Below are positions 1-47,116 of a DNA stretch of 47,116 nt, one piece after another. Source of the stretch: Herbinix sp. (GTDB taxonomy: Bacteria > Bacillota > Clostridia > Lachnospirales > Lachnospiraceae); the NCBI GenBank assembly GCA_029239235.1, contig JAQZBD010000015.1:1-47116 (forward strand). The letters run 5' to 3'. A program made the translations under genes and the position numbers. The notes under the pieces are model-generated. The model saw only the letters and a list, made by a program, of their open reading frames with translations, was not told the origin of the DNA and ran no database searches. The first letter of the stretch is position 1, and the number at the start of each line of letters is the position of its first letter.

Positions 1-577
1 TGGTGCAGATACGCTCTGCCAGCTCAGGGCTGTGGGTTACAACCAGGAGCCCTAGATTTCTTTTTTTAACGATATTCAGTGTCAACTGCCATATTTGTGC
101 CTGGGTTATTACATCCAGCATAGTACTCATTTCATCCGCAATTATAAACTCTGTTTGCGGCCCCAAGGCTCTTGCCACGCAAAAACGTTGCATTTCTCCT
201 CCAGATAATTCGCCTGGATAGCGGTTCATCCATTGCTTTTCAATTCCAATGTCTTTTAAAAAGGCTTCCTCAGGCGTCCATGCCTCAGTTAAGGTTTTTT
301 GCAGCCTCCACCTCGGATTAATCGCCTTTTCGGGGTGCTGATAGATTAACTGCACAGGACAATAACCTTCTTTCGGAAGCGGTTTTCCATTAAAAAGCAC
401 ACTGCCGGAAAAAGGCATTAAATAACCTGCCAATATCTGGGATAAGGTGCTTTTCCCACAGCCGGAAGGTCCAATTAACGCCACCCGTTCTCCGGCATTC
501 ACTCCAAAATTGACATGATTTAATACGATATTATTTATTGCATATCCAAAACTAATATCTTTCGCTTCAAGTAGCAT
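1..577 (-). CDS. Opp/Nik-type ABC transporter ATPase (NikE/OppF-like), 3' end beyond window
   Basis: Partial gene; about 192 codons are visible. I read it by translating the minus strand from an ATG at 575-577, which overlaps the end of the preceding ATPase gene by 11 bp. The protein begins MLLEAKDISFGY. It shows a Walker A motif (GPSGCGKST), a Q-loop region, the ABC signature LSGGE, Walker B ending in IIADE and a switch-histidine region (VVTHS) before the window ends. It would energise the importer encoded by the four preceding genes, as the second of two ATPases in a peptide/nickel-type (Nik/Dpp/Opp) system. Family assignment is firm; nickel as substrate is inferred from the larB-larE genes at the head of the operon. 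Confidence 0.85.
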   Translation of the reverse strand, partial: MLLEAKDISFGYAINNIVLNHVNFGVNAGERVALIGPSGCGKSTLSQILAGYLMPFSGSVLFNGKPLPKEGYCPVQLIYQHPEKAINPRWRLQKTLTEAWTPEEAFLKDIGIEKQWMNRYPGELSGGEMQRFCVARALGPQTEFIIADEMSTMLDVITQAQIWQLTLNIVKKRNLGLLVVTHSPELAERICT

Positions 578-1487
578 TACTGCAACACACCTCTCCTCCT
601 CGTAATGGTCGCATGGAAGGCTTTTCTTCACAGGCCTCCGTTCTTTGGGGACATCTTGGGGCAAAAAGACATCCTTTCGGAAGGTCACCCGCATATGGTT
701 GTGAACCTTCTATCGGTTGAAATCCGTTATGTGGCATAGCCCGCCATAATGCCTTGGTATATGGGTGACGCAAAGCATCCACCCCTGCCCTAAAATCTTT
801 TGCAGCAGCGATCTCTACTGTTGTACCGGCATAGAAAACTGCAATCCTGTCCGCATAAGCCAGTGCAAGGTCAAGATCATGAGTGATCAGCATGACTGCA
901 CAGCCCTCATCAGCTAGGGATCGAAAATGTCCCATGGCTGTCTGTGCAATCTCCTTACTCAAACCTGGTGTCGGCTCATCAGCAATAATCAGCTTTGCAT
1001 CGCCGATTACAGCAGTTGATACCAGAACACGTCTTGCCATACCTCCGGATAGCTGAAATGGATACAATTTTTTCACAAAATCAGCTAATCCATATTTCTT
1101 AAACACTGCTTCTTGTTTCTCCCTGCAGCCGTCGGCACCAATTACTTGCTGCCCTACCTTCATTAGTGGATCCAGGTATCCGACAGACTGCGGCACAAGT
1201 GCTATTTCTTTTCCTCGAAGTCGTTGCTGCTGTTTCGAGTCTAGTTTTTTACCACAATACAGCATTTCTCCCTTTACCCTTGCGTTACTGGGCAAAATCC
1301 CTAGTATTGCATTGGCTAGCAGACTTTTCCCAGAGCCGGAGGAGCCGGCAACAGCGAGAATTTCTCCTTCTTTCACAGCTACACTCAGATCACTGATTAC
1401 ATTCAGCTCCTTTTGCTCTAATCCTCGCCCATACATGAGAAAGGAAACAGACAGGTTTCGAACATCAAGTATATTCGCCGTACTCAT
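567..1487 (-). CDS. Opp/Nik-type ABC transporter ATPase (NikD/DppD-like)
   Basis: First ATPase of the importer. The reading frame is open further upstream, but I start at the ATG at 1487, which gives MSTANILDV and has AGGAGG a few bases upstream; that site lies between this gene and the permease stop at 1501. The protein has Walker A (GSSGSGKS), signature LSGGM, Walker B (LIIADEP), a switch histidine (LITHD) and the cysteine-containing C-terminal tail (CLFAPRCPQRTEAC) typical of Dpp/Opp/Nik ATPases. ATP hydrolysis would drive uptake through the two membrane subunits. Tight spacing with its neighbours indicates one transcript. Substrate is not encoded in this subunit; nickel or a nickel chelate is suggested by the linked lar genes. 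Confidence 0.88.
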   Translation of the reverse strand: MSTANILDVRNLSVSFLMYGRGLEQKELNVISDLSVAVKEGEILAVAGSSGSGKSLLANAILGILPSNARVKGEMLYCGKKLDSKQQQRLRGKEIALVPQSVGYLDPLMKVGQQVIGADGCREKQEAVFKKYGLADFVKKLYPFQLSGGMARRVLVSTAVIGDAKLIIADEPTPGLSKEIAQTAMGHFRSLADEGCAVMLITHDLDLALAYADRIAVFYAGTTVEIAAAKDFRAGVDALRHPYTKALWRAMPHNGFQPIEGSQPYAGDLPKGCLFAPRCPQRTEACEEKPSMRPLRGGEVCCSNAT

Positions 1488-1500
1488 CTTAGTTCCTCCT

Positions 1501-2343
1501 TTACTCCTGTGCACTGCCAGGATCCATGAGCAGCTTAATTTGCTCACCCAGTTTATCAAACAACATTACAACAATAACCAGCATTACCCCGGGAAAAAAC
1601 ACCAGCCACCACATTCCGGTGGCAATATGTTTGAGTGCTTCCGATAAAATAATACCAATTGCCGGGGCATCTATTGGCAGCCCAAAGCCTAAGAAAGTCA
1701 AGCCTGCTTCATGCAGGATAGCATGAGGAAATAGTAAGATTAATCCAATTATGAATTGGGGCAGAACATGGGGAACAATATGGCGCAATGCCACCTGTAG
1801 CTTACTGGTACCGAATTTTCGGGAAGCCTTTACATATTGTGCGTTTCTGACCTGCATCACCTCTCCTCGAATGATTCGGGTTAGATTTGGCCAGTGTGTT
1901 ACGGCAACCCCTATGATGACACCTTTTAATCCTCCCCCCAGCATAAAGGAGATCAGCATGAGCAGCACCATATGAGGAACTCCCATGAATAGATCCACAA
2001 AATAAGAAACAACCTTATCTACCCAGCCCCCTGCGGTTGCCGCAAGCAGTCCCAGCGCGAGCGCCATAAAAGCGCTGACCGTTGCTGCCAGCATGCCAAT
2101 CAGAATACTGGTAGACAGTCCTTTCATGGAACGAAAAAACATGTCCCTGCCCAAATAATCTGTTCCAAAGGGATGCGTGAAAGAAGGAACCATTTTTTTT
2201 GCTGAGTAATCAGGCGCATAAAGCTCCGGACTCATTACTATCCCAAAGATAGAAATGCTTACGAGCAGTAATATAATAACACCTGCCAAAACCACAGTTT
2301 TCGTTCTTCGGTTTAATTTGCTATTCATTCTGAGATTTTTCAT
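1501..2343 (-). CDS. ABC transporter permease (NikC/DppC-like)
   Basis: Inner-membrane permease of the binding-protein-dependent importer, about 280 aa. I choose the ATG at 2343 (MKNLRMNSK), which forms an ATGA overlap with the stop of the upstream permease and has a GGGAGGGAGGG stretch just before it. One N-terminal membrane segment (about residues 17-37) is followed by the FGTDYLGRD motif region usual in DppC/NikC proteins, several hydrophobic segments and the EAA-type loop around VRNAQYVKASRKFGTS. The ATGA overlap suggests translational coupling and equal production of the two permeases. The family is clear; the transported compound is not fixed by the sequence. Confidence 0.87.
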   Translation of the reverse strand: MKNLRMNSKLNRRTKTVVLAGVIILLLVSISIFGIVMSPELYAPDYSAKKMVPSFTHPFGTDYLGRDMFFRSMKGLSTSILIGMLAATVSAFMALALGLLAATAGGWVDKVVSYFVDLFMGVPHMVLLMLISFMLGGGLKGVIIGVAVTHWPNLTRIIRGEVMQVRNAQYVKASRKFGTSKLQVALRHIVPHVLPQFIIGLILLFPHAILHEAGLTFLGFGLPIDAPAIGIILSEALKHIATGMWWLVFFPGVMLVIVVMLFDKLGEQIKLLMDPGSAQE

Positions 2344-3326
2344 CCGAGCTTCCCTCCCTCCCGAATCTGGGGGTTTAGTATCCCGTATAGAAGGTTTGCA
2401 ATCAAATTGCCAGCAAACACAAATAGAACGGAACATAACGCTATACCGAGCAGTAACGGAACATCCCCCTTTAAACCGGCAGCACTCGCAGCGCTACCCA
2501 ATCCGGGATAAGAAAAGACATTTTCCGCCAGAACACTTCCGCCAAATAGTTCGCTAATAGACGCAAACTGCAGCGTTATGGCAGGAATGGCTATATTCCT
2601 AAGCCCATGCCTTCTTATTAATGTCCATTTACTTTCTCCGCGTGCTTTTGCAAATAATACATAATCCATTTTCAAAACATCAATAATTTTCTGTCTGGTA
2701 TGCAAAGCGATACCGGAGATTCCGGTAATACTAAGAGTGAAAGCAGGCAATATGAGATGGTGAACCCTTTCCAATAATGTCACCTCACTGGATAGCTTTC
2801 CAATCGGTACTGACAACCCAATGGGAAACCACCCAAGTACTACTGAGAACAGCATGAGAAACAAGAGACCAATCCAGAAAGTGGGCGTAGAGGATAACAC
2901 AAAGCATAACGCTTTAACACACTTATCAAAAATACTACCCTGCATTGCTCCGGACATAACGCCCAGTAAGAATCCAAAGATACCGGACAGCAGCCAGGCC
3001 ACCGCCATCAGCGTAAGGGAGGCTAGAAAACGGCTCCCCAGGATCTCTGTTACCGGCTTCTGATAGGAGATTGAGGTACCCATATCACCTTTTATCAGAT
3101 TAGAAAGCCATGTAAAATAACGTTCGACCGGCGGGTTGTTCAACCCCCAATACTCCGCAATATTATCTCTTTGTTCCTGAGATACGTTTGACTCGGCACC
3201 CACATATGCATCGATTGGATCAATGGGGGAAGAGATAACTAATAGAAATGTAACCATGCTAACCCCAACCAATAAGAGTACCATCCGAATCAAAGTACTG
3301 ATTGCTTGCTTCAAAAGCTGATTCAT
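2340..3326 (-). CDS. ABC transporter permease (NikB/DppB-like)
   Basis: Inner-membrane permease, about 328 aa, partner of the NikC/DppC-like protein. Several in-frame ATGs lie close together; I favour the one at 3326 (MNQLLKQ) because GGAG sits nine bases upstream, though a start at 3335 or 3350 would add only a few residues. It has the N-terminal membrane helix, a periplasmic stretch and the conserved core with MDYVLFAKARGESKWTLI (EAA loop) and FSYPGLGSAASAAGLKGD, typical of DppB/NikB. A perfect 10-bp stem-loop lies between this gene and the preceding binding protein, a common arrangement for setting unequal expression of binding protein and permeases. Confidence 0.86.
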   Translation of the reverse strand: MNQLLKQAISTLIRMVLLLVGVSMVTFLLVISSPIDPIDAYVGAESNVSQEQRDNIAEYWGLNNPPVERYFTWLSNLIKGDMGTSISYQKPVTEILGSRFLASLTLMAVAWLLSGIFGFLLGVMSGAMQGSIFDKCVKALCFVLSSTPTFWIGLLFLMLFSVVLGWFPIGLSVPIGKLSSEVTLLERVHHLILPAFTLSITGISGIALHTRQKIIDVLKMDYVLFAKARGESKWTLIRRHGLRNIAIPAITLQFASISELFGGSVLAENVFSYPGLGSAASAAGLKGDVPLLLGIALCSVLFVFAGNLIANLLYGILNPQIREGGKLG

Positions 3327-3355
3327 TGAATTCATCTCCATTCCTGGCATACCAT

Positions 3356-3385
3356 CGGGACTTGAATTCGTTAACTCAAGTCCCG
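3356..3385 (-). promoter_or_regulatory. Intra-operon stem-loop between binding protein and permease
   Basis: Perfect inverted repeat CGGGACTTGA / TCAAGTCCCG with a 10-nt loop in the 56-bp gap between the lipoprotein stop (3407) and the first permease. On the coding strand it is not followed by a T-tract, so it is more likely an mRNA-stabilising or partial-attenuation hairpin than a full terminator; on the opposite strand it is followed by TTTTTT. Confidence 0.65.
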
Positions 3386-3406
3386 TCTGATTTTTTCTAA
3401 TTTACT

Positions 3407-5038
3407 TTAATTTGTTAACGTCCATTCATTAAGGTTCTGAATTACGGGTGCCCCGTGGCCATGAGGATGAATCCTTTGTGTACCAAGATCTAATCCGTCC
3501 CGTACAAAATATGTATGATCAATATTGACCAGCCAAAGGTAAGGGAAGTCAACGTTTGCCCCGGTAGTTCCGTCATACTGCGCCTTTTTACATAGCTCAA
3601 TTGCCTCATCCTCTGAAGTGGCTGCCAGCATGGCATCCAGATATCCGTCAACCGTGGGATTACGATACATGGCGGAATTGCTCAAATTCACTACATCAGC
3701 ACCCGCAAATGAAGAATGGAACGCATTGTATACATCTATGAAGCTGTAATCTCCCGTACCAATACAAGTGGGCACATTTCTTCCAATCTGCTTGCAGGTG
3801 CTCCAGTCAAGAGCCTCGGCAATGATATTGATGCCAAGGGGCTTAGCATTTTCACTGAGGGCTACCGCTAAATTATAGCGCTGTAAATCATCCGTACGAC
3901 CGGTGATACGAAATTCACACTTAAGTCCATTCTTTTCACGGATACCGTCACCATCCGTATCTATCCATCCTGCTTCTTCCAGCAGAGCCTTTGCTTCTTC
4001 AACCTGTCCGTCCTTAAGTCCAGGCTCCTCATTTGCCCAGGGTAGTCCTTCGAAACGTACCCAGCTTGCGGTACCGATTCCATTGAGAGCATTATCAATG
4101 ATCTCCTTACGGCTGATTCCAATATTCAAGGCTTTTCTAACAATTGGATCCGAAGTAACATTGTTTCCAACTGTTTCACCGGCAGAGTTTACAGTTTCCG
4201 GAGCAGTAGGCAGGTTAAAGCCACGGTTATCCGAAGTCTTGATATTTACGATATGCATTCCATTAACAGTTTCCTTCGCATATTCAGGATTTACCATAAC
4301 TAAATCCAGTTGACCGGACTTTGCTGCAGCAAGGGCAGTTTCTTCATCAATGCTTAGGAATGTAATTTGTTTAAATTGTGATTGTGTTCCATAGTAATAC
4401 TCATTGGGTTCCACAATGAGCTGCTGTCCCACATCCAACTGTTTTACTTTAAACGGTCCGGTTCCAACCGGGTTAGATGCATAGGTATCGTTATAGGCAT
4501 GTTCCGGCACAATTCCCAGCAGGGCTACCGTACGGGTAAAGGGCGAATAAGCCTTATTCAGTGTAAACTGCACCTTATTACCCTGGGTAACCTCTGCTTT
4601 CTCCAGCATAGTTAAATCCACGCTGGAACCACTAACCTTAGCCGTATTGAAGGTAAATACTACATCTTCCGGTGTCAGAGACTGTCCATCAGAAAATTTA
4701 ACATCCCCACGAAGAGTAAAGGTATAAATCAATCCATCCTCACTTACCTTATAATCTGTGGCTAAATCACATTCTGTCTTAACCTCTGTGGTTATTTTCA
4801 AAAGCGAAGTATGAAACAAATCATAGCCAAGGGTACCAGATCCGGTGCAGGGATCAAAATTACCGTCAGCAAACTCACTGCCAATAGAAATGACAAGAGA
4901 ATCTTGTGATATTGATGAAGAAGACTCGGGTGCTGGTGTTACTGTCTCCTCATTGTTATTCGAATTTCCCATACAACCTGTCAATGCAGATAAGCTTAAT
5001 GTTGCTAAGATAAATAGCAAAGTTATTCTTTTGCGCAT
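3407..5038 (-). CDS. Extracellular solute-binding lipoprotein, peptide/nickel family (SBP family 5)
   Basis: Binding lipoprotein of 543 aa that would capture substrate at the cell surface for the downstream permeases. The N-terminus is a lipoprotein signal with lipobox LTGC (cysteine at about residue 22), followed by a low-complexity Asn/Glu/Ser linker. The body has family-5 features: the VSEDGLIYTFTLRGDVKFSDG region, LTPEDVVFTFN and the PVGTGPFKV motif. GGAGG precedes the start. It begins only 22 bp after larE, so it is co-transcribed with the nickel-pincer cofactor genes. Known family members bind dipeptides, oligosaccharides or nickel chelates; genome context makes nickel the best guess, but the metal-site residues cannot be judged from sequence alone. 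Confidence 0.85.
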   Translation of the reverse strand: MRKRITLLFILATLSLSALTGCMGNSNNNEETVTPAPESSSSISQDSLVISIGSEFADGNFDPCTGSGTLGYDLFHTSLLKITTEVKTECDLATDYKVSEDGLIYTFTLRGDVKFSDGQSLTPEDVVFTFNTAKVSGSSVDLTMLEKAEVTQGNKVQFTLNKAYSPFTRTVALLGIVPEHAYNDTYASNPVGTGPFKVKQLDVGQQLIVEPNEYYYGTQSQFKQITFLSIDEETALAAAKSGQLDLVMVNPEYAKETVNGMHIVNIKTSDNRGFNLPTAPETVNSAGETVGNNVTSDPIVRKALNIGISRKEIIDNALNGIGTASWVRFEGLPWANEEPGLKDGQVEEAKALLEEAGWIDTDGDGIREKNGLKCEFRITGRTDDLQRYNLAVALSENAKPLGINIIAEALDWSTCKQIGRNVPTCIGTGDYSFIDVYNAFHSSFAGADVVNLSNSAMYRNPTVDGYLDAMLAATSEDEAIELCKKAQYDGTTGANVDFPYLWLVNIDHTYFVRDGLDLGTQRIHPHGHGAPVIQNLNEWTLTN

Positions 5039-5060
5039 TCATACAACCTCCATATTATAT

Positions 5061-5912
5061 TTAAATCGTATTCAATTGCAAATTCCCTTGTATCTTCTTT
5101 TCTTCCTCCTCAAGAACTTCATTCATGCTACCGGTTCGATATCCAAGAATATCTAAGGATGTATATGTAAAACCAATTTCCTTAAATTTTTGACCGATCA
5201 GGTCCAGAACTTCCGTATTAAAGAATTTCTCTCTTTCTTGAGGGGCAACTTCAATTCTAGCTATTTCTCCATGATGTCTCACTCTTACTTGTCTAATCCC
5301 CATATCAAGTAAATACTGTTCTGCCTCATCTACCATCTTGAGCTTTGGTGCAGTAATATTATTTCCATAAGGAAATCTTGAGGATAAGCATGCAAATGCT
5401 GGTTTATTCCAAGTAGTAAGCCCCAGCTCCTTCGAAAGCACCCGGACATCTTCTTTCGTCAGCCTTGCCTCCTTCAACGGACTGATAACCTCCAATTCCC
5501 TGGCAGCTTGCATTCCAGGTCTATAATCACCATCATCATCGATATTGGAACCATCATAAACATAATTGATCTGATTCTCTTTTGCTATCGCATTAATTTT
5601 TGAAAATAACTCTTTTTTACAAAAATAGCATCTGTTGACCGGGTTGCTTGCAAACCCTTCGATATCCAGTTCTTCTGAAGATATAATCAAATGCTTTACT
5701 CCAATTGTCTTTGCATATTCTATTGCTTCCTTCAATTCTCTCTCCGGATAAGTTGATGAGGTAGCTGTTACCGCAATCATATTATCCCCTAGTACATCAT
5801 GAACAACTTTGATTAAGAACGTGCTATCAACCCCACCTGAATAAGCTACTGCGGCACTGCCTCTTTTCATAATATTATCTTTTAGTAGCTGAAATTTTTC
5901 TTGTAATTGCAT
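5061..5912 (-). CDS. larE: ATP-dependent sacrificial/catalytic sulfur transferase LarE
   Basis: LarE, 283 aa. In nickel-pincer nucleotide synthesis LarE adenylates the pyridinium dicarboxylate mononucleotide made by LarB and converts its carboxylates to thiocarboxylates. The PP-loop SGGVDS is at residues 25-30. Cysteines occur at 95 and 98 (NRCYFCKK) and at 175 in PAFACLSSR, the position of the sacrificial cysteine of the Lactobacillus enzyme. A three-cysteine set is reported for LarE variants that hold an iron-sulfur cluster and act catalytically instead of consuming their own cysteine; I infer that type here. It sits 63 bp after larB and 22 bp before the binding lipoprotein. Confidence 0.93.
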   Translation of the reverse strand: MQLQEKFQLLKDNIMKRGSAAVAYSGGVDSTFLIKVVHDVLGDNMIAVTATSSTYPERELKEAIEYAKTIGVKHLIISSEELDIEGFASNPVNRCYFCKKELFSKINAIAKENQINYVYDGSNIDDDGDYRPGMQAARELEVISPLKEARLTKEDVRVLSKELGLTTWNKPAFACLSSRFPYGNNITAPKLKMVDEAEQYLLDMGIRQVRVRHHGEIARIEVAPQEREKFFNTEVLDLIGQKFKEIGFTYTSLDILGYRTGSMNEVLEEEEKKIQGNLQLNTI

Positions 5913-5975
5913 AGTTAATTTTTCCTTTCCTGATTCCTTATTTTAATTATTATTTTTACTTTATTTTTGCACCAT

Positions 5976-6725
5976 TTAATTTTTTTCTACTGCTAATCTG
6001 TTAATCTGAGTTGCCATATACCCAGCCCCATATCCATTATCAATATTTACAACAGCAATTCCATTGGCGCAAGAGTTTATCATTGTAAGTAAAGCCGATA
6101 TCCCCTGCATATTTGCACCATATCCGATGGAAGTAGGTACCGCTATCACAGGTTTACTAACAAGACCACCGATTACGCTCGCCATCGCGCCTTCCATTCC
6201 GGCAACCGCAACGACACAATTTGCTGATTGAATCACATCCAGCCTTGCCAAAAGACGATGAAGTCCGCTTACTCCAACATCATAAATTCGTTCAACATGG
6301 CTTCCAAAATACTCTGCTGTCTGTGCCGCCTCCTCTGCAACCGCAATATCAGCAGTACCTGCAGTACATACGGCTATTTTTCCAACTTTTACCTTCCCTT
6401 CTTTCTCTATTTTGATAATCCTAGAGAGGGGATCGTATTCTGCCTGGGCGAATTCTTTCTGAATGAATTCATATTGTTCCTGAGAAGCTCTGGTACCAAA
6501 TACCTCTCCATCCTCCTGATAAAGTCTCTTAAATATTTCTAATAAATGTTCCTTTGATTTACCGCTGCAAAATATAACTTCAGCAAATCCGGATCTCAAT
6601 TTTCGATGAGTGTCCAGCTTTGCAAATCCCAACTCTTCAAAGGGCTCTCGACAGAAATATTTCTCGGCAGCTTCCACCGACAGTTCACCTGCTTTTACTT
6701 TTTCCAATATTTCTTTAGCTTGCAT
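5976..6725 (-). CDS. larB: Nickel-pincer cofactor biosynthesis protein LarB
   Basis: LarB, 249 aa, the enzyme that carboxylates the nicotinate ring of nicotinic acid adenine dinucleotide and releases AMP, starting the nickel-pincer nucleotide pathway. The N-terminal half (about 1-115) is the LarB-specific region; the C-terminal half is PurE-like, with VAVAGMEGAMASVIGGL and PTSIGYGANMQG. The conserved cysteine in NSCANGIAVVNIDNGYGAG matches the residue reported to add to the nicotinate ring. GGGAGGAAAG precedes the ATG. The gene is separated from DUF3842 by a 261-bp structured leader-like gap. Function is well supported by the family; the identity of the final enzyme served is inferred from the larA homologue at 40 kb. 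Confidence 0.94.
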   Translation of the reverse strand: MQAKEILEKVKAGELSVEAAEKYFCREPFEELGFAKLDTHRKLRSGFAEVIFCSGKSKEHLLEIFKRLYQEDGEVFGTRASQEQYEFIQKEFAQAEYDPLSRIIKIEKEGKVKVGKIAVCTAGTADIAVAEEAAQTAEYFGSHVERIYDVGVSGLHRLLARLDVIQSANCVVAVAGMEGAMASVIGGLVSKPVIAVPTSIGYGANMQGISALLTMINSCANGIAVVNIDNGYGAGYMATQINRLAVEKN

Positions 6726-6986
6726 TCTTTCCTCCCTGAATGATTCCTATATTAACATAACTTTATTAACGTTCCTTTTTGACAATAGGCTAAGTTATAT
6801 ATGATAAAAAGCTATAAAAACAGTACCCACCTCCTGGTGAATATATGCCTTCATAGCCTTTTCATCTCTTATAATTTACTGATTAATTAAATAACATTTA
6901 CCCTTTACATTAAATACGGACATAACTTCTGTTATGATTTGCTTTCTGCAATTATCCGTACTCTATTAGCCGACCTGTACTCCACA
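6726..6986 (-). other. Intergenic stretch with possible leader structures upstream of larB
   Basis: No ORF. On the minus strand the first part folds on paper as an outer stem TACGGA/TCCGTA (6955-6960 with 6915-6920) enclosing TTGC-agaaa-GCAA and ATAAC-agaa-GTTAT. About 45 nt further on, a GATGAAAAGGCTAT arm pairs imperfectly with ATAGCTTTTTATC and encloses a CACC-agga-GGTG hairpin. I do not recognise a known riboswitch. It may be an RNA leader or processing region for larB. Confidence 0.35.
6915..6949 (+). repeat. Short imperfect intergenic repeat, copy 1
   Basis: A 35-bp segment that matches 28 of 35 bases of 9051-9085. Both copies lie in non-coding DNA just 3' of a minus-strand gene (DUF3842 here, the MFS gene there). 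The shared core contains ACTTCT, TTATGAT and TTTCTGC. Nature unknown. Confidence 0.55.
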
Positions 6987-7397
6987 TCACTCCGTGATCT
7001 GCAATACTTGGTTGACTGCCTCTTCGATATATTCTGGCAGCTTTTTTTCAGTAACTCCAATTACCGTAGCATGACATCGATTCATAGGAATCAGAATTAG
7101 TCTGGCCTGACTTGATGATACGGCTTCCGCCATTTTGGGCGTGACTTCACCAAACATGGAATTCGCCATTACGATACCGATTGGACCAACAATCACATCT
7201 GCATACCTGCAATTATAAACTACAGCATTTTCACCGGTGGCAGCATCCACTCCTGCTCTTCCTTTTAACATGTTTGTTGTGGCCGCAGAGTTTGTTCCTA
7301 CCGCAATAATGTTAACATTTTTACACTTATTACTGATTGCTTCCACGAGACTTCTTCCAACGCCGCCGCCCTGTCCGTCAATTACCAAAACATTCAT
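6987..7397 (-). CDS. DUF3842 family protein
   Basis: Small soluble protein of 136 aa from the ATG at 7397 (MNVLVIDGQGGGVGRSLV); the frame opens seven codons earlier, but GAGG sits six bases before this ATG. I recognise the DUF3842 family from the N-terminal glycine-rich nucleotide-binding-like loop DGQGGGVG (about residues 7-14) and the later GPIGIVMANSMFGEVTP segment. No reaction is known to me for this family. It is the first gene after the promoter at 7539-7569 and leads the larB-larE-transporter operon, so a role in cofactor or nickel handling is possible. It is far too short to be LarC and has no histidine-rich region, so it does not replace LarC by sequence. Confidence 0.8.
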   Translation of the reverse strand: MNVLVIDGQGGGVGRSLVEAISNKCKNVNIIAVGTNSAATTNMLKGRAGVDAATGENAVVYNCRYADVIVGPIGIVMANSMFGEVTPKMAEAVSSSQARLILIPMNRCHATVIGVTEKKLPEYIEEAVNQVLQITE

Positions 7398-7538
7398 TTT
7401 ATACCTCTTATACCTCATGATATAATATTAAAGACTTTTTTACAGCATACATAGATTCAATCCTTGTATGCCATTTCCATATTCAGTATTGTTAAGCTTT
7501 TTCTCAACGAGATAGCGACTTTGTCCAACACTTTTTTG

Positions 7539-7569
7539 ATTATACCATATGAACCGGGTGCTATGTCAA
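7539..7569 (-). promoter_or_regulatory. Sigma-A promoter of the lar operon
   Basis: On the minus strand, a consensus TTGACA (7564-7569) and a consensus TATAAT (7539-7544) are separated by 19 bp, slightly long. It lies about 140 bp upstream of the DUF3842 start. The long spacer and an operator just upstream would suit a promoter needing activation or other control. Confidence 0.65.
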
Positions 7570-7590
7570 CAAATTAAGAAGAATAAATAC

Positions 7591-7602
7591 GCAAACGTTA
7601 TC
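7591..7602. promoter_or_regulatory. LacI-type operator-like site at lar promoter
   Basis: GCAAACGTTATC matches nine of the first nine bases of the perfect palindrome GCAAACGTTTGC found at the tpi-larA promoter (42356-42367). It lies 21 bp upstream of the lar -35 box. The adjacent gene encodes a LacI-family regulator. A catabolite cre site bound by CcpA is an alternative reading. Confidence 0.5.
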
Positions 7603-7704
7603 ATAAACAAATTTTCTCTTTTGCTGGTTATCTACAGTTGCCGCAAAGACATTTTACACATTTTCCCATTAATGACATTATCATTATAGCAAGTCAGATT
7701 TTAC

Positions 7705-7716
7705 TCAAACGTTTGC
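7705..7716. promoter_or_regulatory. LacI-type operator-like site upstream of lacI-type gene
   Basis: TCAAACGTTTGC differs at one base from the palindrome GCAAACGTTTGC. It lies 200 bp before the regulator start and just upstream of a TATAAT at 7751-7756, so it may serve autoregulation or, with the site at 7591, DNA looping at the lar promoter. Confidence 0.55.
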
Positions 7717-7761
7717 ATATTTTACACTCGTAATGTTATACTTAACTTTGTATAATATAAG

Positions 7762-7851
7762 TTATCGGAAGTTGAACTATACTTCCGATAAAAGGCGCTG
7801 TATTTGCGCCGTGCATCCCGATTATAGGAAGCTGAATTTGCTTCCTATAAT
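7762..7851 (+). promoter_or_regulatory. Tandem hairpin leader of the LacI-type gene
   Basis: Three perfect inverted repeats in a row. Hairpin 1: TTATCGGAAGT (7762-7772) with ACTTCCGATAA (7781-7791). Hairpin 2: GGCGC (7794-7798) with GCGCC (7806-7810). Hairpin 3: ATTATAGGAAGC (7821-7832) with GCTTCCTATAAT (7840-7851). Hairpins 1 and 3 are related copies whose differences are paired (C:G to A:T and T:A to C:G), keeping the stems intact. A degenerate third relative follows at about 7854-7880. Confidence 0.7.
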
Positions 7852-7907
7852 ATACGTTATAAGAAGGTTCAGTTATACTTAATTTCTTTCATAATAGAGG
7901 TGATTTC

Positions 7908-8954
7908 ATGACATTAAAAGAAATAGCAAATCTTGCCGGCGTATCCGTATCAACTGTTTCCCGCGTGATCAATAACAATAATGCAAAAGCAGCCAGCAAA
8001 GAAGTTCATGATAATATCTGGCGAATTGTCAGGGAAACAAATTATATACCCAATACAGCAGCACGTAATTTAAAATTACATAAAGCTTCCGAAGGCTTAT
8101 CAAGTCCAACGAAAACGATTGGCTGTATTTTTGCCCGCTCCAACAGTACCCTAAATGATCCTTTCTTTTCTCAAATAGCAAGAGCAATTGAGCAAGAGGT
8201 CTACCGGAAAGGATATATTATGAAATATTCTTTCTCTGCTTATGACATAAATGACGCAAACACTTACCATATGATAACGAATAACCCAGTAAACGGCATC
8301 GTAGTATTGGGGAGATTTGATAAGAATTTATTAGATTTTATAAACACGCAGTATAAACATGTTGTTTATGTAGGGCTCAATAAAATTGATTCTGAATTTG
8401 ATCAGATCATAAGCGACGGATATCAGGCTTCTATTGCTGCAATTAATTATCTTCATAGGCTTGGACACCGTTCTATTGCTTATATTGGGGAAAAGCATAA
8501 AGAATTACGATATCAGGGTTATCTTGATGCCATGAATACTCTTAAGCTCCCTGTTTTAAGAGAAAATATTATCGTAGCACCTATGTCTTCCGAGGGTGGT
8601 TACAACGGAATCAAAGAGTATTTAAAAAAAGGCAAGAACATAACTGCATTGTTCTGCGCGAATGATTCCACAGCAATCGGTGCCATGAAAGCGATTAAAG
8701 AGTGTGGTTATAGCATACCTGACGAGATATCCGTTATCAGCATTGATGATATCGATACTGCACAATACATGTCTCCAATGCTGACAACAATACGTATCCC
8801 AATGGAGGAATTGGGAAAGATGTCCGCAAAAATATTAATCGACCGAATTGAAAATGGAAAGAGCATTAATGTCAAGGTTGAACTACCTTTTCAGATTATC
8901 ACTAGAGAGAGCTGCTGCAAATTAATCAACGACAGACCTCAAAAAAGAATTTAA
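7908..8954 (+). CDS. LacI-family transcriptional regulator
   Basis: DNA-binding regulator of 348 aa. The N-terminal LacI helix-turn-helix (TLKEIANLAGVSVSTVSRVIN, about residues 2-22) and hinge are followed by a periplasmic-binding-protein-like effector domain (from about residue 68), including the family motifs FCANDSTAIGAMKA and PDEISVISIDDID. AGAGGTGATTTC precedes the ATG. It is divergent from the lar operon, and sites resembling classical LacI-family palindromes lie between the two and again at the tpi-larA promoter. I therefore infer control of nickel-enzyme production. The effector is unknown, though the ligand domain type normally binds sugars or sugar phosphates. The leader carries tandem hairpins. 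Confidence 0.92.
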   Translation: MTLKEIANLAGVSVSTVSRVINNNNAKAASKEVHDNIWRIVRETNYIPNTAARNLKLHKASEGLSSPTKTIGCIFARSNSTLNDPFFSQIARAIEQEVYRKGYIMKYSFSAYDINDANTYHMITNNPVNGIVVLGRFDKNLLDFINTQYKHVVYVGLNKIDSEFDQIISDGYQASIAAINYLHRLGHRSIAYIGEKHKELRYQGYLDAMNTLKLPVLRENIIVAPMSSEGGYNGIKEYLKKGKNITALFCANDSTAIGAMKAIKECGYSIPDEISVISIDDIDTAQYMSPMLTTIRIPMEELGKMSAKILIDRIENGKSINVKVELPFQIITRESCCKLINDRPQKRI

Positions 8955-8981
8955 ATAAGAATTGATCTATGGGGATATCAT

Positions 8982-9015
8982 AAATGGGCAAGACCCTGAA
9001 GGGTCTTGCCCATTT
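8982..9015 (+). terminator. Rho-independent terminator of the LacI-type gene
   Basis: Perfect 15-bp stem AAATGGGCAAGACCC / GGGTCTTGCCCATTT with a TGAA loop, followed by further T-rich sequence. It begins 27 bp after the stop. It may also stop minus-strand transcription from the MFS gene, with a shorter T-tract. Confidence 0.9.
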
Positions 9016-9050
9016 TTATAATATAAATCTGTTCTCAATTTTTATTGTAA

Positions 9051-9085
9051 TGAGGATATTACTTCTATTATGATCTGTTTTCTGC
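9051..9085 (+). repeat. Short imperfect intergenic repeat, copy 2
   Basis: Second copy of the 35-bp element at 6915-6949 (28 of 35 bases identical), located between the MFS stop and the lacI terminator. The paired stems possible in copy 1 are weaker here. Confidence 0.5.
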
Positions 9086-9097
9086 TAAATCTCTTAA

Positions 9098-10336
9098 CTA
9101 TACCGATTCCTTAAGTGAAGGATGAAGAATGTACCAATATGCCGATAAGGCTAAGGCAATGGATAATGCACAACCCAAAAACACTGCTCCAAAGCCCGCA
9201 GCCTGTGAAATGGCGCCCCATACAAAGGAGCCGATTCCAAAGCCGATATCCAGAGTTGCGTAATAGGTTGCTGTTGCTGCGCCCCGCCTCTCAGGCGGGC
9301 TCAACTTAATAACAATAGCATTTAAGATTGGCTGTACCGTTCCGTAACCAACACCATAAAATACGGCGGCAAGAAGAACCATAGGAAGCGTATGAGCAAA
9401 AATCAATGTAATAAATAACAGCAGCGTAATTATAATTGCCGGCACAAAGACTTTCGAATATCCATATTGGTCAGCTGCTCTTCCGGTTAAAAACCTTGTT
9501 ACAATTACTGATGCCGCATAGACAGCAAAAAACAGTCCTATGTTATTAATGCCACGTTCTTTTGCGAATAATGGCATGAAGGAGAACACAGATGATACTG
9601 CAAATGAAGTAAACACAACAACCACACAGGTCTTTATAGCTGATATTTCAATAAAACTTTTATCCTTTTCCTTGCCTACGCTTGTTACTGAAATTGAATT
9701 ACGACTATGTTTCTTGGGAAGAATGGAGGCTCTGCTTTCATAGCTTATAAAAAATGCAACTCCCAGACTAAGCAGTACAAAGCCAAATGCAGCCGCAAAA
9801 GCAGCCGGATATCCAAATTTATCATTGAAATGCAAACCTAAAGCGGGTGCCACCGCCATTGCAATCGTTGCTGAAATACCAAAATACCCCACACCCTCTG
9901 AAAGCTTCTCTGACGGCACAATATCTGATAGAATCGTTCCAAGGGCTGTTGAATAACCACTTAGTCCAATTCCTTGAAAAAAACGTAATAAAAGAAGTAG
10001 TACTATATTGGGAGAAAATATTAGAAATATTGTAGCAGTTGCAAAAATGCAGAGACCAATAATCAGTACTACCCTACGCCCTTTCGTATCGATTAAATTA
10101 CCGAAGAGAGGCCGAAACAACAAGGATGAGGCCGTCAGAATTAGTGTTAGCAACCCAACCATTGTATTATTACAGCCTATGGTTAATGTAAATAACGGTA
10201 ATAGTGTCATTAATAGAATACTTGCAAGATTGATGATGAAATTTACAATTAAGGTACATACATAGTGGATATTCCATAAATTCAATTGCAATGCAGAACT
10301 ATTTAGCCCGATTTCCTCGCTCATCTCTGAATTCAT
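9098..10336 (-). CDS. Major facilitator superfamily transporter
   Basis: Polytopic membrane carrier of 412 aa with about twelve hydrophobic segments in two halves separated by a charged loop (about residues 199-225). The loop after helix 2 reads GNLIDTKGRRVVL, an MFS signature, and the matching GRAADQYGYSK appears in the second half. It is the last gene of the sulfatase operon, 14 bp after a Gfo/Idh dehydrogenase, so it probably imports a sugar or exports a pathway product. The overall layout resembles drug/sugar efflux-type carriers; direction and substrate cannot be settled from sequence. Confidence 0.87.
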   Translation of the reverse strand: MNSEMSEEIGLNSSALQLNLWNIHYVCTLIVNFIINLASILLMTLLPLFTLTIGCNNTMVGLLTLILTASSLLFRPLFGNLIDTKGRRVVLIIGLCIFATATIFLIFSPNIVLLLLLRFFQGIGLSGYSTALGTILSDIVPSEKLSEGVGYFGISATIAMAVAPALGLHFNDKFGYPAAFAAAFGFVLLSLGVAFFISYESRASILPKKHSRNSISVTSVGKEKDKSFIEISAIKTCVVVVFTSFAVSSVFSFMPLFAKERGINNIGLFFAVYAASVIVTRFLTGRAADQYGYSKVFVPAIIITLLLFITLIFAHTLPMVLLAAVFYGVGYGTVQPILNAIVIKLSPPERRGAATATYYATLDIGFGIGSFVWGAISQAAGFGAVFLGCALSIALALSAYWYILHPSLKESV

Positions 10337-10349
10337 ATTGTACCTCGCA

Positions 10350-11372
10350 TTATTTGGTCTTCGTAATTTCTCTACCCTCTCTTGAGGATTGGTAGATTGC
10401 TAATACAATTTCAAGCGTTTTCGTTGCATCTTCCGGTGCAATAGGAACAGGGCGATTCTTTAATAGACAGTTGTAGTAATCCTTTATTTGATCCAAATGG
10501 CATTTTCCCCAGTAGGCATGCTCTTCCCTACCAGCATCGGAACTATTTTCAATGACAGTATCTTTACCATCCAGATGAATCGTAACCGTGTCACCGCTTA
10601 AAGAAATAGTACCCTTCTCGGTGCTAACCATGATCTGTATCAAACTATTGGCAGTGAAATAGTTACATGCATAGAAGGAATAAACTGCACCATTTTCAAA
10701 AGTTATAGCCGCATCCGCTACATCTTCCACTTCGATATGAGACAGTATTCTGGTGTCAATATGACCTTTTACGGATTTTACTTCGCAATCCATAAGGTAT
10801 CGAACCAAGTCAATACTATGAATTGCCTGGTCGATTACAACACCCCCACCTTCTTTCTCCCAGGTGCCTTTCCAGTCACATTCATAATAAGAAGGCGGAC
10901 GCCACCAATTTAAGCTTGACCAAGCTCCGGTTATTTTTCCCATTCTACCTTCCAGTAACATTTTCTTTGCATGTACTATTCCATCGATGTATCGATTTTG
11001 AAAAATAACTCCCAGCTTTTTACCTGTTTTTCTTGCAACAGCACACATTTCATATGCATCTTCCATACTTATCGCAATGGGCTTCTCTGTAAGGACATTA
11101 ATACCTGCCTCCAGACATTGAATCACATGATCCTTATGCAAAAAATGCGGCGTAAGAACATGCATTACATCAATGGTAGCTGAGGTAATCACACTTGTTA
11201 AATTATCAGCAAAAATACATCCGGGAAAATCGTCTGAAAACCGCTTAGCCCTCTCAATATCTTTATCCACCGCAACAACAACCTCGATCAAATCCTCCAA
11301 CTTTAAAAAAGCATCACGATAAACGCTTGAAATTCTACCGCATCCAATAATTCCTATCCTAAGCTTCTTCAT
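10350..11372 (-). CDS. Gfo/Idh/MocA-family NAD(P)-dependent oxidoreductase
   Basis: Predicted sugar or sugar-derivative dehydrogenase of 340 aa. The N-terminal Rossmann fold has GIIGCGRIS (about residues 7-15); the EKP motif with the catalytic lysine is in VLTEKPIAIS (about 93-102). A conserved DQAIHSIDLVRYLM segment carries the active-site histidine of the C-terminal domain. It is the second dehydrogenase of this operon and is only about 30% similar to the other by eye. Family members oxidise or reduce cyclitols, sugars, glycosides and 3-keto sugars using NAD(P). Pairing with TIM-barrel isomerases suggests keto-sugar chemistry; the substrate is unknown. Confidence 0.9.
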   Translation of the reverse strand: MKKLRIGIIGCGRISSVYRDAFLKLEDLIEVVVAVDKDIERAKRFSDDFPGCIFADNLTSVITSATIDVMHVLTPHFLHKDHVIQCLEAGINVLTEKPIAISMEDAYEMCAVARKTGKKLGVIFQNRYIDGIVHAKKMLLEGRMGKITGAWSSLNWWRPPSYYECDWKGTWEKEGGGVVIDQAIHSIDLVRYLMDCEVKSVKGHIDTRILSHIEVEDVADAAITFENGAVYSFYACNYFTANSLIQIMVSTEKGTISLSGDTVTIHLDGKDTVIENSSDAGREEHAYWGKCHLDQIKDYYNCLLKNRPVPIAPEDATKTLEIVLAIYQSSREGREITKTK

Positions 11373-11436
11373 CGTACAAATCCTTTCCTTCTATCTATGT
11401 ACCTAGATAATAACAAAATTCACTGCCTATCCTTAT

Positions 11437-11470
11437 GTTACATAAAACTGATAAATCAGTTTTATGTAAC
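11437..11470. repeat. Near-perfect 34-bp palindrome inside the operon
   Basis: Arms GTTACATAAAACTGAT and ATCAGTTTTATGTAAC are perfectly complementary over 16 bp with only two bases between. It lies in the 166-bp gap between a TIM-barrel gene and a dehydrogenase gene. No T-tract follows on the coding strand, so it is not a standard terminator. Candidates are a protein-binding dyad or an mRNA-processing hairpin. Confidence 0.7.
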
Positions 11471-11538
11471 GGATATCAACCATGAAACTCTTCTCTCTCA
11501 ATAGCCATTATTTTGGATCATCAATGTTGATGCTGCTC

Positions 11539-12333
11539 TTATTTCATATATTTTGTAATATACTCAAAAGCTAATTTATAGCGGTTTATGTCCTCGTCAC
11601 CTGTCTCATACTCAACGATTGCCCAATCCTCGGAATCTAATACTTCCTTTAACTTATTCGTTAAGCGGATATAATCCATATCTCCGCTTCCTAAGGCAAC
11701 GAATTGCTTCGTTGTTTTGTCATAATCACGTAAATGAACGTAATGAAAACGTCCAGGATACTGATTCATTAATTCCACCGGATCATAGCCTGAGGAAAAT
11801 GCCCAGCCGGTATCAAGTCCAAAATATAAATCTGGCGCATATTTTCCAATGCTGTTAAAAATCAAAGCATCATTATCAAATTCCCAGGAATGGTTATGGT
11901 AATGAACTCTGACACCTTGTTCCTTAGCCAAAAGAGCCAATTCATTTAGCTCTCTGGCAATCATTTTAACACTATTAGGATCTGTTAACCGGCTATCCAT
12001 ATCAGGATTATCCATTGGCCATTTATGAATACCCGTTAAGATAATATTATGCTCCTTCATATCTTTGACAAAGTCTACGACTTTGGTAAATCCATCAACA
12101 ACCTCCTGCTTTTTATCAAGCAGGTCTGTGAGTATGCATGTAGCATGCATGCCTGACATTAACATATCCGTAGCATTTAATGTTTGCCCTAAGTATTCCT
12201 TTTTGTCGGTTCCAAAAAACCTTGCTCCGATCTCGGCTCCTGAAAATCCTGTTTCTCTGATTTCAGTTAAAAGTCCCTTCGTATCTGTTGCAATTCTATC
12301 CTTAAATAGTACAGCATGGCATCCGAGTTTCAT
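11539..12333 (-). CDS. Sugar phosphate isomerase/epimerase-like TIM-barrel protein
   Basis: Predicted cytoplasmic isomerase or epimerase of the xylose-isomerase-like TIM-barrel superfamily (AP endonuclease 2 family), 264 aa. I start at the ATG at 12333 (MKLGCHAVLF) because AGGAGG lies seven bases upstream. Likely metal-binding segments are VHYHNHSWEF, GLDTGWAF, HYVHLRD and AIVEYE, giving the usual His/Asp/His/Glu set. It follows the dehydrogenase gene by 14 bp and precedes a second dehydrogenase, so it probably acts on the oxidised sugar. Related proteins include IolE/IolH and 3-keto-glycoside-processing enzymes; I cannot choose among these. Confidence 0.85.
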   Translation of the reverse strand: MKLGCHAVLFKDRIATDTKGLLTEIRETGFSGAEIGARFFGTDKKEYLGQTLNATDMLMSGMHATCILTDLLDKKQEVVDGFTKVVDFVKDMKEHNIILTGIHKWPMDNPDMDSRLTDPNSVKMIARELNELALLAKEQGVRVHYHNHSWEFDNDALIFNSIGKYAPDLYFGLDTGWAFSSGYDPVELMNQYPGRFHYVHLRDYDKTTKQFVALGSGDMDYIRLTNKLKEVLDSEDWAIVEYETGDEDINRYKLAFEYITKYMK

Positions 12334-12347
12334 CTGTAAACCTCCTA

Positions 12348-13442
12348 TCAATCTACTTTTAACATTTTTCCTGTTTTTGCTGATTCTTGTAATGCATCAA
12401 TTAGCTTCTGTATATAGATACCATGTTCAAAGCCGGAGCCGCTTTCTCTTTTTCCACTGATTGCATCAACGAATTCTTTACCCTGCAGGTAAAAATTAAT
12501 CAAGAATGGTACTTCAGGCACTTTATCATCTTCCATATACAATTCCTTGGGAACTTGGAGTGTTTCTGCCTCCTTCTCATAAGCACCATTAATTTCTTTT
12601 TTCAAAAATGTAATTTCAAATGGTTTTTCTCCTCTGAAGATTACTGATCCCCCACTTCCGTAGATATCTAATGTGTGATGTGCACCAATACGGCTCGCTG
12701 TAAAGGAGAGCAGAGTTCCTTTCTCAGTCTTAGCATGAAATACAGCAACATCACCATTAGTCACCGGTCCATACATTTCTTTCCCAATTACTTGTCTATT
12801 ATCTATGAAGGTATGCTCCATGCAACTTACTTCTGTTATTTTGCCTGATTTCTCGCTAGTCAGCATATCTGCCAAATCAAGCATATGACTTCCAAAATCA
12901 GCGATAGCCCCTGGACCAGACAAATCTTCCTGCATTCTCCACTCAAGTTTCACTTCCGGAGCAGCAATTCTATTTCCCCCTTGGGATTGTCTAATGTAAT
13001 AAATTTCTCCTAACGTGCCATCGTCAATCATTTTCTTGATATATCTCATTGCTGGTATATTGCGATAACAAAGACCAAGCATGCAAATTTTATCCGTCAC
13101 CTTACTTAATCGCAATCCAGCTTCACATTCTTTTGCATTATTACCAAAAGGTTTTTCACATAATACATGCTTTCCTGCATTCAAAGCTCTCACAATAAGG
13201 TCATCATGTGTAAAGTTGGGCGTACAGATAATAACTGCATCCGAATGTTCTAACAATTCTTCGTATGACACACACACTTTAGCTTCATCCAGTTTAAACT
13301 CATCCTTATATTTATCCGCTCTTTCCGGTAAATAATCGTAAAGCGCACTAATTGTTGCCTCCTCAATTAGTTTAAAAGCATTGATATGTAGTTTTGCAAT
13401 TCCTATCGTATCACCTGTTCCAACGATTCCAATTCTAATCAT
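12348..13442 (-). CDS. Gfo/Idh/MocA-family NAD(P)-dependent oxidoreductase
   Basis: Predicted sugar-type dehydrogenase, 364 aa from the ATG at 13442 (MIRIGIVGTGDTIG); the frame is open for twenty more codons, but GGAAGGGG precedes this ATG and the Rossmann strand starts here. GTGDTIG at about residues 8-14 is the nucleotide-binding loop, CEKPFGNN around residue 94 the EKP motif, and IADFGSHMLDLADML the catalytic histidine region. It is flanked on both sides by TIM-barrel genes. An inverted repeat (GCAACCTTTG with CAAAGTTGC, 13481-13502 region) lies just upstream in the transcript. Role inferred as redox chemistry on an imported sugar. Confidence 0.9.
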   Translation of the reverse strand: MIRIGIVGTGDTIGIAKLHINAFKLIEEATISALYDYLPERADKYKDEFKLDEAKVCVSYEELLEHSDAVIICTPNFTHDDLIVRALNAGKHVLCEKPFGNNAKECEAGLRLSKVTDKICMLGLCYRNIPAMRYIKKMIDDGTLGEIYYIRQSQGGNRIAAPEVKLEWRMQEDLSGPGAIADFGSHMLDLADMLTSEKSGKITEVSCMEHTFIDNRQVIGKEMYGPVTNGDVAVFHAKTEKGTLLSFTASRIGAHHTLDIYGSGGSVIFRGEKPFEITFLKKEINGAYEKEAETLQVPKELYMEDDKVPEVPFLINFYLQGKEFVDAISGKRESGSGFEHGIYIQKLIDALQESAKTGKMLKVD

Positions 13443-13526
13443 CTTAATACCCCTTCCTTTTTCCAAAGTCTGCAACCTTTGGTCGCAGGCACAAAGTTGC
13501 ATGCGTTAAATCTTTAATTTTTCACA

Positions 13527-14396
13527 CTATATAAACTTTTTTAAATGCTGCTGCCCTAGCACAAGTCCTTCTTTTACAGCATCGAGATTCTGTTCATAGT
13601 CAGCGTCTTCATGCTCGATACTAATCGTATTTGAATAACCAATTTGCTTTAGCTCAGTCAAGAACCTATTCCAGTCGATTTCTCCTCTTCCCGGAATTCG
13701 ATAATTGAACCATCTAAAATCCGTTAAAAACCCGCTCTCCTTTAATAGTTTTCTGTGAATCTGGGTATCTTTTGCATGTACATGAAAGATACGATCTTTG
13801 AATTCTTGAATTGGTTCATAAGGATCAATAAACTGCCAAACCAAATGAGAAGGATCGTAGGTAAGTCCAACATTGGGGCTGTCAATCAGCTGAAATATTT
13901 TTCTCCACATGACCGGCGATATCGCAATGTTTCCCATAAGAGGACAATTTTCAAAAGCAATCTTCACCTTTTTTTCTTCTGCAAGCTTAATAATTGGTTC
14001 AAATACAGCAAGAAACTTGTCCAAACTTCTTTCCGGTATCTTCCTGATTGCATCAGCACGATCATACACTCCCTCTTCGACGCTTTTATCGATGCCTGTG
14101 GATGTGACGATTTTTTCAATGCCCAAATCACTTGCAAATATAATTCTTTTCTTTAATTCTTCGATATGCATCGTTGCTTCTGCCATATCCGTACTTAAAT
14201 AATTACGGCAATAGGTAAGTGAATTAATTTTAATTTTCCCTGAGTTAATTACTTTTGAAAACTTGTCATAATCCATAGGTAGAGTGGGGCCGACTTCCAG
14301 ATCTTCAAAGCCGTTTTCACTTGCCCAATCAGCAACTTCAAAAATATCTTTCATACCTTCTTTTACAAGAAAGTTCGTAAGTAATCCAATTTTCAT
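13527..14396 (-). CDS. Sugar phosphate isomerase/epimerase-like TIM-barrel protein
   Basis: Second xylose-isomerase-like TIM-barrel protein of the operon, 289 aa, starting at MKIGLLTN after AAGGAAA. Putative metal ligands sit in IAFENCP (Glu), LTYDPSHLVW (Asp and His), FHVHAKDTQ (His) and TISIEHED (Glu), with the family GRGEIDW motif near residue 222. It follows the chemoreceptor gene by 13 bp. Two such barrels alternating with two dehydrogenases point to a multi-step isomerisation or epimerisation of a keto-sugar. The residues needed for divalent-metal catalysis look intact; the substrate is unknown. Confidence 0.87.
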   Translation of the reverse strand: MKIGLLTNFLVKEGMKDIFEVADWASENGFEDLEVGPTLPMDYDKFSKVINSGKIKINSLTYCRNYLSTDMAEATMHIEELKKRIIFASDLGIEKIVTSTGIDKSVEEGVYDRADAIRKIPERSLDKFLAVFEPIIKLAEEKKVKIAFENCPLMGNIAISPVMWRKIFQLIDSPNVGLTYDPSHLVWQFIDPYEPIQEFKDRIFHVHAKDTQIHRKLLKESGFLTDFRWFNYRIPGRGEIDWNRFLTELKQIGYSNTISIEHEDADYEQNLDAVKEGLVLGQQHLKKFI

Positions 14397-14409
14397 TTTC
14401 CTTCTTCTC

Positions 14410-16500
14410 CTACTCTATAATTACAGAATCATTAATTTTGAATATGCTAACAGAATTCTTTAGTGAATCAGAATTATCCTTCAATTGCTGCACAATATCA
14501 TTTAAGGAATTTACAGTCTGTAGCTGATTCGCTGCACTAACATTTAACTCTTCCGATGCTGCAGCAGTTTCTTCTGTCGTCGCAGATATGCTTTCCATCG
14601 TCTTTAATGTATTATTTTTTGCCGTTTCAATTCCTTCGACATTGGTAACCATTTTACTTAAGTTTTCGGTTAAATCTCCCACATGTCTATTGATATCCTG
14701 AAAAGCACTAATCGTCTGTGACAGAGCTACTTCCTGAGAAGATACTATACTTTCGGCATATTGGGCACTTTCTACAGTCGTTCTTGTCTGACTATTAATC
14801 TTGCCAATTATTTTAGCGATTTCCGATGATGCATTAATTGATTGTTCTGCCAGTTTGCGAATTTCGTATGCAACTACAGAAAAGCCGCGTCCAAATTCAC
14901 CTGCCCTGGAAGCCTCAATGGAAGCGTTCAAAGATAAAAGATTTGTTTGATCCGCTATTTGGCTCATCGTTTCCAGAATCCCTGAAATTGCACTTATTTC
15001 CTGCTCAAGCTTTTCAATATCTCCTATCACATTTTTTGTGACTTCTTTTGTGTCGCCTGCTTTCTCACTAAGATTATTCATACTGCTCATGCCACTCTGG
15101 ACAAGTTCAGATGTATCACTGGCAATTTTCTCGATATTATGCGTTCTTTCATACAGATCATCGACCTTCTCTACGAGATCATTCATCTGCAGCAAGCCTG
15201 CTTCTGCATCTTCTGCCTGCTGAACTACGCCCATCTCGATATCCTGAATCGCCTGTACAATACTCTCCGTCGCTGAGACTAAAGCGAGTGAATTATCCGT
15301 AAGTATCGAGGCCGATTTCGATACGGTATCACTGCTGCTTGTCATTTGACCGATTAATCTTCCCATGCTCTTAATTACATCGTTAATACATCCGCCAAGG
15401 GTACGGAATTCATCGCGCCGCGTAACCTTCGTCAAGGATGTTAAATCACCCTTTTCCGCCTGTTGCAGTACCCGATTAATGCCATTTAGTGTCTTGCTAT
15501 ACCCATTCGCAATGAAACCTCCAAGGACAATTGCAATCACTGCGGCAAAAAAGATCATGCCAATTGTGATTATCTTTAATTCATTCGCCTTTGATAGAAT
15601 TTCAGATTTAGGAACAAAGGTGCAAATTGCACTGCCGGATTCACCAATTTTGCTATATGTAAATAAATATTTCTTGCCCTTTAAGTCAACATAATCACTC
15701 TTGGTTATATCCGTGCTTTCCTTGAATGATTGATAGAATGATTGCCCTGACAGGTTAAACTCCTGATCCACATTATCTGTAAAAACTTCTCTTCCATCAT
15801 TTGTGATCATCCCGATAAAGCTTCCCTTGGACATATCTACATTATTAATCATCTTTTGTATGGATTTTGTAGATACATTTATCACCAAACAACCCATCGG
15901 TTCATTGATAAAATTATTAATATTGCAAATATAACTCAATGCATAATCGGATTTTCCACTTCCCGTCGCCTGATCCAAATAGGGATGTTCTCCAACCCAG
16001 ACTTTACCTGACTCTGATTCTGCCAGGGTTGCACCTTCCTTCTGCATAAACTCATTATAATCAAAGTTACTGAATTCCGTTCCGTTTCCAGAGAAATGCT
16101 CACCATTTTGCGTTACTATATAAATGTTAGAGATAAATTCTTGTGCTATTATCTCCTTTGAAACAAGAGATGTAATTTCATTCCATCTGCTTTTTTGCTC
16201 TTGCGGATTATTCTCATAAAAACCGGAAAAGTATCTTATTATCACTTCATTTCCTACTAATACATCCGCCTTCTGAATCAATGCTTCCATGTTATAAGCG
16301 ATTAAATCTGCTTTTCCCTGAGTAGCAGATTTCGCCGATGCTTCATAACTATTGATCAGTCCTTGAGAAGCTATTTCATATGAAATAATCCCTAATGCAA
16401 TAATTAGTAGCACCGGTACAAAAAAAGCTAAAATAAGTCTGTTTCGTGTTTTATCCAACCCCAAATTTGTTTTAAATTTTCCACCTGGAAATTTTTTCAT
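14410..16500 (-). CDS. Methyl-accepting chemotaxis protein
   Basis: Membrane chemoreceptor of 696 aa. A first transmembrane helix (about residues 21-45) is followed by a large extracellular sensor domain of about 270 residues that looks like a dCACHE fold, a second helix (about 310-334), a HAMP segment and a long cytoplasmic coiled-coil signalling domain. The hairpin tip ISQ-type motif appears as [31 protein letters not shown]. It would signal to CheA/CheW. Its place inside a sugar catabolic operon, between the kinase and an isomerase gene with a 13-bp gap, suggests it senses the pathway substrate or a related sugar, and that the organism is motile. Confidence 0.95.
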
Positions 16501-16598
16501 AACTCAAATAATTCTCCATTTCTTATCATTAATAGAGAAACAAACGAAATATTTTATATAGAATTTCTCAAGTCCTTTTCATTAGTTTCTATCTAAGT

Positions 16599-17717
16599 TT
16601 AAGCAAGAGCCCCTTTTATTCTCTTTATTTCTGAGAGCAGCTCTTCCCTGCTCGGCGTATGACCATTGCCTATATAATACCTAGTTGCCGCATTTGCTAT
16701 GGCCAGCCTCTCAACCGCATTCAATTGTTCAAGACAGGATGCTATATAGCCACCGTTAAAAGTATCACCTGCTCCAGTTGTTATAACAGGAGCTTCACAG
16801 TAATCCTGCTCTAATATTCCTACTCCCTCTGATACTGATGAAATTACTGCATATTGGGGAGTATGAACGATAAGCTCATCCAGGCCTATGATACTTCTGA
16901 TGCTGTCAGTCGATTGTGCATCTTCCAGACTACGATCTAAGAATTCCTTGCCATAATAAGAAAATAATAAAACCGCCTCATGCTCATTCAGACTTAGCGT
17001 AACCGGAATTTTATTATTAATTCTCTCTAAGACCTTAAAGGTATCGATGATTGCCTCTTTGCTTCTTTTTTTTATATTAGCGAAATCAAAAAATAATCTT
17101 TTGGGGCATTTTGTATGAAAATAGTTCTCATTGAGCTTATTCATAAATTCATCAAAAGCTGGCATATTTGACCAATATCCCAAAGATACAACATCAGCCT
17201 CCAATAAGATCTTTTCCAACTGATCAGCTCCGAGTGCATTCACAAAATCATCCCAGGTAAATCTTAATAAATCGTCCAGATTCGGCATCATTATTTTCCC
17301 GTCAGTGAATTCAAGAATTGTACTGATCACTGGATCGCCAATGGATATTAATGTGCATTTTTTGCTTAATTCATCAAAGATTTTATCAATTCCTTCTTTA
17401 CCATACATTCCCAGCAAGGTAGTAGATAACTCCAAATTTCCTAAAGCTTTTCCTGTGTTTGCTGTAAACCCACCATAGCTTCGTCTTTTTTTAATTAATT
17501 CATTTGCCATACCACCTTCCTTGCGGTTGACAATAAGCTCACCGAATTTCTGCATCTTATCAATGAGAACATAGTTATTATCTGTTGTTCTTGTCTCAAC
17601 CACCTGCCATACCTGGTCAATAAAACCATCAATTCCAAGAACAATTTTTCCGCTAAAAGTTTGAATATATTTCTCCAAGATGCCCTCGTCAATTGCTGCC
17701 CAATTATTACCTTGCAT
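16599..17717 (-). CDS. PfkB-family carbohydrate kinase
   Basis: Predicted sugar kinase, 372 aa from the ATG at 17717, preceded by GGTGG; a TTG four codons upstream is also possible. The C-terminal PfkB signature TTGAGDTFNGGYIA (about residues 313-326) contains the anion hole and catalytic aspartate. The N-terminal IDGFIDQVWQVVETR segment is a divergent version of the substrate-binding start of ribokinase-type enzymes, and GGFTANTGKALGNLE resembles the GGA-N-A region. It lies 90 bp after the aldolase, so it probably phosphorylates the hexose or ketose phosphate that the aldolase splits, like tagatose-6-phosphate or sulfofructose kinases. The exact substrate is not deducible. Confidence 0.88.
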   Translation of the reverse strand: MQGNNWAAIDEGILEKYIQTFSGKIVLGIDGFIDQVWQVVETRTTDNNYVLIDKMQKFGELIVNRKEGGMANELIKKRRSYGGFTANTGKALGNLELSTTLLGMYGKEGIDKIFDELSKKCTLISIGDPVISTILEFTDGKIMMPNLDDLLRFTWDDFVNALGADQLEKILLEADVVSLGYWSNMPAFDEFMNKLNENYFHTKCPKRLFFDFANIKKRSKEAIIDTFKVLERINNKIPVTLSLNEHEAVLLFSYYGKEFLDRSLEDAQSTDSIRSIIGLDELIVHTPQYAVISSVSEGVGILEQDYCEAPVITTGAGDTFNGGYIASCLEQLNAVERLAIANAATRYYIGNGHTPSREELLSEIKRIKGALA

Positions 17718-17807
17718 TAAATCCACCAATCCTTACATTTATTTATCAGGTTCTCATGTTCGATGTTTCTTTTGAAAAGCCATTTTTATATACCTTCAAA
17801 ATGTCTT

Positions 17808-18956
17808 CTATTTTTTATATCTCTTAATCATATCTTCAGTGGTCAAAAGTTCAACGAGAGAGGCTTTTCCTACGGAACCAAATTCTACGATCAAAGTCCC
17901 GACAACTTCTTTTACCCCTAGTTCGATACGCTCAATCACTGCTTGAACGTCATCATCTATTTTCGAACCCTTCATCACAGTGTCCATAATCGGAGTAAGA
18001 AAAACTCTAGGATCAAACGCTGATTTCTTTTCTTCCAACAACTGATATATCTTGCCGATTGATGGACTATTTTTCTTATCCTGATGCTGGTAGAAATACT
18101 CCCGTAAGTTTCTGGTCACTGCCAAGCGTAAATCTGTATCAACATTAATTTTTGCAATGCCACAAGCAATTGCCTGTTTAATTTCATTTACTGATATTCC
18201 ATCTGCTTCCTTAATTTCACCGCCAAGAGCATTAATATCATCAACAATATATTTGGGAACCGTTGAGGAACCATGAGACACCAATGCACCAAAGATTTTT
18301 TCATGTCTTAAGCATTCCTTGATTGCAATAACAATTTCCTGACGCAGCTTTACGTTTTTTCCTTTTACTGCTCCATGCATGGTACCATAGGAAATAGCAA
18401 GACAATCCACCTCAGTTTTCTTAAAAAATTCAATTGCTTTCATTGGATTGGTATAGGTTGAGGCATCCGAAAACACATGATCCTCTACGCCGGCCAGAAC
18501 GCCTAACTCACCTTCCACCGATACGCCTCGTTCGTGTGCATATTTTACCACCTCACGGGTTAATTCCACATTCTCATCAAAGGGCAGGGACGATCCGTCA
18601 ATCATAACTGAGGTATAGCCTCCATCAATAGCAGCCTTCACGGAATCAAAATCCTTACCATGATCCAAATGCAAAACAATAGGAACAGAAGAATAAGCAC
18701 CATATTTACGTACAGCATCTCCGATATTTTTTGCACCAATTCGTTTATCTTCTATGGTTGAGTTTAAAAAGTCTGTTCTTCCTCCCATAAAGCCGTTTGC
18801 CAGATCTGCTCCCTGCAGGATTACCGGACTACGTAACATCTCATGAACCTCGATTGCTGCTTTGATCTGTGCTACTGCATTCACATTGAACGCACCTTGA
18901 GCAAAATTGTATCTGTCGGTTGCCTCCAAAAGAGGTCTTAATGGTATAATTGGCAT
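17808..18956 (-). CDS. Class II ketose-bisphosphate aldolase
   Basis: Zinc-dependent aldolase of 382 aa, longer than typical 285-310 aa GatY/Fba proteins because of a C-terminal extension after about residue 300. Class II motifs: LHLDHGKD (residues 95-102, catalytic Asp98 and zinc-binding His99), EGELGVLAGVEDH, YGTMHGAVKGK (zinc histidine), ALVSHGSSTVP (zinc histidine) and KINVDTDLRLA (phosphate binding). It would split a ketose-1-phosphate or 1,6-bisphosphate to dihydroxyacetone phosphate and an aldehyde. It sits directly before the PfkB kinase. Housekeeping FBP aldolase is possible, but the operon context argues for a dedicated pathway. Confidence 0.9.
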   Translation of the reverse strand: MPIIPLRPLLEATDRYNFAQGAFNVNAVAQIKAAIEVHEMLRSPVILQGADLANGFMGGRTDFLNSTIEDKRIGAKNIGDAVRKYGAYSSVPIVLHLDHGKDFDSVKAAIDGGYTSVMIDGSSLPFDENVELTREVVKYAHERGVSVEGELGVLAGVEDHVFSDASTYTNPMKAIEFFKKTEVDCLAISYGTMHGAVKGKNVKLRQEIVIAIKECLRHEKIFGALVSHGSSTVPKYIVDDINALGGEIKEADGISVNEIKQAIACGIAKINVDTDLRLAVTRNLREYFYQHQDKKNSPSIGKIYQLLEEKKSAFDPRVFLTPIMDTVMKGSKIDDDVQAVIERIELGVKEVVGTLIVEFGSVGKASLVELLTTEDMIKRYKK

Positions 18957-19056
18957 AACTTATCTTCCCTTTCTCAATCTATTATGTTTTTTATCAAGGC
19001 TAGCCTTGTCTTTCATGGTGATTATCAATTATTTAGTCAAACTCTTCACTATCTAT

Positions 19057-19299
19057 TTACGCAGGATCAGCAGGAACCAGATATTCTTTGATATTATTAT
19101 AATCCTCTCCGTTATAGCATACGATTTCATAAGAAGCTATATCGGGATTGCTGAACACTCTGGTCAATCCAATAAATTGGGTCAATTTTGATGCCAAATT
19201 AAGGACATCCTTATCATCCGTGATTAGTTCCACCCTGCCCTGGCAGGTTTCCAGTGCCTTAAAAAAAGCATCAATATCTTTAACCTGTTTTACTCTCAT
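19057..19299 (-). CDS. Small conserved-looking protein, possibly HPr-fold-like
   Basis: An 80-aa soluble protein with a strong ribosome site (AAGGAGG, nine bases before the ATG), 24 bp after the sulfatase stop and 100 bp before the aldolase. I do not recognise it firmly. The spacing of the segments IDAFFKALETCQGRVELITDDKDVLNLASKLTQF recalls HPr/Crh-like phosphocarriers, in which a short strand, a helix and a serine-containing helix follow each other, but there is no HPr active-site histidine. Its place among sugar-pathway genes would fit a regulatory or adaptor role. Function unknown. Confidence 0.7.
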   Translation of the reverse strand: MRVKQVKDIDAFFKALETCQGRVELITDDKDVLNLASKLTQFIGLTRVFSNPDIASYEIVCYNGEDYNNIKEYLVPADPA

Positions 19300-19323
19300 T
19301 GTTATTTCCTCCTTAATATATGA

Positions 19324-20814
19324 TTAATTCTGTTTATGAAGCCGGCTCATCATATGCTTTACCCACGGTGTCGGCTGAAATGGTTTCTTGCTGCAAATAG
19401 GATTTTCAACTTCTTCTAACCCGGACGGAATCCATCTTTCCTCAGCGTTATCATAATCACACTTCATCAGAATACGAAGCTGCTGCATCACCCAGTTTTC
19501 ATACACCATTACCTCATCATAGCTCTTATAGGAATTTGCCTTCTCTCGAAGCTTTCCTGCAATGTCAGGAAATTGCGCTATCACGTTATGCTCTTCCTTT
19601 AAATCCTTCTCAAGATCAAAGAGCACATCATCCTCAGGAAAGCCGGAATAAGTAAAGAACTTCCATTCCTTCCAGCGCACCATCCTTCCCAGGGATGTAT
19701 CACCATTGTTTAAATAGGTATATAACTCACTAACTACCATTCGATCCCCATCCGAAGTGTCTTCCAGGATCTGATCAGAAATATTTCTTCCATCGCCGGC
19801 TAGTATCTCTGCTCCAGCTAACGCGCAAATTGTGGGTCCAATATCTAAAAGGCTGGTTGGATTATGAATCTGCTTTCCGGCTGGGATTCCATCCCCTTGA
19901 ATTAAGAACGGAATATGGGCAGAAGGTTCATAAAATACCTGCTTTCCATAATAACCATGGGTTCCGTTCATATCACCGTGATCCGAAACATAAATAAAGA
20001 CCCCTTCATGCCCCGTTCGTTTCAAATACTCCTGAAATGCATGGTAAACCGTACCAATATGTCTGTCCTGCTGCTCTACTAAAGCATAATAAGCTGCCCG
20101 GGCTGCCCGGGCCACTTCCGGATCCGCCTCCTGGAATTTACCTTTTAAAGCCGGATGTCCCTGAAATTCCTCTGAAATATCCTCCAGACTAATCTTATCG
20201 CAGTAATATTCATAAAGCTCCTCCGGAGCTACATAAGGAAAATGCGGCCCATATGTACCAATCGTTAAGAATTGTGGTCGCTCATGCTCCTTGCTCAGAT
20301 ATTCCAGTGCTTCCTCCACGACATAGCGGTCATAGGCCAAGACCGGAGAATCACCCGCACCAATATAATAAAGGGAGCTATTCTCATCAAATCCAGTTAC
20401 CTTGGACTTCTTTTCAGCTTCTTCTTTTGTCTTGGGGGGATTATTGTGGTATACCGGCGTACGCTCTTTTGCAATACGCTTTGCATATCCATGACGCTGA
20501 TCGGGTCCAACAAAATGCATCCGTCCGCATAGAACCGTCTCATATCCGGAGACTGTCAGACTGTGAAGGAAGGTAGCACTGTCAGAGTTAATAGAGTTAA
20601 AGTTAAATAAAACACCATTATTACTAGGAAGACTTCCAGAAATCATTGCCGCACGTGCCGGCACACAAAGTGGGCATGGGGTATATGCATTTGTCATTGT
20701 GGTTCCTTCTCTGGCGATACGATCCAAATTAGGAGTTCGAACAATTGAATTTCCCGCGTAACCTTGAAGATTATAGGAATGCTGATCCGACATATAAAGT
20801 AAAATATCTTTCAT
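19324..20814 (-). CDS. Type I sulfatase (formylglycine-dependent), cytoplasmic
   Basis: Sulfatase/alkaline-phosphatase superfamily enzyme of 496 aa that hydrolyses a sulfate ester. The maturation motif CVPAR (Cys50 to Arg54) marks the cysteine converted to formylglycine; the anaerobic maturase at 29.4 kb can do this. Metal ligands are seen in MSDQH (Asp10) and VSDHGDMNGTHG. There is no signal peptide or lipobox, so the substrate must be desulfated inside the cell after import. It heads the ten-gene operon that continues to the MFS gene and has its own promoter and operator at 20836-20895. Substrate unknown; family members of this length act on sulfated mono- or oligosaccharides. Confidence 0.93.
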   Translation of the reverse strand: MKDILLYMSDQHSYNLQGYAGNSIVRTPNLDRIAREGTTMTNAYTPCPLCVPARAAMISGSLPSNNGVLFNFNSINSDSATFLHSLTVSGYETVLCGRMHFVGPDQRHGYAKRIAKERTPVYHNNPPKTKEEAEKKSKVTGFDENSSLYYIGAGDSPVLAYDRYVVEEALEYLSKEHERPQFLTIGTYGPHFPYVAPEELYEYYCDKISLEDISEEFQGHPALKGKFQEADPEVARAARAAYYALVEQQDRHIGTVYHAFQEYLKRTGHEGVFIYVSDHGDMNGTHGYYGKQVFYEPSAHIPFLIQGDGIPAGKQIHNPTSLLDIGPTICALAGAEILAGDGRNISDQILEDTSDGDRMVVSELYTYLNNGDTSLGRMVRWKEWKFFTYSGFPEDDVLFDLEKDLKEEHNVIAQFPDIAGKLREKANSYKSYDEVMVYENWVMQQLRILMKCDYDNAEERWIPSGLEEVENPICSKKPFQPTPWVKHMMSRLHKQN

Positions 20815-20835
20815 CCCATAGGTATCCTTTCTAAT

Positions 20836-20895
20836 TTTATTTTATTTAATTAAATTGATTAATTATATTGTATCACGTTTTTTTTATAATATCAA
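20836..20895 (-). promoter_or_regulatory. Promoter of the sulfatase operon with downstream AT-rich operator
   Basis: On the minus strand, -35 TTGATA (20890-20895), 17-bp spacer ending in TGA, and -10 TACAAT (20867-20872), an extended -10. Immediately after the -10, TTAATTAAATTGATTAAT-type sequence (plus-strand 20836-20866) covers the likely start site. The same layout recurs at four other promoters here, implying a shared repressor. Confidence 0.7.
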
Positions 20896-20925
20896 TATGC
20901 TAAAACTTAAATCGATTTTTATCAC

Positions 20926-20974
20926 TTGTAATCTAATATTTATTCTGTTATTATTTTTATTAATTAATTTAATT
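20926..20974 (+). promoter_or_regulatory. Promoter of the creatininase-family gene with downstream AT-rich operator
   Basis: Plus-strand -35 TTGTAA (20926-20931), 17-bp spacer, -10 TATTAT (20949-20954), then TTAATTAATTTAATT at 20960-20974. That 15-mer is identical to 39560-39574 in the PGI promoter. The long open N-terminal extension of the ORF is this promoter, not protein. Confidence 0.68.
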
Positions 20975-21004
20975 ATTTTCATATTATTTATATGGAGGAT
21001 TCCT

Positions 21005-21853
21005 ATGACAACACGTATTTTGAATAAAATGAGAAATAGTGAAGTAGAAGATTATTTAAACCGTGGGCGAGATGTCATTTTTATACCTGTCGGCACTGTA
21101 GAATTACATGGTGATTTACCCCTGGATTGCGAAACGATTTATGTGGAGGCAATTGCAGAAAAGATGGCGGAAGCCACCGACAGTCTCACATTATCCGGCC
21201 TTCCTTTCTTTTATCCAGGTGCAACACGAACTGGACGCGGTACCGTATATATGAGTATCGCTGAAGGTGTTGCTTATTTAAAACACCTATCAGCAAGCTT
21301 GCTAAAACAAGGTTTTAGGAAACAGATATTCCTCTCAGGGCATGGACCAGCCTACCTTACGATTAACAGCTTTATCATGGATTCCTTTCATGAAACCATG
21401 ATTCCCTTTGTACATATTAGCCTGATTCAGGCCTTTCAGATTGCCATAGAAAATGGCTGGAAGGTAAATGGTATACCGTTTAAACAGCTTATGTACGGTG
21501 CATACAAGCAAATGAATCAGTTGGATTATCTTTATGTAGATCCTAACGCCGAACAGCAAGAAGATCCTACGGTGATTCCCTCAAGTAAGTCTTTCAATTC
21601 TATCGTTCAACGTCTGAATTCCCTCGCAACTTCTCCCGGTAATGTTGGATACCTTTTCGAACAGTTCTCAGATCATGGCGGCGGAGAAGGTAGTCGCTCT
21701 ATTGCAGAACGGGATGCTCTTGCTGCAGAAGGTGAGCAATTGATAAAAGACTTTGTCCACTTCTTCAATCCGCAGCAGGTTATTGATGATCTGGCCGAGG
21801 TCGATCGAATGACAAAGGAGCATATTCTCCCGCGTTATCCGCACCTTTCATAA
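21005..21853 (+). CDS. Creatininase-family (amidohydrolase-like) protein
   Basis: Predicted metal-dependent hydrolase of 282 aa. I start at 21005 (MTTRILNKM), which has GGAGG seven bases upstream; the in-frame sequence before it is low-complexity AT-rich promoter DNA. Family motifs: GTVELHGDLPLDCET (Glu33, His35, Asp41 as likely metal ligands), SGHGPAYL (His113) and HGGGEGSRS. The usual E-x-H-G-x-H-L-P motif is one residue shorter and lacks its second histidine. Known members hydrolyse cyclic amides (creatinine), formamides in riboflavin/F420 synthesis, or act in mycofactocin maturation. It is divergent from the sulfatase operon, shares its operator and is likely part of the same pathway; reaction unknown. 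Confidence 0.82.
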   Translation: MTTRILNKMRNSEVEDYLNRGRDVIFIPVGTVELHGDLPLDCETIYVEAIAEKMAEATDSLTLSGLPFFYPGATRTGRGTVYMSIAEGVAYLKHLSASLLKQGFRKQIFLSGHGPAYLTINSFIMDSFHETMIPFVHISLIQAFQIAIENGWKVNGIPFKQLMYGAYKQMNQLDYLYVDPNAEQQEDPTVIPSSKSFNSIVQRLNSLATSPGNVGYLFEQFSDHGGGEGSRSIAERDALAAEGEQLIKDFVHFFNPQQVIDDLAEVDRMTKEHILPRYPHLS

Positions 21854-21860
21854 TAGCTTC

Positions 21861-21909
21861 AATGCTCTCCTGTGCTATCCAAAGGTGGCCATCAAATCGG
21901 GGGAGCATT
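21861..21909 (+). terminator. Possible terminator after the creatininase-family gene
   Basis: AATGCTC-CC (21861-21870) pairs with GGGGGAGCATT (21899-21909) across a long loop, eight bases after the stop. T-rich sequence follows only about 25 bp later, so this is a weak call. Confidence 0.4.
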
Positions 21910-21999
21910 ATGCTTTCCCAGCATTCTGATTTATTTTTTATTTTTCAAGTCATGCTGAATAATCTTGTAGCCTAATAAAAGGAAAAGTTTAAGAATTGC

Positions 22000-22040
22000 T
22001 TGAAATATACTACAGTTTGTTTATAATTAATAGTAATTTA
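22000..22040 (+). promoter_or_regulatory. Promoter of the ROK regulator gene
   Basis: -35 TTGAAA (22000-22005), 16-bp spacer and a consensus -10 TATAAT (22022-22027). TAATAGTAATTTAT directly after the -10 loosely resembles the AT-rich operator of the neighbouring promoters, which would fit autoregulation. Confidence 0.5.
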
Positions 22041-22099
22041 TGTAAGCCATATAGAGCGTATGAGAATGATATATAATGTACAGAAAGGAAACTAATATT

Positions 22100-23329
22100 A
22101 TGCAAATTGCCAATGGAAATAATCTGTCGAGAGTTAAAGTTACCAACCAGTCAGCAATTCGACAGATGATTTATCACGATGGTCCAATTTCAAGAATTGA
22201 AATATCGGAAAAACTATCTCTCACACTTCCGACAATCACTACTACCGTCAATTTTCTTCTTTCAAAAGGCCTAATCAAAGAGGTCGAGAATACGAAGGCT
22301 TCCGAAAAAGCCCTTGGACGTAAGGCATCATTGATAGATATTGAGGACGATGGCGGATATTTTATAGGAATTGAGATGCGTGGTGCGCTGCGCCGTGCTT
22401 GTATCACTGATTATCGCGGAAAATCGTTAAAAACCATCGCGGATGATACCGCATACTACGACTACGATGAAGCAATTACTCAAACCTGCGAGCTAGTAAA
22501 AAAGCTATTGCGCACCAGTAAAATCCCTAAGGCTAAAATCGCAGGTATCGGTCTATGCCTACCCGGACTTGTTGACCGCAATGAGGGGATTTTAACTGTT
22601 CATCCAGGTTATGGATGGGAGAATAAAAATGTTCGTAGTGATCTATCCAGGCTGTTAAACTACAGCGGGCCAATCTCCATCGAGAATAATGCTGGCGCAC
22701 GAGCTTATGGCTCTTACTTATTTGGTCATGAACGAATGGACAATTACCAGTCTTTTGCCTATTTCTTAGTCTCAACAGGAATCGCTTGTCCTTTGATGTA
22801 TACTCATCTTAGTTTTCATGAATCCATTATTGGTCAAGGTGAGGTTGGACATATGATCATCGACTCCAGCGGGCCTGTCTGCAATTGCGGAAATCATGGC
22901 TGTTTGGAGGCCTTTTCCAGTGAACGAGCAATTATCGCTAATTGTATCGAAGCAATTCACAAGGGTCAGGCAACTATCCTAAGCCAGCTTTGCAATAATA
23001 CCGATGCTCCAACCATATATGAGATTTTACAGGCGCAATCCGAAGGTGACCAAACCATTAATACCATATTGGAAAATGCGATTTTTCATTTAGGTATCGC
23101 GATTGCAAATATTGATAATTTTGTTAAACCACAATGTATTCTAATTGACAGCCATCTTTTTCAGAGTCAGAAGAATCAGGAACAACTCATGAGTGTAATT
23201 CATAAGAATCTATATACAGCTACGAATATGGATACTGAATTCCTCTTTGTTGAGCCAAATGAATTCAGTGGTGCCGAAGGTGCCGCTGCCGTAGCTGTGC
23301 AAAATGATCTTAAAACCTTTATAGAATAA
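22100..23329 (+). CDS. ROK-family transcriptional repressor
   Basis: Sugar-responsive repressor of 409 aa. I start at the ATG at 22100 (MQIANGNNLSR) after AAAGGAAA; an earlier ATG exists eight codons upstream. An N-terminal winged helix-turn-helix (ISRIEISEKLSLTLPTITTTVNFLLSKGLI, about residues 31-60) is followed by the ROK ATPase-like sugar-binding domain with GIGLCLPGLVDRNEG, GEVGHMIID and the zinc motif CNCGNHGCLE. Such proteins (XylR, NagC, Mlc type) bind AT-rich operators and release them with a sugar ligand. It adjoins the sulfatase/creatininase divergon and is my candidate for the repressor of the shared AT-rich operator. Confidence 0.92.
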   Translation: MQIANGNNLSRVKVTNQSAIRQMIYHDGPISRIEISEKLSLTLPTITTTVNFLLSKGLIKEVENTKASEKALGRKASLIDIEDDGGYFIGIEMRGALRRACITDYRGKSLKTIADDTAYYDYDEAITQTCELVKKLLRTSKIPKAKIAGIGLCLPGLVDRNEGILTVHPGYGWENKNVRSDLSRLLNYSGPISIENNAGARAYGSYLFGHERMDNYQSFAYFLVSTGIACPLMYTHLSFHESIIGQGEVGHMIIDSSGPVCNCGNHGCLEAFSSERAIIANCIEAIHKGQATILSQLCNNTDAPTIYEILQAQSEGDQTINTILENAIFHLGIAIANIDNFVKPQCILIDSHLFQSQKNQEQLMSVIHKNLYTATNMDTEFLFVEPNEFSGAEGAAAVAVQNDLKTFIE

Positions 23330-23433
23330 CTAATTTAGCTTTCCTTGGCTTAAAGTAGTCAGATCCACACCCTTAGGATACTTACGAAAAAATGGATGAT
23401 TACAAGGGATATGAAATTTGAAAATATCATCTC

Positions 23434-23480
23434 GAGCTTCTTCAGGATTCTTATAAAAACATCCTGAAGAAGCTCTCTTT
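23434..23480 (+). terminator. Terminator downstream of the ROK gene
   Basis: Perfect 15-bp stem GAGCTTCTTCAGGAT / ATCCTGAAGAAGCTC with a 12-nt loop followed by TCTTTTT, 104 bp after the stop. The rest of the 23330-23555 gap shows no gene. Confidence 0.8.
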
Positions 23481-23555
23481 TTATCCTATGGTTCTTCTTT
23501 TCTGCTTTCATGTTCCCTTTGAATTCACTTTCTTGTTTCTAAAAGAGAGTGAAAC

Positions 23556-24911
23556 TTATACTTGAGCAAGAATTTTTTTTATATTTAATGCAAATAAAAC
23601 AAATGCAATACTTATCGCTAGAAAGTCCGCAATAGGCTCTGCTAAAAACACTGCAAATAGCTTGTCTTCAAAGAACATCGGCATAATATAAATCAAGGGA
23701 ATCAGCAAAATGAGTTTTCTTAAGCATGCAATGACAAGAGACAGCCTGGCTTGACCCAAAGCATTTAGAATCCTCTGAATTGCTATTAAGATTCCAAATA
23801 TACCGGAAATAGCAAAATAAACACGGATGGCATCAACCGTTACATTTAATAGTTCTTGTGAACTGTTATTAAAGATTTTAACAAATTCCTCCGAAAAACA
23901 ATAAATTAATATCCAAAAAATGAACGTATACCCAAAATCTAACAATAGAAGCAATCGATATGTTTTTTTCACTCGTTTTATTTTACCGGCTCCATAATTA
24001 AAGCTTATGATTGGTTGTGCACCCTGTGCAATTCCTTGAGCCGGAAGTGTCTGAAATTGCATAAGACTTGCAATAATAGCCATAGCACCAACCGCTACAT
24101 CGCCGCCATACTTTGCAAGCGAAATATTAAAAACGATACTCAAGGCACTTTCCGTAGCTGTCATAATAAAGGTTGAAAAACCCAAAGATAATACAGGTAT
24201 TATAACAGCTGGTCTAATCCTTAAAAAGGTTGATCTTATTTTTAAATTCGTCTTACCAGTGATTAGAATATGTAATACCCATAATGCTGATACCATTTGT
24301 GAAATAACAGTTGCAATTGCTGCTCCCACAACACCCATCTTAAATACAAAGATAAAAAGCGGATCTAGCAGGATATTTAAAACCGCACCAATCATTACAG
24401 TCGCCATACCAATACCAGAATGACCCTGTGTAATAATAAGAGCATTCAATCCCATCGAAAGCATAACAAAAACGGTTCCTAAAATATAAATACGTAAGTA
24501 GGGAAGCGCGTAAGTTAAACTGTTATCACTTGCACCAAATAACCGCAAAATTGGCTCCGCTGATATTTCTAAAACAATTGTAAGTAACATAGCTAAAAAG
24601 ATTAAAATTGATACGCAATTACCAAGCACCTCTTCGGCAGCCTTCTGCTGCCCTTTCCCCATATAAATTGCAACCCGTGGTGCACCACCCTGGCCAATCA
24701 TACCTGCGAAAGCTGAAACAATCATAATAATTGGAAAACACAAGCCTAGACCTGTCAATGCCACATCACCTATCCCCGGCATATGTCCAATATAGATTCT
24801 GTCTACCACATTGTATAAAATACTAACCAGCTGTGCAATGATAGCAGGTATTGCAAACTTCCACAGTAACTTTCCTACTTTTTCCTCCCCTAATCTTATA
24901 CCATTATCCAT
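23556..24911 (-). CDS. MATE-family efflux transporter
   Basis: Membrane carrier of about 451 aa with some twelve hydrophobic segments, two repeated halves and the MATE-type start KLLWKFAIPAIIAQLVSILYNVVDRIYIGH. I start at 24911 (MDNGIRLGEEK) because AAGGAAG lies just upstream; an ATG five codons earlier is possible. The pattern IAQGAQPIISFNYGAGK in the second half is typical of the clostridial NorM/DinF-like group. It follows the second sulfatase by about 130 bp on the same strand. MATE proteins export drugs or metabolites with Na+ or H+; a pathway role, such as exporting a by-product, is only a guess. Confidence 0.9.
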   Translation of the reverse strand: MDNGIRLGEEKVGKLLWKFAIPAIIAQLVSILYNVVDRIYIGHMPGIGDVALTGLGLCFPIIMIVSAFAGMIGQGGAPRVAIYMGKGQQKAAEEVLGNCVSILIFLAMLLTIVLEISAEPILRLFGASDNSLTYALPYLRIYILGTVFVMLSMGLNALIITQGHSGIGMATVMIGAVLNILLDPLFIFVFKMGVVGAAIATVISQMVSALWVLHILITGKTNLKIRSTFLRIRPAVIIPVLSLGFSTFIMTATESALSIVFNISLAKYGGDVAVGAMAIIASLMQFQTLPAQGIAQGAQPIISFNYGAGKIKRVKKTYRLLLLLDFGYTFIFWILIYCFSEEFVKIFNNSSQELLNVTVDAIRVYFAISGIFGILIAIQRILNALGQARLSLVIACLRKLILLIPLIYIMPMFFEDKLFAVFLAEPIADFLAISIAFVLFALNIKKILAQV

Positions 24912-25038
24912 TTTTCTTCCTTTCATGCCAAGTCACCTATTTTAACAAATAGAACTGCATAATGATTCTATGCAGTCCTATCTAATGAGTTAAATTATTA
25001 TCATTTGGCTTGCTTTCTCAAGTATCGCCTTGAAGTCA

Positions 25039-26652
25039 TCATCTATCTGCCTGCAAAATTGCTAGCTGTGCTTTGATGTATGCCATTCCCTTTCCGTCAC
25101 GGATCATTTCCCATGCTTTTTCTTCGAGCTGAGCTGGACAATCCGGTTTTATCATTGCCCACATCATTCGATCGGTTAAACGTCTGTCACAATCTCGGGG
25201 AACGATGTCGCAAGTCTGCTGATACCAGTCCAATATGCATAATCTCAGCTTAGTTATCTCTTCTTCATACTTGGCATCCCCGATAACATTATTCTCTTCC
25301 AATGGATCGGATTGTAAATCATAAAATTCATGCTTTCCATTCGCTCGATGAATATATTTATAAGTATGATTACGTATCATTGTTCCTTTGCTATGAGCAT
25401 CGGCATCAAGTTGTGCTGTCTGCCTCGGCCAATACATACTGGCCTCAGGAATCTTACCCGAACTTCCAGCAGCCGGATGATATTCATCTGCCTGTGTCTC
25501 CCAAGGCATCCTCCCTCCCTCACAAAAGGCATATTCCCGCAATTCTCTGCTTCGATTCTCCAGAACAGGCCGTAAACTTCGCCCAAAGTGATCATGATCG
25601 GATTCCACATCGGCATAATCCATCACAGTTGCATAAAAATCTACCAGCTCGACCAAAGAATCCGAGATTCCTGGATCAACCATCTCAGCTTTGGGCGGTT
25701 TAACAAGGAAAGGAACCTTAGTTAGACAATCCTCAAAGGTATTTTGGGATTTCTCTGGTAAATCAAAATCACCGGCATAGTCACCATGATCACTGAGGAA
25801 GAAAATAGCACAATCCTCATAAATTCCCGCTTTTTTCAGTGCATCACACAGGCGTTTGAATTGAACATCCACCTTCATGCACATTCCTAAATAGCAGGCA
25901 CGTAACTCATCCCAGTCCTGCTCGGTATAAGCGTCCATCCCCATCAGACGCTTCAAGTCTGCTTCCATCTGAGGCTTTCCCTTTCCGGCAAAAGCCCTCC
26001 TGGGAAGCTTCTTCCGATCGATGGCAGAAAAATATGGTTCTTCCACTGCATATGGAGTGTGCGGATACATTAGCCCTAAGAACATACACAGCGGACGATC
26101 ATCCACGGGATGGAGAATGCGGTCAATTGCCGCATCCACAATGCCATCATCAGCAGAATAATGCTTATTACTCTCATCCAATGACAACCTGCCTTCATAA
26201 TGAGAGTAATAATTTTTATCCCCAGGCTGCCCGCGAAACTCTCTATTTTCCGGACCAGGTGATTTGGGGCAATCTTCACCATAATAGATCTCGGTTGCGT
26301 GTGCTTCCATCAATCCGGGTATCTGTCCAGCAACTAAATCATTACGCGTATTCATCCAAACATAGTATCCTGCATCCTTTAATTCCGAAAAAAGACTCGA
26401 CTCATGGCTCCGTAACAAATGCTGCATCGTCCGATGGCCATTGACATGAGGGTACAAACCGGTAAAAAAACTGCATCGGCTGGGTACACACACCGTATTT
26501 TGGCAATAAGCATTCCGAAATGAGACAGCCTCTAGCCTGGAGAACTCATCCAGAAACGGTGTCTGTGCAGCAGGATTTTGCCCCAGATTGGCAAGGCAAT
26601 CGGAGCGCATCTCATCCGGATTAAAAATTATAATATGAGGTTTTTTACCCAT
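25039..26652 (-). CDS. Type I sulfatase (formylglycine-dependent), cytoplasmic
   Basis: Second sulfatase, 537 aa. The CVPSR motif at Cys55-Arg59, within CVPSRCSFFTGLYPHVNGHR, is the formylglycine site. N-terminal NPDEMRSD supplies metal-binding acidic residues and FFLSDHGDYAGDF the second metal motif. It lacks a signal peptide, like the first sulfatase, and the two are only distantly related, so they probably remove sulfate from different positions or linkages. It lies 88 bp after the GH3 gene on the same strand, suggesting the pair act in sequence on one oligosaccharide. The C-terminal region YDLQSDPLEENNVIGD is typical of the family. Confidence 0.93.
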   Translation of the reverse strand: MGKKPHIIIFNPDEMRSDCLANLGQNPAAQTPFLDEFSRLEAVSFRNAYCQNTVCVPSRCSFFTGLYPHVNGHRTMQHLLRSHESSLFSELKDAGYYVWMNTRNDLVAGQIPGLMEAHATEIYYGEDCPKSPGPENREFRGQPGDKNYYSHYEGRLSLDESNKHYSADDGIVDAAIDRILHPVDDRPLCMFLGLMYPHTPYAVEEPYFSAIDRKKLPRRAFAGKGKPQMEADLKRLMGMDAYTEQDWDELRACYLGMCMKVDVQFKRLCDALKKAGIYEDCAIFFLSDHGDYAGDFDLPEKSQNTFEDCLTKVPFLVKPPKAEMVDPGISDSLVELVDFYATVMDYADVESDHDHFGRSLRPVLENRSRELREYAFCEGGRMPWETQADEYHPAAGSSGKIPEASMYWPRQTAQLDADAHSKGTMIRNHTYKYIHRANGKHEFYDLQSDPLEENNVIGDAKYEEEITKLRLCILDWYQQTCDIVPRDCDRRLTDRMMWAMIKPDCPAQLEEKAWEMIRDGKGMAYIKAQLAILQADR

Positions 26653-26740
26653 AAGTCATATTCCTTTCTATTCGCAATAACTATGCTCTACTATCCCAAT
26701 GTGCTTGAAGCTTTATAATGAACCTGAGCATTTACTGAGC

Positions 26741-29176
26741 TTAACGTAACTCGGTAGGGCAAACGTAGGAACGTCTGCCCATTACATTCGTTGACTTTCC
26801 AATTAGGCATATACTTTGGCTTAGCATTATATCGCGGGAATTAGTTCCTAGCATCAGGTTCATCGTCCCTGGCTCAACTACAAATTCTATAAACTCATTG
26901 TAATAGCCCAGCTGCGCCATATCCAAATGGAACACTACTGTCTTCTCCTCACCTGGCTGCAGAGTTATTCGACGGAAACCAGTTAGCTGTTTATTTGGAC
27001 GGGTAACATGCGCCTCCGTGAAACTAGTATATAGCTGAACCGTCTCATCTCCGGTCACATTTCCGGTATTTTTCACCTTGCAGCTGATTTCTAATTTACC
27101 ATCGGTCGGAAGCTCAGTTGCAGATACCAGCATATCTGCGAGTTCAAACGTGGTATAACTGAGTCCATGACCAAAGCAGTAGAGCGGATCAGCCGGACCA
27201 TCCACATAACCACCTGAGAAGATACTTGCCGCAGCGGTATCAGCTCCGCTGTTGTAACCTGATCCAACACGGTGATTATAATAAATTGGAATCTGTCCTG
27301 TATTTCTTGGCACAGACATGGTCATCTTTCCTCCCGGATTAACCGTTCCATCAAGCGCATCAGCTATGACTTTTCCAGCAAAAGGGCCTGGCATAAATGC
27401 CTGCAAAATTGCTCCGCAGTTTTCCTGCGCCCAGTTAACCGCAAATACACCTGGTCCATAGAGCACCAATACAATTGGTTTTCCTACCGCTGCAACTGCT
27501 TCCAGCAACTGCTGCTGTACTCCCGGCAAATCAAGATATTGTCGATCCTTACCCTCACCTCCGGTTACATTGATCCAGCCAGAGTTTCCACCACATGCCA
27601 TTACAACTACATCAGACTGCTGCGCTGCAACCACTGCTTGTGCAAAACCATCGGTTTCCTTGCCCATGATGCTGCACCCCTGTGCATAGGATACCAGAAA
27701 GCGCTCAGCAAGAACTTCCCTTAAAGAACGAGTTCCCATTTCCTTCAGAACCGTATTCATATCATTCATAGCATCCTGCTCTTCCTTTGAGAACATTTCA
27801 AACATTGCAGCAAAAGGCCCATTAACTTTCTTTCCCCCACTTTTTGCTTTTTCCTGCTCATCAGCTAAACCGTTAAAACCGGTCGTTTCTCCGTTGGCTC
27901 CAGCCTTCATCATTTCTATGTATGCCGGATAGGTGTATCCACTTACCGGGTAACGCAGTGAATCAGCATGAGGTCCGACCAGTGCCACCTTCATTTCCTT
28001 TTTTAAAGGAAGGATATCTTCATTCTTTAAGAGAACTAGAGATTTGGCAGCGATTTTCTCACTTAAGGCTCTTTTTTCGGCATTATTCAAGGCTTCAAGT
28101 ACTTTTGCCTCATCACAATAAGGGTTCTCAAACAGACCACGCTTGAACTTTACTGTCAGCACTCGACGCACGGATTCATTGATGCATTCCTCCTCCAACT
28201 CGCCAGAACGAACGTATTTCGGTAATTGACGGAAAGCAGCTCCAACCGGTATCTCCGTATCAGTACCGGCTTTTTTAGCCAGGAGTCCAGCCTCCTCGTA
28301 GGTTTTTGCAATTTTAAAGTAATTTAATGTCTTTAAGACAGCTGCACCATCAGACGTCAGTACACCCTTGAAGCCCATGGTATCTCGTAATAATGTTCCT
28401 ATAATTTCTTTGTTATCAATCACAGGAAGACCATCAATCTCTCCATAGTTAGCCATCATGGCATCCAGTCCTGCTAATTTATCTGCTGCTTCAAAAGGAG
28501 TTGCAAATATCTCATAGAGCTCTCGCTTGCCCATACGACACGCCGATGTATTCAGACCACCTTGTGTTGATGAATATCCCAAGAAATGTTTCGCTATACA
28601 GCTGACCCCCTGCTCCTGCATTCCTTTCACATAGTGATTACCGAATTGACTGATCAGATATGGATCCTCTCCAAACGTTTCGTAGGTTCGGCCCCAACGG
28701 GGATCTTGTACTACATCTATTACCGGACTCATGGCAGAAGTGATACCTACACTGCGACTCTCCTCCCCAATGATTTTACTCATTTTCTCTGCAAGCTCTG
28801 GTTCCCAGGTACATCCCATATTTATCATCGCCGGGAACAAAGTACCACCGGCGGCCGGATATCCACAAAGATTTTCTGTCTGCAATGCAACTGGGATTCC
28901 AAGTCTAGTTTCCTCAACAAAGTAACGTTGAACCGTGTTACTGATCTTGGCAATCTGTTCAGGATTTACAAGTCCAACAATCGAATACTGAGTAAAGCGT
29001 CCATGTCCGTCTGGAAATTTCTCTTTTAACAGCTCTGTGTTGACTTTTCCCTCTTCAATAAAGGAAGCCGGTAAATCACCGCACAACTGTGCAACTTTTT
29101 CTTCCAGCGTCATCCTTGAAAGCAAATCCTCTACTCTTGCTTCTATCGGCTGTTTCGGATCTTTGTACAATTCCAT
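26741..29176 (-). CDS. Glycoside hydrolase family 3 beta-glycosidase, cytoplasmic
   Basis: Retaining exo-glycosidase of 811 aa. I start at 29176 (MELYKDPKQP) with GGAGG eight bases upstream. Domains in order: (beta/alpha)8 barrel to about residue 370 with KHFLGYSSTQGG and the nucleophile Asp276 in GVLTSDGAAVL; the alpha/beta sandwich from about 390; and a C-terminal fibronectin III-like domain (LEISCKVKNTGNVTGDETVQLY). No signal peptide, so it cleaves imported sugar. GH3 enzymes of this architecture remove beta-glucose, xylose or related residues. A sulfatase follows 88 bp later, and its promoter shares the AT-rich operator. Which sugar it removes is not clear from sequence. Confidence 0.94.
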   Translation of the reverse strand: MELYKDPKQPIEARVEDLLSRMTLEEKVAQLCGDLPASFIEEGKVNTELLKEKFPDGHGRFTQYSIVGLVNPEQIAKISNTVQRYFVEETRLGIPVALQTENLCGYPAAGGTLFPAMINMGCTWEPELAEKMSKIIGEESRSVGITSAMSPVIDVVQDPRWGRTYETFGEDPYLISQFGNHYVKGMQEQGVSCIAKHFLGYSSTQGGLNTSACRMGKRELYEIFATPFEAADKLAGLDAMMANYGEIDGLPVIDNKEIIGTLLRDTMGFKGVLTSDGAAVLKTLNYFKIAKTYEEAGLLAKKAGTDTEIPVGAAFRQLPKYVRSGELEEECINESVRRVLTVKFKRGLFENPYCDEAKVLEALNNAEKRALSEKIAAKSLVLLKNEDILPLKKEMKVALVGPHADSLRYPVSGYTYPAYIEMMKAGANGETTGFNGLADEQEKAKSGGKKVNGPFAAMFEMFSKEEQDAMNDMNTVLKEMGTRSLREVLAERFLVSYAQGCSIMGKETDGFAQAVVAAQQSDVVVMACGGNSGWINVTGGEGKDRQYLDLPGVQQQLLEAVAAVGKPIVLVLYGPGVFAVNWAQENCGAILQAFMPGPFAGKVIADALDGTVNPGGKMTMSVPRNTGQIPIYYNHRVGSGYNSGADTAAASIFSGGYVDGPADPLYCFGHGLSYTTFELADMLVSATELPTDGKLEISCKVKNTGNVTGDETVQLYTSFTEAHVTRPNKQLTGFRRITLQPGEEKTVVFHLDMAQLGYYNEFIEFVVEPGTMNLMLGTNSRDIMLSQSICLIGKSTNVMGRRSYVCPTELR

Positions 29177-29260
29177 ATCAAATACCTCCATTTATATTTT
29201 TATCTTTGCATTCTGCATTTCTTCCTAAGACAAAGATTATTATCCTTAAATCCAGGATAA

Positions 29261-29313
29261 TATATTAATTAATTATTTTAATTTATTATATACCAAAGAA
29301 ATGAATCACACAA
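29261..29313 (-). promoter_or_regulatory. Promoter of the GH3-sulfatase operon with downstream AT-rich operator
   Basis: Minus-strand -35 TTGTGT (29308-29313), 17-bp spacer, consensus -10 TATAAT (29285-29290), then a TTAATTAATT-containing element (plus strand 29261-29284) immediately downstream. Same layout as the sulfatase, creatininase, chrA and PGI promoters. Confidence 0.7.
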
Positions 29314-29335
29314 GAGGTCAAATGTGCAAAACAGA

Positions 29336-29384
29336 TAAAAATAGGAAGGGCAAGGACATCCTCGTTGCTAATGTCCTTGCCCTT
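29336..29384 (-). terminator. Terminator of the chrA-maturase operon
   Basis: Perfect 14-bp stem AAGGGCAAGGACAT (29346-29359) / ATGTCCTTGCCCTT (29371-29384) followed on the minus strand by CCTATTTTTATC. It begins 18 bp after the maturase stop. Confidence 0.88.
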
Positions 29385-29401
29385 TCTTCGATTCCATTGA
29401 A

Positions 29402-30526
29402 TTATTTTTTATTAAGTCTTATATTTGAGCTTGCCTGAACCATGCTATCATAACACGCTTCAAAAAATAGATAATAGCCTTCACATAAATAATTCTCGTA
29501 CAAGTTTGTATCCGCATTCAAATCCCGATTTCTCTGGCAACCACCTTTGCATATAGGAAAGTATTTACACTCTTTGCATTCTTTTGATAATAGCAAGGAA
29601 CGTTCTATAAATTGAATCTCCCTGCTCTTTTCATAAATTTCATCTAATTGGTTGTAATTAAAATTACCAAGTCTATATTCATCCAGCATATAAAAATCAC
29701 AAGGATACACACTTCCATCTGCCTCTACTACATTCTGGATGCCGCAGACACCATTCTGATCACAGCATTCTGCGCGGTATCCCAATAATATAGCAAGGTA
29801 ATTTTCAAATTGTCTTATATATGGCTGTTTTCCTGCTTGAAGATCACTATACCATAGAAGAAACAGCTTTATTAGAAAACTTCCGTATTCCTTTGGTGTC
29901 AGCGCATACTCCTTTTTGCCGCGCTCCTCTTCCAATGGTTCCAGACACGCAATATACTGCTGGTAATTCCAGTTCCTTGCTTTATAATCCTGATAGATTT
30001 GTTCTATATTTTCTGCTGTTTTTTTATTAACTACCGTTAAAATATTGTACTCAACCTCATACTGATCCATTAGCTTCGTGGCGTGTACTATTTTTTCATA
30101 GGTTCCCGCCCCCGTCTTATCATGACGATACGCATTATGAGTCTCCTGAACCCCATCAATTGACACGCCTATCAGAAACTGATGATCGTGAAAGAACTTG
30201 CACCACTCTTCATTGATTGCATATCCATTCGTTTGTAACGCATTCGTTACTTTGATGTTGTTCTTATTATATTTTGACTGATAATATAGCACCTTTTCAA
30301 AAAATTCAATTCCGCGCAAGGTTGGCTCTCCACCCTGAAAAGCATAACTGATATGGCCTTCCGCTCTTAGGATCGTCTTTCTGATTACATTCTTTAACGT
30401 TTCTTCCGACATAAAACCATATGACTTCTGCAACCGTTTATTCGCTTCATCGCAGTAAAAGCAATAGTCACATTCCATATTGCACAGTCCTGATGCTGGT
30501 TTTATTAATACATTGATTGGGGGCAT
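29402..30526 (-). CDS. Anaerobic sulfatase-maturating radical SAM enzyme (anSME)
   Basis: Radical S-adenosylmethionine enzyme of 374 aa that oxidises the active-site cysteine of sulfatases to formylglycine. The SAM cluster motif is CNMECDYC (cysteines 15, 19 and 22), followed by QGGEPTLRG. A SPASM C-terminal domain with auxiliary-cluster cysteines is visible in CCDQNGVCG, GSVYPCDF and ECKECKYFPICKGGCQRNRD. AAAGGAG precedes the start. It follows the ChrA-like transporter by 35 bp. Both sulfatases in the window have the C-x-P-x-R motif this enzyme uses. Its co-regulation with them is indicated by the operator at 32020-32080. Confidence 0.95.
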   Translation of the reverse strand: MPPINVLIKPASGLCNMECDYCFYCDEANKRLQKSYGFMSEETLKNVIRKTILRAEGHISYAFQGGEPTLRGIEFFEKVLYYQSKYNKNNIKVTNALQTNGYAINEEWCKFFHDHQFLIGVSIDGVQETHNAYRHDKTGAGTYEKIVHATKLMDQYEVEYNILTVVNKKTAENIEQIYQDYKARNWNYQQYIACLEPLEEERGKKEYALTPKEYGSFLIKLFLLWYSDLQAGKQPYIRQFENYLAILLGYRAECCDQNGVCGIQNVVEADGSVYPCDFYMLDEYRLGNFNYNQLDEIYEKSREIQFIERSLLLSKECKECKYFPICKGGCQRNRDLNADTNLYENYLCEGYYLFFEACYDSMVQASSNIRLNKK

Positions 30527-30561
30527 AGATACTCCTTTCTCCTACGGTTACTAATTCGTAT

Positions 30562-32004
30562 CTAAATTATATTACATATTGTCAAAGATGCAACCCCTGA
30601 TATTATAATTAGGATCACGTCATGTAAATGAAACTTTTTATGTAGGAGGTATAGTACTCCGAATATTCCTGTACAGATCAGTAACGCTGCTGTTCTTGAC
30701 ATATTCTGTTCCAGAATGATCTTAAAATTTTCAGTCATCATTGATACAATTGTACTTAACAGTAAACCACATACGATGGGCAAAATCCATTTCTTTAAAG
30801 TCTTAAAGATATCAAGGCTTTCAAAACAATTATATACATAATTTATGAAAAAGAAAACTCCACAGGAAGCTGCGAGACTCGCTGCATAACCTCCAATCGC
30901 TAATAAATAGCCTGTTGCTACGCTTTCTGTGGCATTAAAGCCTATGATATAACCGATTCCTGCTAAAACTTTACTAAGTATCGGTCCCGGAAGAGCATTA
31001 GCAACCGGAAGGATCTGACCATAGAAAATCTCTGAGGAAATAGTACCAGCCGATACAAACATACTATCCGCTATCGTTAGATACGCTTCTCCACCACCGA
31101 AGGAGATTACAGAAGAAAGCAGACCATTTCCCAGATATCCAAATACTCCTTGTATCGCAATCACTGCTGGGATTGAACAAATTAGAAATAATACGGCCCA
31201 TACCACTAATTCCGAAACTAGTCCACTGACAGGGATCTTCTTCATTTTTCCACTCTTTTTAATGCTTCTGTATACACTATAGCAAGTGAAAAGTAACATG
31301 ATTAACTTTATGATATCAAATATTATTACATTTGATATGATCTGTGATTTACCCGTACACAGAATGAAAATAATACTTATGACTCCGATTACACTTGCTT
31401 TCATGTACGTAATTTTACCGCTGCATGAAAAAATTATGAAAAAGGAAAGCAGAAGGATGTTAATTGTTGAAATATCAAAGATCGGTGTCATGTCAATTTC
31501 AAAAATACTATAGATCTCTTTCCCCGCTGTCAGAAAAAAAACAAGGAGCATAATCATCCAACTTGGAGATAATATATTGGACTCTTTACAACCTTTGAAA
31601 ACTTTATTAATATAATTTACCAGCAACAATATGATAAAAATTGAAATACCGATTGAGGCATATTTAATTTGCTCTAATACATGATCATTTAATTGGGACA
31701 TAATTGAAATCATGACAACTGTTATGGCCACTCCAGGAAGTGATACCATGATCGCTGCTCCAATCATACCAGGAATACCACTAACCTTTCGCCCTGCAGC
31801 TGCTGCCAGCTTCACCGGTAATGTTCCCGGCGTTATGTTGGCTACAATAACATGATCATTATAATCGTTTTCCTTTAATAGCTTCTTATTTGCTACTACC
31901 TCTTCCTCCACAATTGGGATCAATGCACTGCCACCACCAAAACCGATAAAACCGATTTTTAAAAATGACAGTAATAAAGATATTAACTTCTTCATTTGGT
32001 TCAC
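30562..32004 (-). CDS. ChrA-like chromate/anion transporter (two-domain CHR family)
   Basis: Polytopic membrane protein of 480 aa with two homologous CHR halves; the FIGFGGGSALIPIVEEEVV motif in the first half (about 18-36) is echoed by SFGGGEAYLTIADSMFV in the second, and the PGP-like motif by ITPGTLPVKLAAAAGRK and ALPGPILSKVLAGIGY. Characterised CHR proteins move chromate and are inhibited by sulfate, its structural analogue. Here the gene is co-transcribed with the sulfatase maturase and shares the sulfatase regulon operator, so I infer that it exports the sulfate released by the cytoplasmic sulfatases. Chromate resistance would be an unlikely reason for this location. Confidence 0.85.
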   Translation of the reverse strand: MNQMKKLISLLLSFLKIGFIGFGGGSALIPIVEEEVVANKKLLKENDYNDHVIVANITPGTLPVKLAAAAGRKVSGIPGMIGAAIMVSLPGVAITVVMISIMSQLNDHVLEQIKYASIGISIFIILLLVNYINKVFKGCKESNILSPSWMIMLLVFFLTAGKEIYSIFEIDMTPIFDISTINILLLSFFIIFSCSGKITYMKASVIGVISIIFILCTGKSQIISNVIIFDIIKLIMLLFTCYSVYRSIKKSGKMKKIPVSGLVSELVVWAVLFLICSIPAVIAIQGVFGYLGNGLLSSVISFGGGEAYLTIADSMFVSAGTISSEIFYGQILPVANALPGPILSKVLAGIGYIIGFNATESVATGYLLAIGGYAASLAASCGVFFFINYVYNCFESLDIFKTLKKWILPIVCGLLLSTIVSMMTENFKIILEQNMSRTAALLICTGIFGVLYLLHKKFHLHDVILIIISGVASLTICNII

Positions 32005-32019
32005 CTATCCTTACACAAT

Positions 32020-32080
32020 GTTATTATTAATTACAAAATTAATTTAATTTAATAATAACAGTTGCCAATAAGTAAAACAA
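32020..32080 (-). promoter_or_regulatory. Promoter of the chrA-maturase operon with overlapping AT-rich operator
   Basis: Minus-strand -35 TTGTTT (32075-32080), 17-bp spacer and -10 TATTAT (32052-32057). The plus-strand 18-mer at 32037-32054 is identical to 39562-39579 in the PGI promoter. A perfect 11-bp inverted repeat GTTATTATTAA / TTAATAATAAC (32020-32030, 32049-32059) brackets the element. Confidence 0.72.
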
Positions 32081-32184
32081 TTATTATAATATAATGTATT
32101 CCATAATAATTTTCTTATAGTTTAAAATCGTAATCCATTATAGAATTATTATTAAGTAAGGATTAAAGGAAGGAAATTTATTTC

Positions 32185-32673
32185 ATGAAAAAAAAATACC
32201 GTATTGATACGCTTAAAGCATCCGTTAGTACAGCTACTGTTTTATTTTGCTTCACCATTTTTGTCAGCCTGATCATTATTCATCGTTTTGGATCAGCTGC
32301 CGTATTTTTCTTAATCGGACTCATTTTTATTAGACCAATGCTTATCTATGGCACTACAATCTCTGTGGAAGCATCAGGTATCCGCAGCTTCTTCCTTTGG
32401 AAAACGCTGAAATTCCTCAGCTGGGAGGAAATCACAGAAGTTGGAGTTGCAGGTACTAGAATATTCCACAAGAAAGATACCAAAAAAACTGGAACACTCT
32501 ATATCTATATTTCAAAAGTTGCTCTGACAGACGAAGATCGTTTCAATATGATGTTAAACTTTCCGCCGAAGGATATTATTTTCCTCACTTATTCAAAACA
32601 ACGCTTGGACGCTATTCAAATGCTCTTTAGTAACAAAATCCAGACTTACAATGCAGGCGACCTTCATATTTAA
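32185..32673 (+). CDS. Small membrane protein with two TM helices and a PH-like domain
   Basis: Protein of 162 aa with AAGGAAGG ahead of its start. Two hydrophobic helices (about residues 15-33 and 37-57) are followed by a soluble domain of about 100 residues beginning GTTISVEASGIRSFFLWKTLKFLSWEEITEVGV, the usual look of bacterial PH-like domains (immunoglobulin/PH barrel). No function can be given. It is transcribed divergently from the chrA operon, ends in a clear terminator, and faces the importer operon, so it appears to be a single-gene unit not obviously tied to the pathway. Confidence 0.75.
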   Translation: MKKKYRIDTLKASVSTATVLFCFTIFVSLIIIHRFGSAAVFFLIGLIFIRPMLIYGTTISVEASGIRSFFLWKTLKFLSWEEITEVGVAGTRIFHKKDTKKTGTLYIYISKVALTDEDRFNMMLNFPPKDIIFLTYSKQRLDAIQMLFSNKIQTYNAGDLHI

Positions 32674-32693
32674 TATAAGAATACCCCAAAAAA

Positions 32694-32720
32694 ACGCTGA
32701 TTTATCATCAGCGTTTTTGT
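32694..32720 (+). terminator. Terminator of the PH-like membrane protein gene
   Basis: Stem ACGCTGAT (32694-32701) / ATCAGCGT (32707-32714) with a short loop, preceded by A-run and followed by TTTTTG, so it could work in both directions, also for the importer operon from the other side. Confidence 0.85.
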
Positions 32721-32829
32721 CTTTTCCCTTATTATGTAGCACCTTAAGAAGTACCTACCTTTTTAATATTTTACAAACTTAGCTAAACATTCAATTACAT
32801 TATATTTTTACATAATAATTTTAACATTT

Positions 32830-33601
32830 TTACATTACGTCAATTTCATGCAATCTGCAACAGGTTACAAAATGTCCAGGGGACACTTCTTCTTGTTTTT
32901 GCTGCTGACTGCATACTTCTTTCGCATAAGGACAACGAGCTGCAAAACGACAACCTTGCTTTGGATTGATTGGGGATGTTATTTCACCACGCAAAATCTC
33001 TCGTTTACTTGGTTTATCAATATCTGTAGATGGAATCGCTGAAAGCAGAGCTCTGAATTGATACATCAAGAGCAGATACCGGCTCATCACAAACCACAAA
33101 TTTAGGTTCCAGCGCTAATGCTCGTGCGATACCTACTCTCTGTCGGCGTCCGCCGTCCAATTCATGTGGATATGCTTTTCGAAGTCTCTCATCGATACCA
33201 ACCAAATCCATTAATTCCTGCGTTTTTTGCTCGATTTCGCTTTTTGAAAACCGTTTTGATACTATCAGAGGTTCCCTGATTGTATAATCGATGGTTTTAC
33301 GAGGATCAAGTGAGGAATAGGGATCCTGGAAAATAATCTGCATTTTCTCGCGTGCCTGACGTAAATTCTTACCCTTCAAATTGGTTACATCTTGTCCATC
33401 CAGCAAAATCTGACCCTCAGTGCTCTCATGCAGATGAATGATGGTTCTTCCAAGAGTGGATTTTCCACAGCCAGATTCTCCTACAACTCCAAGGGTACGT
33501 CCCTTTTCAATCGTGAATGTAACATCATCCACTGCATGTAACATACCACGAGGTGTTGTAAAATATTTTTTTAAACCTTTTACTTCAATGACCGGCTTCA
33601 T
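32830..33601 (-). pseudogene. Opp-type ABC transporter ATPase (OppF/DppF-like) with internal deletion and frameshift
   Basis: The last gene of the importer operon is disrupted. From the ATG at 33601 the first 183 residues are normal: Walker A (GESGCGKST), signature LDGGRRQR and Walker B with VVCDEPVSALDVSIQ. The frame then goes out and stops at 33017. The normal C-terminus continues in another frame from ALLSAIPSTD with the cysteine tail CRFAARCPYAKEVC to a stop at 32830. Roughly 70 residues usually found between these points, holding the switch histidine and D-loop partner, are absent. The junction (about 33050-33056) has a CAG that could belong to either side. Either a real deletion, leaving the importer dependent on another ATPase, or an assembly error. 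Confidence 0.82.
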
Positions 33602-34609
33602 TTAATCCTCCCCTTTTTTAACGGCAGCAATACGGCAGCAACGGCAGTCATGGCCATCCTCTGTTTTATACATACTAATTGATTCCTTACAACATGCATC
33701 AGTCACAAATTTGCATCTTGGAGCAAAAGAGCATCCCTGAGGCAAATCAGTCGGATCCGGTGGCAGTCCCTCAATCGGATGCAGCCATTCTTCATCCTCA
33801 TTCATATCAGGTATTGCACCAAACAAACCAATGGTATACGGGTGGGAAGGATGTCTGAATATCTGCTCCTTTGAACCGTATTCTATAATATTTCCAGCGT
33901 AAATAACAGCAACATTATCGCATACTTGTGCAACAACACCCATATCATGGGTAATCAATAGCATTGCTGTATTATATTTATTTCTCAATTCTGCAATTAA
34001 ATCAAGTACCTGAGCCTGAATGGTCACATCCAACGCAGTAGTTGGTTCATCGGCTAGCAAGAGATCCGGATTACAAGCGAGTGCAATCGCGATGACTACT
34101 CTCTGTTTCATTCCGCCGGAAAACTGATGCGGATATGCATAATAACGTTCCGCAGGAATACCTACTATCTCCAGCATCTCTTTCGCTCTTTTTTCATGCT
34201 CGGCAGAGTTGTTACTATCACTATGCAAACGCACTACTTCAGCAATTTGATCACCTACACGCAGTACAGGATTTAACGCTGTCATAGGATCCTGAAAAAT
34301 CATGGATACTTTATTACCACGGATCTTTCTCATTTCAGTTTCCGGTAACTTCAAAAGATTTTCTCCATCGAGATGGATTTCTCCATTAACAATGCGGCTG
34401 CCCACATCCGGCAGAATTCGTAGTATCGATTTCGCGATGGTTGTTTTACCAGCTCCAGTCTCACCAACAAGTCCAAGTGTCTTACCTCGTTCCAACTGAA
34501 GGCTTACATCATTTACGGCATGAACGATCTGTCCATCCGATTTATATTCCACCCTTAAATCCTTTATTGAAAGGAACGGCATATTTGTATTTATATCTTT
34601 TTTAGACAC
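33602..34609 (-). CDS. Opp-type ABC transporter ATPase (OppD/DppD-like)
   Basis: Intact ATPase of 335 aa. It starts at a GTG (34609) with AAGGAGGAG seven bases upstream. Motifs: Walker A (GETGAGKTT), signature FSGGMKQR, Walker B (LLLADEPTTALDVT), switch histidine LLITHDMGVVA and the C-terminal Opp cysteine cluster (CSFAPRCKFVTDACC). It would power the importer with its paired ATPase, the gene immediately downstream, which is broken; this one may have to work as a homodimer or with a partner from elsewhere. The downstream ATG directly abuts its stop, and its tail carries the next gene's ribosome site. Confidence 0.92.
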   Translation of the reverse strand: MSKKDINTNMPFLSIKDLRVEYKSDGQIVHAVNDVSLQLERGKTLGLVGETGAGKTTIAKSILRILPDVGSRIVNGEIHLDGENLLKLPETEMRKIRGNKVSMIFQDPMTALNPVLRVGDQIAEVVRLHSDSNNSAEHEKRAKEMLEIVGIPAERYYAYPHQFSGGMKQRVVIAIALACNPDLLLADEPTTALDVTIQAQVLDLIAELRNKYNTAMLLITHDMGVVAQVCDNVAVIYAGNIIEYGSKEQIFRHPSHPYTIGLFGAIPDMNEDEEWLHPIEGLPPDPTDLPQGCSFAPRCKFVTDACCKESISMYKTEDGHDCRCCRIAAVKKGED

Positions 34610-34624
34610 AGCAGCTCCTCCTTC

Positions 34625-35494
34625 CTAATTCTTCAACTTGGGATCAAGGGCATCTCTTAAGCCATCTCCCAATAAATTCAATGCAAGTACTGTTACGGCA
34701 ATGGCCAAACCCGGAAAATAAACCAGATGTGGTGCCTGACGAATAAACTGACGGGCAGCGGACAACATAGCTCCCCATTCAGGAGTAGGCGGCTGAACAC
34801 CCAGACCAATGAAACTTAAACCCGCTGCAACAGTGATGGTCTGAGCCACACCCATGGTTGCAGATACAATCATTGGCGAAATACAGTTAGGAAGCAGATG
34901 GCTTACGATAATGCGGAATTTGCTGCAGTTGATGGATTGCGCAGCTTCTATGTATTCATTCTCGCGTTCCTTTAACATCTGTGCTCGAAGCAATCTTGCC
35001 ATACCGGAGATACTTCCTATGGACAGAGCAATAATTGTATTAAAATATCCCGGTCCAAGTACGGCGGAAATAACAATCATTAGCAGCATTCCCGGAATCG
35101 CCTGAATGACATCCAAGAAACGCATAATAACATTGTCCACCTGACCACCAAAATAACCGGCAGTTGCACCAATAGTACATCCAAAAAACGTACCGATACC
35201 AACAGCGATAATACCGATGGAAATGGAATATCTGGCACCATAAAGGATACGGCTGAAAATATCTCTTCCCATATCATCACATCCAAAAGGATGTTGAAAG
35301 GACGGTTTTGCAAAGGTATTTACCATATCCATATGAGAATAATCATAGGGTATAATATAGGGTGATAATATAGCTAGTATAATCTCAGCTGAAAGAATTG
35401 CCAGACCTAACATCGCCATCTTATTCTTGCTCATTTGCTTAATAATGCGAACGAATTCGCTCTGCTTTTTGGCTTTTTCGATTGTCTTAGGCAT
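34625..35494 (-). CDS. ABC transporter permease (OppC/DppC-like)
   Basis: Membrane permease of 289 aa overlapping the end of the OppB-like gene by 8 bp. The N-terminal cytoplasmic region is followed by a helix (about 31-50), the HPFGCDDMGRDIFSRILYGARYS motif and five further hydrophobic segments; the EAA loop reads ENEYIEAAQSINCSKFRIIVSHLLPN. It pairs with the OppB-like subunit to form the translocation path. Together with the solute-binding lipoprotein it probably imports the sulfated oligosaccharide, since the operon begins with phosphoglucose isomerase and shares the sulfatase operator. Oligopeptide uptake is the alternative family function. Confidence 0.92.
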   Translation of the reverse strand: MPKTIEKAKKQSEFVRIIKQMSKNKMAMLGLAILSAEIILAILSPYIIPYDYSHMDMVNTFAKPSFQHPFGCDDMGRDIFSRILYGARYSISIGIIAVGIGTFFGCTIGATAGYFGGQVDNVIMRFLDVIQAIPGMLLMIVISAVLGPGYFNTIIALSIGSISGMARLLRAQMLKERENEYIEAAQSINCSKFRIIVSHLLPNCISPMIVSATMGVAQTITVAAGLSFIGLGVQPPTPEWGAMLSAARQFIRQAPHLVYFPGLAIAVTVLALNLLGDGLRDALDPKLKN

Positions 35495-36464
35495 TTACTT
35501 TCACCTTCCTTCTCTTCTTTTGCGATGCATATTGAGCTTTGATTCTTGGATCCACCATCGCATAAAGTAAATCAACAATTAGCATACAAAAACTAAACGT
35601 AATAGCGAGGAAGATTGATCCGCCTTGTACAATCGGATAATCACGGCTGTTTACCGCACCAATAATATAAGTTCCCATACCAGGAATTGAGAAAATGGTC
35701 TCTATGATCATAGCTCCGCCCAGAAACTGTCCAAACATCGTTCCCATTACTGTAATAATCGGAATTAAGCTATTTTTTAAGGCATGTTTAATAATTACGT
35801 CACGTTCCGGCACACCTTTGGAACGAGCAGTTGTGATATAGTCCGCACGAATTACATCAAGCATCGCGGAACGGGTCTGTCTTGCACAGTTTGCCAAACC
35901 ACCGGTACTTCCGGAAATAGCTGGAAGAATATAATATTTAATTCCTGCCAGTCCAGTTCCGATTCCCAAAGCAGGCAGCCATTCCAGTTTTACAGAAAAC
36001 TGTAAAACTAATAACAGAGCTAGCCAAAAGTTTGGAACTGCTACACCAACGAGTGCTAGCACCATGCACAAGGAATCCTGCCATTTATTCTGTTTGATTG
36101 CTGCAATTACACCCAACGGAACTCCAACACCAACGGATATCAGCAAGGTTGCAACAGTCAGCATTAAAGTCCTGGGAAGACGTTCCCAGATCGAGCTCAT
36201 GATATCCACATTGGTAAGCCAAGACTTCCCAAGGTCAAAATGAATAAATACATCACTCATATATCGACCCAGACGGATTAAAAACGGATCATCCAATCCT
36301 AATTCCAGGCGTTTTGCCGCAAGCTCTGCTTCTGTTGCGGTGGCACCAAGGATAATTTGCTCCGGTCTACCGGGACAAAAGGTCATCATGACAAATACCA
36401 GAATCGCAACCCCCAGAACGATGGGAATCATCCATATTAATCGTTTCCCTACATATTTTAACAT
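35487..36464 (-). CDS. ABC transporter permease (OppB/DppB-like)
   Basis: Membrane permease of 325 aa. N-terminal MLKYVGKRLIWMIPIVLGVAILVFVMM is the typical first helix of DppB/OppB, followed by a periplasmic loop with the PGRPEQIILG region, several helices, the loop DYITTARSKGVPERDVIIKHALKNS and the conserved FSIPGMGTYIIGAVNSRDYP. It lies about 100 bp after the binding lipoprotein and overlaps the next permease by 8 bp, indicating translational coupling. The basic tail AQYASQKKRRKVKVNA is cytoplasmic. Substrate class inferred from operon neighbours, not from this subunit. Confidence 0.92.
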   Translation of the reverse strand: MLKYVGKRLIWMIPIVLGVAILVFVMMTFCPGRPEQIILGATATEAELAAKRLELGLDDPFLIRLGRYMSDVFIHFDLGKSWLTNVDIMSSIWERLPRTLMLTVATLLISVGVGVPLGVIAAIKQNKWQDSLCMVLALVGVAVPNFWLALLLVLQFSVKLEWLPALGIGTGLAGIKYYILPAISGSTGGLANCARQTRSAMLDVIRADYITTARSKGVPERDVIIKHALKNSLIPIITVMGTMFGQFLGGAMIIETIFSIPGMGTYIIGAVNSRDYPIVQGGSIFLAITFSFCMLIVDLLYAMVDPRIKAQYASQKKRRKVKVNA

Positions 36465-36562
36465 ATATTAATCTCCATTGAAGCCAGTTGGTGCACAGAA
36501 AATCAATATTCCTGCGCACCACAGCTTAGAATTATTATAAGACTGTCTTGTTTCCTTTAATA

Positions 36563-38179
36563 TTAGTAATTAGTAAATTTACTGGATGCAGGAGCGATAT
36601 AACCCTGATACTCTAATACTTCTTCTTCCAAACCAGCATCTTTTCGTATAACAACAATGGTCTGAGGATTAAACATACCATAGGCAATTGCGTTATCCTT
36701 GATATAATTATGAACTTCGTCAATATTTGCTTCTGTGAATCCACTTGGTGTCCAAGTCTTATATAGAAGCTCTCCAAGGGTATTATCATGACGGCTTGTC
36801 GCGTCACCTGTTTTATATGCAGCCGGGTCATAACGAATTGACCAATGGTCTGGCAGATAAGTACCGCCGATTGAATTTAAAACGATATCATATTGTGTAC
36901 CATCCAGACGAATTGAGGTATATAATGCCATGTCCACGACATTTAATTCTACCTTAACTCCAATTGCCATCATATAACTTTGTAGCATTTCTGCTAATCT
37001 CTGTGTCAATGTAGTGCTGGTTGTCAGAATGCTGATTGTCTCACCATTATAGCCGGATTCTGCAATTAACTGCTTTGCCTTTTCTACATTGTAGTTGTAA
37101 TACTCTTCGTTCACCCACTTCTCATTAAATCCATTAAACATCGGCGGGCAAACGTCATACATCGGAGTACCGTAGCCTTGCAACAAACCAGCAATCAGAC
37201 CATTTTCATCAATACTATAGCAGATTGCCTGGCGAAGCTTTAAATTATTTGCAACTTCACTGTTGTCAGCTCCGGAGAAAAACATTTGCCATCCCTGTGA
37301 GCCTTCTGCTAATTCAACGGTATAATCATTGTTATCTACGAACTGTGCAACGGAGGAAGCATCCAACGCTATTACCATATCTACGATACCGGTTTCCAAT
37401 GCAATTGCCATTTGGGAAGACTCTGTGATACAGTGGTAGCTAAGTTTCTTCACAGCTGGTACGACGCATTTTGGAAGATTTGCTTCATCCTGCCAGTAGT
37501 CATCCCTCTTTTCAAGAGCTAAAATGGAATTTGTAGTATATTCTGTTACCTTGTACGCTGAGGTGGAGACTAATGTTGCACCAAACTCATCTGTACTTGC
37601 TTCAAAAGCAGTTTTGGAAATTGCAAAAGTATCTCTTAAAAGGGATTCAAAGGTACCAACAATATTAGATTTCATCTTAACTGTCAGCGTATAGTCTCCA
37701 GTCTGTTCAACACTTTCAACCTTTGAAAATACAGGCTTTAGTGCTCTTGTCATGGATTCTTGAATGAACCAAACAATATCTGCTGCTGTAATTTTATTAC
37801 CTTCGGAATCGGTTACTTTATCCCAAATTTCAACGTTATAAGTAAAACCGTCATCATTAGTTTCCCAAGATTTTGCTACCCAAGGTTCCATTTCTCTGTT
37901 CTCATTAACCACTGCCAGTGATTCAAACACCTGAGTTATAAATGGAGCATTTCTTAGCGTATTACCACGGAATGGGGTTAAACTTTCTAACATAGATGTA
38001 TAACCTATGTCCAATACTCCATCATTTTTCGCAGTACTATCACTACCGCTCGTATCAGTTGTAGAACTGCTATCAGTAGAACCTGAATTTCCAGATTTGC
38101 CACTGCAACCTGTAAGCATGGAAGCTGTCATAACTACGGCCAAGCCGAGAGCTAAAATCTGTTTAAAACTTTTTTTCAT
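36563..38179 (-). CDS. Extracellular solute-binding lipoprotein (SBP family 5)
   Basis: Surface lipoprotein of 538 aa. The start at 38179 (MKKSFKQILALG) is chosen because AAGGAGG lies seven bases upstream, inside the apparent N-terminal extension. Signal peptide with lipobox LTGC (cysteine about 24), then a long Ser/Thr/Gly linker. The body has family-5 features including WDKVTDSEGNKITAADIVWF, LRQAICYSIDENGLI and YNVEKAKQLIAESGYNG. Family members bind peptides, nickel chelates or oligosaccharides such as cellobiose. Because the operon begins with a sugar-phosphate isomerase and shares the sulfatase operator, I favour a sulfated oligosaccharide ligand. Confidence 0.92.
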   Translation of the reverse strand: MKKSFKQILALGLAVVMTASMLTGCSGKSGNSGSTDSSSTTDTSGSDSTAKNDGVLDIGYTSMLESLTPFRGNTLRNAPFITQVFESLAVVNENREMEPWVAKSWETNDDGFTYNVEIWDKVTDSEGNKITAADIVWFIQESMTRALKPVFSKVESVEQTGDYTLTVKMKSNIVGTFESLLRDTFAISKTAFEASTDEFGATLVSTSAYKVTEYTTNSILALEKRDDYWQDEANLPKCVVPAVKKLSYHCITESSQMAIALETGIVDMVIALDASSVAQFVDNNDYTVELAEGSQGWQMFFSGADNSEVANNLKLRQAICYSIDENGLIAGLLQGYGTPMYDVCPPMFNGFNEKWVNEEYYNYNVEKAKQLIAESGYNGETISILTTSTTLTQRLAEMLQSYMMAIGVKVELNVVDMALYTSIRLDGTQYDIVLNSIGGTYLPDHWSIRYDPAAYKTGDATSRHDNTLGELLYKTWTPSGFTEANIDEVHNYIKDNAIAYGMFNPQTIVVIRKDAGLEEEVLEYQGYIAPASSKFTNY

Positions 38180-38208
38180 AATCAAATCCTCCTTCATTTC
38201 GTTTAAAT

Positions 38209-38241
38209 ATTATTTCAAGCGTATTATTTACGCCAAATAAT
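38209..38241 (-). promoter_or_regulatory. Intra-operon stem-loop upstream of the binding-protein gene
   Basis: Two-part dyad: ATTATTT / AAATAAT outside and GCGTA / TACGC inside around a TTATT loop. It lies between the PGI stop (38257) and the lipoprotein start (38179). No T-tract follows on the coding strand; it may stabilise the lipoprotein mRNA or mark a processing site. Confidence 0.55.
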
Positions 38242-38256
38242 CAATGCTCATATTTC

Positions 38257-39525
38257 TTACTCATATTTCCCTAATGCCTCAAACATGTACTGTTTATAGG
38301 CTTCCACTCCTGGCTGATCAAAGGGATTAACCCCAAGAATCTTCGCAGATAAGTAGCAAACAAACTCAAAAAAGTAGAATAACTGTCCAAAGGATTCCTC
38401 ATCCATTGTTGGCACAGTAAGCTTAACGCAAGGGAACTTTTTACTATGAGCCGTTAATGTTGCTTCAAATGCAGCACGATTAATTTCATCAAAATCCTTA
38501 CCATTTAAATAATCAAAGCGGTCATCCACATCATCATTATGTAACACATAAGAAGCGCCGGATTCTTGAACGTCCAGAAAAGTTTCAAAAATAACATTTG
38601 ATCCATCCTGTAAAAATTGACCTATTGAGTGCAAGTCTTCGGAAAAGTTACCAAACAGCGGATACAACCCTTTATTGTCTTTCCCTTCACTTTCTCCAAA
38701 TAGTTGCATCCACCACTTCGCAAAACGGAAATACCTTGGTTCAAAGTAAGAAAGCATCTCCATGCGAAACCCTTTTTGATACAACTGATTTCTTACAACT
38801 GCATATTTTAAAGCGATATTCTCAGAAGCTTTCTCCGTATGCAATCTCTGACGCATATGTTTTGCACCAGCAGCGATCGCATTAATGTTCATTCCTGCCA
38901 CTGCCATAGGGAACAGTCCCACTGGAGAAAGAGCTGTAAATCGTCCACCGATATTATCCGGAAAAGGTAAGAAGCGAAATCCATTCTCTTTACATAGTTC
39001 GTCCAGATGGCTCTCCTGTGTACCTGTGCAAATGACACGTTCTGCATAACTATCGCCATATACTTCTTTCAAGAAACTGCGAAGAGCACGAAATCCGATG
39101 CCCGGCTCTAGAGTTTCAAAATTCTTTGCAATTACATTTATGTAGACACTCTTTCCTTCAATCTCTTTTAAAACATCACATATACTATCTGCAGAAATGT
39201 TATTACCTGCCCATACAATACGAACGGAGCTTGCTTCACCAATTGCATCTACAACTGCACGCGCTGCCTGATTGGATCCACCGATCCCAATAACTACCAG
39301 CACATCTGCCTTCTCTTGCACTTCCTTTGCTAATTCCTGATAGGTAGCGAGCCATTTGTCTCCTGCCCATTCATCCACGTCCAGCCAGCCAAGACTATCA
39401 CTATATTGTTCTTCACCGTACTTTACCAGATCCAAGAAGGGAGCATTCTCTTCCATTCCCATAGCAACTTCTTCCATCTCAAGCCATGACGAGCTGTCGA
39501 CTAACTGTATACCTAAATCTTCCAT
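38257..39525 (-). CDS. pgi: Glucose-6-phosphate isomerase
   Basis: Phosphoglucose isomerase of 422 aa, slightly shorter than the usual 445-450 aa of Firmicutes, the difference being at the N-terminus. It converts glucose 6-phosphate and fructose 6-phosphate. Signature 1 is DNIGGRFTALSPVGLFP; the active-site region KWWMQLFGESEGKDNKGLYP carries the catalytic glutamate; DLHSIGQ and the C-terminal signature NPFDQPGVEAYK are present. All catalytic regions look intact. It heads the importer operon and shares the sulfatase operator, so it is likely a pathway-dedicated copy acting on the sugar phosphate released from the imported substrate. It may alternatively be the only pgi of the organism. Confidence 0.92.
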   Translation of the reverse strand: MEDLGIQLVDSSSWLEMEEVAMGMEENAPFLDLVKYGEEQYSDSLGWLDVDEWAGDKWLATYQELAKEVQEKADVLVVIGIGGSNQAARAVVDAIGEASSVRIVWAGNNISADSICDVLKEIEGKSVYINVIAKNFETLEPGIGFRALRSFLKEVYGDSYAERVICTGTQESHLDELCKENGFRFLPFPDNIGGRFTALSPVGLFPMAVAGMNINAIAAGAKHMRQRLHTEKASENIALKYAVVRNQLYQKGFRMEMLSYFEPRYFRFAKWWMQLFGESEGKDNKGLYPLFGNFSEDLHSIGQFLQDGSNVIFETFLDVQESGASYVLHNDDVDDRFDYLNGKDFDEINRAAFEATLTAHSKKFPCVKLTVPTMDEESFGQLFYFFEFVCYLSAKILGVNPFDQPGVEAYKQYMFEALGKYE

Positions 39526-39556
39526 GCTTTCACCTCTGAACTTCTTAACAAAACAT

Positions 39557-39613
39557 TATTTAATTAATTTAATTTAATATAGTAATATTACTGTAATTCT
39601 AGGTATTATTCAA
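39557..39613 (-). promoter_or_regulatory. Promoter of the pgi-importer operon with downstream AT-rich operator
   Basis: Minus-strand -35 TTGAAT (39608-39613), 17-bp spacer, -10 TAATAT (39585-39590), then the AT-rich element (plus strand 39557-39580). It contains a 15-mer shared with the creatininase promoter and an 18-mer shared with the chrA promoter, making it the best match between sites. Confidence 0.72.
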
Positions 39614-39788
39614 TATGTGATTATTCATAAAAATGCTTTGCAAAACTTGTACATTTTCAACAATCAAATCCCTATTTTTTCCTATAGAGTATAGAATATA
39701 CCAACGGAATCGGGTATCATTCCTATAAGAAAATCAGACACCATTATAACAACCAAACACCTAAACCTCAGATAATATTTCATCACAA

Positions 39789-39826
39789 AAAAGGAGTACG
39801 CCACTTTAAGTAGTCATACTCCTTTT
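39789..39826 (-). terminator. Terminator of the tpi-larA operon
   Basis: AAAAGGAGTA (39789-39798) pairs with TACTCCTTTT (39817-39826). On the minus strand the stem ends in CTCCTTTTTT, about 45 bp after the larA-like stop. It is A-rich before and T-rich after on both strands. Confidence 0.85.
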
Positions 39827-39871
39827 TATAAACCCCTTATTCTATTGAGATTAGGCTAAGAATGTATTATA

Positions 39872-41368
39872 TCAACCGCAGCATCCACATCCCTGATTCA
39901 TATGCCCATAAGCATCCATACAATCCTCTTCCTTATTCTTCATGCAAAGATGTACTGCTGATTTTTTAAATGTCATAGGAAGTGCAAGGATATTTGGATT
40001 TTTTCCGACGAACTTTTTCTTAGCATCCTCTATAGCTTCCTCAAAGGTCTCTCTGGTTTTCAGACCCATTCCTCTTGCATAACCTGGTTCTTCCGCACCA
40101 ACAATATAGATGGCACTGGTATTCATTTCAGCAATGTGCCCGCAGGACATCATTGAGAATCCATGGAACGGATGAAATGCATTCGTAAAACGATATTTGC
40201 GGATATACTCTTCCTTCGTTGCAAAGTATTCGCCCAGCCTGTTCATATCCGGCAGGGTATACATATGGTCATGCTGGAACAGCTCATAAAGCTCTCTTAA
40301 ATATGGCCATAATTCATCATGAAAATATCCGTTACAGGTAGATGCACAGATGATAACACAATTCTCGCTCATAATTCGCTTATATCTTAATACCTGGGCA
40401 CTTAAAGCTTGCATCATCATAATGGGGTTTGTTCCCATGCCATCTCCGTAATGGAATTTCTGAGGCATTCCAAATACCATAATGTCATATTTTTTATCAG
40501 CCCAGTGTACATAGGTTCTCTTATCTGCCAATTTCCAGCTTACTGGCTGCATTTCCCTTGCATATCCGGAGAAAATGCCAATTTGTCTTGACTGTGTATC
40601 CAGTACCGCATCGCAACAGAAAAATGGATGTCCCATTTTTTCTTCCATATGCATACTGATTTCGTCAAATTTACTACGCATTAAGCTGCCGCTGTTAACA
40701 GGTGTGAAATCTTTTCTATGCATAACAGAGGGTACATGATGACTCGCGATACTCTGCCAGTTGGTGATACCCGTAGCACTATGCTTATAGCCTCCGGAAT
40801 ATCCGCCATAGGGATTCCCCTGAACATGTCCAATTAAAATTGGAATATCACAATCATACACATATTTATTCATGTAAACCGGATCTCCACGATGGGTGGT
40901 TCCCAGATTTATCATGTGTTCCTGATCCTCACTGTCATGACTGATAATTTGTCCTGTTGGCCAGAATTCTTCAAAGAGTTCAGAGCCGAAGATTGCCTTG
41001 GCATCTGATTCTTTACTTCTGGGATGAAGTCCATTGGAAATGATGAAAAGAATATCCTTCTGTTCCACCCCTGCTGCATACAACTCTTTTAAAATACACT
41101 TAATGCTTAATTTTCTATGGCTGGTAGCCTGCTCACCACCCTTTACACGATCCGGTACAATAAAGGTAACGGTACTCCCTTTATGGGCTAACTCTGTCAG
41201 GGTAGGCATTCCGATCGGATGTGCCAAGCTCTCCACATAAGCTTCTACTAATTTATCCTCCGGAATAAAGTCCGGATCCTTAACTGTTTCTCCTGCAATA
41301 AAAACATCTGTATTATCTGGCAAATCAGCTGCCATAGTCCCATGTCCATATTCAAATTCAATTTTCAT
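39872..41368 (-). CDS. LarA-type nickel-dependent racemase/epimerase homologue
   Basis: Protein of 498 aa in the LarA (DUF2088) superfamily; LarA itself, about 425 aa, racemises lactate with the nickel-pincer nucleotide. Matches to LarA functional positions: PDRVKGG (Asp73, Arg74), SNGLHPR (His115), GHVQGNPYGGYSGGYKHSATG (His181 and Lys195, the cofactor-anchoring lysine) and the Ni-ligand histidine region ASHH (210-211). Other superfamily members act on malate, aromatic hydroxy acids or gluconate, so lactate is not assured. It lies two bases after the tpi-like stop, whose end carries its GGAGG, so the two are translationally coupled. The C-terminus ends in an unusual GCGCCG cysteine tail. Confidence 0.87.
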   Translation of the reverse strand: MKIEFEYGHGTMAADLPDNTDVFIAGETVKDPDFIPEDKLVEAYVESLAHPIGMPTLTELAHKGSTVTFIVPDRVKGGEQATSHRKLSIKCILKELYAAGVEQKDILFIISNGLHPRSKESDAKAIFGSELFEEFWPTGQIISHDSEDQEHMINLGTTHRGDPVYMNKYVYDCDIPILIGHVQGNPYGGYSGGYKHSATGITNWQSIASHHVPSVMHRKDFTPVNSGSLMRSKFDEISMHMEEKMGHPFFCCDAVLDTQSRQIGIFSGYAREMQPVSWKLADKRTYVHWADKKYDIMVFGMPQKFHYGDGMGTNPIMMMQALSAQVLRYKRIMSENCVIICASTCNGYFHDELWPYLRELYELFQHDHMYTLPDMNRLGEYFATKEEYIRKYRFTNAFHPFHGFSMMSCGHIAEMNTSAIYIVGAEEPGYARGMGLKTRETFEEAIEDAKKKFVGKNPNILALPMTFKKSAVHLCMKNKEEDCMDAYGHMNQGCGCCG

Positions 41369-41370
41369 CT

Positions 41371-42213
41371 TTACATTCCTCCATTCATATAAAGTCTTAC
41401 AATTTCCAAATACTCCTCGGGATAATATCCGATTTCCCCTTGGAATCTGGTAAGCGCAATCAGTCCCCCATCAATCTCCTCAATGGAAGCCAGCATTGCT
41501 GCATTTTCCTGCTTCAGTCCACCACCATAAACAATATCCATTCCGGAGGTCTTCTCTTTTACAAAACGTGCAATCTTTGTAATATACTCTTTGTCAGCAG
41601 GTGTTTTTCCTGGTCCTATGGACCAAATTGGCTCATATGCAATTACAACTTTGGAGGTATCCACATCCTTTAGCCCAATCTCTAATTGCTTACCCAGAAC
41701 CTCCATCCACTGATCCTGTTCTTCACTTTTCTCACCAATACAATAAAGGACGGTCATTCCTCGGTCTATTGCACATTTGATTTCCTGGTTTAATATTCTG
41801 TTGATTGCATCGGGATCAACAATGCCAGCTTCCGCAAGAACTCCAGCTTTATCATTTCTCTCTTCACAATGTCCTATGATCGTAGTTTCGCAGCCTGCCC
41901 CAACCATTGCAGCCGCAGGCCGATTCGTAGTGAATGCTCCAAAGTTTCCACCAATAGAAACATCTGCCCGATATACACTCTGACATCCTATTTTGATTGG
42001 GCTGCCAGTTGTTTTTGCTGCTGCCGCCTCCAATAAATGAACCTCCGGAAAATACATTGCGAATTCCACTTCATTCGTATTATATTTTCTTAATTCTTCC
42101 TGAGTATTTGTAATAATATACGCTGCCCAGTCTTTTATAGCAGCAATTCGGTTTACTCCACCGAATTCTGTGGGAACATCAAATCTTTTTAAGTTCAGAT
42201 ATATATGCTTCAT
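41371..42213 (-). CDS. Divergent triosephosphate isomerase-family protein
   Basis: TPI-family protein of 280 aa, longer than the usual 250. Asn7 and Lys9 (LNLK), His115 (GHCEER) and Glu194 (AYEPIWSIGPGKTP) match the catalytic residues and lid loop of triosephosphate isomerase. The phosphate grip differs: loop 7 is YGGGL, and where ordinary TPI has a VGGAS-type loop 8, this protein has LIALTRF (about 251-257). I infer a different substrate, such as a tetrose or other sugar phosphate, as in TPI paralogues of erythritol catabolism. AGGAG precedes the ATG. It is the first gene of the operon whose second gene is the nickel racemase homologue, with a two-base gap. Confidence 0.85.
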   Translation of the reverse strand: MKHIYLNLKRFDVPTEFGGVNRIAAIKDWAAYIITNTQEELRKYNTNEVEFAMYFPEVHLLEAAAAKTTGSPIKIGCQSVYRADVSIGGNFGAFTTNRPAAAMVGAGCETTIIGHCEERNDKAGVLAEAGIVDPDAINRILNQEIKCAIDRGMTVLYCIGEKSEEQDQWMEVLGKQLEIGLKDVDTSKVVIAYEPIWSIGPGKTPADKEYITKIARFVKEKTSGMDIVYGGGLKQENAAMLASIEEIDGGLIALTRFQGEIGYYPEEYLEIVRLYMNGGM

Positions 42214-42321
42214 CTACATTTCTCCTCTCATATTCTTATCAGCCATTTGTTCCTGTGTTACCTATAAGGGTCATTCTTATCCCTATCATATTTCACACAT
42301 CCCTTGCTTACTTCCAAGTTT

Positions 42322-42367
42322 ATCATAACCTGTGATGTATGCATCATCTTTTTAGGCAAACGTTTGC
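42322..42367 (-). promoter_or_regulatory. Promoter region of tpi-larA with LacI-type operator
   Basis: Perfect 12-bp palindrome GCAAACGTTTGC (42356-42367). Just downstream on the minus strand are a poor -35 AAGATG (42345-42350), 17-bp spacer and -10 TATGAT (42322-42327). A second dyad, TGATG-tatg-CATCA (42333-42346), lies in the promoter spacer. An operator just upstream of a weak -35 suits activation. The palindrome also fits a relaxed cre consensus. Confidence 0.6.
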
Positions 42368-42413
42368 GTAATACTGATCAAAATGTGTGTCCAATGGATG
42401 CACAAAATATAAC

Positions 42414-42434
42414 AGGCCGGATATGCTCCGGCCT
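42414..42434 (-). terminator. Likely terminator of the ABC exporter gene
   Basis: GC-rich stem AGGCCGG / CCGGCCT with a 7-nt loop, followed on the minus strand by TGTTATATTTTG. It begins 19 bp after the exporter stop. The T-tract is interrupted, so efficiency is uncertain. Confidence 0.65.
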
Positions 42435-42452
42435 ATAATTTCTATATCTGAT

Positions 42453-44189
42453 CTATTCTCTAAACTGCAAATCATACAACCTTGCGTAAACACCATTCAA
42501 CTTCATCAGCTCTTCGTGGGTACCGTCTTCACTAATACCCTCCTCGGTCAGAACAATAATTCTGCGGGCATTTTTAATCGTAGAAAGCCTATGAGCAATA
42601 ACAAAGGTAGTTCTGTTCTTCGCCAGACGCTCAAAGCTTTCCTGAACGATAACCTCACTCTCATTATCCAGTGAGCTGGTGGCTTCATCAAAAATAAGAA
42701 TCGGAGGGTTCTTTAGAAATACACGGGCGATGGAAAGTCGTTGCTTTTGTCCGCCGGAGAGCTTAATTCCCCTCTGTCCGATGTATGACTCGTATCCTTC
42801 AGGGAGCTTCATGATAAACTCGTGAGCACCTGCGTTCTTTGCTGCTTCAATAATTTCTTCTCTGGTTGCCTCCGGTTTTCCATAACCGATATTCTCAATT
42901 ACGGTACCGCCAAACAAATATACATCCTGTTGAACAATACCGATATTCTTCCTCAAGGATTCCTGAGTTACTTCTCGGATATCTATGCCATCGATCAGCA
43001 CCTGGCCATCAGTAACATCATAAAATCTAGGTATAAGACAGCATAAAGTCGTCTTACCCACTCCGGAGGGTCCAACAATTGCGATATAATCGCCTTCATC
43101 CGCCACTAAATTAATATCTTTAAATACCGTTTTTGTATCCTCGGAATAGGAAAAGCTTACATCCTTTAATTGTATCTTTCCTTTGACATCCTTCATTACG
43201 ATTGCATTCTCTTGATCAACGATCTGAGGTTCTGTATCAATAATTTCAATAAAACGCTTAAAGCCAGCCATACCATACTGGTACTGCTCTGTAAATCGAA
43301 TGAGCTGCTGTACCGGTGATATTAAAAGGTTAATATAAATGATAAATGTCAGTAAATCGGCAATCTGAATGTTCCCAGTCACAATCAAATATCCGCCTCC
43401 TGCTGCCACAATGAGGTTAATAAGGGAAAGGAGTATACCCATCTGACCCGAAAAATCAGACATAACCCGATAAGCATTTTTCTTACATTGAACAAAGGCA
43501 GAGTTACCCTTATTAAACTTCTCCATTTCAATTTCTTCGTTGGCAAAGGACTTCACCACTCTGATACCGGAAAGTGAGTCCTCCAGCTGTGAATTAATAT
43601 CTCCAACAGCCTCACGATTCCTTTTATAGGCTTTGCTCATTTTAATATTTGAAAAATATGCAATGACCAGAATCACTGGAACCGAGGCAAATAGCATAAG
43701 GGTAAGTACAGGACTGATAAAGATCAGAATGAAAAAGGAGCCAAGGATTCTAACCAAAGAAATGATCACATCCTCCGGACCATGATGGCTTAATTCCGTG
43801 ATTTCATTCAAATCGTTAGAAATACGGCTCATGAGCTGACCAACCTTTTGATTATCAAAAAAGGAAAAGGATTGCTTTTGCAAGTGACCAAACAATTCCT
43901 TTCGCATATTATATTCAATCTTCGCACCGGTTACATGTCCAAAATAGTTAATGAAATAGTTCGATAAATATTCTGCCAGAATCAGAACTAAAAATACTGC
44001 AATGATAATCCATAGCTGCTTTATGCTTTCCTGCTTTGGCAAATAAATCACCTGGGTTGTAATTCTTCGAATGATCAGCGGATACGTCAGTGCTACCAGC
44101 GAAGCAATAAAAGCACAGAAAAGGTCAGCAATAATCAGTGCTTTAAAGGGTTTATAATAACTAATAAATCTTTTTATGTTTTTCATCAT
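42453..44189 (-). CDS. ABC exporter, fused membrane and ATPase domains (MsbA/BmrA-like)
   Basis: Half-transporter of 578 aa. I start at 44189 (MMKNIKRF), with GGAG just upstream; an ATG three codons earlier is possible. Six membrane helices fill about residues 1-310, followed by the ATPase domain with Walker A (GPSGVGKTT), signature LSGGQKQR, Walker B (ILIFDEATSSLD) and switch histidine (VIAHRLSTIK). It would work as a homodimer exporting lipids, drugs or peptides. It stands alone between the tpi-larA operon and the metal ATPase locus, with its own terminator; no link to the sugar pathway is visible. Confidence 0.95.
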   Translation of the reverse strand: MMKNIKRFISYYKPFKALIIADLFCAFIASLVALTYPLIIRRITTQVIYLPKQESIKQLWIIIAVFLVLILAEYLSNYFINYFGHVTGAKIEYNMRKELFGHLQKQSFSFFDNQKVGQLMSRISNDLNEITELSHHGPEDVIISLVRILGSFFILIFISPVLTLMLFASVPVILVIAYFSNIKMSKAYKRNREAVGDINSQLEDSLSGIRVVKSFANEEIEMEKFNKGNSAFVQCKKNAYRVMSDFSGQMGILLSLINLIVAAGGGYLIVTGNIQIADLLTFIIYINLLISPVQQLIRFTEQYQYGMAGFKRFIEIIDTEPQIVDQENAIVMKDVKGKIQLKDVSFSYSEDTKTVFKDINLVADEGDYIAIVGPSGVGKTTLCCLIPRFYDVTDGQVLIDGIDIREVTQESLRKNIGIVQQDVYLFGGTVIENIGYGKPEATREEIIEAAKNAGAHEFIMKLPEGYESYIGQRGIKLSGGQKQRLSIARVFLKNPPILIFDEATSSLDNESEVIVQESFERLAKNRTTFVIAHRLSTIKNARRIIVLTEEGISEDGTHEELMKLNGVYARLYDLQFRE

Positions 44190-44395
44190 AATCTCCATCT
44201 TTTAGCTGTTAATACGTTACAATAAACAGTTTAATGCTTTTAAATTTAGTTTGCTGTTCAGTCATAGCAATAAACATACTAGCAAAATTATGTAATGTTG
44301 TCAACGACATGTTAGGTTACCCTAACACCAAGCCTCAATCATAGGATAATTCAATTACCAGAATACTAATAACTGGAATACATAATAACCATCCA

Positions 44396-44425
44396 TTCTC
44401 TTCTCTTCTCTTCTCTTCTCTTCTC
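44396..44425. repeat. Pentanucleotide tandem repeat (TTCTC)6
   Basis: Six uninterrupted copies of TTCTC, followed by TT. On the minus strand, the coding strand of the exporter 200 bp downstream, it reads as a purine-rich GAGAA tract. Such tracts can change copy number by slippage. Confidence 0.95.
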
Positions 44426-44473
44426 TTACCATAACAAGTAAATCAGCAAGCTGCAAGCTAATTTATCTGCCAC

Positions 44474-44526
44474 GAAAAAATGTCTATTGAATCCACTTTT
44501 TCAAGCTAATTCAACAGACATTTTTC
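44474..44526 (-). terminator. Terminator of the P-type ATPase locus
   Basis: Long stem: GAAAAAATGTCTATTGAAT (44474-44492) pairs with ATTCAACAGACATTTTTC (about 44509-44526) with one mismatch. On the minus strand it ends in GACATTTTTTCG, about 10 bp after the ATPase C-terminal stop. Confidence 0.88.
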
Positions 44527-44536
44527 ATTACATATT

Positions 44537-46428
44537 CTAGTGCAATATATTCTGCATGCTCTTTAAACTAATTCCCAGTGTAGAGGTATTATGCAGCCAT
44601 GCTAGCGTAGTAGGCTGCAGTACACCAACCAACCCCAGTAAGATAAGTCCTGTATTAAAGCTGACAATAAATTTATAATTCCGATTGATCCGATTCATTA
44701 ATCCGGTACTTAGCAGCTTTAGGGTTACTATCTCAATCAAATCATCCGCTGCTATTGTAATATCCGCAACCTCTCTGGCAATGGCGGCTCCATCACTGAT
44801 TGCAATACCTTGATTCCCAGCTTTCGAATGCTGTTGATAACAGCCTCGGCTTCCTCTCTTAAAGGATCTTCAATGCAAATGACTGCTGCCAATTCATTTT
44901 CAATGGATAAATACAGGAGTGAATATTCCGAGGGAAGCTGATCAAACTGCTCCTGGTATTCCGGTTTCATTGTGCAGGATTCGTCTTCAAAGATAAAATG
45001 ATAACTGCCAATCAGTACCTTCTTAGAATCAATAAAGGAAGAGATGCCATGTGCAACAATATAATCTACCTTTGAATGCATTTCCTCATGCTCCAAGTTC
45101 TTTTCACTGGCAGCTCGAACCACCGCCTTTGCCATTGAATGCGGAAAATGCTCCTCTAAGCAAGCCGCAATCCGCAGCAGCTCCTCCGGCTCCTTTTCGC
45201 AGAAAGAAATAACTTTTGCCACCGTAGGAGTTGCCTTTGTCAAAGTACCAGTTTTATCAAATACAATTGTTGTAGCATCGGCAACCGCCTCTAAATACTT
45301 ACCACCCTTTACTTGAATATTATAGATGCTTGCTTCCCTGATTGCAGAAAGCACAGAGATCGGCATCGCAAGCTTCAAGGCACAGGAGAAATCAACTAAC
45401 AATACAGACAAAGCCTTCATCATATTTCCAGTAAGTAAATAAGTTAAGCCTGCACCCAATAACGTATACGGTACCAAACGATCCGCCAGATGCTCTGCCT
45501 TTCCTTCCACGGAGGACTTCAACTTTTCAGATTCCTCAATCATGGTTACAATTTTTTCAAATCGGGTAGAACCGCTGATTTCCTTAACTTCAATTGCCAG
45601 CTCGCCTTCTTCAATAACGGTTCCTGCATATACATATCTTCCGGTGTTCTTTTTCACCGGAACTGATTCACCGGTCAGAGAAGCCTGATTTATCATTGCT
45701 TCTCCATGAGCTACAATACCATCAAAGGGGATCACATTACCCATATGAACAAGCACAATATCTCCGGTTTTGATCTCTGAGGTTGGTACCAGTACTTCCT
45801 GATCCTCTCTTTGTAACCACACCTTACCAATATTCAAAGTCATGCTTCTCGCCAGATCATCAACAGATTTCTTGTGTGTCCATTCCTCTAATAATTCACC
45901 GACTCCGAGCAAATACATGATGGAACTGGCTGTGTCAGGATCATTTCGAAGTAAGGATACTCCGATAGCTACTGCGTCCAGAACAGGAACCTCAAGCTTA
46001 CCTCTCACCAGACATTGCAAGCCTTTATAGACGTATCTCATGCCCTTTAGCCAAGTATAGACAGCCCGGATAGGGAAAGGAACATACAGCTTGCCTGCGT
46101 AACGCAATATGCTTTTGATAATTAACTTTTCCTGATATATTGCATTTAGTTCTCTTCCTGAGGTTTCATTTATGATTTCCGGAACTTCTACTTTACCATA
46201 ATTAAAGTTTAGCAAAGCAGTTATGATACTAGCTCTGTCACCTAAGTATTCAATGGAGGCATCTGCCGTCCTATCATAGACCTTGACTGATGTGACGGTT
46301 TTCATAATACGAAGATAATAAAAAAGCGTATTTGCATCCTGGTAAGACATCATTTCTTGATGAAGGTGTATTCTCATACGCCCTTCGATTTCATGCTTAA
46401 TTGTAAATTTCAAGCTTTCTCCTTTCAA
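44537..46428 (-). pseudogene. Heavy-metal P1B-type ATPase with internal deletion and frameshift
   Basis: From a TTG at 46428 (or 46413, each with GGAG upstream) the frame has an HMA-like N-terminus (GRMRIHL), actuator motif LTGES (251-255), membrane motif SCALKLA (348-354), phosphorylation motif DKTGTLT (391) and the HP-type FPHSMAKAV. It then runs out of frame at LGIKV and stops at 44752. The normal end resumes in another frame as GIAISDGAAIAREVAD through IEIVTLKLLSTGLM to a stop at 44537. About 50 residues, including the TGD and GDGxNDxP hinge motifs, are missing, so it should be inactive. The junction has an AGGTA (44806-44810) that could come from either side. Natural deletion or assembly error. 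Confidence 0.82.
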
Positions 46429-46584
46429 GGCGGACTCCTTTAAGAGATTGTAAAACTCATAAACTTAAGCAATTTGATCCACTGCGGATACTATATTGTT
46501 TTACAATTACCTAAAAGAACCTTTGCATTAAATTTATCCTTCTAAAAAGAATTCATTTCATGCAAAGGTTCCCTCCTACCGTAA

Positions 46585-46869
46585 CTATTCTTCTAACATT
46601 GATTCCTCATAAGGCTCATCCTGGGCTGCACGGCTTTCATTCTTTTGCTTTGCTTCTGCCACAATGTCTTCTGCATTCTCTTGAATTGTAGTCACAGTTT
46701 TCATGATACAATCCTTCGCTCTTAAGCCTGCTGCAGTAACACAGGTATATACCTTCTTAGCATCTCTACTAAAGAGAATTTTTATGCCTGCTGTACCAAA
46801 GATTACTCCTGCAACAAATAAGCCGGCTTTTTTCCAATCACGATCCTTCATACTCTTGTACATGTACAT
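46585..46869 (-). CDS. DUF6110 family small membrane protein
   Basis: A 94-aa protein with GGAGG eight bases before its ATG. One hydrophobic helix (about residues 15-33, AGLFVAGVIFGTAGIKILF) is followed by an amphipathic region (KKVYTCVTAAGLRAKDCIMKTVTTIQENAEDIVAEAKQ) and an acidic tail. From memory this matches DUF6110, a family commonly placed next to P-type metal ATPases of this type; its job is unknown. It lies 156 bp upstream of the disrupted ATPase on the same strand and keeps an apparently intact frame. Confidence 0.78.
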   Translation of the reverse strand: MYMYKSMKDRDWKKAGLFVAGVIFGTAGIKILFSRDAKKVYTCVTAAGLRAKDCIMKTVTTIQENAEDIVAEAKQKNESRAAQDEPYEESMLEE

Positions 46870-46886
46870 TGTCTTTCCTCCAAATT

Positions 46887-46967
46887 TTATTTGTGCTTAT
46901 GGCCCGTATAAAATACCATTATCACGCAGAACAGCATTGCGCAAGCCCAAAACCTATGTTTTTTCAT
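46887..46967 (-). CDS. Putative 26-aa single-pass membrane peptide
   Basis: A short frame from ATG (46965-46967) to TAA gives a peptide of 26 residues: two lysines and a histidine, a hydrophobic core WACAMLFCVIMVFY with two cysteines, then a histidine/lysine-rich end GHKHK. The His/Cys content suits a metal-ATPase accessory peptide, and it lies 17 bp before the DUF6110 gene, but the ribosome site is weak (GAAAGAAGAA). Coding status uncertain. Confidence 0.4.
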   Translation of the reverse strand: MKKHRFWACAMLFCVIMVFYTGHKHK

Positions 46968-47007
46968 CACACATTCTTCTTTCTTTCAAAGATTTTAATA
47001 CCTTTTC

Positions 47008-47116
47008 TCATAAAAAGAAAACCCTTTTTTTAGTCTTCATAACGGTATTAGGAAGCAGCCTTCGGATTTCTTCTTGTAATTCTTCCCTTGTTCCGGTTAC
47101 TTCATTCAGTTTTATG
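47008..47116 (-). CDS. C-terminal end of an unidentified protein, cut by the window edge
   Basis: The minus strand enters the window in frame and codes 35 residues before a TGA at 47008: IKLNEVTGTREELQEEIR, then RLLPNTVMKTKKRVFFL. The charged helix followed by a basic end is not diagnostic. It precedes the small peptide and DUF6110 genes on the same strand and so may belong to the metal-ATPase locus. Confidence 0.5.
   Translation of the reverse strand, partial: IKLNEVTGTREELQEEIRRLLPNTVMKTKKRVFFL

Follow-up and report, generated by a model that had tools for sequence, protein, structure and literature searches.

The window considered here, meaning the whole stretch of 47,116 nucleotides that was analyzed, is the whole of contig C41, part of a Herbinix sp. 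draft genome that totals 4.97 Mb; on it, five promoters bear the same A/T-rich element. The question raised by this locus is what recognizes the element, and what such recognition would mean for the genes placed behind it. Comparison of sequences leads us to propose, with a probability of roughly 0.82, that the five elements are operators of a ROK-family repressor encoded at 22076-23329.

Five promoters with a common putative operator

At the five promoters the element takes the form of a 17-bp palindrome, TTAATTAA-W-TTAATTAA, composed almost entirely of A and T and accompanied by informative flanks that extend out to about 25 bp. The five promoters of the type TTGNNN-17-TANNAT listed in a sequence-only reading of this DNA were all recovered where that reading had placed them. 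The operators are given here with scores from the main matrix described below.

Operator 1, 20846..20862, minus strand: TTAATTAAATTGATTAA; matrix score 27.7; promoter TTGATA-17-TACAAT on the minus strand (-35 at 20890-20895, -10 at 20867-20872); serves the operon of the sulfatase at 19324-20814.
Operator 2, 20960..20976, plus strand: TTAATTAATTTAATTAT; matrix score 22.5; promoter TTGTAA-17-TATTAT on the plus strand (-35 at 20926-20931, -10 at 20949-20954); serves the creatininase-like gene at 21005-21853.
Operator 3, 29269..29285, minus strand: score 27.2; promoter TTGTGT-17-TATAAT; serves the GH3 gene (26741-29191) and a sulfatase (25039-26652).
Operator 4, 32035..32055, minus strand: score 20.2, the lowest of the five; promoter TTGTTT-17-TATTAT; serves the chrA-like transporter (30562-32004) and anSME maturase (29402-30526) genes, divergent from the orf at 32185.
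Operator 5, 39560..39576, minus strand: score 30.2; promoter TTGAAT-17-TAATAT; serves the PGI-like gene (38257-39525) and the Opp-type importer (33017-38197).

The operator core begins at -1 to +8 bp relative to the end of the -10 box. The 17-bp spacer is found at 5/5 promoters, nine other spacers between 13 and 22 bp produced one match in all (at 22 bp), and in 2000 rounds of simple shuffling applied to the 60 bp upstream, the layout appeared at no more than two of the five promoters (at two in 2 rounds). The repeated words that had been noted at two pairs of sites are likewise real, being an identical 15-mer at 20960 and 39560 and an identical 18-mer at 32037 and 39562 (the chrA and PGI sites). 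A looser version of the element had also been claimed for the ROK gene's own promoter; the best score within 21854-22075 is 2.0, against 20.2-30.2 for the five sites, and an operator at that promoter was consequently dropped.

Genes under the operators

Domain and family matches characterize the genes served by these operators as follows.

19324..20814, minus strand: sulfatase 1 (PF00884, 1.9e-38).
21005..21853, plus strand: creatininase-like hydrolase, weakly IolN-like (PF02633, 1.6e-17; NF041098 at 49 bits, below cutoff).
25039..26652, minus strand: sulfatase 2 (PF00884, 7.4e-33).
26741..29191, minus strand: GH3 glycosidase (PF00933, PF01915).
29402..30526, minus strand: anaerobic sulfatase maturase, anSME (TIGR03942 at 392.7 bits, above cutoff).
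30562..32004, minus strand: ChrA-type transporter (PF02417, 1.1e-36).
33017..39525, minus strand: PGI-like isomerase and Opp-type ABC importer genes (PF00342, PF00496, PF00528, PF00005).

In the window the units include sulfatases, anSME and GH3. The proposed name of sulfated-sugar regulon is too narrow for some relatives. Because the operator targets in genomes G107, G112 and G122 also include Gfo/Idh and AP-endonuclease-like enzymes, and because no operator-served gene in the Hungatella and Enterocloster loci examined is labelled like the window's sulfatases, "sugar (often sulfated) regulon" is the safer name. The nearby LarA, encoded next to PGI, closely resembles a protein of Blautia wexlerae from the His-to-Asn LarA subfamily, which is described, in the accessible part of the source, as an orphan with respect to substrate and whose glycolysis-like neighbours are remarked upon by the authors (PMC12611868).

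Conservation among relatives

A query of the genome contigs with the ROK protein returned no relative, and one with PGI returned 45 related loci. At 1e-60, a ROK orthologue is present in 3/99 genomes, namely the window's own, G023 (40% identity) and one genome of the same order (31%). Since so few genomes passed this threshold, conservation was examined in Lacrimispora and others, the PGI-like protein having relatives of 78-80% identity in Lacrimispora-type loci.

The sites are indeed kept in related genomes. Upstream of PGI, 7/7 Lacrimispora-type loci preserve the -35 box, 17-bp spacing, -10 box and operator amid a diverged spacer and leader. Operator 1, at the sulfatase, is kept in Lacrimispora as well, and alignment reveals a degenerate copy of operator 2 in the same position at the creatininase gene. 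The Lacrimispora gap upstream of GH3 holds a site scoring 19.1-24.5, whose 17-bp promoter faces a divergent 162-aa gene, not GH3. More widely, the element recurs in Lacrimispora, Hungatella, Enterocloster and other Clostridia: [Clostridium] sp. MCC353 (G112) has operators at five places of one region, the ROK-PGI gap included (scores 26.3-31.9), and Hungatella, Enterocloster and others have one to three each. When all sites of about 18 or above were assembled from 24 loci into 35 site rows, in which near-identical loci are partly repeated and 14 rows are from Lacrimispora, TTGNNN-17-TANNAT adjoined the operator in 29/35 (14/14 Lacrimispora, 15/21 others). Other spacers of 14-20 bp occurred there 0 or 1 time each, and the layout is absent from 6/35 rows in relatives (L077:4362 is one such site).

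Gene order in G099 and G103, and in G101 across two contigs, runs PGI-Opp-orf162-GH3-sulfatase-ROK-creatininase, facing sulfatase-FBA-TIM-LarA-KHK. The window departs from this arrangement by an insertion of the maturase and ChrA genes and by a TIM-LarA located on the opposite side of PGI; in Lacrimispora, LarA belongs to the series of genes that follows the sulfatase operator.

Specificity of the element within the genome

The main matrix was built from 19 sites, all from other genomes and none from the window's own, and includes two shifted reverse copies; a second matrix of 13 sites omits these two copies together with four Lacrimispora sites. With the 19-site matrix the five window operators rank at the top (20.2-30.2) and the sixth-best site scores 10.7, while the 13-site matrix, without Lacrimispora, picks out these five again, ahead of a sixth at 11.5. 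Unrelated promoters do not score equally well: across 325,182 bp of this genome, covered in 20 stretches of which some were chosen for pattern matches, the 19-site matrix found no site of at least 16, and the top off-window score among scored stretches of this genome is 19.7 (L193). A further 16 off-window places are known from pattern matching alone, one of them with a score upper bound of 20.3. Four window sites therefore stand clear of background and the chrA site (20.2) is borderline, near the off-window 19.7 and the bound of 20.3; its standing depends also on its promoter layout and on the 18-mer that it has in common with the PGI site.

Counting of mismatch patterns is a weak test, the patterns having been made by hand with the window sites already in view: pattern 1 gave 8 genome matches, 7 of them in this contig at four promoters (reversed control, 9), pattern 2 gave 19 match rows with 8 in this contig (reversed control, 19), and pattern 3 gave 43 places with 8 in this contig (reversed control, 50).

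The ROK regulator as candidate binder

The protein proposed to bind the element is encoded as follows.

22076..23329, plus strand: ROK-family regulator (PF00480 (ROK), 4.9e-36; HTH_24, 4e-05); homologs begin near 22100.

Members of this family are recognized by the zinc motif CxCGxxGCxE, and kinases by DxGxT. The window protein has an N-terminal winged HTH followed by a ROK domain, its translation contains CNCGNHGCLE, and no DxGxT is visible in its sequence; with the zinc motif present and the kinase motif absent, it is probably a sensor rather than a kinase. Palindromic operators stand, by sequence, at the promoters of the linked sugar genes.

Relatives of this ROK protein are located in or near clusters that carry the element. 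A site of at least 18 occurs at 14/45 PGI loci, and 13 of these 14 genomes encode the ROK at 1e-75, the exception being G106, a metagenome draft with a perfect operator before PGI and a best ROK match of 25% identity. Among the 31 site-less PGI loci, six are in genomes with a close ROK at 1e-75 or 1e-70 (G109, G112 with its second PGI, G122, G129, G133 and G138). These genome-level counts supersede a 2x2 test of site against ROK confined to flanks (6, 1, 8, 30; P 0.002), as the ROK genes of G099, G101 and G103 lie outside the flank covered. The recognition helix tells the same group apart: the signature PT[IV]T, PTITT in the window, is present in 15/15 ROKs of this group vs 0/18 paralogs, a count that omits five near-identical Lacrimispora ROKs (L093, L095-L098) and 5/23 paralogs that are short and kinase-like (L165-L167, L185, L186), and that includes the ROKs of G109 and G081, where no operator of at least 18 was found (for G081, in a short scored flank). 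Sites of at least 20 lie near 9/17 ROK genes of this group (L026 of G081 being omitted, and L098 having no ROK frame of 150 aa) vs 1/23 paralogs; one distant paralog has a site of 20.8 nearby. At a threshold of 18, 23 sites fall in 362,388 bp of ROK-cluster contexts, training sites included, vs 3 in 332,963 bp of paralog contexts.

Four genomes outside the training set give a mixed picture. In G122, intergenic sites score 30.7, 28.4 and 26.9; they are not independent, because the G122 cluster is gene-for-gene like that of the training genome G112. The independent sites, in G129 (19.4; in front of an FBA homolog, GC 60%) and in G138 (17.9; directly upstream of the ROK start), are near control level, and G133 (66% GC) has a close ROK and no site. 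G109 (57% GC) encodes a PGI homolog and a ROK at 41% identity, and no site there exceeds 13.5. All matches in a plasmid search with the ROK fell below 60% identity. Taken with the different operator of the LacI protein considered below, the co-occurrence with sites and the common recognition helix support the earlier suggestion that the ROK protein is the likely binder, and make it the best candidate on sequence grounds.

Alternative explanations

A second regulator is encoded in the window, and its own putative operator occurs twice, with no strand assigned.

7699..7722: LacI-type operator CAAACGTTTG, a separate regulon, upstream of the LacI gene (7908-8954).
42350..42373: LacI-type operator CAAACGTTTG, upstream of the TIM-LarA genes (39872-42213).

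That the A/T element is recognized by this LacI-family protein, or by some other regulator belonging to the cluster, might be entertained on the ground that a LacI homolog occurs in 8/11 genomes and, in G023, G099, G103, G107 and G111, falls within the analyzed surroundings of the cluster. We hold it to be very improbable, and rejected LacI as the binder: its genes are preceded by the conserved palindrome CAAACGTTTG in the window and five relatives, and no LacI was found at 1e-60 in G101 and G110, both of which have the A/T operator and the ROK. Operators of the LacI/CcpA type are palindromes with a central CG, and the centre of the present element is A/T. The core AAACGTTT appears before TIM-LarA in the window (42358), before FBA in G099 and G103, and before the gene ahead of TIM in G111, and the window's TIM-LarA operon has no A/T operator although it belongs to the same cluster. 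Because TIM-LarA carries the LacI-type operator instead, the ROK and LacI repressors probably divide one cluster between them.

The element could also be mere AT-rich promoter DNA (UP-like, a discriminator, or simply easily melted) without any dedicated binder, since it is nearly all A/T and the promoter stretches around it are 78-86% A/T. This explanation is scarcely credible. Shuffles confined to the five promoter stretches average 0.017 sites; dinucleotide shuffles of intergenic DNA yield five sites in 0/500 cases (maximum 1), as do column-permuted matrices (0/500, maximum 3); and the element is found at loci whose GC content is 42-52% and, as a weaker version, at two with about 60% GC, and it tracks one ROK group. 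Together with the training of the matrix across species, these controls bear out the contention that AT-richness does not explain the element, and lead us to reject chance as its origin. It is improbable, too, that the ROK protein binds the element and yet activates transcription or has a mixed role. Both activation and repression by ROK proteins are described in part of PMC9599254, but here the operator lies over or directly against the -10 box, a position from which a bound protein should obstruct polymerase, and sites of C. bescii XylR that overlap promoters or 5' UTRs are interpreted as repressor sites in the accessible part of PMC8579813.

Proposed mechanism

We therefore return to the ROK protein as a repressor. 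Without inducer, a ROK dimer would sit on the operator and, given the position of the latter on the -10/start region, block RNA polymerase at five units of transcription; their products are the sulfatases, the radical-SAM maturase, the GH3 glycosidase, the Opp-type importer, the PGI-like isomerase, the ChrA-type transporter and the creatininase-like hydrolase. A sugar of the pathway would then bind the kinase-like domain and release the ROK protein from its operator.

How such a protein might read an operator with so little G or C is suggested by XylR, in which, in the accessible part of PMC9104551, an Arg reads G-C and a Lys the T-A pair beside it, and ROK proteins use Arg/Gly-rich linkers to read the minor groove. 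The helix stretch of the window ROK, LTLPTITTTVNFLL, contains no Arg or Lys, and its linker contains GRK; in relatives G112b and G113b a Lys directly follows PTVTT. We infer that a nearly all-A/T operator fits a helix without Arg or Lys together with a GRK linker. A broader reading, tentative and in our estimate somewhat short of even odds, is that a Clostridia-wide ROK group reads a nearly all-A/T 17-bp palindrome through its PT[IV]T helix, with DNA shape and a linker that contains Arg/Lys contributing most of the recognition, and that the cluster is split so that ROK governs release and uptake and LacI the lower-pathway genes, including the orphan nickel-pincer LarA subfamily. If that were true, the regulon would point to the substrate of this LarA subfamily.

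Significance and comparison with known systems

The occurrence of the same palindrome at five promoters, and beside the same kind of repressor in related bacteria, suggests that a single repressor turns on and off the processes by which a sugar, probably a sulfated one, is taken up and broken down. For a carbohydrate gene cluster of gut and anaerobic Clostridia, cultured Lacrimispora included, this provides a repressor and an operator whose pairing can be tested. It also connects sulfatase and GH3 genes with poorly understood ones (for a PGI-like isomerase, a ketohexokinase-like protein and the His-to-Asn LarA subfamily), a connection that should aid in finding the sugar. The system is an ordinary local ROK sugar regulon of known type with an unusual operator, and an operator almost purely of A and T is a useful case for understanding how ROK proteins choose their DNA. 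The titles and abstract openings of the open-access literature yielded no description of this motif or regulon, and no such motif was found in the accessible parts of PMC5171806 and PMC3750489.

Among characterized regulators, NagC and Mlc are the best NCBIfam matches of the window ROK, at scores far under the family cutoffs (NagC 152.2 of 650 bits; Mlc 120.5 of 530), so that it belongs to neither equivalog. Lmo0178 of Listeria (PDB 5f7p/5f7q/5f7r) is among the nearest solved relatives by sequence (96.5 bits) and regulates alpha-glucan decomposition according to part of PMC9104551, but its aligned recognition helix, STLTYIL, is without the PT[IV]T of the window group. XylR of Bacillus and of Clostridium group 1 is alike in being a ROK protein with an N-terminal HTH and inverted-repeat operators at sugar-gene promoters, and its Clostridium group-1 motif is also AT-rich; its operators, as given in the accessible parts of the sources, are GTTT-N7-AAAC (PMC9104551) or ACTTattAAAnnnnnTTTaaAAAgt (PMC2873477), and the window element conforms to neither. 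The bifidobacterial NagR, as described in part of PMC9599254, likewise places several gene clusters under one ROK repressor through a palindrome, although it acts on other sugars (HMO/GlcNAc) than the window system.

Related palindromes and putative operators

The palindrome ATTTAATTCATTTAATTCAAA, which is related to the A/T-rich operator of the five promoters, occurs with the same letters in three Lacrimispora genomes beyond the sugar cluster (G099 C76:38162, G101 C24:123979 and G103 C13:38356, as genome, contig and position), and may be the operator of another regulator. In [Clostridium] sp. MCC353 (G112), an A/T palindrome at position 9098 of the scored locus stretch L205 (matrix score 20.8) lies about 220 bp from the gene of a distant ROK paralog (23% identity). 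Two further sites are found in the window:

7707: putative LacI-type operator CAAACGTTTG, upstream of the LacI gene
42358: putative LacI-type operator CAAACGTTTG, upstream of the TIM-LarA genes

These sites suggest a second regulon within the same cluster as the A/T-operator promoters. Separately, an inverted repeat with 15-bp arms (GTTACATAAAACTGA...TCAGTTTTATGTAAC, 11437-11470) sits between two catabolic genes and is possibly a terminator or an operator, and the gene for an ABC transporter (42453-44198) has a short tandem TTCTC run (44396-44425) in its upstream DNA.

Proteins of the cluster

Homologs of the 162-aa protein encoded at 32185-32673 are kept in Lacrimispora-type loci and in G112 (46-70% identity), and in Lacrimispora a ROK-type promoter points toward its gene. 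Comparison with Pfam returned no match; the predicted structure comprises two N-terminal helices and a strand-rich domain (mean pLDDT 79). The OppF-like reading frame at 33017-33601 is possibly shortened, at 194 aa versus 320 aa in Lacrimispora. Finally, the second catalytic His is absent from the Blautia wexlerae-like LarA subfamily, and the LarA homolog at 39872-41368 is very near B. wexlerae LarA itself (PDB 9q3j, 1042 bits).
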